DNA of 64,000 bases from Punctularia strigosozonata HHB-11173 SS5 (taxonomy: Eukaryota; Basidiomycota; Agaricomycetes; Corticiales; Punctulariaceae). Shown one piece after another: positions 1 through 64,000 of the stretch (positions are counted from its first letter, which is position 1; every line of letters starts with the position of its first letter). The notes beneath the pieces are model-generated. The model saw only the letters and a list, made by a program, of their open reading frames with translations. It searched no databases and was not told where the DNA came from. The position numbers and the translations under genes were made by a program. Location of the stretch: NCBI RefSeq assembly GCF_000264995.1, contig NW_006767439.1:1363512-1427511 (forward strand), in the 5' to 3' direction.

Positions 1-1273
1 CGGGAGTGTCGCTGAACGAGAATGGCGAACGAGTCTGCGAATTCGAATCACGTCTCGCCAAAATTTGCGCCCCCGCGCTTCGAGACTTGAGGATGCAGTG
101 TCTGATCTTTCCATCAATGTTCGATTCTCAGCTGCTCCGCTCTCCTAATATTCGCTTCCTATTCCTCGTAAACATCCCAATCATACGTCAACAACCCAGA
201 GCCTCCTCCTCCGACATCCTCGACATCCTCGACCACTTGCCGTGCTTGGAGACATTGCATCTTTCCAACTGTCTGATGCACGAACCCGGAGGAGTGGCAT
301 CCCGAGCAAAGCCAAATCTGCGCTCCCTACGCGAATTCGAAATATGGGGGAATTGCTGCGACTGCATGAACATACTCGGAAACGTCGTGCTTGCGCAGCA
401 CCTCAGGCGGTTTTCATTTAGCTGCGGCGCCTACCAGTGCCCCAGATGCGTTGAACTCGTACCGGAACTTTGGAAGGTCGCCGAAACAACCTGCGATGTG
501 CCACGAGAGTTGCTCCTCCAGGTGGATTGGTCGGACTGCTGTCAGGTCGTCGTTCGTGGTCGTGACCTCCCTCGGAAAGATCCGTATCTCCACCCCTCCG
601 CTTTGCAGTTTCAAGGTCAAGTCGACGACGACATATGGGCTATCTTTGGTCGGCTCCAGAACGTCATCCCTCCTGCTAGAGTCATAGCGATCGCATTCTT
701 GGGTGCTCGTCCTTGGTCACATCCGGATGTCGCCTTGAGAGACGCATTGGGACGTTGGAGCTCTGTATCAGATATCTCGGTCACTCACCGCGGGGCTACG
801 ATGGCCGTCCTGAAAGCACTGCGTACCGACGATGCATCCCAGCTCGACCGCTCCCGAATGATCCTCCCAGACCTGACATCGATGACTGTTAGCGACATCA
901 CCACGTGGGAGAACCTGCGATGGTCAAGTAGCGACATCAGGAAAAACCGGATTTGATAAAAGCCTCCTAAAACATACTAAAACGTGCTCATTTAGTGGCT
1001 TTAGAGGGTTTCGGTACCCAATAAGCAACTCTTTCGATACTCCGATTTTTCCTGATGGACATCTCGTGGTTTGAACTCTGTCGAAACGAGATAGTGCGGC
1101 GATGTAAGGTCAAAAGGGAGGACGGCGAGCCCAATTTTAAGACGCTCTGCTTCAAGAGGTGCGATGGGATTACGAATGAAGGGCTAGCTGTGTTGGCAAG
1201 GTCGGTTAAGGACCTTCAAGTGAAGGGAGGGGGAGGTTACTTTTCGGATTCAGACGACGACGAGTATATGTGA
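1..1273 (+). pseudogene. F-box/LRR-like protein, 5'-truncated by window edge and interrupted by a MITE
   Basis: The reading frame is open from the window edge to a stop at 954-956 and resumes at 1055-1273. It is collinear with the C-terminal half of the minus-strand protein at 1424-3526, sharing landmarks such as RPWSHP, a CxxCxN cluster and the terminal DDEYM/EDEYM. The N-terminal F-box half would lie left of the window. Between residues SSSD and ISWFEL sits an inverted-repeat insertion at 939-1057 that brings an in-frame stop. Removing it with one GACATC copy restores the frame exactly. The truncated product would lose its last 70 or so residues. It could still be expressed as a shortened protein. 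Family assignment rests on the paralogue. Confidence 0.75.
935..1063. mobile_element. Small inverted-repeat element (MITE-like, about 119-123 bp) inside the F-box gene
   Basis: The left end reads CATCAGGAAAAACCGGA (935-951). The right end (1041-1057) is its reverse complement with one mismatch. GACATC occurs on both sides (933-938 and 1058-1063), so the target duplication is either 6 bp (GACATC) or 2 bp (GA). The interior is AT-rich and has no ORF. Excision with one duplication copy rebuilds the codons found in the neighbouring paralogue, which is strong evidence for insertion rather than an intron; there is no GT..AG pair that would restore the frame. Confidence 0.8.
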
Positions 1274-1423
1274 AAGTACCCGCGTGCATATAGCTCATCG
1301 AGGAAAACGATAGGAATTTGCACGTATTACTGGCCCAAGATGTATGAGAAACAAGATGTACATTGGCGATGATGCGACGGATCTGCGGAAGTAATCAGAA
1401 ACGGTAATTGAACAAACAGATCT

Positions 1424-3526
1424 TCACATATATTCGTCTTCCGGGTCACAGACATACTCTCCCCCATGTGCGACATGCAAGCAGGGTACAATCTTCTCTA
1501 GCGCAGCCAGTGCTTCCTGCGAGATACCGGCACACCTCTGGATGCTGAGAAATCTGAACGTCGGCTCGCTATCCTCTCCCTTCGCGCGACGACGCCTCTC
1601 TACCTCGTCGTGGCAGATGTCGAGCCACGACCCATCAACACTTTGATGAGACGAATTCCAAACGTCGCATATGGTCAACGCACTTAGGCTCGGAAGAACC
1701 CAGTTCAACCGATCGAGTTCGGGCATGGATGATTCCGGGGCCCGGAAAGCTTGTAGCAATGAAATAGCTGCCCCGCGACAATGGACTGATATATTCCTTA
1801 TAGATGTCCAGCGGCGAAGAACATCTCTGAAGCTTGAGTGTGGATGCGACCAAGGGCGAACCCCCCATAACGTCAACTTCGTGATCCTTCCACTTGGTAG
1901 AACCGGCCCCAGATGACAGACCGTGTTCCATACGTCGTACTCCGTTTGGTCTTGCATCTCAATATAGAATGGATCGCGGATTTTGGTAACAAGAGCGTCG
2001 TGGCGGCAGCGGATTACGAGCTGGTACGAGTTCGCCCAGTCTATCTCCATTTCCAGTTCCCCCGGCAGATCGCAGCCATTTTCCGCAAGCTGCCACAGCT
2101 CGGCGGCAAGCTCGGGACATCTTGGGCACCGACTAGACGTGCAGCTCAGGGCGAGCCGTGTCAAGGGTTGTGCAAGCGTCAGGTTCCTAAAAATGTTGGT
2201 GCATCCGCAGCAACTATCCCGTATTTCGAGTTCGCGGAGGCACCACATATTCGGCTGCCTCCGTGATATCACTCCACCCATTTCGTGTTCCAGGCAGTGT
2301 GCGAGCTGCAAGACCTGTAAGGACGGTATGTGTTCCAAAGCGATCAGGATCTCGTGAAGAGTGGGCTTCGGGATCCGATGCACCGTATGGATGTGCTCGA
2401 TGGACAGATGGGATAGCGCGGAAGAGCGTATGAGCTTAGATTTCCATACCGTGGGCGACGCGAGGCAGCGCAGTTTCAAGTTGCTAAGGGCTGGAGCGTG
2501 AATGTTCGATAGGCGCGTTTCAATTCTGACGAGTTCGTCGCGACTATGGAGTGCCAGCCCCCCTGCTGTATCTACGACCAGCCGTTGTAGGAGGGGGGCA
2601 TATCCTTGGAACATGTCCAGGATGACATCCATGCTGATGTGGGAGTGTCCCATGAGGTAGATACCGAGCTCGACGATCCGAGCACGATCTTTGGCGATAA
2701 TCGCGGACAGCGTTCTGAGTGACTCGTCCCCAAAGAGGTCGAACCCGTAGTGAAAGATACGTAGGGGTTCTTCTGGAAAGATTTCTGAGATGTGAAATGC
2801 GAGCGTCGGGAATGCCCAGACTTCCAAACTGGTCCAGAGGGTGGAGGTGTTCAAGGCCACTTGCCGCCAGATGCCGCAAACCTGCGCCAGCGCGGACGGC
2901 CAGTGAAACTGGGGACGGTGATCGGCTCCTTGCCACGAAACAATGGAGGACGATGTGGGAGAGTCGTGGGACAGGATGAAGATGGCCTGAAGCAGCTCAA
3001 ATGGGAGACGGCTGACTGGCCTTGATGCGTTGTGTTCAATACGAACAGAGAACATATCTTGGCGACTCTGATGAAGGGGCGTCAGAAGCTCGTGTAAGTG
3101 TTTCATGCAATCGGATGTTCGCTTCTTGACAGGTGATAGGTCCGCGCCCATGACCAGAGGGCACGAGCATGATCTGCAGTGGTCAGGAGATGCAACGACA
3201 TCCACCAGGGCGATAAACTCGCTGCCGACTTGCTCTATCTGAGCCTGAAGGCCTTCAACATAGCAAGCACGCTCTTCTGTGAGTGCCGCGAGAAAGGTGT
3301 CGAAATCCCCTGGAGGGCAAGAACAAGAAAAGCAATGAGGATGGCTGTGGACGATTGAGTGTTTATCCTTGAGCGCTGCACCTGAGTGAACATACAACTT
3401 ACATTGTAAACATATCCCAATCCTCACTGTGCATCGTTGGCAAGCAAAAGACGCCAAATGTCGTAGGTCAACGCGATGAAGAAAGGACCAGCGCCCATCG
3501 TCGTCGGGCGCATCAGCGAGTCCCAT
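1424..3526 (-). CDS. F-box protein with C-terminal leucine-rich region
   Basis: A long open frame of 700 codons. The N-terminus (about residues 25-75) is Cys/His-rich. An F-box-like segment begins near residue 170 (SRLPFELLQAIFILSHDSP) and ends with a VCGIWRQVALNTSTLW stretch, the usual pattern of mushroom F-box proteins. The rest is leucine-rich. Such proteins act as substrate adaptors of SCF ubiquitin ligases; the target is unknown. A possible 93-nt in-frame intron lies at 3310-3402 (GTAAGT...CTCCAG), giving 669 residues if spliced and removing part of the Cys/His cluster. The gene is the tail-to-tail paralogue of 1-1273 and is divergently arranged with the GH20 gene. Confidence 0.8.
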   Translation of the reverse strand: MGLADAPDDDGRWSFLHRVDLRHLASFACQRCTVRIGICLQCKLYVHSGAALKDKHSIVHSHPHCFSCSCPPGDFDTFLAALTEERACYVEGLQAQIEQVGSEFIALVDVVASPDHCRSCSCPLVMGADLSPVKKRTSDCMKHLHELLTPLHQSRQDMFSVRIEHNASRPVSRLPFELLQAIFILSHDSPTSSSIVSWQGADHRPQFHWPSALAQVCGIWRQVALNTSTLWTSLEVWAFPTLAFHISEIFPEEPLRIFHYGFDLFGDESLRTLSAIIAKDRARIVELGIYLMGHSHISMDVILDMFQGYAPLLQRLVVDTAGGLALHSRDELVRIETRLSNIHAPALSNLKLRCLASPTVWKSKLIRSSALSHLSIEHIHTVHRIPKPTLHEILIALEHIPSLQVLQLAHCLEHEMGGVISRRQPNMWCLRELEIRDSCCGCTNIFRNLTLAQPLTRLALSCTSSRCPRCPELAAELWQLAENGCDLPGELEMEIDWANSYQLVIRCRHDALVTKIRDPFYIEMQDQTEYDVWNTVCHLGPVLPSGRITKLTLWGVRPWSHPHSSFRDVLRRWTSIRNISVHCRGAAISLLQAFRAPESSMPELDRLNWVLPSLSALTICDVWNSSHQSVDGSWLDICHDEVERRRRAKGEDSEPTFRFLSIQRCAGISQEALAALEKIVPCLHVAHGGEYVCDPEDEYM

Positions 3527-3856
3527 CGTCGAGAGCGTTTCCCACGTCCTTGATCGAGGTTATCAAAACAAGTACAAACTCGGACTTAACCTCTTCCATC
3601 ATCCCATGCTGCATGCAGTCCGAAGCGTCGAAGATGCGCACTGAGTCAAGAAGCCACACCATACGCTCGCATGACCTCGGTCTTATCAGGGAGTCTCAAC
3701 TGTTCAGCTACGCGAACATCCCTTATCGCAAGCATGATCTAGGATAATGGGTCATTGCCATGGATTCAACTTGCTATCCGACTCTGATACTCGATACTCC
3801 TCAGATTTACGCAGGACGAGAAAAACCGCCAACTCGGTGCACTGGTGCGAGAGAAT
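3527..3856. promoter_or_regulatory. Divergent intergenic region, F-box gene / GH20 gene
   Basis: These 330 bp lie between two divergent start codons and should hold both promoters. I see no clear TATA box or other named site. Confidence 0.4.
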
Positions 3857-5995
3857 ATGGAAAGAAGATACCTCTTCATCTCTCTGGTCCTTCAGGTTCT
3901 TGGTTCAGTAGTGGCCCAGATACCGTCCGTGATGAACTATACGAAAGACTCGCCATCTGCGTTCTTCCGGATCACACCCCATACAAGAGTAGTTGTGGAT
4001 GGGAAACGGTCTAATTCGGGAACTCCAACTCTGGAGGACTTCGCTCGGACGTTCCTAAACGATTTGGCGGACGTTGTCGGTTTTCGCTTGCCATACGCTG
4101 TCCTCGATCGAGACGCGGCCAACTCAAGCCAGCCATCCATTCTTCTTACCATCGATACTAGCATCAACCTCACCTACAATAACGGCCGTTCCAGCTCCGA
4201 AGGGTACCAACTCAACGTGAACTCGAATGAAGTCATTATATGCGGCTCCGGAGCAATCGGCACTTGGTGGGGCTCTAGAACCTTCCTTCAAATGATATCT
4301 GTGAAGACCCTTGAAGGCGGCCAACTCTCCCATCTTGTTTCCGTTGGGAGCGGCCTCGACGTCCCCGGCTGGGAGGTGCGGGGCTTCATGCTCGACGCTG
4401 GCCGTCACTGGTTTGAAACCTCCTTCCTGAGTAAGCCTTTCCATCAGCAATGAGCACATCGTTGAGTCTAACCCTTCCCTCACACTGTCCCAGCCGACCT
4501 TTGCATCTACGCCTCATTCTTCAAGATCAACGAGTTCCACATCCACGCCTCTGACAACCTCTGGAACCCGGCGTTTCTGTACAGCCCCGGGGACGCTTGG
4601 AAGGAGGTGTACGCCGGATTCCGCTTCCAACCCGAAAATGGATCACCAGTCTCTGGGATCGTACCGAGCTCGAAACGCAACGAAACCTGGACGCGCGAAG
4701 AGTTTACGGCAGTGCAAACCACCTGTGCTGAACATGGCGTCACTATCATTCCCGAGATCGATACCCCGGGGCACTCGCTGGTCATCACGCAGTGGAAGCC
4801 GGACCTGATGATTCAGGGTACCCCGGACAATTTGAATCTCTCCTACCCTGATACGATTCCGACCATCAAATCCCTCTGGGATGAGTTTCTGCCCTGGTTC
4901 TCTGCCAGCGAAGTCTCGATCGGCGCCGACGAGTACGACGCGTCCCTCGCTGACGACTACATCAACTTCGTCGACGACATGTCCTCCTACATCCATGCAC
5001 AGAGCGGCAAGCGCATTCGCGTCTGGGGCACGAACGAGCCCAGCAAGATCGGTCTGTCGGTCTCCACGAACATCACGATCCAGCACTGGGATTTCCCGGG
5101 TGACGACATCCCGGTCGCGCTCATGGACCGAGGGTACGACGTGATCAACTCCGAGCAGACGTTCCTCTACCTCGATGGGAAGACGTCGGACGGCGGCCAG
5201 TTCCCGCAGGAGCTGAACCAGACGTTGATGTGGACGGGTGCGCCTGGCGGTGGCGGCTGGGCGCCGAACGTGTTCTCCGCCACGAACGCAGGCAACAATA
5301 CCACGCCGGGCAACCCACGTCTTCGGGGCGCGATCATGGCGCTCTGGAACGACTGGGGCAACAACGCGACGACGCAGCTGGAGATATACTACCAACTCGC
5401 TAGGAGCTTGGCCGTTTTTGGGGAGAAGACGTGGGCAGGTTCAGGCATTCGAAGCACGGAGCTGACTCAGGACGAGTTCGACAGCATCTATCCGATCCTC
5501 AATTCAGTGGCCCCCGGGCAGAACCTGAACCGCGTCGTGGTCCCGAAGCACGGCAACGTCGTCTATTCGTATAATCTATACCAACCACACGAATCCCTCT
5601 CCGAGCTGCCTCTGAACACGTCGGTGGCGTCCGTGGGGCCGCCGTACAACCTCACCTTCCGCGTGAAGCCCACGTCACAGGACGGCATCCTGTTCTCTGG
5701 AATAGACTCACTCCTCCGAGTTGGCAACCTCACGTTCGAGGCGCTCGGGCAACGTTACAGCCTCCGCTATACGCTGCCTCTCCACAAGTGGACAACCGTG
5801 ACGATACGTGCTACGAGGGAGTACACCTACGCGGTGATCGACGGAAACGAGGATGGAAAGCTGTGGTGGACGACGCTGATGGACATATGGGGGGAGTACT
5901 TGGCAGTGGGGAACATGTCGTTTGCTGCTCCTGCGCAGATCATCGGGCCTAGTTTCCAAGGAACAATCGATCTTGTGGACTTGACGCTGGGATGA
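3857..5995 (+). CDS. Secreted glycoside hydrolase family 20 beta-N-acetylhexosaminidase
   Basis: Exons 3857-4430 and 4494-5995, phase-1 intron, 691 residues. The start ATG at 3857 gives a signal peptide (MERRYLFISLVLQVLGSVVA). The upstream in-frame codon at 3845 is GTG, so the ATG is preferred. The N-terminal GH20b-like domain is followed by the catalytic barrel: EVRGFMLDAGRHW, NEFHIHASDN, PEIDTPGHS, and the catalytic Asp-Glu pair D337-E338 in IGADEYD. The last 180 residues look like a LamG/ConA-type beta-sandwich. Many NxS/T sites fit secretion. GH20 enzymes remove terminal GlcNAc from chitin fragments or glycans. Whether this one prefers chitobiose or other substrates cannot be seen. Confidence 0.92.
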
Positions 5996-6130
5996 TACAT
6001 AGAATACATGCCACGGAGGCTTCCTGTTGGTCTTCCTCGGGCAACTGAGCGTCATACAATTGTGGTACTACACAGCCTATACAAGCGCCCGGCGTGCCAG
6101 ATCCTTCTGTTGGTCTTGCTAATGTTCTGT

Positions 6131-7426
6131 CTACGCCGCGGCCAATACCTCCTTGATCCGATACTCCCAGTATCTGTGAAGGCATGCAGATCAGCAAGTT
6201 TGTGGTATAGAACATATCGTGAAAGGACTGACTTCTTGCGAATCGTGTCGTATTCGTCGCCCAAGGATTTGTAATGCTGTATTTACGATCAGTCAGGGTG
6301 GTTCAAAACGGAAAACAACGAAACAGTTTATCTCACAGCAGCAGCACGCTTCACGTTGTCCTCCCCACCCTCTTGTTCCAGCGTATCGGCCAAAAACTCG
6401 ATGGCAGCCGGGCAAGGTAGTTGCGCCCCAGCCTGCGGTCTGGGATCATCCAGATCAATAACTTCGTCGTAGTCGGCTGAAGAACGTGCGACGGTGTACG
6501 GCTCGACGAAGATCCGCACGCAATCATATGAGGTGTTCGTGTGGTCGAGGACGCCGCGAAGGTAGTTCCATGCGGACGCGTTGTTCGGGGCGAGTCCGAT
6601 CGCGTCTTTGACGTATCTGATTTCCAGAGTCAAGATAAGTTACGTGATGAAGTTGAGGTACACGCACCGGAGTTCGCGCTGTAGAACTGCCTCTCTGTCT
6701 TCGTCGCCCGTTCGCGCGCCAGACTGAAACACGAGGAAGAACCGATGGTGCCAGGCGGAGTTGTTCCGGATATCGTCCCTCAACATTCCTTCCACCCATT
6801 CCATCTCCCCCGCCCATAACGCGTCCTCGTTGAAGTGTGCGAGGAGCCACTGGCGATACGACCACGTGTGATAGTTCTTCGCATCATCGTCGAGGCAGCG
6901 CGCGATGAACCCAAGCTCCGACTTAGCGTTATCGACTGATGACGTCGGGGAGGACGAGCGAAGTGCGGTGAGGAGAAGTCGACGATGGTGCCAAACTTGA
7001 TACGTCTTCGGGAATCGGAGCGCGATCTCGTCCATGAGCTTCAGCTCATCGTCGAGAGGTGATTTGAGCGAGATCAGCGTCTTGTACCGGTACTGCCTGG
7101 CATATCAATTGAGTTGATCTGAGACAAAATTAGCTGCAGGAATGCGCACCATGCCGAGTAGTGTGCGGGATTGAGGTTGATGATGTGCTCCGTCAGTTCG
7201 AGCACACGAGGGCTCATCTGGCCAGCTCGTACGATTCCGCGAAAGTAGTCCGTCGCGTCTCTGTCTAGTCCGCGTATCAGCATCTGCTTCGGCAGCTCCT
7301 CCCTTCAGATTGGCACGTACATTCATCGGCGTAGAAGATCGGCGCAAGGGGTGTTACATCTTCATACTGCGCAATGGGTGTCACGTCGGACCACTCCTCT
7401 CTTTCGGAGTACAGCTCTCTCGACAT
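6131..7426 (-). CDS. RAM2: Protein farnesyltransferase / geranylgeranyltransferase I alpha subunit
   Basis: Six exons: 7321-7426, 7150-7264, 6668-7096, 6337-6616, 6233-6276 and 6131-6173. All junctions are GT-AG with matching phase and the product is 338 residues, close to the family norm. Splicing rebuilds the conserved entry EYRDATDYFRGIV and the protein-prenyltransferase alpha repeats NPAHYSAWQYRY, PKTYQVWHHRRLLL, AKNYHTWSYRQWLL, RNNSAWHHRFF and NNASAWNYLRGVL. The C-terminus becomes EYDTIRKKYWEYRIKEVLAAA. The alpha subunit pairs with the Ram1 or Cdc43 beta subunit to prenylate CaaX proteins such as Ras and mating pheromones. The last two exons are only 44 and 43 nt, easily missed by automatic annotation. 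Confidence 0.95.
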
Positions 7427-8601
7427 ATTGTCCAGAGAAATAGTCGTTCGAGATCAACAGATCCAGGCCTGAATCCGGATCGAGGTGAAGAGGAAGCTGG
7501 AGCCTGCGGTGAGACAGGACAATAGCCTCTGAACAGGCCTACGGCTGTACCGGCGCTCGTTCGGCATGTTCGGCTGTCTTCAAGCTTTAGGTGGGCCCGA
7601 GCCAGCATCCTACCTCCTACCGTGCGTCACGAGCCAATCCCGATACTCCGTTTCATGGCCTTTCAACTGCGCATGATACAAGGCGATCGTTTTGAGATCG
7701 TATACACCGCCTCGTCTTCAATCTATCTCGCATATCTACATGCAATCGCACACATAGGCTAACTGTTCATCGCTGGAGAAGAATCGGACGTCACTTCGCC
7801 TCCTTCGATATCCATCTGCATCGACCAACTCGGGCCGTAAATGCACTGCCCCATGTGGCCTGGCGCGAATCTCGTCCAATTGTGCACTCATCAATCACGT
7901 CCCCGCACCTTTGCTACAGAGGACTGTTATAGACGAACAGGCCGCTATCGAGCTTCCCAGACAAGGGCAGTTGCCCAATGAGCCTCGCCGAAGTACCCGG
8001 CACTGGGCAGATATAGTTACTCGCGCCAAGGAAGGGAGACGACTTGAGCGGCGAAGGGTGTCTCGCTCATCTTCTTATCGCAAATCCGCGCACAAGCCAA
8101 CCACACGAATCGGCTTCTTGAGCTCAGATTAAAGGTGCCTTGAGCTGGATTGACTGGTATCGAGGATCATATATAATAATTGACTCCGCGAGCGTCGTTC
8201 TTGTCTCCAGCAGAACCTTCATTGCAGAGCGGGCGCACACCTCTGGGCTATGCCTCCATTCATTACGCAAACACATCCAGAACTTCAATCCGATTTCCTC
8301 GATCATTATGCTGTCAGAAGTCTCCACGCATATACAATTCATCGCGATTCTGACAGGACGAGCTACGCGACTGCACCAATGTATCAGGAAACAAAGCGCG
8401 CCTAGCGGCACGCAGACATCGATTTCGGGCCACGTAATGCCTGATATGGTTCGATTTCTGTCAAGAAGGTAAGGATCAATCGTGCTCCCAGCTCCAATCG
8501 CTTTTGACGTCCGGGATGGGAAGAGACGCGTACTAATACTAGACGGAACAGCGCAACATGGATGTCCCGCATCTCTCCACCCTCGGATGTACCAGGTAGT
8601 C
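7427..8601. other. Intergenic, divergent promoters of RAM2 and secreted gene A
   Basis: 1.2 kb between divergent starts. Open frames here (for example 7911-8132 +) have no recognisable product and no plausible exon partners. I see no repeats. Confidence 0.5.
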
Positions 8602-9519
8602 ATGAAGTTCGCCACGGTCCTCCTCGCGCTCGCGCTCAGCTTTGGCCATGCCGCTGCCGTCGACGCGGGCGAACTGCGTACGTACCATTGCTCCATCCCC
8701 CCTCCCTGCTTCTGACTCAGTACTTTGTCTCGTGCAGCCACCAAGCGCCAAGCTTCGCCTTCCACCTACTTCACCGCCATCCGCGCGCTCAACCTCGACC
8801 TCAACAACGCCCTGCTTGGCTACGTTGGTGCGGTGCTCAACCAGTACGGCCAGTACGGGATCACATGGGAGGCCATCGACGCGCTGCATGTTACTCTCCC
8901 GTCTAATGCCACGTCCGTGCCGTTCGACATTGCTATGACGGTGCGTGGTTACCACTACCCTCAACTTCCTCCTCAATCTCAAAATACGGTGCGTTTGCTT
9001 AGGGCGCCTTCCCGACCCTCGGCGGCGCCGTCGGTCAATCCTCCGCCTCCAACGACCTCAACACCGGCTCCTACAACTATGCTTACTTGGCCGGAATTGG
9101 CGCCGTTCCCGCAGGGTCCGCTGTTGTCGATCAGCGCAGCTCTATCAACGCCACGGAAGGGCTCCTATCCTCAATCGAGAGCGCGTTGTGGACCGTCGAC
9201 GCCAGCACCGGCAATCTCACCGCGCATTGGGTCAATAGCAACGGCGGTGCGTCCTTCTGTGCCTTCGCACAACTTCCAGCATTGTCGTTCTTTCGGCTGA
9301 TGTAAACGCACCTCTCAAAGCGACACCCGTGACGCAGATCGTCTACTATCGCCGCGACAACGTCCTCTGCTTCACTGGAGATCCCGCAACCTTTGGAAGC
9401 GTATTTGGAGACTCTCCGCGTGTTGTAAGTGCACCGCATACTACAACTGTGCCATTATCACTCAACTTGTTGTCACGCATCAGCTGTTACAAGCTGTCCA
9501 GATCCCGACTGTCGTCTGA
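8602..9519 (+). CDS. Small secreted protein family member A (no NAERLARG propeptide)
   Basis: Exons 8602-8677, 8738-8940, 9003-9246, 9321-9424 and 9484-9519; 220 residues; intron phases 1, 0, 1, 0. A signal peptide (MKFATVLLALALSFGHAAA) is followed almost at once by TKRQ, a Lys-Arg site for a Kex2-type protease. The mature part shows the family landmarks: LGYVG, QYGITWEAIDAL, GAFPTLGG, TGSYNYAYL, ESALWTVD, AHWVNSNGG, and a tail ending QAVQIPTVV. It lacks the NAERLARGLPLKKPRR segment found in the other six members. Function unknown. It stands head-to-tail with gene B. Confidence 0.85.
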
Positions 9520-10798
9520 GTATCGTCGGGAGATTGGACTGGTAGTAGACATGTAATTCCCTCGCTCCTAAACGCCATTCTTTTGCATGCCACCCAGATC
9601 GTCTATCGTACATGTAGTAGGCAATCTTCGAGATAATACCCTTGGACGTAGTGTGGCTGTACGGGCGTTGATTGCACGCAACAATCGCACCGGATCCGGA
9701 GCAGCCTCAGTCTGGTTGGCTCTGACTACGACACGGTCCACTGCGCAATCTGCTTCAGTCGCTTATACGTAGCGCTGTTGCGAACAAGTCGAACTGAGCC
9801 GAACTTCTAGTCGGGAAAAAGAACATCAATTCAATTCAGTGGCACTGTAGGCACGCGCCGACGAACGGGTCGAATTGAGGAAAAACCGGGAATGGTATGC
9901 TCGACATCTTTCGATATCTGCATACATCCTTATTCAGTACCATATCAGCTTACTTCGGTGATGGATCGTCGTAGGACTGTACTGGTTCGATCTGTACTAC
10001 GGGAAGCTCGACGACGAATTTTCATCTCGTTTCACGATGGCGACTGCGGATGCTGCTCTCCCAAACGATGTACCGTCTTGAATCACGGCCGAAAAATATG
10101 CTTTGCGATACTCATCTCCAAGCGGTATTCATAAAGCTGCTGTAATCCTGGATAGGAGGAATATCGGTACCAAACTTGCCTCCTGTGCGTCTTCGAGCTC
10201 CTCGGTACGCCTCGTTGTACTTCACGATGACAGCATTGATTGATCAGCGGTACAAGCCTACGGTTACTCTACTCATTCAGTTGCGCTCTATTCCCGGAAC
10301 CTGAAATAACACTGGTCTCCCCAACGAAGATGCACGAGAGCAGAATGTCCTCGTTGCGAGCAAGAAGACGATCGGACATGGTCACACGTCAATGCCCGTG
10401 TGTTTCCTGCTCTTGCCGATTCACGTCTGGAGATTGCGCATCTAAAGCCGGAGGCGCGCTGGCGGCGGGTAGCGGGCGCCCACCTCTAGGTTGCGGTGCT
10501 GTTATTGCGAACGTTCGTTTCAAGGAGAGGCCTGAATTGCATACGCACGTACGCAATCATCTGGTCTAGAATGCGAAGCGAAGATGCGAGCATGTATGGC
10601 ACCAAAGGAAACCTGTTCGCAGTTTTCCGAAGACGCAATCCCCCATTCTCTGGCGATGCACTATCCAGACGGAGACGAGTCCGTCAGTGCAAGGACGGCC
10701 ATCCCCGTTCTTCGCCAGTGGAGGAAAAGTACTAATACCGGACCGTTCATGAGGCTCAGAGACGTCGTGCCCCAACGAAACGCACACACTCGGTCGCA
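9520..10798. other. Intergenic between secreted genes A and B
   Basis: 1.28 kb including the 3' region of A and the promoter of B. No convincing ORF, repeat or RNA gene seen. Confidence 0.5.
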
Positions 10799-11848
10799 AT
10801 GAAGTTCGCCCCGGTCCTCCTCGCACTCGCGCTCGGCCTTGGCCTCGCCAACGCCGCAGACACGGACACCGTCGCGTCTTCCTCCAAGCCCGAGTTCAAT
10901 CCGCCGCGCGCGCTCCTCCACCCAGACCCTGCCCTCGCGGCTCGTGCCTCCCTCCCGAACACCAACGCGGAGCGTCTCGCGCGGGGCCTGCCGCTCAAGA
11001 AGCCCCGCCGGGCGTCGCCCACCCTCCGTAAGTCTTTTCTTGTCGCCTCTTCGCGTCGCGAAGTCAAAGCCTGACCTGCCGTTTGCTTTCGCAGAGGCAA
11101 AACGCCAGGCGCCCTCCGGCTCGCCGTTGACGTACAAGAGCGCGATCCGCGTCATCGACACTGGCAACGGCAATGTCGCGCTCGGCTACATTGGGTCGAC
11201 GACCAATGTGTTCGGGGAGTACGGTATCACCCCCGACGCCGCCAACGCCCTCGCCGTCACGCCCCCAGTCGGCAGCTCGGGGCCGTCCGCCATCGCGATC
11301 CCCGTACGTCCTTTAACGTTCCCTCGCCTGTGTGCAGTTCGCTTACCTCCGCGCAGGGCTCCTTCCCCTTCCTCGGCGGTGTTCTCGGCTACGGCTCCAC
11401 CTCGCCCGACTTCGCACTCGGTTCGTACAACTACGCCTACCTCGGCGGCGTGCACGCCGGGTCCAGCAACCAAACGAACTCGGTCAGCGCGGCGACCGGG
11501 TACCCGACCTTAGGCCAGAGCGCGATCTGGACGTACGACACCGGCAGCGGCCTGCTCGCGGCGCACTGGACCAATACTGACGGCAGTGCGTGACATGACG
11601 CTACCCGCTTTCCCGCCGCCCCTCTGACACCCATCTTTCGTCGCAGGCACGCCCGCGACGCAGATCGTCTACTACATGCCCGACAATGTTATTGCCCTGA
11701 CGGGCGATTCGAGCGCCTTCGGCGATATCTTCGGCGACTCTTCTCGCATCGTGAGTCCCTTCCCCATCCTCGTCCGGCATGCATCGCCTAACGCATCTTT
11801 TCGGTTGCACAGACCCTCCAAGTCGTTCAGATCCCTACGAGCCTTTAG
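10799..11848 (+). CDS. Small secreted protein family member B
   Basis: Exons 10799-11027, 11095-11303, 11357-11585, 11647-11750 and 11813-11848; 268 residues; intron phases 1, 0, 1, 0. Signal peptide (MKFAPVLLALALGLGLANA), then a propeptide holding NAERLARGLPLKKPRR (around residues 57-72) and the second basic site AKRQ at the start of exon 2. The mature domain carries LGYIGSTTNVFGEYGI, SFPFLGG, LGSYNYAYL, SAIWTYD, AHWTNTDGS and the tail TLQVVQIPTSL. It has no cysteine after the signal peptide. Family landmarks and exon structure match members C to G. No enzymatic motif seen. Confidence 0.87.
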
Positions 11849-12421
11849 ATCTCCGCCATCAACGTCCGGACGCAACTCGACGGGCCGATGGTTGGACACA
11901 AAAGGACGTTTTTCACATTCATTCTTCATACTTCCCATCTCAGCGCAGAAAGCGGCAGAATCTCACGCCTCCCGTTCCCTGCGCCCGTTCCACCCTTCCT
12001 TCTCCTTCCTATTGATCGCGCACTCCTTAGAACGTCTCACGGCTTGGTTCGCGCATGCATGTATCGTCCCTGCGTTCTTTGCGTAACGAGCGCAGCATGC
12101 TACTATATCTGGCTGTGATAGAACGTGTTGCATGGATTATGCAAAACGTTGTCCTGATCGTAATTCCCGAGAGATGGACAGAGCGGGGAGATGTCAATGG
12201 GTGGTCGAAGCATGATCTGGCACTGCATGCAAGCCCATGTACCATGGGCTCAACTTTCAGCCTTGATCTCGGCTTGTGCACAGCGAAATCACTCCTAGAA
12301 AGTGATGATCTCTTTCGTGACACTCGCAACAGCGGTTGCAGAAAGAGAGCAGCGTGTTCGACTGATCGTGAGCGTGAGCGAACAGCAATCCGGGTAACAA
12401 TTGACACTCTAGAGGTCATCG
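11849..12421. other. Convergent intergenic region between secreted genes B and C
   Basis: 573 bp between two convergent stop codons, holding both 3' regions. Nothing else recognised. Confidence 0.5.
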
Positions 12422-13546
12422 TCAACTCTCGACGAGCTGCAGTGCCTATGGCAGAACAGAATGGCGTCAGTCGAGTTCGGGCAAGAAAGTCACAGGAAAT
12501 CAGGAAAAGGTAAACTCACCACGCGGGGCGACGTGCCGATGGCGTCTACGAAAGCGGCTACGTCTCCCGTGAACGCAATCGCGTTATCTTCCGCCTCGTA
12601 CACAATCTCCGTTGCGGGTGCACCTGTGGGTGTGGTGACGTCAGCTCACCGTCCGCAATCCGAAACGGAAGGGAATGAAGGAACGGAGTGAAGAAAGACG
12701 AAGGAGCGGGTACGCACTTCCGTCTGTATTCGTCCATTGGGCAGAGAACAGACACGTATCGAGGTCGTACGTCCAGATGGCGCTTTCTGAATACCTGAGG
12801 TAACCGGTCCTGACCGTGAACGAGCTTAGCTCAGCGACCGCCGGCGTGCTGGAAGATGTGTCGTCGACGACGCCGTTCAGGTATGCGTAATTGTACGAGC
12901 CGACCGCAAGATCGTCGTCCGTGCTGCTGTAACCGACCGTCGCACCTAGATACGGGTACGTGCCCTGTGACTGCGAGAAAAACACAGAATGAGATCGGTT
13001 GTGGGTCAAGATGGAGGGAGACGGAGGAGGACGTACGGGGGTAGAGATTTCGAAGGGCTGAGTGGGGTCTGCGGTGGTGAATGAGACTAAAAGCGCGTCC
13101 TCGACGTCGGCCACGATACCGTACTCTCCCCATTCGTTCAACGTGCCGCCGACGTAGCCGAGTACGGAACCCGCGTCGTCGAGGTTCAGAACGCGAAGGG
13201 CGCCCGAGTATGTCACCGGTATGCTCGACGGCGTGGCTCGCTTCGGGACTGGCCCTAGAAATGCCAACAAAATGACAAAAAGGCCAGCATGTTAGGAGCA
13301 GCGAGATGAAGGCAGGGAAAACCAACCATTAGATGACGACGTGCGCCAGCGAGGTTTCTTGAGAGGGAGTCCGAGGCGGAGACGCTCGGCGTTGTTGCAA
13401 GGAAGCGGATCTGGTAGCTGCAGGGGGGACTTCGGTAGCTCCGGCGCGAGTCCACGGCGGGCGGAGTCAGACGAACGCGTCGGCGCGAGAGCACGCGCGA
13501 ATGCGGGTACAAACAGCATGACTGAAAGAGCGGCGAGAAGATGCAT
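12422..13546 (-). CDS. Small secreted protein family member C
   Basis: Exons (transcript order) 13327-13546, 13037-13254, 12718-12964, 12520-12623 and 12422-12445; 270 residues; intron phases 1, 0, 1, 0. Signal peptide MHLLAALSVMLFVPAFARA, then a diverged propeptide motif NAERLRLGLPLKKPR and a second basic site PKRA. The mature domain keeps LGYVGGTLNEWGEYGI, TYPYLG, VGSYNYAYL, SAIWTYD and QWTNTDGS, and ends in the short tail ALQLVES. It is the only member of the left group on the minus strand and converges on B. Function unknown. Confidence 0.85.
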
Positions 13547-14425
13547 GGTGCGACTGCGGGATGCATGTAGGAAATCTGGCGGGTAATCTTAGATTATGAT
13601 AGAAGTTGCGTGAATGGACGTGTTTGAGGGACAGCTAAGATCGACCCATGGTGGTGAAACCGTCGGTCGGTCGATGAAGCAGATGGTAAGGGTGTTTCTT
13701 CATGAAGTGAGTTCATGGCGCGGTATGTTTCACCGGGCACATATGGAGGGCTTGTATGGTCATGCTGGCGCCGGACGGTGAAGTGAAGGTCGAAAGCTTC
13801 CGCCCGGCACAGTAGGTGGGACCATACAGCGGGACATTATGTGTGAAAACGGTGGCCAACGTGAATGTCTTTGACGATCCCCTAACGACAAAACAAGCGT
13901 TGCTATTTCACAGCGTTATCGGTGGTTCGGTCGATCCCGCGAATTAGCCCGAACACTGTCTCTGACCCACTAGCCAGCACGCAAGGTCTCACCATCTTGT
14001 CCGTGTAGAGAGATTGCAACATGTTTGCTTACCGAAGTGCATAAACCTCGAAGCTCGGTATTCGTACATGTACAGTCAAATGCCGCGCCAGTCCGGATCA
14101 AGATGAATTAGACGCAGTTCGCGACGATCTCGACGGAAATGCCGGATAAGTCGGTTTAACAAGACGGCGCACTCTACCCCGACGTTAAACATTATATCGA
14201 TCCGCTGTTGGCCAGAAGTAGCCGCGAAGCCAGAAAGCTTGGATTACACAATGATCCTAACTTGCCCCGTTCGCCATCGTTGCACCTACCGGGTTCATAT
14301 ACAGTAACATTTCACCTGTATCAGGCCAGGTGCGCCACCTTCCGACCCTCCTTACAAGACTACGAATGCACCGGAGACCATGTTTGTTCTCCGATCTCTA
14401 CCGTGTCATCATCCTCCATGATAGC
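13547..14425. other. Intergenic: promoter side of gene C and 3' side of the CHAT gene
   Basis: 879 bp. No supported gene or repeat seen. Confidence 0.5.
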
Positions 14426-17400
14426 TCAGATTCCGAGATGAATATAAGGCGCCCATCGACTCGGCTCAGGGTGCACGAGTCTGAGCTTCAGGACTGCCTC
14501 GTCAAGGGCATATGCGATGTCGTCGGGATTGAGGTACTCCGCATCGCGGCTAAAGAGGTCCTCGTACACGGATTTGGCGATGAGCGGCCCATCCACGTCC
14601 TCCATTGACCTAGGTCAGAGGCATGTGAGCGAGATGCAAGACAGAGCACTATCCTTGATGCTGACCAGAGCGTAGCGATCACAGTCTTGAATCCGGCAAA
14701 CAGCAAAGTTGCGGCAAGGTGGACGACTTGGTCCGGCTGATCCTGTGATGTGCTCGTTATATGGTGCTTATTAGACTCGGATCGTGAACTTACCTTGTCT
14801 CCTTTCGCGGTTTCGCAGGCGCTCAGAAACGCCATGAACGCACACGAAAGAGGTGTTTGCATCAACCTTTCTATTGTGAGCGTCTCGTCTTGCATCACGA
14901 ATCCGCTTTTCAGAGCATTCTCCGGATCCTGGTAGGCATGGCACGCAAGGTGCAAGATTGTCGCCTTAGGTAAGTTCTTCAGTAGCCTTTCAGCAGTGAT
15001 CCCGTTTTCATGTTTCCCGAGAGTGCAATTAGCAGGGATGACGGGTATCTCCATGCCTGCGGGTAGGATTTCGCTGACAATAGAGACTTCCTCGCGACTA
15101 AAGAGGAGGTCATGCCACTGCGATGTGTTTGGCTGGGGAACCGCAGCCAGTAAAGCAAGTATATCGCTCTTCTTCGGTGGCTCACAAGCTTCTCTGGCAC
15201 TGATCAGATATCCCAGGGTTGGCGTATATGAGGATACGATGTAATTCGTGGCCCAATCGCCGTCGGCACCTGCAGCATGGATCGGAAGATGCACGAAGTT
15301 TCCGGTGGGACACCACCATACACGAGGGCGGCCTCGACCGGTAGCAGGCTATTCAAGGAAGAGGTCAGTAACGAGATTAGAAGCGGGAAAATAGAGCGTG
15401 CCTTCAGTTGCAACGAGTTGAAAACTGGGAGAACCACATCGAACCACAAGCGACGTAGAATCTCCTCAGATCTGGTATGCTTCAACTTGTGGGGGCTTGC
15501 TACTTTCAACATCTTGAGGCGATACCTTAGTGCTGTTCTAGTCTGTGTCATTTCTGAATTCCATGTAGCACTCGATTCCACAAGCCACGCCTGCGTAACC
15601 TGCTTGAGAGGTATGCCCATAACATCGCCAGAGGAGTTGATGACTACCGCATGACAGCCTAGCGCGCTGGAAACAAGTACAACGACCGGTCCTTCCTTCG
15701 CCGCTGTAGCCAGTTTCGCATATTCATCGGGAAGAAGAAAGCGTTCCATTCCGGGATATCTGCGTATCGTCTCCAGGAGTGCGTTGAACTGTTCGCTTTG
15801 CTTCCTCCTCCGCGTGACCTCCGATTCCACCGCTCGTGGGTCCTTTGCCGCAGGATCGGTGCGTTCTAGCTGTCTGGCGAGAAGCAGCAGCTGACTGCGA
15901 TTCTTCTCCGGTACGGCATCGAATGGCGAGCGGAGGCGTAAGGTATGAGTCCAAAATATCGCGCGCCCTTGCTCGAGGATTTCAAGGGCCATTTCGGGCA
16001 TCGATATATTCAGGGCATGGGATGCACCTGTGACTGCTACGCTCTGCCCAATTCCGAGGGACACGAGCCTGGATCGCAGATGAAGTCCCAAGAACGCCAC
16101 ACGGGGAAGCAGCCTAACCACACTGCCGTATATGTGCAGAAGCTGCAACTGAGTATCCTGATCAGCCGCAAAGATATCCTTATGATGAGCTTGAATTAGG
16201 TTAAGAATCTCTGTTGCACCTTGAATGCGCGATCGTATATCCCTGTGGTTATCCGACAAGGCATCATGGAGGTATGACAGGGTCATGGAGAAGCTTCGGT
16301 ACGTAGTACCATGTTCGACGTACACCTTGGCGGCGGTGATGAGAGACTTATAACGGCCTCGCCGTCCTGAAGGCGCAGCATCCAGCATGATTTGCGTGTA
16401 CCTCAGTGCGTGAGTCGCATCATCTGGGTCCCGGGTATGGAAGAATCTGCTTCGGTGGCTGTCAACGATTATGCGCAGACATTCCGATCCAGATCCCCTT
16501 TGCGACACCGTGCATATTATTGGCGTGAGTGTCTCGATAGCTTTATTGATATCTGAGATGTCGTTGGTTCCATTTCCGCGCAGAAGCAGGGCTTGAGCCA
16601 TACATTGCACTGCGTCGGTTGCCGTTAAGTGATTGGAGTCGGGAAGGACAATGTCCAGGACACTCTGCGCAAGAGTCACGGCTTGGTCTAGATCCGACGT
16701 CTCCTGAGTTCTCTCGTATCTTGTGCATAGATACGAAGCTTTAGCTAGTGCGACTTGAGGATAACTTGCATAGGTTGGCGATATAAGAGTCATGGCGCGA
16801 TCAATGCAATCGATGGTTTCGTTCAAGTCTTCGATATTGCCCACCTCGGAAAAACTGAACATGAGATTTTCCGCCAAGTTCAGTGCGATATTTTCACCAA
16901 TGCGATAGTTTTGCGGTACAAGAGATGCCTGACGAGAGACATAGATCGCTTCGTCAAGAAAATCTAGATCGCCATTCCAGGCATACTGTTGGCGCAGTGT
17001 CGTAGAGAGACTGCTTAGAGCCGACCAGTATCCGATGGATGTGCGCGGTGAAAATCTCAAAACCTCCCTGCGTAGCTTGATCGGCTCTTGAAAATCATTT
17101 CCATCCGTAGGATACAGCTCTTGACGCAGAGAAAGCAAGTCTGCTAGCGAGTCTGAAAATAATATGGAGGAATATGTCGGAACACTGTAAGGAGAGTGAA
17201 CTTCCAAAGCACGCCGTCCCATTCCAATAGCTTGATCGAGATCCTCTCTGGAGCTGTGATAATTCAATCTCTTCCTGAGCAAGAATAGCATATCATGGAC
17301 GATCTTTGGCATGTCAACGTGTTTTTCCGGGCAGTGATTTAGGGCTTCCGTTTTGATACCAAGAGCTTTCTCGAGAACATTTGGATCGTGTACAGTCTGG

Positions 17401-18329
17401 AACTTTCGGACCAGGTAAATGCCTAGGTATCGAAGATGCCTATGTTTTGTGTGAGACTGGGAGGGCAGAAGCTCCGTGAGTGCGTGAGTTTGCTGGAGGA
17501 TAGCGTCGTCAAGAAGTGCCGCAGATCCTGTGATCTCAAATAAACGAAGCAGAACCCATCCGAGGCCACGAAGCGCAGTTGCCTTCAAAGGATGAGAATT
17601 GGGGCATATTGGAATGATTCCACGATAAAACGACTCTGCCATTGTCACTTCTTCGTGTTCGGAGGTATAATCCGCATGAGACATCAATATGCTGGCAGAC
17701 AATATCGCCACTGTGGGGCATACAAGTCTCTTGCCGCTGCAAAGTACACAAGCGTCTTGAGCGTACTTCACTGCATAATTGAGATCATCGATATGGTTCC
17801 TATAGAGATAGCGTTCCTGATATATCTGTGCCAAGTGAACGAGAATATGAATTCTTCTTGCATCTACACCGAAGCATGATGGAAGCTGTTTGATGGGAGG
17901 GTAGACAAGAGGAGACAAGTGGTGAAGGTGATCATCTTCTGCAAGAAGAGCCGTGTAAGTCTGGATGGATTGATCGGCGGCATCGAGGTCGCTTTTCTGA
18001 CAGAATTCCTCGTGCAGATGTAAGGCCTTTGCGAAGTCGCCTGTGGGTTCCGGCGGTGGAACTAATATTCATGAGTGTACAGAGAGATCATCCGAAGAAA
18101 TGCAATAACAGATATACCTGCAACGCATTCGCAGATGCGTGGGGAGCATCTGGCAGATAACAATTCGCTTTGTATGCAGACAAACTTCCTGAATTCCGGC
18201 ATCTGAACTACGGATGCTATATCCAATGAACGGTTAGGTGAGCATATAGAAATGCGCGGAGATAGAGGACATACAATCAGAAAGATCATTTTTAACGGAG
18301 CCAATGTATTCCCTGTTGGACTCGGACAT
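14426..18329 (-). CDS. TPR-rich protein with C-terminal CHAT (caspase-like) domain
   Basis: Six exons: 18275-18329, 18118-18216, 15402-18061, 14794-15348, 14666-14742 and 14426-14609; about 1209 residues. The first two exons are the least certain. Residues up to about 800 are helical TPR-type repeats (patterns such as ..DLDQAIGMGRRALE.. and ..DLDEAIYVSRQA..). The C-terminal CHAT domain starts with RVWWCPTGNFVHLPIHAAG. It carries the expected catalytic His (HLACHAYQ, H1075) and Cys (FLSACET, C1116). CHAT domains are cysteine peptidases of the caspase/separase clan that are coupled to sensor repeats. The intron at 15349-15401 is GC-AG and falls right at the TPR/CHAT boundary. Substrate and trigger unknown. 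Confidence 0.88.
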
Positions 18330-18510
18330 CCTGAAGACAACGGGGGCAGCAACAGGTATCATCTGATGTCTCGCGACGACATATATATGCAGTTCTGGTA
18401 ATAACAGCGTACGACTGCGGAGAAGATGTTGGTCCTCTTGCGCATTCGCACGAGATCAGCTATGCAGCAACGTTACATCAATAGAGCCCACATCTAAGTA
18501 TATCGATTGA

Positions 18511-18550
18511 ATCATGTATTTCTGCACGTCAGTCATAGGGCCGGCGGCAA
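18511..18550. repeat. 40-bp direct repeat, distal copy
   Basis: The 40 bp starting ATCATGTATTTCTGCACG recurs at 18970-19010. Both copies are followed within a few bases by CTGCTCCTGG. Confidence 0.85.
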
Positions 18551-18912
18551 CCACGGCTGCTCCTGGCTACGTCTGAACTACGTCAAGTGCAGCACAGGAG
18601 GACTATGAATTGCGCAGGCAATGCGGGTAGTCTTGGTAACGCAACTCCAATTTCATTCTGTACAGCCTTGGGGAAGCATTATTCGGATACTGCAATGTCT
18701 GCGAGCTATTCATTTGACACCTCGTCTACGCTGTGCGAGTGATAGAGCCTTAAAGAGGATCTTCCATCTCACGAGGCCGCGTTATGACTCACGATTCACC
18801 TCCATGGGCGCACATAAACCGCAACTGGGTCGTGCGTAACTCTGTATACGTACGAGCTTCATCATGATCAAGTTGAGCCTCAAGTCACGAATTATTCCGA
18901 AGGCGGGAAGGT

Positions 18913-19077
18913 GGTCACTTCGAATCCGGCTGTCCATCAAGGTTTCAGAACCCTGTTCAAGAGATGTAGATCATGTATTTCTGCACGTCAGTCATAGGGC
19001 CGCCGGCAAGCTGCTCCTGGTCACTTCGGATCCGGCTGTCCATCAAGGTTTCAGGACCCTGTTCAAGAGATGTAGAT
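18913..19077. repeat. 59-bp direct repeat, two copies
   Basis: 18913-18971 and 19019-19077 are the same 59-bp sequence with two transitions (starting GGTCACTTCG, ending GAGATGTAGAT). The copies are offset by 106 bp. A second block, starting ATCATGTATTTCTGCACG, lies between them at 18970-19010 and also at 18511-18550. The pattern indicates stepwise local duplication. Confidence 0.9.
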
Positions 19078-19503
19078 GCGGATGAGACGGATATCTTATA
19101 GGACCCTAATCACTATTTCTGATAAACCGATCTCGCCAAGTGTTGCGAGGCTAAGTTTGGGATGTTATAGTTAGAGCTCGGCGGATCGATGAAGGTCACG
19201 CACTACCTGCAATTCCAGATGCGGTGAGCAATTGTGGTATCTACACGATGCATTGCAGTGGATGGATTGGCGGGGAAATTGCCTTTCGGTAAGTGAGGCT
19301 CGAGAGGGAGGTATCGGTGCAGAATCCGTCCATGCTCACGGTCAAATATTACCAAAGGCGGAAATGTTTGGGACAAAATTCCAGCCCATGACGCATGGTC
19401 TTGACGCCCCAATCCAACGTGCGCTTCACGACTTCCGTCTTCTCCTTTATCCTCGGTGCCTGGCTCCCCGCAACTTCGTTGCTCACTGTTGACGGCCTTC
19501 ACT

Positions 19504-21672
19504 ATGGCGAAGTCGCCTTTAGATACTCCTATTGGGCCCCTTCTACTCGTCGTATTCGAGGTTCGTTGACGACTCCGCGTTCACTGGGCTTTATCGGATT
19601 GACCGCCAAGCCATAGTCTATCCTCGAAGTTTTCCTACTGTGCCTTGCGGGATACATACTAGCACGGAAAGGGATACTTGACAAGAAGACGCAAAAGGTG
19701 AGATTTCCTCTCGCTTCCCCTCTGCTATGTCGTGCTGATGTCGAACGCAGCAATTTAATAGGGTGAACGTGTCTATCTTCACCCCTTCGCTGCTCTTCTC
19801 GAAAGTCGCATTCTTCCTTACCCCTGGTGAGCATGACAAGCTCTGTCTTATACTAAACGCTAATATCGCGCTACGAAGCAAAAATGAAGGAGCTATGGAT
19901 CGTGCCGTTCTTCTTCTTCATCACGACTGGCGTATCCATGGTAGTCGCATACGTATTGAGCAAATTGTTTAGGCTGAAGCGCTCGCAAAGGTGCGTTGCT
20001 GAGTCTTCTTGCGCTGAGGTTGGTCTGATCGTCCATATAGGAGCTTCGCCATGGCAGCGTCCATGTTCATGAACTCAAATTCCCTCCCTATCGCACTGAT
20101 GCAATCCCTTATCACCACCGTCAAGAGCCTCAAATGGGGCGATGATGATAACAAGAGCGCGATGATCGGTCGTGCCCTCACCTACTTGGTGCTTCACAGT
20201 ACGCTTGGCATGGTGGTACGTCCGTCGTTAACTCATCGAAATTTCCTCCTCACAATCCATTGCATCAGCTACGCTGGAGCTATGGTGTTCGCCTCCTCGC
20301 TCAAGCAGATCCCGAGACGAATCCTCAAGTCGCCGGCCCAGGCCCTGATCAGACGAGCCCACTCCTCGAGCGCGAAGAACTTGCCTTCCCACCTGCGCCC
20401 GCTGAGGAACAGCTGCACCATCATCGCCATCTATACACCGACTCTGAATCGACCCAGACGGCCTCGGGTTCTTCCACCCCTTATCGAGACCCGCACGCGG
20501 AAGATCAACTGCGCCGCGCTGCTGAAGAGGCCGGCCTGCCTCGCTCGTGGGGCACCCCTGGCATCAAACCGCCGGCGATCCTTGTGCGCGCTCCGACAGG
20601 CGAGGGCCTCCTCCGTCCAGGCATGGACAGGAAAGGCACGGGCGTGTTCTACTCCTTCCCGAACTCGCCTTCGCACATGGCTCGCGAGTTCGCCGAGTCG
20701 GATGACACCCTGCCGCCGTTCGTGCTGGATTCGGACGAAGATCACGACGACGAATTTCCTGCACCTGGCGTGGGTCGACGGGAGATCACGGCGCCGGCGA
20801 CGTCCCGGATGCATTCGTTCAGACGCAGGGCGTGGCGAAGGGTGAAGGGATTCTGGACGGCGTTCAACGATTTCATGACGGTCCCGCTTTGGGCCGCGCT
20901 GCTGTCGCTCATCGTGGCGCTCATACAGCCTCTCCAGCACGCGCTCGACGATCATTTCCCACCCGTCAAGAATGCGCTTAGCGCCGCGGGCAACTGCTCG
21001 ATTCCGGTCACGCTCATTGTGCTCGGCGCGTACTTCTACAATCCGCCTGAGCCCGGCGCGGCCGAGCAGCCGCCGGTCGTGGATGCGCGCAAAACGAAGC
21101 GTAGCTCGATGGCGAGCATCGCGAGCGTGGTGGGGAGTGTGAAGGGCATGTTGAAGATGGGGAGCTTGAGAGGCAAGGAGAGAAGGGACGGCAGTCCGCA
21201 AAGCTTATTGGCGGGGGCGAAGAAGGGGGAGAAGGTGCCAGGGGAGACGAAGACGGTGTTCGTGGCAGTGGTGAGCCGGATGGTCGTCACTCCGTTGCTT
21301 CTGTTGCCCGGCATGGCGTTGTCGGCCAAGTTCGATTGGCATCAGGTCCTCGAGGAGTGAGTCGATTAGTCCAACTCTCGGGACGCTGCAACGGGAAGCT
21401 GATCGACATCTAAAATTTTGCAGTCCTGTGTTCGTTGTGTCGAATGTTCTCCTCATCGCATCGCCACCCGCGTTGACGCTGGCCCAGGTGAGTCCATCTT
21501 GCGGTTGCCTCCCATCGCTGTTCGCTGAGAACGTGAATAGATCACTCAAGCTGCCTCCGGCGACTCGTTCGAGCGCCTCATCAGCCGCACGGTGTTCTGG
21601 TCGTACTGCGTCGTCACTCCTCCCGCGACCATCATCTTCGTCGTCATCGGCCTGCTCCTCTCGAAATTATGA
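19504..21672 (+). CDS. Membrane transport protein of the auxin efflux carrier (AEC/PIN-like) family
   Basis: Eight exons: 19504-19560, 19617-19697, 19751-19826, 19879-19990, 20041-20215, 20269-21356, 21424-21487 and 21541-21672; 594 residues. All junctions are in phase. N-terminal membrane segments include GPLLLVVFESILEVFLLCL, FTPSLLFSKVAFFL and WIVPFFFFITTGVSMVVAYVL. A long hydrophilic central loop (about residues 200-340, rich in S, E and P) separates them from the C-terminal membrane half (VPLWAALLSLIVAL, IPVTLIVLGAYFYNPP, VTPLLLLPGMAL and the final ATIIFVVIGLLLSKL). This two-bundle plan with a central loop matches fungal relatives of yeast Ecm3. The substrate is not known. The usual location in fungi is the ER or plasma membrane. 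Confidence 0.9.
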
Positions 21673-22081
21673 TTTCCAGCTTTTCCTATACACGGACTCT
21701 CCTCTAGACCCACAGTGCCTCCTCCCTCTCTTGTCCTGGTCTGCAATACCCTAATGGTGTTTTCTGTCACATAACGCGCCAGTGTGTATACTCACTCCTC
21801 ATGCATATGCTAGACTCTGTAGTTGTAGTAACACGCTCTAAATTCGTAGATATTGAGACGGTGTATAAGTAGTGGAAGGCGATTTGGTCGTGGCCGATAT
21901 CGCCGGAACGCCAGGGGATTCCATCGCGAAACACGTGCCCCATTGATTTCGCGACCGGACCCCTGGGCGGGAGCATCTGGCAACCGCCCGACGACGTTGA
22001 CGTTGATCCTTGTCAATGTGACTGAGCATATCTTTTCTCCTCCTTGTGCGTTGAAATCATATTCTGCATCATAAAACGACT
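21673..22081. other. Intergenic between transporter and F-box gene
   Basis: 409 bp: the 3' region of the transporter gene and the promoter of the next gene. Nothing else seen. Confidence 0.5.
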
Positions 22082-23451
22082 ATGGTGAAATCACTCGAAG
22101 AATATCCGGACGAGCTCCTGGACCGCATAATCGCCCTCGCGATGGCGTACGATACGGTGCCGGGCGATCCATTCGTCTTCACAACATCGTCCGCGAAAGT
22201 CGCCACCGACGAAACAAGGCGGAATATCCGGTTGGTTAATCACAGGTGGAACGTACGTAGCAGGCTCAGCGCTGGAGTTCGCCTCGTTGATAGCTGACGA
22301 TGTTGTCTTAGGCAATCGCGAAACCATACATGTATCGTGACATCCATTTCGGATGGAGGCCGAGGGTGGATGAATATGAGACTCAGAATAGCGATCTCAA
22401 GCGGTTTCGCCGTTTGTGCGAGTTCGTGTCATCCAATGGTCCAGACAGGCTCACCAAAACTCACACACTGGCCGTATTCTGTCCCGCGGAACACCCGCGA
22501 ACCACAGCAGAAATGGGAGCCCTCCTGTGCCATTTACTCTCGCATGTGACCTTGCATCACTTCGCGGGGACCTTCGACCACTCTATCCCCTGGTTCCCTT
22601 ACCTTCGCCGCTCGAGCGCACACACCCTGACGCATCTCGATCTGGAGATACACCCCTTCATCATCAGATCATCCTGGGTCGACCACCTGAACAGCATGGT
22701 CAACCTCAAATTTCTCAGGCTGTCCGAGCAACGCCGCAGCTGGGTCTCCTTTCACCAGGACCTGGACGAGATGTTCAGCTCTGACGACCTGCCGAACCTA
22801 TCGCTTCCCCGCTTGACGTCGTTACAACTATTCGCGCATTACCCGCGGGCGGATATGATGGGTCTCGAGGGAGATCGCATCCCATTTCTGCTTGCGAAGA
22901 CGGCAGAGCTACCCGCCCTGACCGATCTGCGCTTACAAGGAGATTTCTTAGACCTCGGCGAAGAGTCCGTCATACCTTTCGTGGCTGCATTCGGTTCCCA
23001 ACTCCGTACTCTATACGTTCAGCTACCTCGTGGGGGTCAGCTTCGTTATATCGACCTTGCAGGGGCACTGCCGCAGCTTACGCACCTCAGTTTGATACAT
23101 ACCGTTCCAGAGGCGAGGTCATCGTTCCAAGCTACGCATCACATAACATTCTATGCCATTCCTGTCGTTCATCCGACACTCCAGACACTCACTGTCAGCG
23201 GCCTCGGACTTGGACAGCCCCTCCTCCGCCTAGTTGACCCTGCCTCCCTCCCCAAACTTGGATATATCAAACTCGATGGTGTATCATGGAACCTCCCACA
23301 GATACCTATCATCTCCTCTGCTGTCGGCGGTTATGAAACCGGTGTTCTTCAGGATATTGGTGCAGCTGTCGAGCTGGAATCAAAGGGCATTCCTCTTCTT
23401 GACGAGAACGGAACGGCCTTCGGTGGGTTGACAAATCATAGGACCATATAA
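22082..23451 (+). CDS. F-box-like protein with leucine-rich C-terminus
   Basis: Exons 22082-22252 and 22312-23451; 436 residues; phase-0 intron. The N-terminus KSLEEYPDELLDRIIALAM followed by NIRLVNHRWNAIAKPYMYRDI is the F-box-like start common in basidiomycetes. The remainder contains irregular leucine-rich repeats (LTHLDLEI, LKFLRLSE, LTDLRLQGD, LTHLSLIH). Probable SCF substrate adaptor; target unknown. It is not closely similar to the F-box pair at the left end of the window. Confidence 0.75.
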
Positions 23452-24393
23452 GGCCTCCCCCATTTACGTTTTTCCGCTTCCTTGACTTCGCTTACGTCTC
23501 ATGGGGGTCCACATGCGATGGCATCCTTCTACTTGTATGCAACGTGCACGGGTACGGAATACCCAATACTATCGCTGCGGCAGTTATGAATGGACTTGAT
23601 CATTTGATCATTGTCCGCGCGATGGCGTATCGGACAGATACTGGCGGTCCATTGATCTGCTGATCCACGTCTAGGAAGGCGAATGTTGACAAAACGTCCG
23701 ACTTTAGCTCGCAAGCGTACTAGTGCGGTGGTGACCAGAACCTGGTCTGAACGACGAGTACGCCCGTACGACACAAGCGTTTTCCCTGCTTCCGATATTG
23801 ATCGTCAGGTCTGTCACCCTTTAGAAAGATTCCGTCGACCATTTAATCAGTCTGCTCCTTCCGGTTCGCCGCGGTCCGTACGGTTCGGCCCTGATACGGA
23901 AGGAGGTGCTCCGACTCCTGCTCACTGAGCCTAGCTTCATCGCTCCGTATTCAGACCTTACTCAAGCAAGGTCATGTGCGTACGATTTCATGGGCGGCAT
24001 TCACGCCACGCATGTCATGCGGCAACCTATTGCCATACATTATGCGTCTTCCTTCCCGATGTTTCTCCTTCGCTCACTTGTGCTCGCCAGTACGTATGTC
24101 ATGCTCCGCTCATTGCATTGGACCAGAACAAGGTCTGGGATACCGGATTCCGGGATCCAGAGGATCACTGGCTCGTCGATGACGCCTTTCCGGTGTTGAA
24201 GGAATGCACCGTCCTCCGGAATTCATCACCTGACGGACCACGTAGCACCTCTTATTGCAAGGTGAGCCTAGGTCGGATACTGTTAACTACTCCTTCATTC
24301 ACGCGATATTGCTCCAGCAGCGGTTCTCGGAACCGTAACCACCATGGCATAAAGACCAATGGTATGAGTTCATGTTCTCCGCTATCAGGCGCC
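23452..24393. other. Intergenic upstream of the aldose epimerase
   Basis: 942 bp. The open frame 23974-24501 (+) overlaps the first epimerase exon in another frame and has no recognised domain. I see no supported gene. Confidence 0.45.
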
Positions 24394-26074
24394 ATGCGTC
24401 TATCTATTCTTGCCTGCCTGTCCGTTGTCCGGGGCGCTTTGGCTGCTGAATGGGTGCGTTATTTTATGTGGCTTACGGAGCGCCTACATATTTACATTTG
24501 AAGTCTAGCCGTTCGACATCACCACAATCACCGCCACGGATGGCTCCATAACAGCGAGATTTGTCTCGCTCGGAGCTACTATGACTGAACTCTGGGTGAA
24601 CGACAAGTTCGGAAAGCAAAGAGACGTCATCTTGGGATACGACGACAACGTAAGTCCTGCCACAAACCACGATGAATTTCATTCTGAACCTGTGATGCCA
24701 GTCTCAGCTTCTGTATGATCCTGCACATCCGGTCTTCAACCCCGTTGTTGGGAGGTACGATGACGTTCTCGGTACATTGATCGCGCTCAAATCTCCTCAG
24801 ATACGCCAACCGCATCAAGAACGGTACGTCGATTCAAATGGATTGTTTCGCATCGTGATGTCGCTCAGAACAGTTCTACCCTGATAACAGGAACGTTCTC
24901 GATGCCCATCACGAAAGACGCACAGCCGGACGAGCCAGGAGTTTATCACATTACGACGAATGATCATGATGGTACGTACATTGGCGTTTTACCGCGTCAA
25001 CCCAGCGCTTACAGGCGATCAGGTGCGGACACCTTGCACGGTGGGATATACGGGTGGGATCGACGAACCTGGACAATTGTCGAGAAAACCAGTAGCAGCG
25101 TGACATACATTCATTACGACCAAGGGGATGAAGGATTTCCAGGTATTGTCATCACAACGGTATGCGACTTCTTTGTATCCTCAGCACCACATCTATGCGA
25201 CTGACGAGTTTCATGTCAGGCTACGCACTCCGTGCATAACGGCGGGAGACTTCAGACAACTGTGCATGCTAACGCAAGCGAGCTTACACCCATCATGACG
25301 ACGCAGCACGTCTACTGGTGACTGTTCAGTGAAGGGGTTTTTCCGAGGCTTCGCTCACGCGGTTGGTATATAGGAACCTCGATGCATTCCAGGGCAGTGA
25401 AGACATACTCGACCACACTTTGCATGTCGACGGCTCGAAGGTCGTCGCCGTCGACAGCAACGCTATTCCGACAGGATCATTTATCAACGTGACTGGCTCT
25501 CCCTTCGACTTTAGAACGACGCAGAAGATAGGAGCGAGGTGGAATGAGACGATCAATCTCTGTGGCGAAGGTGAGTTTGTGGATGTTGTTGGTCTTACGT
25601 CCAAAGTCGAGCACCGATGGCCATGGTTAGGATGTCAGGGATACGACAGCTGTTGGATATACGATCATGCGGAGGATCAGAAAGCAGGGGTGACACTATC
25701 AAGTGACGTCTCCGGAATAAGGTGGGCAGTAGTATCTCTCGTCCGGTGCATCATTTTGTTGAACTGGGTCTTCCGTGTTAGACTCGATATCACGACAAAT
25801 CAGCCTGCTGTTCAAGTTTATACGGCATACTGGTTTGACACTCCGCGAAAAGTAGTACATGGTGGCCCTTCGCTAAATTACACTAGCTGGTCCGCGGTAG
25901 CAATCGAGCAAGAAGGATATATCGACGCAATCAACACCCCGGAGTGGAATGTAGATCAAATCTGTGAGTATTCGAATTAAGCGAACTCCGGCTCTGATAA
26001 CTTATGCACTACCAGATGGACCAGGCAAGGATTTTGAGTGGAGCGCAACGTATAAGTTCTCAACATTCACTTGA
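24394..26074 (+). CDS. Secreted aldose 1-epimerase (galactose mutarotase family)
   Basis: Eleven exons: 24394-24453, 24509-24649, 24702-24754, 24801-24823, 24891-24971, 25023-25159, 25220-25317, 25374-25570, 25631-25721, 25782-25963 and 26016-26074; 373 residues. The start at 24394 gives a signal peptide MRLSILACLSVVRGALA. Family landmarks appear only after splicing: VSLGATMTELWV, DVILGYDD, NPVVGRYANRIKNGTF, GADTLHGGIYGWDRRTW (conserved His), THSVHNGG, TQHVYWNLDAF and a late Glu in SAVAIEQE. Mutarotases interconvert alpha and beta anomers of hexoses. Secreted fungal versions probably work on sugars released outside the cell. One exon is only 23 nt. It is tail-to-tail with the minus-strand P450, 88 bp apart. 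Confidence 0.93.
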
Positions 26075-26162
26075 AGTTATTACGTAGATATTGCACACCT
26101 GTGTTTCCATGTGTTTTGATTGTAGCCTACAGGTATGGACCAGCCCAACGTCAACTGAGCGT

Positions 26163-28459
26163 CTACAACCGGTGCACTTTGAGAGGTAGCTGAACGCCTT
26201 CGCTTTCTCTCCCTCGTATCTTCGGCTTCACCGTGTTGCCACCAAGATGATAGAAGTCAAGGGGCATTCCAGCATCTTCGAAACGGAACCGCAGCAGCAT
26301 GACGCTGACAACAATCTGTGCGCCTGGGTTAGCATACTGTGCACGACATCCACAGGAACACAGACTTGAAGTTCCGTCAGTGCTAGGTAGAGCAGTCAGT
26401 ATGAACGTCGGTAAATCAAAAGATAATGTACTCACCGAAAATTCGACCCAGGCAGACTTTTGGTCTACGAATGCCGAAGTTCCGCCAGTATCAATATTGA
26501 ATTCGTAAGGACGCTCATGCGACGCACCCATCGCCGAAGGTCAAGGTGTGGTCCTGAGCCCTGATTGAAAGTGCGCCTTCAGGCAAGCCATTGGGCTCGA
26601 CCCAGCGTTCAGGACGGAATACTTGAGCATCGTCTCCCCATAGCTGAGGATCCACATTGATACCATCTCGGACTGGGATATTGATAGCCTGTCCTGCCTT
26701 GACATGAACATGAGTCAAATCGGTGCCCAAAATGGGGTACTGCAACGGAATCACGTCGTCTTGCTCAGCCTGCAGATGGTCAGATATGGAGTTACACTCG
26801 ATAGGGAGCCCTAAAATCCCCACAACGCGACTTATCACCATCAAAACGGCCTTCAGCCGCAGCGTCTCACGCGTACAGGCCTCAAGGTACGGCAGCGTGT
26901 TCGGATTGGACAGATCTTGAAAGTTAGGCTGTCTACCGTTCCTGCGTTCGAAATCGAGCAATTCCTGACGTAGTTTGTCTTGAATGCGAGGCTGACGAGC
27001 CAGCTCAAGGAGCATTTCCTACGGAAGCAAATCAGTCAGCGAAGCATTTCCCATATCGACTTGACACGCACTGATATCATATTAGCCACCGTTTCTGAGC
27101 CTGCAAAGAGTATTCCGATGATCTTGTAGGCTTTTCGTGAGGATACGGGTGAACACTATAGACGCTGCTCGTGTACCTGCGCAATGGCTTCGGGACCCGT
27201 CAACCCGGCTTGGGGACCTCCTCTACTTTGCCCATCTGCGGAAGATCCGCATGAGATCGTATTGCTATGACGAAGGCGTGGAGGCGAACCGAGGAGTTTG
27301 AGGATCTTTGCATCCATGCGCGAGCTCCCAAGCCCTTCCCGCAGAACACGATACGCTATACCACCCAGCTCAAGCTGCAACTCATCGGCCCATCGTTTCA
27401 TCGGGGTAGGTATAAGATTGAGAAGACGAGGAAACTTTGAGACCAGAGCTCCAAAGAGTGTTGTAATCACAGTGGGGCCATCGTCCGCATCGGGGGCGTT
27501 AGTGAATCTCTGTAGTAGCTCGGGTATGATGGGTTCCGTCGCACTGCAGTTGTACGCAAACATGGTCATGCTGATGGCGTCCATTCTAACATGTATGTTA
27601 GGATCCCGTTGCGAATTATTATCATGAGAGTACGCACGTCATCACATGGATCGTAGCCGCGATGTCGAATGCGGATGATTTCTTCCCGTCCAGCATTGTT
27701 TCCCACTTATCCACAAGCTGGCGTCCAACCATTGAGCACGGGAGCACAACGACGTGGTACTGATGGCACACCGTACCTGATATGCTAGATCGTAGAAAAT
27801 ATGCGAGACCTCTTCGACGGACTGATTACTTGATATTATCACATGAGCATTAGACACGTCAGTAAAACACCGTGGATTCACTGACGAGAAGGCAGGGTTG
27901 AGCATCCGTCTCTGTCTCTTGTGTTCCTCTCCTATGGGCGAGTGTTACAGGACTTAACAGTAACGGACGCTCGACACCAGAAGCGTACCTTCTGCACAGA
28001 ACAACCCGTTTCCGAACTGCAATATAGTTTGTAACAAGACAGAAGCTAGCATGAAGAACTGACCCATGACTCGAGTACAATCCTATCAATCTCAGGACGA
28101 GGAAAGTTTGATGCGTTCTTCGTCAAAACGTAAGATGCTCCTTTCGGGTCTCCCATGATGAGCAACGGCTCCTGAGCAGTCATATGCTTAGCTCATTTTC
28201 GGGAACGCTTTCAGTTGCGTACCAGCAAGGGCCCGCGCAGCTTGTATGTGCACCCGTAGCGGTGCGTCCACCGGCTGTATCGAGTACCGACGCGCGCTTT
28301 GCGGACATCCAGGCTATGTCCAGCGAGGAAGCTAGGAACAGGTGGCTGAGGAAGGTCCTTCAAGCTCCATACGTATCCCAGGTGCCGACGTATTGAGCTC
28401 AGAGCAAGTAGACCACACGCGATAGCTATCGCAGGCTTAATAAGGGCGAGAGAGTCCAT
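26163..28459 (-). CDS. Cytochrome P450 (minus-strand member of a divergent pair)
   Basis: Twelve exons: 28223-28459, 28064-28171, 27989-28016, 27777-27931, 27638-27717, 27177-27585, 27072-27122, 26839-27018, 26528-26769, 26436-26464, 26366-26382 and 26163-26315; 562 residues. An N-terminal hydrophobic anchor is followed by the proline-rich hinge DLPQPPVPSFLAGHS. Conserved elements: FCAEGEEHKRQRRMLNPAF, I-helix AGSET (346-350), K-helix ETLR (407-410), FRPERW, and the heme loop FGDGPKVCLGRIF (Cys501). The heme loop exists only after removing the intron 26465-26527. The following exon is 17 nt and supplies ALTELQ. Microsomal monooxygenase; substrate unknown. Confidence 0.9.
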
Positions 28460-29020
28460 GGTGGAAGAAAGGACAACGCATGCAGCTGCCACGGTAGCTC
28501 AAAGGGTGGTACAGTCATGTTGTATCCATTCGTAAAGCAGTCCCAATGCCAAATGGGATAAATACGACGGACTGAGCAAGCTCAGGTGGGGGCAAAGCTG
28601 GGAAGTAGGCGCAGCGATTGCCGCAGGTTGCGTCCAATCAATTGGCTTGGGCCGGCACTGCTCGCGGCTTGATCGGCATCTGCTCTGTGGCGTATTCAAA
28701 TGGAGGTTGGATGTGAGCGAAGAGGCGTTAGGCTAGGTTGACCTCCATATGCAGTACTGAATAGCAGTCCCAGAAGTCCATCATGCAGTCCATCATGCAG
28801 TCCGTCTTCTGTTTCGCTCGATGCAGGACTGCAGCGGGCCTTTTCCAACCTTCTCGGCAATTACATAATTAAGACGCGTGGAGTACGTTCGTGTTCGTTG
28901 CTCGTGGTGGCAAGCAAGTGACCCGTCGACATTAGCGTTCGCCGCTGCGTGATTTCTTATCATCTTCTCTATCCCTCCCCCGCTAGGCTCTACCACGAAA
29001 CAATATCTCGCTGGACTGGA
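28460..29020. promoter_or_regulatory. Shared divergent promoter of two cytochrome P450 genes
   Basis: 561 bp between the start codons of two divergent P450 genes, so the pair may be co-regulated. It contains a short direct repeat of CAGTCCATCATG near 28780-28800. No clear TATA box or binding site was recognised. Confidence 0.5.
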
Positions 29021-31209
29021 ATGATTGTGCATTTCGACAGTGGTCTTTTACGCCTCTGGATCGTCGTCTTCTCGTTTGGTGTCTTCGTAGTGGCGCTAAA
29101 GTGGGCTAGAACTCAGCGAGCGCAAGCCTTAGCTCTACCTCCAGGACCTATCGGACACTGGTTGTACGGCTTGAGGCCAAATCCAGCAGGGTGAGTGCTC
29201 CTCATTCAGTAACACTGCGTCAGGGGTTTGAACGATATGCAGCTTATGGCGTCAGTTTGCCGAATGGACGGAGATTTATGGACCCGTGTTCTCCTATCGT
29301 CACGGAAGTCAAGTCGTCGTCGTAGTGGGGCGCTACCAGGTACGCCAGCTGAGCTGGATACCATTCCGTGTAGTCACATTCTCTCGAACAAATCAGGCTG
29401 CGGTGGAAATAATGGAGAAGCATGGCGCTGTCCTATCTGACCGCCCACGCACCGTTGCAGCAGGCGAAGTGCTATCTGGCGGTATGCGCCCTCTGCTTAC
29501 CCGTGCAGGTGACAGGCTTCGCAAGATACGGCGTGCGCTGCACACACACATGCAGTACGGCACGTCCGCAGCGTACTCGCCGATCCAGTTTGAAAATGCG
29601 AAGAACCTAGTTTTGGATATAATGCAGCGGCCCGATGACCATATCAACCACGCGCGCAGGTATGTGCTAACCTACTGTTAGTGATTAAAGGATAGCCCGC
29701 ATTGAGTTTCTGCAAGGTATGCTGCGTCGGTTGTGATGACCATCACGTATGGCAAGACGACTCCCACATCCTACTCAGACCCTGAAGTACAGCGCGTGAT
29801 ACGGTGGGTTGTGATTTCATTAAGACGACATAGGGGTCATTCTGACGCTTCTTGTACAAGGTGCCTCTCACGTATCGGCCAAGCAGTAACACCAGGGCGC
29901 TACCTGGTCGACAGCTACCCAGCCCTTCGGTACGTACCCGGATATCTGCGCCAATTGAAGGCATGGCATCGCGAGGAAATGGAACTTTTCTGGGGGCAGG
30001 CACAGAATGTGCGACAGAAGATGGTAAGCAGGCAGCGGTGCGTCGTCTGACGCGTGTAGTTCAGCTTTGTTGCATCCATTAGACTCGAGGCGAAGGACAA
30101 CCGTGTTTCGTCACGTACTTGATGGAGAACCAGCGAAACTATCAGCTGTCTGATAATGAACTCGCCTATCTGGCAGGCGGTATGTTCGGAGCCGGCTCGG
30201 ACACGGTAAGCTGATCCTTGGTTTTCCAACGAGGACAGGTTTCGTCCAGTATCATGACCACACCTGTAGACGGCGGCTGCTATCAGCTTTGTCATAATGG
30301 CTGCAGCGCTTCATCCGGATGCCCAGGCCTGTGTGCAGTCAGAGATCGATTCTGTGGTAGGTCCCGACAGGAGTGAGCCAAACCAGATTATACTAGATTA
30401 TCACATCATTACTCACTTGGTATACCCTAGTCCCGGACTTCAGCGATGAAGATTCGCTGCCTCGGTTGAGGGCCTTCATCATGGAGGTACTTCGATGGCG
30501 CCCAGTTAGTATAGGAGGTGAGTAAATGTGCTGCATGGTCACATGGAAGGAACTCACAGAAAACATGTCGAGGTTTTGCACATCGGGCGACGGAAGACAT
30601 AATTTGGGTAGGGATTCTCTGGTGTAGTCGAACGTGACTGAATTAAACTCTCGTTAGAATCGATACCGTATACCTGCTGGGGCAACGGTCATAGGAAATC
30701 ACTGGTGAATAGAACATGTGCGATTAAACGCCAACGTACTCACTGCTATCGGATGCTAGGAGCATCGCGCACGACCCCGACATGTTCAAAAATCCGGATA
30801 CGTTCGATCCGCAGCGGTGGTTCACGAACGGAGAGCCGTCATTGAGCGACGCCAGAATCTTCACATTCGGGTTCGGGAGGAGGTAAGTCCTGTGTTCCGT
30901 CCCTCTGTTGCACGTGTTTCGTCCTGATGTACCGCAGGGTCTGTCCTGGGCAACATATTGCTAACAGGTGCTCGCGTATAGACTTTGGTATGCGACATGT
31001 CCGTGCTGACTCACGCGACGTGTTCTGGCAGATCCGTGTTCATCACCGCTGCGATGCTCCTATGGTCGTTCACTATCAGCGAGGATCCATGCAGGCCTAT
31101 CGATTCGATGGCGATGACAGACAGTGCGAACGTGCACCCGCTGCCGTTCTTCGCCAAGTTCCATCCGAGGCGAGATAATCTGCGGGAATTTGTTCAGACA
31201 CCGACGTAG
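29021..31209 (+). CDS. Cytochrome P450 (plus-strand member of a divergent pair)
   Basis: Thirteen exons: 29021-29190, 29243-29339, 29397-29659, 29717-29803, 29861-30023, 30083-30205, 30270-30372, 30431-30517, 30573-30607, 30658-30704, 30760-30882, 30938-30967 and 31032-31209; 501 residues; every junction in phase. N-terminal membrane anchor and PPGPIGHWLYG hinge. I-helix AGSDT (297-301), K-helix EVLRWRP, FDPQRW, and heme loop FTFGFGRRVCPGQHIANR with Cys435. Exons of 30, 35 and 47 nt surround the heme site. The plan resembles mushroom P450s of the CYP64-like (clan 52/53-type naming uncertain) group; I do not assign a subfamily. Substrate unknown. Confidence 0.92.
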
Positions 31210-32788
31210 GGATAACAAATCATGACTCAAATATAACGCGAACGAGCGTCACGACATCGAACTCGTTAGTTTTCTATATATTCAAACCTTATGCAGGTGA
31301 AGAATGCAGGTTTACCGCGATTGTGACCTTCTCAAATGTCGCGCTACGAGTTCGTTCACGAGTATTTACCCGCACCGCACACCAACTATGGGCAGACTTG
31401 TCGCCACGTGTGTCTTGATTGCGAATAGCAAGAGCACGCGGAAGCTACTGCTGATAAGCCTACGTGATTGAGTCCGACGAAGGCTAGCCCGCCTCTGGTA
31501 AGTGGAAGAGTACGATGATTCCTCAGTCACAACCATCTCTGGAACGGCGCGCTTCAGCACGCTCAATCCTTTTTTCGAGAGGCCCATGCAAAACCTCAAG
31601 GTTAACGAACAAAAGACCGGTTAGCCTTCCCCGTTTTTGAGCTGGCAACGCATCGTTATCTCGGCGCAGCACGTATCGAAGAATGGCATCACGACTCATG
31701 GATTCTTGACGTGTAGCTCGCGAACCGAGGACCAATCCATGGAAAAGTCCCGCATTCCCATGTCCCGGTCGTACCAGCGCTCGTACCCCCCTCCAAGGCT
31801 AAGGCCATGATACTAGATCGCGAGAGGAAGGTAGCGATGCTGTGGAAGCTAGGCAGGACACCACACACCGTCGTCCCTGTAGAAGGTAATCGAGTGGCTT
31901 CACCAAGGGGTCGGTCCACCCCAATGAACGGTCACTATCGGGGAGTTCGAGTAAATCGAGAGGGTCGATTCAGGCAACACATCACAGTGCGATGCAAAGA
32001 GTTGCCAAGCCATGCCCGAGAGTGTGGCGCAGTCAGAGCACGAGGATTTTGAGCAAGGGCTAGAGCCAGGTTCGGAATCGCGGAGAGCTTGAGAACATTG
32101 CAGAGAGCTGGGTATGTAACCTCACCGCGCCTGGGCCCTAAACAGGGACTGCCGCACATGCCACAGTGGCGAAGATAATATCACGCCAGAGGAGGCAGAC
32201 TTGGGTCAAAGCCTGTGGCCAACCTGCAACCAAGGAGCATGAAGACCCATACATATATGCTCCATGCTTTGCAGCAGATCAAACAAAATATTCATTCGTT
32301 CTCGAGGGCCTTCCAAGGATCTTTCATCCTCGTAGTCTTCGAGATGACAGGGCCACGACAGGCAATGGCCTTCCTCAAGCTCGAGCAGGGTGGTGGGCGA
32401 GCGCGAAGAACAGCGAACTCGTCACAGATATGCACTGGATATGCCCCATGTTACGCTACAGATCCATCATGCGGGCCGACCTGTCCCCTGGAAGTACGTC
32501 TAACAAGTGCGTGTAATCGTCTGGGGGACCGGGGCATCATGAGCAGTGAGAACGACTAGAGCTCCGTCAAGTCGGGCCGCATCACGTACACGTACGTCAT
32601 GCAACGAGCTAGCGGTCATGCTGCATAGTTAATCTGGGGACCATCTTTCACAGCTAAACTCAGAACGATAGACACTGGCGCCAACACGCGTTCAGCAAGC
32701 CGGTGCATGCCGAGTAGAGGTAGGGGTCCCCTGGCTCCACATGACATCGATGTCGCCGTTGGCTTGTTCGTGTTTCGTGGTTCTGTAC
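31210..32788. other. Gene-free stretch upstream of the MITE/transposase block
   Basis: About 1.6 kb. Short open frames are present on both strands, but none has a recognisable domain or plausible splice partners. I see no gene here. Confidence 0.5.
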
Positions 32789-32790
32789 TA

Positions 32791-33036
32791 CTGTAATTTT
32801 ACGACCTTAGGTTCGGTCCGCCCTCGGGGGGACAGGGGACAGCTGCAAGTTCGGGCCCGTGGGAAGTTCGCAAACTGACTGTAGTCAGTGTGCAGTATTC
32901 TCACAGTAGGAAATACAATTCCCACGGTCAGTTCAAGGCCTGGATATTGGTGGCGGGACAGGGGACAACACGGGAAATTAGGTTCAGTTCAGGTTGCCAG
33001 GGGACAGGGGACGAACCTAAGGTCGTAAAATTACAG
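32791..33036 (+). mobile_element. 246-bp MITE, copy 1, with TA target duplication
   Basis: Terminal inverted repeats of about 25 bp begin CTGTAATTTTACGACCTTAG at 32791 and end with the exact reverse complement at 33036. TA dinucleotides flank both ends (32789-32790 and 33037-33038), the target duplication of Tc1/mariner-type elements. The interior repeats GGGGACAGGGGACA near both ends and has no ORF. A second copy, inverted, lies at 63161-63405. The element ends 7 bp before the transposase start codon at 33044. Confidence 0.95.
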
Positions 33037-33043
33037 TACCGAT

Positions 33044-34174
33044 ATGCCTGGCAATCGTCGACACATTTCTTCAGACATAAAAGAGCTCATAGTCAGCCTC
33101 GTCTCGCGAGGCTATAAACCAGAGAAGGTCGCGGAAATCACACAATGCAGTCGGAGGACGGTTTTCCGAGTGTGGTCGTTGGCATGTAACACGGGCAAGG
33201 TGGAAAACAAGCCTTTTCAAGCTGGTAGACCTCGTATCTTGAATGGATTGGACTGCGCGGTAGGTGCTGATACTTGATATGTCCATTGCTCACAAAAATG
33301 CCAGTTCATCGAAGGTTGCCTAGAGCGTCAACCGGACATGTATCTCGAAGAACTGCAACACGAATTGTTTGAGCTACGCCAAGTGTCTGTATCCACTGAC
33401 ACCATATCCCGGACTCTCAAGCATAGAGGATGGACATGCAAGGGTGTAAGTCAATCATTGCCTCCATTGTACCACCCTCTTACCTGGCATTGTACAGATC
33501 TCTCGAACAGCGATAGAGCGAAACGAAGAACATCGCGCAATGTATCAAATACGCATGGCGCAGCACTACCACGCGGAGCAGCTTGTATTTGTTGACGAAT
33601 CGGCATTCAACAAGCGCACTGTGATGCGCCGAAAGGGATGGGCACCGTCCGGTCACAGAGCCCGACGGAGCGACTGGTTCATTCGTGGCCGGAGGTATTC
33701 GATTCTACCTGCTCTCTGGCTCGGGGGCATACTCCATCTTGATGTTCAAGAGCGCTCATACACTGCCGCTCTCTTCAACGAGTTCATCCGTGGTCTCCTT
33801 GATGAAATGGAGCCGTTCCCTAACCCGAAGTCAGTAATCGTGATGGACAACGCGTCCATCCACAAGTCTGAGGCTCTCAGAGACTTAGTTGAAGCACGGT
33901 AAGTGGGTCAGCCTTGTTCCCGCTACACAGGGCCTTACTAGAGTGTAGTGGTATGCGCATCGAGTTCTTACCCCCTTACTCGCCTGACTACAACCCAATC
34001 GAAGAGTTCTTTTCCGCGATGAAGGCCTCATTACGGCGTAATCTGGATGTTGTCCGAGCTGAGCTTGCGGGCGACCATGCTTGCGATCCGTATCGTGTTA
34101 TTTGGGAGGCCGTATTCGAGGCTGGATCCCCAGAGAATGCGGAGGGATGGTTTAGGCACTCCGGATATGTGTAG
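33044..34174 (+). CDS. Tc1/IS630-type DDE transposase, apparently intact
   Basis: Exons 33044-33259, 33305-33445, 33498-33898 and 33949-34174; 327 residues; all introns GT-AG. The N-terminal helix-turn-helix reads SRGYKPEKVAEITQCSRRTVFRVW, followed by a second DNA-binding segment with TDTISRTLKHRGW. The catalytic triad is complete: D152 (FVDESAF), D236 (VIVMDNASIHK) and E271 (YSPDYNPIEEFFSAMK), with 34 residues between the last two (DD34E). I could not find terminal inverted repeats of its own around it. It may be a mobile element whose ends I missed, a domesticated gene, or the source of activity for the adjoining MITE. Confidence 0.9.
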
Positions 34175-35074
34175 CGCATCAACATACCATGCTTTCTCGA
34201 CTTCACGATACTGCAGCATCGCACAGCAGCACTATCGGACCCCCGTACACGCCCCACAGGTCGGCTTCTTTTCGTCAGCGGCATGCGTCGGCTTGCCTAA
34301 TGAGCGTTGTCGTCAGTGTCTATCGTTCTGAGTTTAGCTGCAAGGCTGCGGTCAGTTTCGAACGAGAGAACGCTGGATGGATCCGATGGATCTCAGTAGT
34401 CTTGAGGATATAGCTCGCACGCCACACGAAAAAGGCTCGGATAAATGCGGATCTCACAACCTCGATTCACATCGATATCGTGTCCAGCGACTCCCTGCTG
34501 CTTTGCGGGTCGAAGGGAATGGATCTAGAATCGCGAGCGGCGAGCAACACATTCGCGAACCTGACACTATGAGACGTAAGAATACTTACACCTTAGCGCA
34601 ACGTATCGATGGACGATACCGTACTGCTCGAAGGCTACGGTCGAAAAGGGTTATCTGACGCCTCTCCGCGCGCCTCTCTGATGCATCTGTCAAACGGCTC
34701 CTTTAACGCCTATTCTTGGTCACCCTCCAGTCAAATTCGAGGGGATTCGAAGGCGGCGCATAGCCGGTACCTTGCGGTCGCAGGCTCAGTACCTCCCACG
34801 CTGGCGTTCTTTAACAAATACCCCGTCTCCTTATGCCGTAGGGACCACTCTACTCCACCTTCCGCTCGACGACCGACTGGGTGACACTTGGGGCGGCATT
34901 CGAAAAGCTCATATGTCGCTATGGCACGATGCTCGGTGTTGCATGTGCGTCTCCTCCGCCACATGACTCCAGAGCCGTCACTGGCGGCTTCTCTTCGCCA
35001 CTTCCTCGACGTATAAAATTGACCATGGAACGCGAGTATGGAGTTGTGCCGAGGTAGAAGTCTCATCGAACAGG
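34175..35074. other. Intergenic between transposase and GH25 gene
   Basis: 900 bp. No supported gene. The last 65 bp hold the likely GH25 core promoter with GTATAAAATT at 35011-35020. Confidence 0.5.
35011..35020 (+). promoter_or_regulatory. Probable TATA box of the GH25 gene
   Basis: GTATAAAATT lies 64 bp before the GH25 start codon, a normal distance for a fungal TATA box. Confidence 0.6.
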
Positions 35075-36040
35075 ATGAAGCTCTTCTTGTCTCTGCTCTC
35101 GTCTGCAACTGCCGTTTCGAGCGTCCTCGGCGCTGTGCTCGACAAGCGTGCCAACCCGAAGGGCATCGACGTTTCCGCCTACCAGCCTAGCGTCGACTGG
35201 GCAACGGTCAAAGCGAACGGCGTCTCATTCGCCTACATCAAGGCCACAGAGGGCACCAGTACGTTCTATCCCCTTCGATCTTCCTCGATCTTCGTTCCGA
35301 AGGATGTTTTAATACCGGCCATTAGCCTACACGAACGCCTATTTTTCCAGCCAGTACACGGGCGCGACGAACGCCGCACTCATCCGCGGCGCATATCACT
35401 TTGCGCACCCGGACTCGTCCTCGGGCGCGACGCAGGCGACTTATTTTCTCGCCCATGGCGGTGGGTGGAGCAGCGACGGCATTACCCTCCCGGGAGCACT
35501 AGATATCGAATGTCAGTTTTCTGTATCGGTCTGGTGCGCACAACCTGATATCAGCGCTCGCGATATAGATAATCCTAGCGGTGCCGAGTGCTACGGTCTG
35601 TCCGCTTCCGCGATGGTGTCCTGGATCAAAGATTTCAGCAATACCTACCACTCAAAGACCGGGGTGTATGTCTTCCTCCTCCTCTTTTCCCTGTCGTCGC
35701 CTTACGTCCAAGCTGACACCGCATCTACACCAGATACCCCGTGATCTACACCACCACCGACTGGTGGACGACCTGCACCGGCAACAGTGCCGCCTTCGGC
35801 TCGACGAACCCGCTCTGGCTTGCTCACTTCGCGTCGAGCATCGGTACCACCCCCGCGGGCTGGAGTTACGCCACCTTCTGGCAGTACGCCGATTCCGGGA
35901 CGAATCCGGGCGACCAAGACGAGTTCAACGGGTCGATGGCCGGCCTCCAAGCGTACGTACAGAAATCAAGGAACTTGGTCGTTTATTCCTCTGCTGAAGA
36001 GCCTCCGTTCATGATCGTGCACAGGATCGCCAAGGGCTGA
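35075..36040 (+). CDS. Secreted GH25 (Chalaropsis-type) lysozyme
   Basis: Exons 35075-35258, 35326-35511, 35569-35665, 35734-35952 and 36025-36040; 233 residues. Signal peptide MKLFLSLLSSATAVSSVLGA, then VLDKR, which suggests Kex2-type processing before the mature start. The GH25 signatures are complete: GIDVSAYQ (Asp32), FAYIKATEGTTYTN, RGAYHFAHP, the catalytic ALDIEYN (Asp121 and Glu123), VIYTTTDWW and the late FWQYAD. GH25 enzymes cut the MurNAc-GlcNAc bond of bacterial peptidoglycan. In a saprotrophic fungus this points to attack on, or defence against, bacteria. The last exon codes for only IAKG plus the stop. Confidence 0.95.
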
Positions 36041-36327
36041 TCATGTCTGACGAAGAGCGGAAAGGGTTAGCTGCCATTCGTTGTATGGTTCGTACAGTAC
36101 CGCGATCGAGGCGAGAGCGACGCAAGGCTGGTACGATCACATTCGCATGTACATAGCGCACATATAGCAGTTCTACGAAACTCAGCGAGAGTTATACGTA
36201 CAGCTAGCGGATCGAGCGAACAGCGCTTGAGAGCAGGGGTAGACAAGGGGCGGCAATTACAAACAAGCAAGGAGCCTAAGTGAAGAAGCACGGACAATGT
36301 AGAATAGCATGGAGTCCAGTGATCAGC

Positions 36328-37422
36328 TCAGTTGGCGATCTGAACAGCCCGCAGCGCCTTACGATATTGGGATGAGCATCGATCACTGGAAAAGGAAGAT
36401 GGGAGAGACATACGACACGGTGATAGTTACCGCCAAAGGCGGCGTTGAAAGCGTCCACGTCCCCCGTGAGGATGATGACGTCGTCGCTGTCCACGTATAC
36501 GAGCGACGCCTCGGTCTCGCCTGCAAACGTCAAGATTGTCAGAATTGAAGGGAGGGACAACGCGGAGGGCTGGACGTACTGAAATCGGTGTTGGTCCACT
36601 GCGCATCGAACAGGCCATTGGACGACGCGTAGGTCCAAATCGCGCTCTCCGTGTCCGGGTGGAGCCCCGTAGCATCACTGTACGAGTTGGGGGCGTCCCT
36701 CGCGGGGGAGCCGGCGGGAGAGCCTTCGACACTCCCGAGGTAGGCGTAGTTGTAGGAGCCGGAGAAGAAGTCGTCCGAGGTGGAGGCAAAGCCGGCGATA
36801 GCGCCGAGGTACGGGAAAGTGCCCTGTTATGCGGGGGGTGTCAGAGGACGGCGGGAAGCAGATGGGCAGAAAAAGATGGCACGTACGGAAATCGAGATGT
36901 CGAACGGAGAGGACGGGTCCGTGGTCGTGAACGAGATGGCGAGCGCATCGGCCGGGTCGGACGTGACGCCGTACTCTCCGAAATCGTTGAGCGTGGCGCT
37001 CACATACCCAAGAACAATCGCACCGCCGTCGATGTCTATGACCTGGATCGCGCCGGTGTACGACACGGGAGTGCCCGAGGGCGTGGAACGCTTGGCCGCT
37101 ACCCATACATTTCAGATAAAGACGAGGGACGGCTAGGATTGAAAGAGAGGGGGGACGTACGTTCGGACGGGGACGCACGCTTGGGGCGCGAGACGTGGCG
37201 CGGCTTCTTGAGGGGCAGGCCACGCGCGAGGCGCTCGGCGTTGCTGCGAGGGAGCACCTCGCGCTTCGCTGCGCCGCCATTGGCGTGCGCGGCGATGACC
37301 GACGCAGGGGGGTTGAGCGAGAGGCCGTCGCGCGCAGCGATGTTGACGGTGCGCGTGGGGGCGACGGCGCCCGCGAGAGCAGGGGCAAGAGCAAAGAGAG
37401 AGAGGGCGGCAAGGAACTTCAT
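36328..37422 (-). CDS. Small secreted protein family member D
   Basis: Exons (transcript order) 37161-37422, 36887-37098, 36580-36823, 36414-36520 and 36328-36357; 284 residues; intron phases 1, 0, 1, 0. Signal peptide MKFLAALSLFALAPALAGA, propeptide with NAERLARGLPLKKPRH, second basic site AKRS. Mature landmarks: LGYVSATLNDFGEYGV, TFPYLG, SGSYNYAYLGSVEG, SAIWTYA, QWTNTD and tail ALRAVQIAN. First of four head-to-tail minus-strand members. Its 3' end faces the 3' end of the GH25 gene 287 bp away. Function unknown. Confidence 0.87.
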
Positions 37423-38110
37423 TCTTGTACTTGTGTGTAAAACGAGTGTGGGTGGACGGTTAGGTGGTGATGGTAGCGTAGTCTATAGGTCTAGAGTCTA
37501 CGCAGCGAAGGAGAGAGCGTCGAGGCGAGAGAAAAGAGCCAACGCGAGCATGGCGTAGAATATGTTGGGCCTTGGCAACAATATTAGCCTCTCACACTGA
37601 CGTTCTGGGGTATCTGAGAATGAAAATGTCAGAAAATTGATAAGAGATATATTGAGTTCGGCGTCTCGGTCCCGCCGCCGCTCGATATGGAAGGAGGCCC
37701 CCCTTTTCCGAGGCCCCCTCGATATGGAAGGAGGCCCCCTTTTCCTTTTCGAGGTTGAAGGCGTAGCTCAACATCGACGTTGAAGAAGTACTCACCCAGG
37801 TGATTTTCAAGCCTGCAAGTATATGAAGTAGTGTAGGATGCTATACGGTTCACGATGTGGACAGAAAAGAGGTGGCTACGGAGCCCTGATATTGATTTTG
37901 TCCTGTCAAGGAATTGAATTGCCGAACACAGGAGTAATCATACACAAACGCCGTGTATTGTTGGTCGGCCAGAACGATCCCGGCAGCACCCAGAAACATG
38001 CTTCTAATGTGAAAACTCGGAAGAGCAAAGACGGAAGGAAAGATGAGGTCTTGCTCCTGCAGCCTGTTTTGTTGGCCTCGTCGGGTATCAAAGAAATGCT
38101 CGTGCGCTTT
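37423..38110. other. Intergenic between secreted genes E and D
   Basis: 688 bp holding the promoter of D and the 3' region of E. It includes a short tandem repeat, listed separately. Confidence 0.5.
37681..37750. repeat. Short tandem repeat, two units of about 37 bp
   Basis: The unit begins CTCGATATGGAAGGAGGCCC at 37681 and again at 37718, followed each time by a C-run and TTTTCC. It lies about 260 bp upstream of gene D. Confidence 0.85.
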
Positions 38111-39349
38111 TTAGACTACGATGTGGACACCGAGCACGGAGGAGTCGGCATCCGTGAGAGGCGACGAAGACGGGGTGGTGGTATCATCAATCGGGATGAA
38201 TTGGAACGCCTGTGACAGAGGGACAGGGAGGTTGGTGAGTGAGGGTTCGGACAGGTTCGAAGGGTGGTGTAATGCCGATAGAAGTGGTAACAGGAGGGTG
38301 AACGTACGATCTGGAAGGCGACGCCGTAGGTGCTGATGAAGCTGTCGAGGTCGCCGGTGAGGACGATCGCGTCCTCGTCCGTGGAGTAGGCGAGCACGGT
38401 CGGGGGCTGGTCGACTTGGATCTCGGCTAGGTACGAGCGGCATCAGCGCACGGAATCGGCAAGGAGGAGGGGGAGGGAGGGACGCTAACCGTCGTTAGTG
38501 TTGATCCACTGCGCGGCGAGCAGGGCGCTGTCGGTGTCGTACGTCCAGATCGCGCTCTCCGACGACTCTTCATCGCCGCTCGCGTCCGAGAACGAGTTGG
38601 CGACGTCGACGGCGGGGGAGCCTGGAGCGACTTCCTCGACGCCGGTGAGGTACGCGAAGTTGGCCGAGCCGGTCGAGAGATCGTTATCGTCGCTGTTGTA
38701 GCTCACGGTCGCGCCGAGGAAAGGGTACGTGCCCTAAAATGCATCATCCAAAGGTGAGAAATGAGGGAGGAAATGAGGGACAGAAAACACGCACGTCGAT
38801 GGAGAGGTCGAAGGGCGTGGTGGGGTCCGCGGTGGTGAAGGTCACGTCGAGCGCATCGTCAATGTCGTCCACGACGCTGTACTCGCCGAAGTCGTTCGTC
38901 GTCGAGCTCACATAGCCGAGCGAGCTGCCGTCGTTGTCGAGGTCGATGACCCGCAGCGCGCCGTGATACCGAACGGGGGTGGCCGACGTGGTCTGACGCT
39001 TCGCGGCTATAAAAACGATGCGATCAGCGACACGTGGTACATACTGAAGGGTTCGTGAAAAGATAGACATACTTTGAACACGAGAGGCACGAGACGTGCG
39101 GGAGGCGCGGCGCGGCTTCTTCAGCGGGAGCCCGCGCGCGAGGCGCTCGGCGTTCGTGTGCGGGAGGGGGAGGCGCGGCGGGAGCGGCCTCAGCGCCGAC
39201 TTGGGCGGGTTGAGAGAGACGCCGCGTGGGCCGAGGTCGACCGCGGCGCGTTTGGCGGTGTCCGTCGGTGCGGGCGGATTGAGCGACTGCGCTTGCGTGC
39301 CCGTGATGGCGACGGCGGCGAGGAGGGAGATCGCAGCGAGGAACTTCAT
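38111..39349 (-). CDS. Small secreted protein family member E (extended C-terminus)
   Basis: Exons 39073-39349, 38795-39006, 38490-38733, 38308-38426 and 38111-38209; 316 residues; intron phases 1, 0, 1, 0. Signal peptide MKFLAAISLLAAVAITGTQA, propeptide with NAERLARGLPLKKPRR, second site AKRQ. Mature landmarks LGYVSSTTNDFGEYSV, TYPFLG, TGSANFAYL, ESAIWTYD, QWINTND. The last exon is 99 nt, against 24-39 nt in the others, and adds a polar Thr/Ser/Pro/Asp-rich tail ending VLGVHIVV. The upstream region shares TTAAGTACGCG (39407-39417) with gene F. Function unknown. Confidence 0.86.
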
Positions 39350-40253
39350 CTTCAGGAGGTGTACTTCCAACGGGAGGTGAGTTGGAGGTCATGGAGGAGA
39401 CGATGGTTAAGTACGCGTTTTCCTGAGTGAAACCGCGTTGAACTGCCGGGTCGTTGAGTCTCTTCGCGATTCAGGAGGGGAGGCGAGAAGATAGTCCTGG
39501 TCGAGACACCGGTACGCTGGTATGTTTTGGACATACCAGACCCTTTACGATTGGTCGATTGGGAAGGTGAAAAGCGCTTCTCTGTGTCTCAGTGATCCCG
39601 TATGTCATATTCTCCGGGAGTGAAATGGCGAGTGACCTCGTCGTGTGCGTCGGTTTTGACTCTGAGTGAAAATCGCGGGGCCGAGTTCTTCCCGTCTCCT
39701 AGTGCTCCCAAAGTGCCGGTCATGAGTGCTTGAGCTCTGGAGGGCAGCGGCAAGGGTTCATTCGGCTGGAATGAGAACACGTCGTATCGGGGAGAAGGAG
39801 GAGGAATTTAGCTCGGAGCGGACAAGCCGTATCCGGAAGGAACGCGCTCCTTCCTTTTCGAGACTCGACGCGCCCCTTCGGTTAATGTAGTCGCAATTCA
39901 TGAAGCAATGACGCCTTACGGATCGATCCAACGGTCTTCTGAGACCGCAAAAGAAGACGCCAGTGAATGACGGTCTCCGAATCATAAGTACTAGATGTAC
40001 AACTCGTATGTCTCAGCAGGGCAGTATATGTGTTCGTATTTTGTCGAGCTACAACAGTCCATGATGAATTCAAGAAAATTTCGTGTACAAGTATACTATT
40101 TTTCGAGCATATGACGATTCTAGCGGGGCCAGATTAAGAAGATGCATAAGAGTCCATGCACGGTGGCATAGGGATCATGTCCCAACTCATAAGCTCGGAG
40201 TCCGTATAACTATGTGAACATGGAGATCGGATGCAGTACCATCTGCGAGCCAA
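39350..40253. other. Intergenic between secreted genes F and E
   Basis: 904 bp with the promoter of E (TTAAGTACGCG at 39407-39417) and the 3' region of F. No gene seen. Confidence 0.5.
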
Positions 40254-41349
40254 TCAAGGAGCTGTGCCATCGCTCGTGACGAGAGCGAGCCCCTGCGCAT
40301 AAGTAAGTCGTCAGCCTCAGTGCGCGGTGTGGAAGGGAAGAAAACACGTACGACGTTGGCCGCGGCTCCGTAGGTGTTCACGAACGTGTCGGTGTCGCCA
40401 GTAAGTACGAGCGCGTTGTCGTCCGACAGGTACATGAACTCCAGGGGCTGGAGCGCTATATCGTGCGGCCTTGTGTCAGCAAACGAGGAGCGATACGAAC
40501 GGGGGACCAAGCGCTCACTGCCGTCGGTGTTGACCCACTGCGGGGCGAGCAGGTTCGTCGCGGTGACGTAGGTCCAGATCGCGCTCTCCGAGTCCTCTTC
40601 GAGCCCGGTCATGTCGGTGTAGCTGTTGGACACGCTGGTGGCGGACGAGCCGGCGTCGACGTCGTCGACGTTGGTGAGGTAGGCGTAATTGGACGAGGGG
40701 TAGGACAGATCGTCGTTGTCGCTGGCCGAGCTGACCGTGCCGCCTAGGAACGGGTAGGTGGTACCCTGTGACGATTGCGGCGCGATGCGAGTCAGCGGAC
40801 GATCAGTTGACGGCGAGAGACAAAACACACGGTGACGGAGATGTCGAACGGTACGGTGACGTCCGAGGTGGTGAAGGAGACCTGAAGCGCGTCGTCGACG
40901 TCGTCGACAACGCCGTACTCGCCGAAGTCGTTAGGCGTTGCGCCGACGTAACCGAGCGGGGTGCCCTCGGTGTCGTAGTCCACGACCTGGAGCACGCCCG
41001 AGTACGTCGTGGGCGTGGACGACGTCGTCTGGCGCTTCGCGGCTACGAGAACATCCAAGTATAAATTGTGCGATCGAATGGGACGGAGGGGAGACTACAA
41101 ACTTTCGACGCGGGCAGGGCGCAGAGCACGAGCGCGGCGGGGTTTCTTGAGCGGGAGACCCCGCGCAAGGCGCTCGGCGTTGGTACGCGGGAGCGCCTCG
41201 CGTGGCACGTTCGACTTGAGCTCCGCCTTGGGAGGATTGATCGCGGCGACGTTGCGCTTGCCGAGGTCGACGGTGCGCGTGCGCGAGGGCACGACAGCGA
41301 TAGCACTCGCGCCGACGACGAGGAGGGAGAGCGCGGCGAGGAACTTCAT
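40254..41349 (-). CDS. Small secreted protein family member F
   Basis: Exons 41103-41349, 40831-41042, 40519-40765, 40352-40455 and 40254-40292; 282 residues; intron phases 1, 0, 1, 0. Signal peptide MKFLAALSLLVVGASAIA, propeptide with GKR and NAERLARGLPLKKPRR, second site AKRQ. Mature landmarks LGYVGATPNDFGEYGV, TYPFLGGTV, SSNYAYL, ESAIWTYV, QWVNTDGS and tail GLALVTSDGTAP. It shares the AKRQTTS start of the mature part, and an upstream TTAAGTACGCG motif, with gene E, so the two look like the most recent duplicates. Long antisense frames opposite it (for example 41009-41371) are shadows. Confidence 0.87.
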
Positions 41350-42197
41350 GTCTTGGTTCGAGTCAAGATGAATCGAACGAGCCGACGGGTGATTCGGTAG
41401 GGTGCGTGCGGGGGTTTAAGTACGCGATTCCCGGGAAAGGAGCAGAGCGGTGAGCGCGTCATGCGCTTGATAGAGACGATACAGAACCAGAGCATCCCTG
41501 TCTCGCAATGGGCGCATGTACCAGTCATCCATTGCCCCCCCCCTCCGAGGCAGATGAATGCTATGTTGGAGTAAAGTCTCAACCTTTTCGTCGTTCGTTC
41601 CCCAATTCCAGGAGTATCGACTGAACGCAGCGGCTATATCTCCTGTCTCGCGGCACGCAGACGGTAGCGGTCTTCTTGCTCGTCCTACGCGTCGGAGGAG
41701 GCGCATGCACCAAAGGTGGAGGGACAAAAAAGAGGCCTTCCCTGTCTCGCAACACGACGGTCACGCGTGTTGCTGCCCGGACGAAGGCCAAGATCGAAGA
41801 GGCCAAGATCGAAGAAGGAGTTTAGAAGTGAGTGAAACGTTTAGCCTTTGCGCCAGAAGCAAATGTCGAACGGTGTTGACGTGGTCCTTCCGCGAACGTC
41901 CCTGTCTCTAGAACCTGCGAAGAACTTCAGACTGGGGCAGAAAAGGCCGTGGGTGGCGTTCCGTGTGAATTTCTTGCGCGGATTGCCGGGTGAAGGTAAT
42001 GACGTCATACTTGTCACTTTCAGCCTTCGGAGGTTTCGGCCCCGAGGTGTCTAAAGCGTTGATCATCAAGCCGATGCAAACCACAAGATAAATTGAGCAA
42101 GTACAGTAACATAACAACAGCGCACCGGAAGGCTCTACAGCGGCGGAGGAGAACAAGACGAGAAAACCCATGCAGTTCCCGCTATTTAAGGTCGCAT
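41350..42197. other. Intergenic between secreted genes G and F
   Basis: 848 bp with the promoter of F (TTAAGTACGCG at 41416-41426) and the 3' region of G. The phrase CCTGTCTCGCAA recurs (about 41491 and 41735). No gene seen. Confidence 0.5.
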
Positions 42198-43357
42198 CTA
42201 AGCCTGAACAAACTCGAACGCCTGCCAAGACACCGTTTGAGCCGAGAGACGAGGATACGACGAGAGGAGCGGTCAACGTACCACGACGGTGGAGGTGCCG
42301 AAGTTGGCGTTGAATGCGGCGGGGTCGCCCGTGATCGCTACGGCGTTGGCGCTGGGGACGTACAGGAGCGTCACGGCCGGTGTGCCTAGGGAGAGGAATC
42401 GGGGTCAACCACCGCACCAGTTCATTTCAGAACAGAACGAAGATAAAGCACGTTCACCGTGACAGGAGAAAGATTCACGCACTTCCGTCGGTGTTGACCC
42501 AGCGCGGGGTGAGCGCCCCGCTCGCGCTGTCCCAAGTCCATACCGCGCTCTCGGTACCCTCCGTAATGCCGGCGACGGCCGAGTACGAGTTGGGCTGGAT
42601 GGTGGCGGACGAGCCGGCGGGAGAGCCGGAGACGCCCGTGAGGTAGGCGTAGTTGTACGCGCCCGGGCCGAAGTTGAAGTCCGTATTAGCGAAGCCGGTG
42701 GTGAAGCCTAGGTCCGGGTATGTACCCTACATAAAGCGCAGAGGCAGAGAGGATCGGAGCAAGAGCATGCGTTAGTACGACGTCGCTGACGTGTGCGCTG
42801 GGTGATTAGGGTACGCACGGAGATGGAGATGTCGAACGGCGAGGACGGGTCGGAGGTGGTAAACGTGATGGTGAGCGCCGAAGAGATGTCGGTCGTCGTG
42901 CCGCCGTACTCGCCGAAGGAGGTGGGGGTGGCGGCGAGATAGCCGCGCACGGCGTTGTTGTTGTTCGGTTCGACGACGCGGACGACGCCGGTGTAGGCCA
43001 CGCTCGAGGCCGTGGCGCGTTTAGCTGGATACGTATGTGAGCGTCAACGTCAGGGGTACGGAGGGTAGATGGGGAAGAATGGAGAGGGCGAATGGTATGA
43101 AGAAACAGACCTTGGTAAGACGGACTTGGCGAACGACGATGCGGCTTTTTCAGAGGCAGACCACGCGCGAGGCGCTCGGCATTGGTGCGCGGGAGCACCT
43201 CGTCACGCGTTGAGGCAGCGGCGGCTTCCACGACCGACAGCGGAGGGTTGAACGAGAGGCCGTCGCGCGAGGCGAGGGTAGACGTGCGCGTCGGCGCGAG
43301 AGCGTTCACGCCAGCAAGGGCCGGTCCGAGAGCGAGGAGGGCGGCGAAGAACTTCAT
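42198..43357 (-). CDS. Small secreted protein family member G
   Basis: Exons 43111-43357, 42819-43024, 42483-42726, 42282-42385 and 42198-42221; 274 residues; intron phases 1, 0, 1, 0. Signal peptide MKFFAALLALGPALAGVNA, propeptide with NAERLARGLPLKKPHR, second site AKRA. Mature landmarks RGYLAATPTSFGEYGG, TYPDLG, GAYNYAYLTGV, ESAVWTWD, RWVNTDGS and the short tail AFEFVQA. It is divergent from YVH1. Function unknown. Confidence 0.87.
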
Positions 43358-43979
43358 GGTCTTGAAAGAACGAGTGTGAGGGTGGTGCTGAAGTCTATGG
43401 CTCTATGGAAAGCCCAAGGCTCGAAGACGAGGGACAAGAGAGAGGAGCCCAGCGGCTTCCTTGATTAGCCTCGTGCGGATTGTTCTGGACCGCATTATTG
43501 GGGCCTTGCACTTTTTTCACAGAAAAGTGAGGACGAAAAGGGGATGAAGAGTATAAAATGATGTTGCGATCGACCTGACAGGACGACTAGCCGAATACGG
43601 TCATTGTCGATGAAAGGCGCGAGACGACAGCTTTTCGCAATTGGAATTCCCAAGCACGACCGCAATGAGAGCATGTTTCGTCGGAGTCTATTCTTTGTCT
43701 AGCTTGGATCGTGCGGAATACCTGGCGAGGACGAGCAACCTACAGGGGAGCGCTGAGAATAAGCCGATGCGGTCGGAGTTCGGGACACGTGGCAGTCGTG
43801 AGAAATGCACATTATCTTTATTTTTACATTTAATCCGAAGGCGTCACCGCACGCGCAATTGCAGTGATCGCACTCCGATTTCCCCAAGTCCATCTCCGAC
43901 AACTCTTGCTTTGACAATCATCCATACACTCCGAGGAAAACACACCCTTCTTGCTTGATCAAGCAGCTGCTCTACGACG
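43358..43979. promoter_or_regulatory. Divergent intergenic region, secreted gene G / YVH1
   Basis: 622 bp between two divergent start codons. A TATAAAA string lies at 43552-43558, too far from either start to be assigned. A short hairpin, CACTTTT...AAAAGTG, sits near 43509-43529. Confidence 0.4.
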
Positions 43980-46337
43980 ATGACGAGCGACGAGCAGTGG
44001 GATGACAGCGACGACGTCGAGTATGCGCACATGAACGAGGTCGTACCTGGCCTCTGGATCGGCGACATCCAAAGCGCGTCGGACGCTGAGGCTCTCAGGT
44101 CGAAGAACATCCACAGCATCCTCTCCGCGATGCGGGGGCGGGTCTCTATCCACCCAGTGAGCACATCCAACCGCCCATCCCATCATTGGACGCTGACGGC
44201 AATGAACTGTCCTTTATAGACGTTCATACACCAGCAGATCGCGGTCGACGACGAAGAAGAAGCCGATATCCTCCCGCACCTCGTCCCCGCGATCTCCTTC
44301 ATTCAAGCCGAGCTTGAGAAAGGCCGCGGCGTGCTCGTCCACTGCCAAGCCGGCATGAGTACGTACCACTATCACGACGACCACCACAAAACTCGTTTTT
44401 AACATATGCGCTCTATTTTTAGGTCGAAGTGCCACAATCGTCGCCGCCTACCTGATGTACTCCCAAAACATCGACGCTACCACCGCGCTTGCCCAGCTGA
44501 AGCAGGCGCGGCCCATCGTCCAGTGAGCAGTGAGCCCTCCTTCTCCCTCCACCCTCAGTCCGCGCGCCCCTCCTAAGAGGACGGGGACACGCATTCCAAC
44601 ATGTGCCATCTTCACAGACCGAACGACGGATTTCTGTACCAACTCGAGGTCTTCTACGCCGCCTCGTTCAAGATCACCCGCAAGGACAAGACGATGCGGA
44701 TGTACTACCTAGAACGCGCCGTAGGCGAGATGCTCAGTGCGTGCTCCCCTTCACCCTCCTCATACCATATTGTTCTCTTCGACTGACGATGGAAGTGTGC
44801 AGACGGCGAAGGCCATGCCTCCACCGACATGTTCGCCAAGTTCCCCCGCACGCCAGGCGACTCCGGCCCTCCCACGCCGATCCCACACAAGCGCCGCATC
44901 CGGTGCAAGATGTGCAGGTCAGTACTATCCCTTCCTCACCATACGACACGCATCGGCCCCGGTTCTGACGCGTATAGCACAGGCAAGAGCTCGCCACGCG
45001 CGAACACATGCTCGACCACGGCCAGCTCGGCCCACCAACGCCCGCCTCCGCCTACGCGCTCTCGCCCGCCGCCTCGCGCCGCCAATCGGCCACCTCCGAC
45101 CGCCGGCCGTCTTTCGGCCTCGCGCAGCAACCCCGCCCGCGGCTCGGGTCGAGCTCGTACGCCGACACGCGGCCCCGCCGGCCCTCCCAACTCGGCAGAG
45201 AGGGCGGCGGCGGGCTCACGGGCCTCTCCATGTCGGCGCTCGAAGCGGAGGAGGACGCGGTGGTGGACGACGAGGACGACGAGCCGGGGAGCAGCACCGC
45301 CTCGCCCGCCTCGCCCTCCCAGCCTCAACCTTCACCCCAACCGCACCCCTCGTCGCCAGGCTTCCGCTCGCGCCTCGACTCGCGCGGCTCCCTCTCATCG
45401 TCGACCCGCCCCATCCGCGCGTCGCCTCTGACGCTCGACCCGAGCGCGGGCGCGGGCGTCGGCCGGCAGATGTCGGACTCGATCACGGCGCTCGAGGCCG
45501 CCACGGGTGAGGGCGGGGGAGAGGAGGACGGGGCGGTGATCGAGGAGGAAGAGCTGGACGATGCGGAGCCCGTGCCGGCGCGGCCGACGGCGCTTCGGGA
45601 GAGGAGACGCTCGAGCGATTTGGGGAGGAGGAAGCCGAGTTTTGGCGCGAGCTTTGGGGCGTTGACGATGTCGGCGATCAATCCGACGCCGAAGACGGAG
45701 GGCGCGCCGAAGGCCGTTTCGCCGCCTCCGCCGCAGAAAGCCGTTCCGCCTCGACAGCAAGACGCCGGGCAGGGAGGGACCACCGCGAGGCAGTTCAGCA
45801 GTTCGAGGGACATCGCGGCGGAGTTGATGGCGAACCCCAAGTTGGCCGCGTTGAGGAGCCCGACGGGGTTGCAGATGACGCCGATGCAGGCTGGCGGCGG
45901 TGTGGCAGGGGGTTCGCAGCAGCAACACCAACAGCAGCTACAACAAAAGATGGCCGCGAACGTACCCCCGATCTTGGCCGATCCGAAGTGTAGCGGGTAT
46001 TTCCTCGAACCTGTGAGTTCTACCACGCTTTCATCTCCCCTCCCGCGTCTCTTCTGATCGGGGCGATGCGGGCGGGTGATTTTATGATAGATGAAGTGGA
46101 TGGAGCCGTTCCTCGAGTCTGGCCAGCTCGCGGGCAAGATCGTGTGCCCGAACAAGAAGTGCGGTGCGAAGCTGGGGAATTACGATTGGGCCGGGGTGAA
46201 GTGTAGTTGTAAGGAGTGGGTCACACCTGTGCGTGCTGTCTCCTGCATTTCTCATTCCTCGCTATGCATTTGCGTTTCTGACGGAGGTTTGATAGGGATT
46301 TTGCATCCATCGGTCGAAGGTGGACGAAGTCGTTTGA
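43980..46337 (+). CDS. YVH1: Dual-specificity phosphatase YVH1 (DUSP12 type) with long internal insert
   Basis: Eight exons: 43980-44156, 44220-44358, 44423-44522, 44618-44736, 44803-44917, 44983-46012, 46091-46228 and 46296-46337; 619 residues. The phosphatase signature HCQAGMSR (Cys101) is rebuilt across the exon 2/3 junction. The C-terminal zinc domain is split: CKMCRQELATREHMLDH (C213, C216) is separated from CSGYFLEPMKWMEPFLE and CPNKKCGAKLGNYDWAG by about 325 residues of Ser/Pro/Glu/Gln-rich low complexity. The end, WVTPGFCIHRSKVDEVV, matches the family. YVH1 releases Mrt4 from pre-60S ribosomes through its zinc domain. Yeast YVH1 has 364 residues, so this one is far larger. Confidence 0.95.
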
Positions 46338-47346
46338 ATATACGGGAGCCAGGGTTGGCTGACGCTGTACATATGCTTCTCATATGATGTCGATGTCAAT
46401 ACCCGCACCGTCGTCGCGAAATCGATACCTTGGAAATGCTGCGGCGTGCCCTTCCGACCTGTTGTCATTCGGTGCTGTCTGTGCCACGATATTGGGAAGA
46501 CGGCTCCATCCGCGTTCGAGGTGACAACATCGTATCAGGCTCTTTCTTAGATGCATTGAGTGCAACGATATGTTCCGGTTGACGAGCAACACACTCAACG
46601 AATCATGTTTCAGGCCACCGACGAGCGACATCTATGAACCAAAGCAGTACCCTAGGATCCGGAACGCGGCTCGTGACCAAAGAAGCTTGCTGAGGTCGTG
46701 AAGATTGAGCCAGGACTCGAGCTCGGGGACCGTATGTGAGTGTTCCAGACGTATATGATACGAACATCAGTCGCCTTAACCTCTCCTCGGTGTCCAGGCC
46801 CTTGATCCGGCGGAAGGTGCGGCCTCTAAGTCGCGACAATCTTGCAATCTGCCCCCCCCCCTATCCCCTTTTATCCTCTATGGCCCCTTCTCAGGTTAAA
46901 CCTGCGCTGGAGCCTACGCGGGCGAAGACCATCACGATGTCCAGATTGGAGTATCCAACGCGTCCTCCCCCCCCACATCCCGGGGGCGTCCACGAGGAAT
47001 CGATGCACAACATGTTCGGTATGTATTTCCCTGTACATCACGCACGCGCTCGCGCATGGAGCGTGACGGGGCGGCCCACACGAAGCTGATATCACCCGTT
47101 TTTTTTTTCCCAGGTACAATGTAACGCATTACCGGGACCTACGGTGAAGGGGCGCCCAACGTCTCCTCCCCATTCAGTCTCTCAACCGGATCAGCTCTGC
47201 CTGTAGCTCATGACAGAGCGAATAAACGACAGACGCGTTCCGGACGAGACGTCGTGGACCGCAGTGCGTGTCGTACCCTAGCCCCGGAGCTTTTTTCCTT
47301 CGTTCTGCCCGTTTTTCCTCTACTTAGGGGGGGGGGGGGGGCGGGG
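46338..47346. other. Intergenic between YVH1 and the assembly gap
   Basis: About 1 kb. Short frames on both strands are unrecognised. The last 20 bases before the gap are almost all G (47327-47346). Confidence 0.5.
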
Positions 47347-47989
47347 NNNNNNNNNNNNNNNNNNNNNNNNNNNNNNNNNNNNNNNNNNNNNNNNNNNNNN
47401 NNNNNNNNNNNNNNNNNNNNNNNNNNNNNNNNNNNNNNNNNNNNNNNNNNNNNNNNNNNNNNNNNNNNNNNNNNNNNNNNNNNNNNNNNNNNNNNNNNNN
47501 NNNNNNNNNNNNNNNNNNNNNNNNNNNNNNNNNNNNNNNNNNNNNNNNNNNNNNNNNNNNNNNNNNNNNNNNNNNNNNNNNNNNNNNNNNNNNNNNNNNN
47601 NNNNNNNNNNNNNNNNNNNNNNNNNNNNNNNNNNNNNNNNNNNNNNNNNNNNNNNNNNNNNNNNNNNNNNNNNNNNNNNNNNNNNNNNNNNNNNNNNNNN
47701 NNNNNNNNNNNNNNNNNNNNNNNNNNNNNNNNNNNNNNNNNNNNNNNNNNNNNNNNNNNNNNNNNNNNNNNNNNNNNNNNNNNNNNNNNNNNNNNNNNNN
47801 NNNNNNNNNNNNNNNNNNNNNNNNNNNNNNNNNNNNNNNNNNNNNNNNNNNNNNNNNNNNNNNNNNNNNNNNNNNNNNNNNNNNNNNNNNNNNNNNNNNN
47901 NNNNNNNNNNNNNNNNNNNNNNNNNNNNNNNNNNNNNNNNNNNNNNNNNNNNNNNNNNNNNNNNNNNNNNNNNNNNNNNNNNNNNNNNN
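47347..47989. other. Assembly gap (643 N) flanked by G-runs
   Basis: The bases are unknown. A long G-run precedes the gap and another (47990-48009) follows it, so sequencing probably failed in a G-rich or quadruplex-forming tract. The open frames that appear to span it are artefacts. Confidence 0.98.
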
Positions 47990-49738
47990 GTGGGGGGGGG
48001 GGGGGGGGGCCGCGTACATTAGCGCGAAGAACGTCGTTGGGTCTCCCTGTCGGGCGCCGTTTCGGGGGGGAGAACAACGATGGAAGGCTCTGCGATCACG
48101 ATCGGGTCCCCACCGTAATGGGCGCGCTCTGCCGGCCCACCCGGGCGCAATCGGCGTTCGTGTGTACATAAGCGCGATCAGCGCTCCTGCGCAGTGTTAC
48201 TGCTGTGGATCGTCTCGCAAGCTTCCAAGCTCGGCCAAACCGTGACATCGAACACTCTACGGTTTCCCGCGCGTTTTCCATTCTTTTGTTTGGGAGAGAG
48301 CGATAAACCCCGAGTCGGGGGCTCACGTCTAGACGCCGGAAAAAAAATCTTTTTTTTTTCCGCCACGCGTTCGTTTTTTTTTTTGTTTTTGTCTCTGGCT
48401 TCCATCTAAGCTCTATTCGACTCATGCAGCTCGAGCGGATCTCGCTATGATAGCGCTTGGTGCCTCTGACTCATCGGGACGCCGCCGAACGCTCTCTCAT
48501 CTCCTCTCATCTCCTCGGAGACAGCTCTTGGCTCACTCGGACCTTTGGCAGGTACGTTATATACGACATTGGAAACAAAACCTATTCTCATAGTCAATCA
48601 AGCGTATTCGCGTATCGCTATCGAGTATAGCCGCCGAACGGAGAGAGGGGCAAGCTGAAAGCCGAATGTGGAGCGTCCCAGGCCGCAGCTCGAATCTTAC
48701 CGAGCAAGTGAACCCGAGGGACGAAGATACGGATCGTCGTGCAAGGGAGCACGAACCGCGGGTCAAGGTAAAAAAGAAGAACCCAGTCGACCCGGCGCGT
48801 GCGCGCGCCTTCCACTGCGAATCGCGCCGTGAAACCTGCCTATTGTAGCAGACACCCGGGGGGCGCACACCCTCCGCGCCACGCGAGCCCAACGTTCCGC
48901 CACCTTTTGTCCAGCCCCCCTTTCCCTTCCCCCGGGACCTTTGCGCCTTTACGTTCTGATGGATACGAATACACGAATACGAATACGATACGCCGGTCCA
49001 AACGTCTTCCCCCAAGGTTCTATTTTACAATGCGCCCGAGGAGCTCCGCGGCAAGATTAACTCCCAAACGGTTTCTGGGTGTGGTCTGGTCTTGCCCTCG
49101 CTCCTCGCTCCTCGTGCCGCCACGCCACGCCCGCACGCACGCAATCAAGCGGAGACCGGATTCGCGGAATTTCGAAATACCGAAGAGAAAAACGAAACGA
49201 GAAAAAAAACGAGACCGGTGTGACGCCATTCGCCGGCGGAGCGAGCAGAGTTGTACTCGCTGAACGGGCCGGTCACTTACAGCCGCGCCTTCGACGAGAT
49301 GCCTTCAGGGAGAGGGATCTTTCCATCCCATCACGCGCACGCCGCCGTGCCTCGCCACCTGATGGTATTACTACCCATTACCGCCCTGGGTACATAAATA
49401 CCGAGATCTGCGCGCGCCCCGGAGGCAAGAACGAGCGAGAACGAACTGTACCGTACCGGGAACTCGCTCCCGCGTTCATCATCCACCGCGCGTACCTCCG
49501 CGCATTCCTTCCCCCCCCCCCCCCCTGTCCCCCTTCTCCTCTCTCGTTTTCACATTTGACATCTCCTCGCTCAACGTCGCACGCCTTCTCCCGACCTTTT
49601 TTCTTTCGCGACGACTACGGCGCCTGTGGTCCCGGCCCGGACCCGGCCATACACTTTGTTTTTCTTTTTGGCCTGCTCACTTGTCTCTGTCGCCTGATCC
49701 GTTGCTTGCCCGCACTACGTACCCTCCTGCGAAAGCTA
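47990..49738. other. Gap-to-gene stretch: promoter and leader of the 49.7-kb gene
   Basis: 1.75 kb with poly-T/poly-A tracts (48342-48390) and a C-run near 49511-49524. No recognised ORF. A continuous frame runs into the next gene from 49079, but it has low-complexity content and no start context; I read it as leader. Confidence 0.45.
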
Positions 49739-51941
49739 ATGGCTACAACCGCGACCGCATACGCGCCGTCGCTGGCTTTCGATTACAGCACCAACAACAA
49801 CAACCACAGCTACAGCGGCTCCTCCTACGACCCCCGTGGCCGGCCTTCCGGCACAGATCAGCTCACGCTACCGTCTCTCTCCTTCCCCTCGCCCTCGCCG
49901 TCCTCTCACCTCACGGACGACGGCGAGTCTAACGCCCATACCGACGGCGCCGATATGTCGTGGGACCCGTACCTATCCACCGCCTGGCCCTCCTTGCCCT
50001 CGTCGAGCTCCTTTAGCCATCACAGCGTGAGCGGTGCGCGACCACCCCAAGGTCAGAGCCAGATCCAGAGCCAGAGCATCCCCGACCCGGCGTATCCGAG
50101 CTACTGGACCACGCCTTCCCCGCCGTCCCCGGCCGGCGCCCAGACAGAAACGGAGGAATACGCGAGCTTCGGCTCCTCCGACCCCTCCTCGTACTCGCAC
50201 CACCACCGCTCGTACGACCACGACCCGCGCTCTCGCTCTCATGATCATACTCATCAGAGCTACCGTCACCCGAACGCCCCGCCGTCTACCTCCTCGTCCT
50301 CGCCGCGCTCCACCCGCCCGCCTTCTTCCGCATCCGCATCGTCTTCCAGGACCCTGCCCACCGCCGCCGCTTTCACCAAATCCAAGTCCAAGTCCGAGTC
50401 CGTATCCCACCGTGCGTCCTCTTCACCGACGCGGACACGGACGCGGGTCAAAACCGAGCCTTCGGAGCACGTCGGCGGCGACGGGCTCGTCGTGTTCGAG
50501 GTGCCCGAGACGCCGGGAAGCGTCTTCGGCGCGCGCAACCTCCTCGATCCCGACCGCGGCAACGAAGACGAAGACGAGAACGAAAACGAGAGGGCCGTGA
50601 CGACGACGACGATGACGACGACGAGCGATTTCCCGCTGCGCGCCACACAGGCCAGCCCCGCGATGCGCAAGATGATGGGCGGGTTCAGGTGAGAGAGAGA
50701 ACAGATCGATTTTTTATTTTTTATTCGTTTCGCGCCATTCGTAATAAATGACTTCTCGTATCCCCTTTTTTTTTCTTAGGTTAGACCCGTTCGCGATGCA
50801 CGACGGCATCCACTCCGCGTCGCGTCTTCCGGGCCAAGGCCGACGCAGGCCGCTCTCTTCTTCGCCTTCGTCTCCGTCTTCGTCTTCGTCTTCGCCTCCC
50901 TTCTTTCCGTCCTCGCCGCCGGCGCCGGAGGAAGAAGGGAAGGAGAAGGAGAGGAAGCGGCCGGGGATGACGATGTGGGGCGAGGCGCGCGCGCTCGAGC
51001 ACGAGCCGGTCGAGCTGGAGTGGCAGGCCGTGCTCGCGCACCCGGATATCCTTCGTCCCGAGCAAGAACGGGAACGCGAACGGGAGAGGGAGGAGGGCGG
51101 GTTGGACGCGGCGGGGTTGATTCGGATCGATGAGGAAGAAGGGGAGGAGGAGGGGTGCCGTGAAGAGCAAGAAGGGGGAGGAGGGAAGAAGAGAGTGGAG
51201 CCTGGTACGATTTTGTCTCACTTTGCTTTTCGCGGTTCGCGCTCAGCTGAAAAAAAATATTCTGTCTCGGACGCCAGTGCACTCGCCGGAGCCCTCGATC
51301 GGCTCGACGGGCCTCCTCGCGTATCCGTACGCGTACTACACCGCGCACCGACCACATCGACATCAATACCAGGGCCAACGTTATCGCCCACCGTCGACGT
51401 CGCCGCTCGTGTCGACCGGTTCAGCCGGGTACGACTGCCGCGGGCACGGACGCGTGCAGCCGCAGTTTGAAGAGCAACAGGCACGGACGTACACGAGCGC
51501 GGGGACGTACGCGCACTCGGCCCACGGACTCGGGCAAGCACACGTTCTCGGAGCGCGGGGGACGGGGTTGACCGTGCCGCGACGGCCGACGCATATGGGC
51601 GCGGACGGCGCGGCGGCGACGAGGCTGATGATGACGCCCGCGCAGCTCGCGTCCTCTTCTTCCTCGTCCGCCTCCTCGTTGGCTGGAGGGGATGCGTACC
51701 ACGTACGTCTTTTTATGTTTATTTATCCTTTTTGTCGGGGGTTTTTTTTTTTTTTTGACGATACGGTTTTTTTGTTTAGCATGAGCATGGAGAGATAAGT
51801 GGGACGAGGTACGCGCCTCAACCGATGCAGCGACGGCAGTCTCGGCCCACCGACTACGTGAGATCGCGGTATCCCGTGTCGGCCCCGGTGCCGAATGCGA
51901 CGACGTCTGCGGGCGGGTCGCCTTCGAGTTGGATGTCTTGA
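49739..51941 (+). CDS. Low-complexity, probably disordered protein of unknown function
   Basis: Exons 49739-50688, 50780-51204, 51278-51702 and 51780-51941; 653 residues; three GT-AG introns in phase, each with a long pyrimidine tract. Start MATTATAYAPSLAFDY follows a long leader. The protein is rich in Ser, Pro, His and Thr, with an acidic EDEDENENE stretch, a run of alternating Glu/Arg (EREREREREE), and a possible sumoylation site VKTEP. It has no membrane segment, signal peptide or known catalytic motif. The most ordered part is at the exon 1/2 junction (PAMRKMMGGFRLDPFAMHDGIHSA). The composition would suit a transcriptional regulator, but no DNA-binding domain is visible. Confidence 0.65.
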
Positions 51942-53616
51942 CGACCCACTTCGGGAGTTCGGTCGCATCCGTTGCTCGCTGATGGACTAGTGATCACCTC
52001 CGCATCCTCGGCCCACACATTGTAATTCTTGCTCGAATCGCTTGTTTTTCATACTTCCTCCCGACATTTTTCTTCTTCTTTACCGTACAGTCCTCTCGCT
52101 CCCATCTCATTGTAATCCACGCATCAAATAGTTATGAATCGATCTTTGTAGCGGACGTTCCTCGTATAACCTCGGGTACATTTGTCGATCTTAGCAGTCA
52201 GCAACGACCATGATTCGTGCCTATCGATCTCGCGGAACCTTTCTATATCGCCACGCGCCGTTGTTCGTCGAGCTTCGCAAGGGTCCGAGTCCCACTTCCA
52301 CCGGAGCTTACCACGACCGCGTCGATAGCGTTACTACTCGTAGCATTCCCTCGTGCGCAGCACGTTTCATGTTTTCGTGCAGGTGACCGGACCGAACATT
52401 GAGGAGGCACATGGAAAAGACGAGGGGCGTATTCGAGCACGATGATCATCCCTCATGCATCACGGTCGGCAAACAAAAATGACACGGATACCAAGTCAAA
52501 CGACGCCGGGGGCCGGCGGTGACCATGAGCACGGTGAGTAATGGGCCTGGCGTACGGCATCGTAGCGGAGAAAGCCCCGCGCCGATGTGGGTATGGCGAT
52601 CTCCCTCTTCGGTGGGCTCGATCTGATGACTCTGAAGCGCGGCGTGTCGCGTGGACCAGCGGCGCGGATCGAGCAGAAGAAAGCGGTGGGAAGCTTAGGG
52701 CATGCTGCAGGGCGGAGATGGTCATGGTCCGAGGCGGATAATATTGCGCATGCATGTACGGTCGCCGGTCGAAACGTGCACTAGCGCAGCGGTTCTGTCC
52801 GTGAAAACGAAGCCATGATGACATTGTCAATGAGCGGGGGACATTGGATAGACCTGCTCGCCTGCTTGGGTGGACGCGAACGAGATCTTCAGCGGGATCA
52901 AGGAATATACGACGCTCCCATAAGCGGCAACTTGAACGGCGGGCCAGAGACATCTGATGCCGGTGAGTCTTTGGTTCACGTCCGCGCTACCTGCGCCCTG
53001 ACTGCCTCCTGCTCGGACATGCCCCAGAGATCTCCTCGGGGTGCGCACATGCGGCCCTTCTCTTCCATCAGCTCCGCGCGCCTTTCAGATCTCGGGACGT
53101 CCCCTGTTTGACTTTCCTGGAACGCATCAGCTCGGGGCATCTCTCGCGCGGGGCGCATCTACATGCGCTTGCCTTATCTCCGCTAGCGGACCCAAGTTCG
53201 GCAATGACGCGGGAGATCGATTGCCTCACACGTCTCATCTCCTCGTCATTCTTGCAATCATCCAACCTGTGAAGATGAAATGCTGTGGAGAAACGTGGAA
53301 TGCCCGTCCGTACGTCCCGTGTCGTGCTGCTTTCGCGAAAACTCTTGTTCTTCCTACAAAATCGGCCCCAAACTCGACGTTTTGCGATGAGATCTCGTAA
53401 CTCATGGTGGCCGATTTCCGGATTATGAAGCAACCGAATCGTCATCTGCGGCGATGGCGACGGCCTTGAGTCTCAAGGTCCTGCCACGAGACGTGGATCC
53501 ATCTTTGTTATTCGGCTCGATGCCCTGAGTTGTGAAATTCGAAAGTTGTGAAATTCGAAGGCAAAAACCTTGGATCATTCTACCAAGACAGGATATGGCG
53601 TGTATATACCTACTGG
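51942..53616. other. Gene-poor stretch
   Basis: About 1.7 kb. Frames such as 52453-52953 (-) are open but compositionally like shadows, and no domain was recognised. No repeats seen. Confidence 0.45.
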
Positions 53617-55551
53617 TCAGATGGAAAGCGTAAGCACAGATCCTAGTTGCAAATGAAGCCGAAATCCTACGCCGGCACTAAACGTTCCAGGTAAGAACGC
53701 GTCATCAGATTCGGCCGTAAGGCGCTGGCGATAGGGTTGCAGCCAATTCGCAAGGTTCTCGACGAAATAGGAAGGAGAAAGCTTTGGATATGTCGCGAAG
53801 ATGAAGGCTGCGTGAATGTGAATGAGTCGACGGGCATCGTTGATGTGGTGGACCTGGCACATGCGAGGTTAGAACAAGGTTTTGGCCGTCGAGCGTGTAT
53901 GTACGTACAGCAGTATACAGCAGCCGTGGATCGAGCTTGATGCGCCGGTTCCGCTGGCAGAGTGCCCACCGCGGTCATCAATCGCGATCGCAGGAGTCGC
54001 ATGAGTCATCACGCTCTGTCGGAACATGCCTGATGGGCTAACGAGAACTTCGCGTAACACATCTCGAGGGAGATACCAGACGAAGAACCTTCCGGGGCAT
54101 AGAAGGAGAGGAAGGACACGTACCACCACGACATTATCCTCCTTCTCTATGAATCACGGTGGTCTGGTACATCATACCTGGAAAAAATGTGATGTTAGCC
54201 TCAAGGTGTCCGATCGCTTCATGAGTCAGTAGTGGATGTACGCGCAAGATCTACGAAGGGCACATACCGAGTGATTCCACTTGAAAGCGTGTTGACTTGC
54301 TGTACATGATTTGCTCGTGAACAGGAACGGATCCTGATACCCGCGTATGCACATCGTCCAGGGCGTTGTCGTAGACCCCTACGCCCGATTGGCCAGATCA
54401 GGAGTCGTGAAGGGCAGAAAAGAATAAGGAGTCGAACAGACCTCTGTTCGTATGTTGCGGGTCGACGGCCCCGCCTGATCATGGCATGAATACCAAGGAG
54501 GGTAAGTCGGCCGACGTAGAGTACGGTTACGTACGTCTGGGCGCGGTCCCCGAGCTCAAGCCCAGGATCGACCTTGACAAACTCAACGACATTCGTTTAT
54601 AACGAGCCACGTGCCAGATGTCTTGGTTCAGAGGCGTTCGTTCTGGGCGCCGGTGCCTGAAAAGTGGTTCGTCAAGCATTACATACTGGATAGACCCTTG
54701 AGTTCCGCTCGTCGACATGGAACATACCGGTTCGCTAGGTCGAATCTGGGAGAAGACCTGTTATCGTGGTGTTAGTACGCGGCTCGGACGTCCCTTGCCA
54801 GTCAGGCCGAGGCGACTTTCTTCTGCTGTTCTCGTGCAGGTTTCCGCCTGTGTACATCGAACCTTGCGATCGGTGCGGTATCAGGAACCGGCTAAAGACG
54901 ACAGCGAGCCCACCTCCGCGGAGAGGCCGAAGCCTGCCTACTGTATCTTCGTAACAGAGTCGGTCACGCAGGGTTCGCGAGAGAAGGCGAATACGTACAG
55001 ATAGCACGCAGATCTGTTCGGGTGGCCTTGGTCCGGGGGAGATCCGTATAGTTGGTGACCTTCACGCGACTGAGTGAGGTAACCCGAGGCCAGCCAGTAA
55101 CGGAGGCTCAAAGGGCGGTTCGCGCTCGTTGGAGACGTTGGATAAAACGGGGTATGGCGACAGCTTATGTGATACATGATGAGTATACGCGATAGCTAGT
55201 GGTAAGCTCGGTCGATGGTCTTCACAGGATACATCACGTCCAGGCGAACTCGGGGTCGAGAACTACTTTGAAGGCTCGCTGAAGAACAAACAGAGGAAGT
55301 TTCAGCGGCAGCTCTAGGTTCAGGGAGCAGACGGAGAGGAGAGTGATACGAGATGAAACACTCACGTCCACATCTCCAGCAAGTCCTCGCCGCTCCTCGC
55401 CGACCGTCATTCTCCCTGCCAATCCGTCCTCCTGCGCATCCAAGTGTCGCGTTTCTGTTCCGTGCGAAGTCCCTGGTTGTTCATGCAGAACTCCTTCTCG
55501 GGAGAAGTCAACGTGCAGCCGTGCTAGTAGAACAACTTGAGCGGTTTGCAC
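53617..55551 (-). other. Possible multi-exon gene or relic, unidentified
   Basis: Several minus-strand open segments are bounded by plausible GT-AG signals: 55330-55551, with a donor near 55360 joining a segment at 55234-55275; 54938-55177; 54527-54718; 54219-54482; 53869-54129; and the most gene-like end segment, 53617-53830, starting VHHINDARRLIHIHAAFIFA. More than one reading frame can be joined at several junctions, so I cannot give one model. No domain was recognised, and some plus-strand frames are also open. It may be a real gene, a pseudogene or chance. Confidence 0.25.
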
Positions 55552-56865
55552 GATACTATGTTCAGTTGCACGATTTCGAGGTCACATCTTCATAACACGT
55601 CCATAATAGGAGATCCTGAAAGTGGAGCGAGGAGCAGAGCTGACCGTTGCAGGAGAGAAACTCGTCGAAGAGAGTCGCACAAATTAGGATGTCGTCTGCG
55701 GCCGAGATTCAGCTCCAGGCAAAGTCACTCCTCCTCTTGCCTCGCCGCGGCTGTAAAGTCGAAATTTCACATTGTTTCCGGACAGCCTCTAACCTCGAAC
55801 AGACAAGGGAAACGAGCAACGGATAGAGCGAGTACAAGTCAGGCGCAACAGAACCGCGCGAGGAGAGTACTACTTGCCGGCAATTTCCGTAGTACGACGG
55901 CATGGCATCGTGCTCGCCTTCCTCGGCGGCGCTGCATGCCTCTGATGTTGGACCCAGTCAAACATATCGTATGCTGCCAACTGGCGATCACACCACGTTT
56001 ATTTGCTGTTCAACCGTTCACATCCCGCTCGACACCGCCGACCTTGACCAGAACCTTAACTTCGGAAGCGTTACATTGTTGATGCCGCCTTTCTCTCATG
56101 AGCTGGTAGTCGTCCCGATCTTCACGAGTGTATTAAAGGACGATACATTACACTTTCTGAGTACCTGCCGCACACCTCCTGCAGGTCCGCACGCCGGTTG
56201 CGTGACTGGGGCGCAGACTCGGAAATCCGTCAAACATCTCTTCCTTCGTGAAGGGCAACCGAATTTGTTGTACGCGTCGAGGACATATAACCTGCTAATT
56301 GCTAGCCGTGTACAGATACTGGATCATTTTGGTGGGTCAAACTCTCTCTCTCTAATAACATGTTTGATATCTCATCTTGAGCAAACCGCGATCCGCCCGT
56401 CGTGCAAGGCGCCGTCGCGTCGGCCAAACAGAGCACAACAAACAGATGGATGTGACCCTCTCTGTTTTCTTCCTTTGCCGGCGACCACAGCGTTCCCAAC
56501 CCATCTACTTTCAACATGTAGATACCGATGCCCCACATAATTGCAATACTTCAATGTAATTCTTATGCTCGAAGGCCATTGGATCCCACGAGTTCATCAA
56601 TCCGCATATATGCACTGTGCGCGTTCGTCCCCGGCACCCCGGCTACATGGTCGAAAAATCCCAGAGAACGTACCGGACGACCCTATTCCCGTGTTATATG
56701 CCGAATGCTCTTCGTCAGATCCAGCGTGCGAGAGAGAGGTACGCCACCCGCAGTCATTCTCTCAGAGGATTGACGAACATGGCTCTTAGCTCCCCTCGGG
56801 CGGGTTGATTCAAACTTGGGGGGACCTTGGACAACCGAGCGCACGAGCTCCGTCCCTCATACGCG
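55552..56865. other. Gene-poor stretch upstream of the secreted SBP-like gene
   Basis: About 1.3 kb. A frame at 55902-56540 (+) is open but unrecognised. Nothing else supported. Confidence 0.45.
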
Positions 56866-58042
56866 ATGCCGCTCATCAACCATCTCGTCATTGTCGCCCT
56901 ATCATGGTTATCCAGCCCGCTGCTCACCATCGCCAACTCGGACCCGGACACGCTCAACTACGCCGCCTTCACCCAGACCGCGACCTATTCGATCGCGAAC
57001 CAGCTCGGCTTCTTCTACGCCTTCAACCTATCCATCGCCTTCTCCTCCATCCCAAACTCCACGTTCGGCTACGCCCAGCTGCTCGCGGGGGCCACGGACG
57101 TGCTCACGGGCACGATCGACAACGCGGTCAACCTCCGTTTCAACTCGAACGAAAATATCACGGTTCTGGGGCAGTTGGATGCCGGGCCGGACATCGTCGT
57201 AGCGGGGGTGGCTGGGATTGACAGCGTGTTGGGGCTGAGGGGAAAGGCGCTGATGGTGGACTCGCCCGTGAGCGGGTACGCGTTCATGCTCCGCAAGGTG
57301 CTCAGCCTGTTCGGCCTCAGGCTCGAGAACGGGGACTACACGTTTCAGGTGAGAGCGCACTTCATCCCCTCCTCCACGCCAGCCAACTGACCCTTCTTTC
57401 TCTCTCGTGTCGCAGACCGTCGGTGCGACGACGACCCGGTTCGCGGACCTCGTCGCAGGCTCGCTCCCGGACGGCACCCCAGCTATCGCCACGATCCTCA
57501 CCTACCCCTTCACCGCCCAGCTCGGCTCCCTCCCCACCGACTCCTCCTCTGCGCCCCCGACAATCCTCGCGCGCGTCTCCGACTTCATCCAGCCCCTCAC
57601 CTCGACCGCCTTCACCATCTCCGGCGCCCTGGCCCCGTCCAAACGGCCCCTGCTGGTCCGCTTCCTCGCCGCCTTCCACGCCGCCTCCCTCTTCCTCGCC
57701 GATCCGTCCAACCGGATCTGCTCCATCCGCGCCATCGCGGCCCAGCTCAACGTCTCGCTCGAGACGGCCGAGGCGGAGTATCTCGCCGCGACGGACCCCG
57801 TCACGGGCGAGGTGGGGCCTACGACCAACTTCACCGTGAGCAGGCAGGGCCTGCTGAACGTGATCGACGTGAGGGGCCAGTTCGCCGGCGGGTTCGGGGG
57901 AGTGGATATCGATGGCGGGGAGGGGTTCAACTTCGCGGAGGCGATCGAGCCCGGGGTCGGGCAACTGGTGGACTACACGATCCGGGACGAGGCGCTTGCG
58001 CTCGCGAACCCGAACCCGTCGTCGTTCACGCCGAGTTGCTGA
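56866..58042 (+). CDS. Secreted NMT1/THI5-like (SsuA-type) substrate-binding protein
   Basis: Exons 56866-57348 and 57416-58042; 369 residues; phase-0 intron. The start at 56866 gives a signal peptide MPLINHLVIVALSWLSSPLLTIANS. The body has the layout of periplasmic-binding folds of the nitrate/sulfonate/THI5 group: ATYSIANQLGFFYAFNLSIAF near the N-terminus, an alternating region with LLAGATDVLTGTIDNAVNLR, VLGQLDAGPDIVVAG, then GLRGKALMVDSPVSGYAFMLRKVLSLFGL. Several NxT sites and the signal peptide fit secretion. No transporter partner is in sight. Family call is by pattern only; ligand unknown. Confidence 0.65.
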
Positions 58043-58493
58043 TGCTTGCAGCTTTGCGAGGACGTTATTTGTCGCGCGGGGTTGTATCTACGCGTATGTA
58101 CTCTACATCTCCCTTGCTTGGCACCCATTTATCGCCGGTCACCTCTATGAACCTCGAGAATCGATCCTATCCTTGGCTCCGAATAACGAAGCTCACTCAA
58201 GCCGGTGTCGAGTGTCCGGCGCGGGCTGCCCTCTCGCGGTCTCGACTCTCGAGACCGACACGGTCCCGTACAAGCCGTGCCGTTGACTCGTTCGGCATCC
58301 ACCAACGCATGGGATCAGTCTCATGACGTCATCATATATAATCGCGCGACATTATCGTTCCATACTCATCGCGATCAAGGGAACCCTGGCTTCACTCGTC
58401 CGCCTCGCAAGGTCGCGCTCAATCCTCAGGCTCGCCGTCAAATCCAGGTCTACTACATCGAGTCTGAGCTCGCTCGTCAAATATCATAGCAGC
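58043..58493. other. Intergenic upstream of the GST gene
   Basis: 451 bp with the 3' region of the previous gene and the promoter of the GST gene. No repeat or gene seen. Confidence 0.5.
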
Positions 58494-59483
58494 ATGCCGC
58501 CGTACACGCTCTACTACTGGCCCGAGATACCTGGCCGTGGCGAGTTCGTCCGGCTCGCGCTCGAAGCCGCCGGGGAGGCGTACGACGAGGTGTCGGACGT
58601 ACCCACGCTCACGAGCTTCACCTCGTCCACGGGGCCCGTCGGCGCCCCGCCGCACTTCGCCGTGCCCATCCTCGAGATCCCCGCCCCTTCCTCCGCCTCC
58701 TCCTCCTCCAGTTCGAAATCGAGGAAGATCACGAGGGAAGGGAGCGCGAAGGAGGGGAAAGGGTCGAGTGCGTTTTTGAGCCAGACGCCGGCGATTCTGG
58801 CGTATTTGGGTCCGAAGCTGGGGTTGGTGGGCGATGTGGAGGGCGAGGAGGAGGAGGTGCGCGAGCTGAGGAGGGCGCACGTGAACCAGCTCGTGTTGAC
58901 CGCGTTGGATCTGAACAACGAGGTGCACGACGTGAGTCTCCCGTCGCTTTCTTCCCTTCCTTTACCGGGCGATTCTGACGATATCGCCTTTTACAGACGC
59001 ACCACCCGATTGCGAGCGAGCTCTACTGTGCGTCATTCTTTCCGCCGCGGATCTTTGTTGAGGGATAAGGACAGCAGCTGATACCAACGCACAGACGAAG
59101 ACCAAAAAGCCGAAGCCGCCCGGCGCGCCGCCCACTTCCGCAAGACGCGCGTCCCCAAGTTCTTCAAACACTTTGACCTCGCCCTCGCCTCGAACCCTTC
59201 CTCCTCCTTGCACCTTGTTGGCACCACCCTGACCACCGCCGACCTGACGCTCTTCCAGGTCATAGACGGCCTCCAGTTCGCGTTTCCCCGGCTGCTCGCG
59301 TCCGCCGAGGCTTCGGGACGGTTCCCACATCTGTTCAAATTCAAGGACGCGCTGGTGAAGGAGAGCGAGAGGTTGAGGGGTTATTTGGGGAGCGTGAGAA
59401 GGAGGACGTATGGGATGGGGGTGTTTAGGCATTATGAGGAGTTGGATGGGGAGTTGGAGGCGGAGGAAGATAAGGCTGAGTGA
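58494..59483 (+). CDS. Glutathione S-transferase-like protein
   Basis: Exons 58494-58931, 58997-59027 and 59095-59483; 285 residues, longer than the usual 200-230. The N-terminus PPYTLYYWPEIPGRGEFVRLALEAAGEAYDEV is the thioredoxin-fold start of sigma-like GSTs. The cis-proline/SNAIL region is represented by FAVPILEIPA and FLSQTPAILAYLG. A Ser/Lys-rich insert (about residues 64-95) lies between them. The C-terminal helical domain contains THHPIASELYYEDQKAEAARRAAHFR and LTTADLTLFQVIDGL (N-capping ..DLTLFQ..). Likely cytosolic, conjugating glutathione to electrophiles. The middle exon is 31 nt. Confidence 0.88.
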
Positions 59484-60090
59484 TACCAGCGCTGGCTTGT
59501 CGAAAGAGAAAATTTCAATTGTACGCAAGTCCGCACTCGCAATCCACGACTCCATCGCCAATATGTAGGGAGTCGGCTTCAAATTGTGCACGTAGCTGGA
59601 GACGCAGGGATGAAGAATAAGTATGGGATCACAACGATCGTGACGGAGCGTACAACTCTCCCGCCGGGAAGTCGAGAGAGTCTATACACATCCAGGAGTC
59701 CGATCAGGAGAGGTGGGGTTGTCACTGTGCGGGCCTGCTTGTAGGTATCGCAAGGCGACATAGACGTCATTCCCAGCATGGGTTCGCGACGCCGTACGAG
59801 CATTTGCACCCCCCAGCTATGCACTTCGTTTCATATCAGCCGTTGGCCCTAAAGACGCTCTAATCCATGAGTACCTTAAGAGGCTGATCACGACATGCCA
59901 CAATACGAGCGCAGCGCGATCGAATGGTCTCATTAGCACGAATGTGGAGACGTGCACCAGTTTCAGACGGATGAGAGAGCAAGCAAAATGCATTAAGGAG
60001 CCGTTGGCACACACTACTTCGCTACGCAAAAGCGGGATTACTATTTGGGGTGACTGAGGCGTAAGATTAGGGCGGACGCGATACACGCTC
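59484..60090. other. Convergent intergenic region, GST gene / hydrophobin 1
   Basis: 607 bp between two convergent stop codons. Nothing recognised. Confidence 0.5.
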
Positions 60091-60584
60091 TCAAGCGGAG
60101 AGGTTGACCGGCACGCAGCCGGCGGTGATGAGGCCGTTCTACGCAAGCAGAGTCAGCGCAAAAAGGCAAAAGGCAAAGGAACCCCGCGCGCGAAAGTTGG
60201 AACGCACGAAGTGGTTGTCCTCGCAGCAGACGGGTGCGGCGTTGCAGCTGTTGCCGCCTGCGCCGACGAGGGAGAGCGGGCTGCAGCCGAGGCCGACGAG
60301 CGCGGTCACGTCCGAGACGACGACACCGAGCTGGCCGAGGAGCTGGCTGGCGTCGGCGCTGTTCGCCTGTTGTTGCACAAAAATAAAATAAAAAAACTGT
60401 TAGTATCCTGCGCAGGAAGGAGGTGAATTGAATCATGTATGTCCTCGCTCACCTTCTGGGTGCTGTTGCAGCACGAGATGGAGCCGGTGTTGCACTGGCT
60501 TGCAGGAAGCGCGCTGGGGGCGGCAGCGGCGGAAACGACGAGCGCGGAGAGCGCAACGAAGACGGTGGAGCGAGAGAAGAACAT
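60091..60584 (-). CDS. Class I hydrophobin 1
   Basis: Exons 60453-60584, 60208-60366 and 60091-60138; 112 residues; both introns phase 0. Signal peptide MFFSRSTVFVALSALVVSAAA. The eight cysteines follow C-x6-CC-x32-C-x12-C-x5-CC-x12-C-x7, the class I pattern of basidiomycetes. Hydrophobins are secreted and self-assemble at air/water interfaces on aerial hyphae, spores and fruit bodies. The gene is a close tandem duplicate of hydrophobin 2: identical exon lengths, the same start MFFSRSTVFVALSALV and the same end GCVPVNLS. A TATA box and an upstream block are also shared. Confidence 0.97.
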
Positions 60585-60696
60585 CTTTGACGGAAAAGAG
60601 TGACTGGTGCTTGGTGAGCGAGGGTACCTAGTGTGCCGAGGGAAGTTGAACGATTGCTGTTCGACTGGAGACTCGCGGCATCCGGGCGCCCAGCCA

Positions 60697-60706
60697 GTAT
60701 TTATAC
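60697..60706 (-). promoter_or_regulatory. TATA box of hydrophobin 1
   Basis: GTATAAATAC on the minus strand, 113 bp from the start codon. The same ten bases lie 110 bp from the hydrophobin 2 start. Confidence 0.8.
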
Positions 60707-60772
60707 GTCCGGAGGAATCAACATGATGAGCTGGCGCTGAGAGGCGTGCGGAGATGAAGAGGGCCTCGGTTA

Positions 60773-60815
60773 GGAGGGAAGTGACGGAGAAGCGAGGGAG
60801 AGAGCGAAGCGAGCG
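60773..60815 (-). promoter_or_regulatory. Upstream block conserved between the hydrophobin promoters
   Basis: About 43 bp, including GAAGCGAGGGAGA and GCGAAGCGAGCG on the plus strand, recur at 62703-62744 with few differences, at nearly the same distance from each start codon (189 and 198 bp). Candidate regulatory element, or simply recent duplication. Confidence 0.55.
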
Positions 60816-60937
60816 TCGCCTCGTGCTCGAACGTCCAGGACAGGATGTAAAGCCATGTCGGGTTTCGGGGCCGTAGACACCGCAGTCGCGCTCGCCGAGC
60901 GCAATGCAGTAGACGATGCATCCCGAGGCGGAGAGTA

Positions 60938-61638
60938 CTATGCACCCACCCCTAATGCAACATCGCCCCCTAATGCAACATCGACACAAATCCATCTCCC
61001 GTTCCTCTCCTACTCAGCTGTTCGTCTCGAAAAAAAAATCTATGTACTCTGAAGCATCTATCCATACTATTCGTAAGATATGAAGTGGGAGCGAGGCTTG
61101 GTTCGGGCTACAGAAAAACAATAGGACTGCTCGAGTGGGTTGATGCAACATGTCGCGAGTACTCCACGGCCTCGCTTCGCCGGATCGGTAAAGCAAAATT
61201 CATGGAAATATTTGGTAGTACTCGTTACATTGTATAATATTTGCTACGCCAGCCCGATTTGCGATTGGTATAGTAATGCTGCTGTAGGAGGAGGTTCAAC
61301 ACAAAGGATGGTGTTGGCGTGACGGATGGGTTTAAGCTCCGCTCGCGTTCATTGGTCCGAGCCGCTTGAGCCGTTGCAGCCTGTCCTAGTCCGGCACCTC
61401 GGCAAGTCGTGACCGCGTGTGATGATCGCACAACTTTGGCTGGTGCTCACTTCGTCTCACCGGCATCTCACTGGCAGAGTTGAGGCTTGACTAAAATATT
61501 TGAGACACTATAAACCATATCTGCAGCACCCTGGCAGCACCCTGGCTATCTACTAGCAAGGTTTCGGACAATTTTGAGCTGATTTGAGGGAGATATAACC
61601 CCAATGCAACACGTGTTGCATTAGGGGTGGATGCATAG
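60938..61638. mobile_element. 701-bp non-autonomous inverted-repeat element with TA duplication
   Basis: The left end starts CTATGCACCCACCCCTAATG at 60938; the right end at 61638 is its reverse complement with one mismatch, matching over about 24 bp. TA flanks both ends (60936-60937 and 61639-61640). The motif CCCTAATGCAACA is repeated just inside each end (twice directly at 60949-60984, and as a hairpin at 61599-61628). No ORF with a recognisable transposase. It lies between the two hydrophobin genes. Confidence 0.85.
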
Positions 61639-61994
61639 TATGAGGTTGCTACAGTATCGCAAATGGGTAAGTATTGCACACATTTCTTGAACACCAATTC
61701 CACGTTGTATAGGCACTGAACCTCGCATCACCGAAACTTTTGCTATGAGACTGGCAACAAATCAGGGAGCAGTAAGACTGAAGACTGCCGACGCCTTTAC
61801 ATAGCTACGACATGCGGAGAGATTACGACCGGCGTCGAGCCAATGATACTTACGAATCTTGAAATCCAGGCCCGCGCAAGCTTTCGATGAGAGCGGGAAA
61901 AAAAATGCCATTTAGGAGCCGCTGACACTACTCGCTACGCAGAAAGCGGTACTAGGTGTGGGAGTATAGGGTAATCGAATTGTCCACCGCGCGC

Positions 61995-62505
61995 TCAGAG
62001 CGAAAGGTTGACGGGGACGCAGCCGAGCGCGATCAGGCCGTTCTGCACAGTCAGAGTTCATCGCGAAAAAAAGAGAAAAAAAAAACGTGTACGTCAGAAA
62101 CCGGGGGGAAAAGCGCATATATGCGACGACGAGAGAGCCCAACGTACGAATTGGTTGTTCTCGCAGCAGACCGGCGCGGCGCTGCAGCTGTTGCCGCCGA
62201 GGCCGACGGCGGAGATGGGGCTGCAGTTGGAGCCGACGAGGGCGGTGACGTCCGAGACGACGACGCCGAGCAGGCCAAGGAGATCGCTCATACCGGCGCT
62301 GCTAGCCTGAAAGAACGCGAGACAGTCAGGGTTTTTTTCCCCCTTTTTTGACGTTGGACAAGCGGGAACTCACCTTCTGGGTGCTGTTGCAGCATTGGAT
62401 AGAGCCGGTGTTGCACTGGCTGGCGGGCAGAGTGCTCGGGGCGGCAGCCGCGGTGGCGACGAGCGCAGAGAGGGCGACGAAGACGGTGGAGCGAGAGAAG
62501 AACAT
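61995..62505 (-). CDS. Class I hydrophobin 2
   Basis: Exons 62374-62505, 62148-62306 and 61995-62042; 112 residues; both introns phase 0. Signal peptide MFFSRSTVFVALSALVATAAA. Eight cysteines with the same spacing as hydrophobin 1. Exon 1 is nearly identical; most changes are in exon 2 (ASSAGMSDLLGLLG against ANSADASQLLGQLG) and the last residue. The 3' end reads NGLIALGCVPVNLSL. Same strand as hydrophobin 1, about 1.4 kb upstream of it, separated by the 701-bp element. Confidence 0.97.
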
Positions 62506-62614
62506 CTTGGGTAAAGAGTGATTGGTTGCTTGGCGAGCGAGAGTGGTTGTTAGAGAGGCTGAGGGGGCGCTGAACTATGTCGTTCGACTGGTTTGATCAG
62601 TCGCTGCACTCCAA

Positions 62615-62624
62615 GTATTTATAC
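62615..62624 (-). promoter_or_regulatory. TATA box of hydrophobin 2
   Basis: GTATAAATAC on the minus strand, 110 bp from the start codon, identical to that of hydrophobin 1. Confidence 0.8.
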
Positions 62625-62702
62625 GTGCAGAGGGGGCATGCCATGCCGGACGTGGGCGTCCTGAGTTGCGCACGGAAATGAGGCGGGGCGCCTTCAGGTC
62701 AG

Positions 62703-62744
62703 CAGGAAAGTGACGAAGAAGCGAGGGAGAACGCGAAGCGAGCG
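62703..62744 (-). promoter_or_regulatory. Upstream block shared with hydrophobin 1
   Basis: Counterpart of 60773-60815, 198 bp from the start codon. Confidence 0.55.
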
Positions 62745-63160
62745 TTTTTGCACCGAGAAGACGTTCGCCGAACAGTTCTTCCCCGAGTTTATGTAACTGC
62801 GCGTCGTGGCATGCTTCCGTAGGATCTCCTCCCAGCGATCAAAGCACAAGAGGAGGCGCGTGAAGTCGGGATACTTACTACTGTATCAAAACGATGCCAT
62901 GCGATGCGCCATGCATCCTGGTCCTCGAAAATAGCCTAGGGAGGAGAGCTGCGCCGCCGATGCACCCCTTTCACAGAAAGTTTCCGCTCAGATGACCCAG
63001 GATTACAGACGCCGCCCCCGTCGGAGTGGACGCAAGCGCCTTAAATCTGCGTTACTGCAAGTTTTGTTTACGCGCACGCGGCGGAGACGCGTGATTTAGG
63101 GACGGGAGCGGAAGGCAAAAAGGCCTCGATGGGCCAATGGGAGTACATACCATCAGGATA

Positions 63161-63405
63161 CTGTAGTTTTACGACCTTAGGTTCGTCCCCTGTCCCCTGG
63201 CAGCCCGAACTGAACCTAATTTCCCGTATTGTCCCCTGTCCCCCGCCGAAATCCAGGGCCTGAACTGATCGTGAGAATTATGTTGCTTACTGTGAAAATA
63301 TATTAAACCGACTGGAGTCAGTTTGCGAACTTCCCATGGCCCCGAACTTGCAGCTGTCCCCTGTCCCCCGGGAGGCGGACCGAACCTAAGGTCGTAGAAC
63401 TACAG
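63161..63405 (-). mobile_element. 245-bp MITE, copy 2, inverted relative to copy 1
   Basis: The ends CTGTAGTTTTACGACCTTAG and its near reverse complement are flanked by TA (63159-63160 and 63406-63407). Its reverse complement aligns with 32791-33036 over the whole length, including GGGGACAGGGGACA, GCAAACTGACT and GGGAAATTAGGTTCAGTTC. The middle 40-50 bp are the most diverged. No ORF. Confidence 0.95.
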
Positions 63406-64000
63406 TACGTCGGGCGGCACCGGAGCGCGCTATCCCCGCCTCGAAGAAAGAAAAAAAAAACGTCTCGGAAAACGTAAAAAGGTAAAAAGTACGTCCGAAT
63501 TTGATCTTGGGCGGGCGGCGGTCCTTCAGTCAGGAGGTGGAGACACGATGCGAGGGCCACCTGAAGGTGGGGGTGAAGCATCAGCTTGGGCGTGGGCCGG
63601 GGTCGAGCGTGAACGGCTCGCCCCGGGCCACTCGGCGGCTCTCACGCCGTGTCTCTGTATCCTCTTTGTAACGATTCGGGTCTTCGTGACCTTACAAATT
63701 CATGGATCTGATGTGCTAAACTGCCTATGGTGCGATGATGATACAGGGAGAGGAGGGTGGGACGAAAAGCGAGCCCCGAGGGCAGTCCTCTTCGTCGACT
63801 CTGGCCGCGAGAGCGAAGAGCCGACGTGGCGACCTCTGCCGCCCAAGAATCGGCACCGCCGCACGTGACCTCCGCTCCGGTGCGCCCACGAAAAACACAA
63901 GTCCGAGCGGAGTTTCTTCTGGACGTTTGCCTGCTCCAGTCTCCAGAAGGAGGGGCTTTGTTCATCGAGGGCGGAAGCACGCCCGGCAGGCCAACCGAGG
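63406..64000. other. Right edge, no gene recognised
   Basis: About 600 bp to the window edge. Frames at 63548-63868 (+) and 63642-63980 (-) overlap each other and show no domain. Confidence 0.45.

Follow-up and report, generated by a model that had tools for sequence, protein, structure and literature searches.

We identified a family of seven genes (A to G) within a window of 64,000 nucleotides, the whole stretch of DNA analysed, whose predicted precursors carry a Lys-Arg (KR) kexin site and, in six of the seven, a basic pro-domain between the signal peptide and the mature domain; from sequence, this pro-domain reads as one exon shared with hydrophobins. Our main reading, to which we assign a probability of roughly 45%, is that the members, acidic and poor in lysine, are surface or wall proteins matured by kexin along a route in common with certain hydrophobins. 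A preliminary description had placed the mature domain directly behind the signal peptide, an arrangement superseded by the intervening kexin-type pro-domain, and had proposed a new system, in place of which we favour assigning the family to the known Kex2-processed secreted proteins, with an unexpected hydrophobin link.

Gene models and family membership

Spliced models of A to G were built from splice sites picked by hand from the sequence, on the basis that nine parallel paralogues (the seven window genes and members on contigs C15 and C2) stay in frame:

8602-9519, + strand: gene A, 5 exons (8602-8677, 8738-8940, 9003-9246, 9321-9424, 9484-9519), 220 aa
10799-11848, + strand: gene B, 5 exons (10799-11027, 11095-11303, 11357-11585, 11647-11750, 11813-11848), 268 aa
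12422-13546, - strand: gene C, 5 exons (13327-13546, 13037-13254, 12718-12964, 12520-12623, 12422-12445), 270 aa
36328-37422, - strand: gene D, 5 exons (37161-37422, 36887-37098, 36580-36823, 36414-36520, 36328-36357), 284 aa
38111-39349, - strand: gene E, 5 exons (39073-39349, 38795-39006, 38490-38733, 38308-38426, 38111-38209), 316 aa, extended at the C-terminus
40254-41349, - strand: gene F, 5 exons (41103-41349, 40831-41042, 40519-40765, 40352-40455, 40254-40292), 282 aa
42198-43357, - strand: gene G, 5 exons (43111-43357, 42819-43024, 42483-42726, 42282-42385, 42198-42221), 274 aa

All 28 modelled introns are GT-AG and 53-98 nt in size. As the preliminary description had reported, the five-exon plan with intron phases 1, 0, 1, 0 is common to all seven hand-spliced models, exon 4 has the same length in most of them (104 nt in five; 107 in D and 119 in E), and A to G form one real family, each of the 21 pairs matching by blastp at E 1e-35 or better. 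Exon 1 of gene A measures 76 nt, versus 220-277 nt in the other window genes, and lacks the long pro-region. The proposed landmark peptides hold as consensus motifs but not as invariant ones, exact copies being present in only 1-6 of the seven genes (LGYVG 3, GEYG 5, NYAYL 6, ESAIWTYD 2, WVNTDGS 1). Similarly, the two window clusters (A-C and D-G) are real, but local expansion is only part of the picture: other contigs hold no fewer than six further members, and neither cluster forms a clade. Intron positions have changed among the outlying members; the phase-1 intron does not adjoin a KR in members C19 and C11a, and C11b, read by eye, has no intron at the pro-region junction. Similar hypothetical proteins are frequent in mushroom-forming fungi.

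The pro-exon in window genes and hydrophobins

An N-terminal hydrophobic stretch (putative signal peptide) opens all seven window proteins, and in all seven a KR site stands directly before the mature domain, with a phase-1 first intron located 1-4 residues ahead of it. Six of the seven genes encode the basic pro-domain NAERLxRGLPxxxPR, with one substitution in gene C, and the pro-exon motif maps as follows:

10964-10989, + strand: gene B (N-A-E-R-L-A-R-G-L), genome pattern match C7:1374475-1374500
13368-13393, - strand: gene C (NAERLRLGL), one mismatch to the pattern, C7:1376879-1376904
37217-37242, - strand: gene D, genome pattern match C7:1400728-1400753
39129-39154, - strand: gene E, genome pattern match C7:1402640-1402665
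41156-41181, - strand: gene F, genome pattern match C7:1404667-1404692
43158-43183, - strand: gene G, genome pattern match C7:1406669-1406694

The net charge of the pro-region is +6 to +14 in B to G, and that of the mature domain is -7 to -36 across A to G. Gene A has a pro-region charge of 0 and a short leader without the NAERL motif (pro-region of ~9 residues, KR at residues 28-29). This charge split is not universal, since the C19 pro-region is neutral (-1) and the C11a mature domain almost neutral (-1). Furthermore, gene A and the member on C2 possess no pro-motif and their pro-segments score below their own best shuffle; as both keep the mature domain, the pro-domain is not always needed. 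A search confined to the kexin-type P-domain (PF01483) identified two genome loci over the cut-off, and the family proteins are probably trimmed during secretion.

Searching the 33.6 Mb genome with a DNA pattern of the pro-motif gave 12 exact matches, against 0 for a reversed control. All 12 sit in pro-exons of only two kinds of gene, namely the window family (B, D, E, F, G and a member at C11:796k) and hydrophobins (two matches on C1, one on C3 and three on C20, two of the latter in one gene). In one C20 hydrophobin gene the pro-exon is present twice in tandem, with AKR after each copy. Every hydrophobin gene with the pro-motif, exact or with one mismatch (7/7), matches PF01185 over the cut-off, the mature part being spliced. 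Their first intron is in phase 1, two residues before the KR, in six script-spliced genes and, by eye, in the seventh; the C20a gene has two junctions of this kind. A profile built from eight hydrophobin pro-segments ranked 9 of 11 family pro-segments above every scored shuffle, the 11 being from members found through their mature domain. Also, the continuation AKRxxPSG was found in seven of the eight hydrophobin pro-segments and in B and D, the remaining five window genes lacking it. Six-frame searching gave 29 hydrophobin matches that passed the cut-off, and among these only C1:4186k and C1:4208k carry the pro-motif; most hydrophobin loci thus appear motif-free, given that no exact or one-mismatch motif lies at the remaining six-frame loci. 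Of ten extra pattern matches with one mismatch, C5:1576k and C3:1944k proved on reading to be something other than pro-exons; those on C6, C18 and C22 were left out of this reading.

The pro-exon hydrophobins resemble the window family in the pro-motif and in the phase-1 intron beside the KR, and the mature part of one hydrophobin checked is likewise acidic and lysine-free. Conversely, the window mature domain is about twice as long, contains 0-1 cysteines versus eight in hydrophobin spacing, and matches PF01185 in none of the seven proteins. Hydrophobins are the water-repellent coat proteins of the fungus, and the common leader hints at a similar surface role for both groups, although a common pro-exon alone does not establish a common destination. 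Judged by titles and the beginnings of abstracts, none of the papers listed in literature searches describes the shared pro-domain.

The mature domain and alternative readings

The mature domain comprises ~190 residues and, as previously described, is almost without cysteine (0 in B, D, E, F and G; 1 in A and C), which at 0-1 per 188-220 residues (the lengths in the cysteine count) places it outside the cysteine-rich small secreted proteins. Lysine is absent from six of the seven and occurs once in B, and an internal dibasic pair is found in gene A only (one pair). Across 11 aligned members 13 columns are invariant, including Y28, N91, W124, W137, N139 and D163 (gene B mature-domain numbering). 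In agreement with the preliminary description, no characterised domain was found: none of the seven proteins matches Pfam at E<=1, NCBIfam and PHROGs searches returned nothing significant (best PHROGs E 0.039, one member), a PDB sequence search gave no significant relative (best E 0.27), and exact-motif text searches of a paper library found 0 papers, the family being apparently undescribed as far as these curated libraries and texts go. AlphaFold models reached a pLDDT of around 90 over exon 2 only, with overall pTM of 0.32 and 0.23; confidence in the first, a 231-aa model that spans exons 2-4 of gene C and reads through two introns, is limited to some 60 N-terminal residues, corresponding to exon 2, and no part of the second (138 aa, gene F exons 3-4 including one intron) is confident.

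Several candidate relationships were also rejected. Likeness to a flagellar L-ring protein (E 0.27-0.37, spanning 33-34 S/N/G-rich columns) and a still weaker CWC15-like match (E 1.1) were taken as chance, and exons 3-5 as an internal repeat of exon 2 received an hhalign probability of 0.4%. For a bacterial origin, 592 pattern stretches in genome contigs yielded 0 relatives by tblastn (a single-protein query, detecting close relatives only), and for a viral origin 29 stretches in viral contigs likewise yielded 0.

It is unlikely, in our estimation, that the mature domain is a secreted lectin-like carbohydrate-binding protein, or an enzyme of a class outside Pfam, with clustered isoforms for different glycans. 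The six invariant residues named above could line a ligand site, and one distant member weakly matches a cadherin-like beta-sandwich (E 0.015, below the cut-off); however, no catalytic motif was recognised, the Pfam search (E<=1) gave no match and the PDB sequence search no significant relative, and a pro-exon in common with hydrophobins would be left unexplained.

We regard as improbable an origin as secreted effectors, or host- or competitor-directed proteins, expanding by duplication with a pro-domain of the usual Kex2-effector type. The proteins are indeed of secreted type, duplicated and divergent with a Kex2-type pro-domain, and extracts of PMC8528282 report a putative pro-domain in about 30% of 120 plant-pathogen effectors. 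Against this, cysteines are few, dN is lower than dS in all 21 window-gene pairs (ratios only rough because dS is high, 0.6-2.5), the family is dispersed with altered intron positions in outlying members, and the pro-exon is held in common with hydrophobins, which are surface proteins. 

Independently of the effector reading, the architecture resembles that of Kex2-processed pro-proteins (K2PPs): behind a hydrophobic N-terminal stretch, the putative signal peptide, a pro-region in the first half of the protein (only ~9 residues in A) ending in KR, of the KR/RR/LxxR sites, before the mature domain in 7/7, and kexin in the genome, as indicated by the two PF01483 loci. K2PPs, defined by architecture in the extracts of PMC8528282, differ in that the window pro-domain is conserved in sequence and fronts two unrelated mature-domain types, and in that the window mature domain is cysteine-poor.

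As improbable as the effector origin is the reading that the conserved, functional part is the released pro-peptide rather than the mature domain, on the pattern of KEX2-processed repeat proteins (KEPs). Retention of the pro-motif across two unrelated mature domains and the tandem pro-exons of one hydrophobin gene would fit this, but the mature domain is conserved too, each window gene has a single pro-unit, and two members lack the motif. Ustilago maydis Hum3 and Rep1 (repellents), a precedent for Kex2-processed surface proteins tied to hydrophobin function, comprise repeated peptides and not one conserved pro-exon, the comparison being by description only. KEPs of Agaricomycetes are likewise secreted precursors cut at KR, but according to extracts of PMC9769878 they hold multiple peptide cores, whereas a window gene combines a single pro-unit with a large, conserved mature domain; pieces of the pro-motif, searched for as terms in that text, were not found.

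Finally, convergence, whereby any basic pro-segment ahead of a KR looks alike, is very improbable: the segment is short and biased and Kex2 sites impose the KR, but the 12 exact matches against 0, all within two gene kinds, the position-specific profile outscoring same-composition shuffles, the identical phase-1 intron, and the recurrence of AKRxxPSG in B and D only among window genes argue otherwise.

Proposed maturation route and implications

Under the main reading of kexin-matured surface or wall proteins, each gene product would be a pre-pro-protein, consisting of signal peptide, basic pro-domain, KR, and acidic, lysine- and cysteine-poor mature domain, that enters the secretory pathway. 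The pro-domain may act as a chaperone or sorting element that keeps the mature, acidic part in solution, or properly folded and routed, before the cut; we infer that late-Golgi kexin would cleave after the KR. The mature domain could then reach the cell surface, wall or medium and function as a structural or surface protein alongside hydrophobins, some of which have this pro-exon too. According to extracts of PMC8528282, heterologous production of correctly folded fungal Kex2-processed effectors required their pro-domains. More speculatively, and with our judgement leaning against it, one exon (signal peptide, basic pro-domain and phase-1 KR junction) might constitute an exchangeable maturation module fronting two unrelated surface proteins, so that hydrophobins and the acidic family would share a receptor for sorting, or a checkpoint in assembly, and a place in the same coat.

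Fungal genomes contain many secreted families without assigned function. The conserved pro-exon links one of these to the hydrophobins, a group of known function, and so provides a testable functional guess. It also suggests that kexin-removed pro-domains may be specific modules reused between proteins, and not filler. If true, some hydrophobins of this fungus would mature via an extra step that, to our knowledge, is missing from the usual accounts.

Extent and history of the A–G family

Splice sites of genes A–G, the seven paralogues of the window, were picked by hand from its sequence, and the proposed five-exon plan with intron phases 1, 0, 1, 0 was kept in every spliced model, with GT-AG introns of 53-98 nt. 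Also upheld were an exon 4 of equal length in most members (104 nt in 5/7; D 107, E 119) and a mature domain nearly free of cysteine (none in five genes, one each in A and C). The landmarks LGYVG, GEYG, NYAYL, ESAIWTYD and WVNTDGS hold as consensus motifs but not as exact strings, which occur in 3, 5, 6, 2 and 1 of the seven genes, respectively. Each of the 21 pairs was recovered by blastp (E 1e-35 or better), the main alignments showing 37-55% identity, and dN lay below dS throughout; the large dS values make the ratios rough. GC3 was 0.69-0.88 vs 0.50-0.58 for intron GC.

A tblastn-type search of the same genome (33.57 Mb, 32 contigs) with the gene B mature domain identified additional members on contigs C15, C2, C19 and C11. 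The C15 and C2 members share the five exons, phases 1, 0, 1, 0 and 104-nt exon 4 of the window genes; the C19 gene also consists of five exons, differently placed, and C11a (C11:1173k) is divided into seven. Two remoter members, C11b (C11:796k) and C10 (C10:84k), were reached through the NAERL motif of the pro-domain, the basic segment between putative signal peptide and KR (kexin) site. From approximate splices, the family HMM gave C11b 45.4 bits vs 13.1 for the best shuffle (482/500 scored) and C10 30.8 vs 11.4 (480/500); C10 aligned by hhalign at 20% identity across 132 columns. In these very divergent members (C11:796137-797024 and C10:84374-85399) the pro-motif is more visible than the mature domain. 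On sequence evidence the genome encodes no fewer than 13 members, of which C10 is the least secure.

An 11-member tree joins A and B to C2 and C15 (support 99/98) and E to F (97/96), and places C, weakly, closer to E and F than to its neighbours A and B (80/81). The local expansion envisaged in the preliminary description is only partly right: members occur on other contigs, the window clusters are not clades, and the history is one of older duplication and dispersal, to which some local duplication (E/F) was added.

Other features of the window
15207-18068, minus strand: 954-residue open frame, weak TPR_10 match just below cut-off (27.1 vs 27.5 bits)
33450-33899, plus strand: DDE_3 transposase piece between the two clusters (E 4.4e-19)
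34967-36000, plus strand: GH25 (lysozyme-type) gene (PF01183 E 1.5e-9 in first frame)
47347-47989: run of 643 N
60208-60372 and 62148-62309, minus strand: hydrophobin domain matches (PF01185 over cut-off) near the window end

The transposase piece is a possible agent of rearrangement. The GH25 gene adjoins gene D, between the clusters; the frame adjoining the 954-residue frame is, by eye, presumably CHAT-like; and C/G homopolymers flank the N run in the six-frame listing.

Database searches and predicted structure

As anticipated, no characterised domain family was matched (Pfam, 0/7 window proteins at E<=1). Among the outlying six, C2, C19, C11a and C10 were likewise without Pfam match, and the other two gave sub-threshold matches only (C15, TspO E 0.18; C11b, cadherin-like E 0.015 and DUF3238 E 0.061). 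NCBIfam yielded no match, PHROGs only E 0.039 and E 0.39 (one member each), and PDB sequences a best match of E 0.27; no relative was found in a prokaryote scan with a single-protein query or a viral scan with the alignment as query. Text searches of the literature for the motif strings returned no description. Within Pfam, NCBIfam, PHROGs, PDB sequences and these text searches, the family is therefore undescribed. An AlphaFold model of a gene C version with introns read through reached pLDDT ~90 in the exon-2 part (strands at model positions 2-4, 7-10, 16-25, 31-34 and 43-45), with nearly everything outside it below 50 (pTM 0.32); exons 3-4 alone were modelled without confidence (pTM 0.23). 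The A–G family is real, dispersed, uncharacterised and of secreted type. Lineage-restricted families of this sort are numerous in fungal genomes.

A pro-exon common to the family and hydrophobins

Six of the seven window genes (all but A) encode the pro-domain between putative signal peptide and mature domain. Its core, NAERLxxGLPLKKP(R/H), is followed by a phase-1 intron and (A/P)KR, immediately after which the mature domain begins. In 7/7 window genes, intron 1 has phase 1 and lies 1-4 residues ahead of KR; in C19 and C11a it is phase 1 yet does not adjoin KR, and C11b, read by eye, lacks an intron there.

Used as a protein query against the genome, the pro-segment retrieved hydrophobin genes. 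A degenerate DNA pattern encoding N-A-D/E-R-L/M-x-R-G-L gave 12 exact matches, all in pro-exons, vs 0 for the reversed control.

Exact pattern matches
Family genes: B, D, E, F, G, C11b
Hydrophobins: C1 (two), C3 (one), C20 (three, two within one gene)

With one mismatch allowed, there were 22 matches vs 2 in the control. Seven of the ten extra matches were assigned: five are hydrophobin or family genes (C1:1172k, C3:2766k, gene C, C11a, C19), and two, on reading, are not pro-exons. A profile of eight hydrophobin pro-segments, each target being compared with 151-199 scored shuffles, scored 14.6-32.8 bits, above the best shuffle, on 8 of the 11 family pro-segments found via the mature domain, and 7.6 bits, again above it, on a ninth; A (1.9) and C2 (0.8) failed to exceed theirs. 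C11b (32.4) and C10 (15.8) also passed, but both had been found by motif.

All seven hydrophobins found with the motif exceed the PF01185 cut-off.

Hydrophobins carrying the pro-exon, PF01185 E-values
C1:4208k: E 3.2e-20
C1:4186k: E 2.1e-19
C1:1172k: E 1.8e-6
C20:202.7k: E 2.4e-6
C20:200.4k: E 5.7e-9, mature part spliced by eye
C3:2801k: E 6.4e-10, mature part spliced by eye
C3:2766k: E 2.8e-9, mature part spliced by eye

When mostly the pro-region of C20:200.4k was scanned, there was no hydrophobin match. In the hydrophobins, intron 1 has phase 1 and precedes KR by two residues in six script-spliced genes and, by eye, in the seventh. The continuation AKRxxPSG occurs in 7/8 hydrophobin pro-segments, whereas among the window genes only B and D have it. 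A six-frame hydrophobin search of the genome gave 29 matches over cut-off (12 on C15), of which two are pro-motif carriers, the other five carriers being missed; hence only a minority of hydrophobins appear to carry the pro-exon, and the hydrophobin gene count is a lower bound. The window's own hydrophobin matches (60208-60372, 62148-62309) have no pro-motif, exact or with one mismatch, and the upstream frame (60306-61010), scanned alone, has no Pfam match.

Since position, phase and motif all agree, these sequence comparisons point to one exon used ahead of two unrelated mature domains, those of the A–G family and of the hydrophobins. This common pro-exon is the surprising element, and the literature searches made yielded no description of it.

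Proposed processing of the precursors

The pro-regions of B–G carry a net charge of +6 to +14 and the mature domains of all seven genes -7 to -36, six of the seven being without lysine; the split is not universal (C19 pro-region -1, C11a mature domain -1). Kexin cuts after KR in the late Golgi, and kexin P-domains occur at two loci in the genome. Until cleavage, the basic pro-domain may pair with the mature domain, which is acidic, or with the hydrophobin, which self-assembles; the mature protein would then pass to the surface, wall or medium. Taken as a whole, this chain is tentative, at slightly under even odds (roughly 0.45). In a study of fungal Kex2-processed effectors, the proteins needed their pro-domains to fold correctly when expressed heterologously (PMC8528282).

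One hydrophobin gene (C20 ~200.37-200.57 kb; PF01185 E 5.7e-9) has two tandem pro-exon copies, each with a phase-1 intron followed by AKRQEPSGS, the product of exon duplication. If both KR sites were cut, an internal peptide would be released from this hydrophobin.
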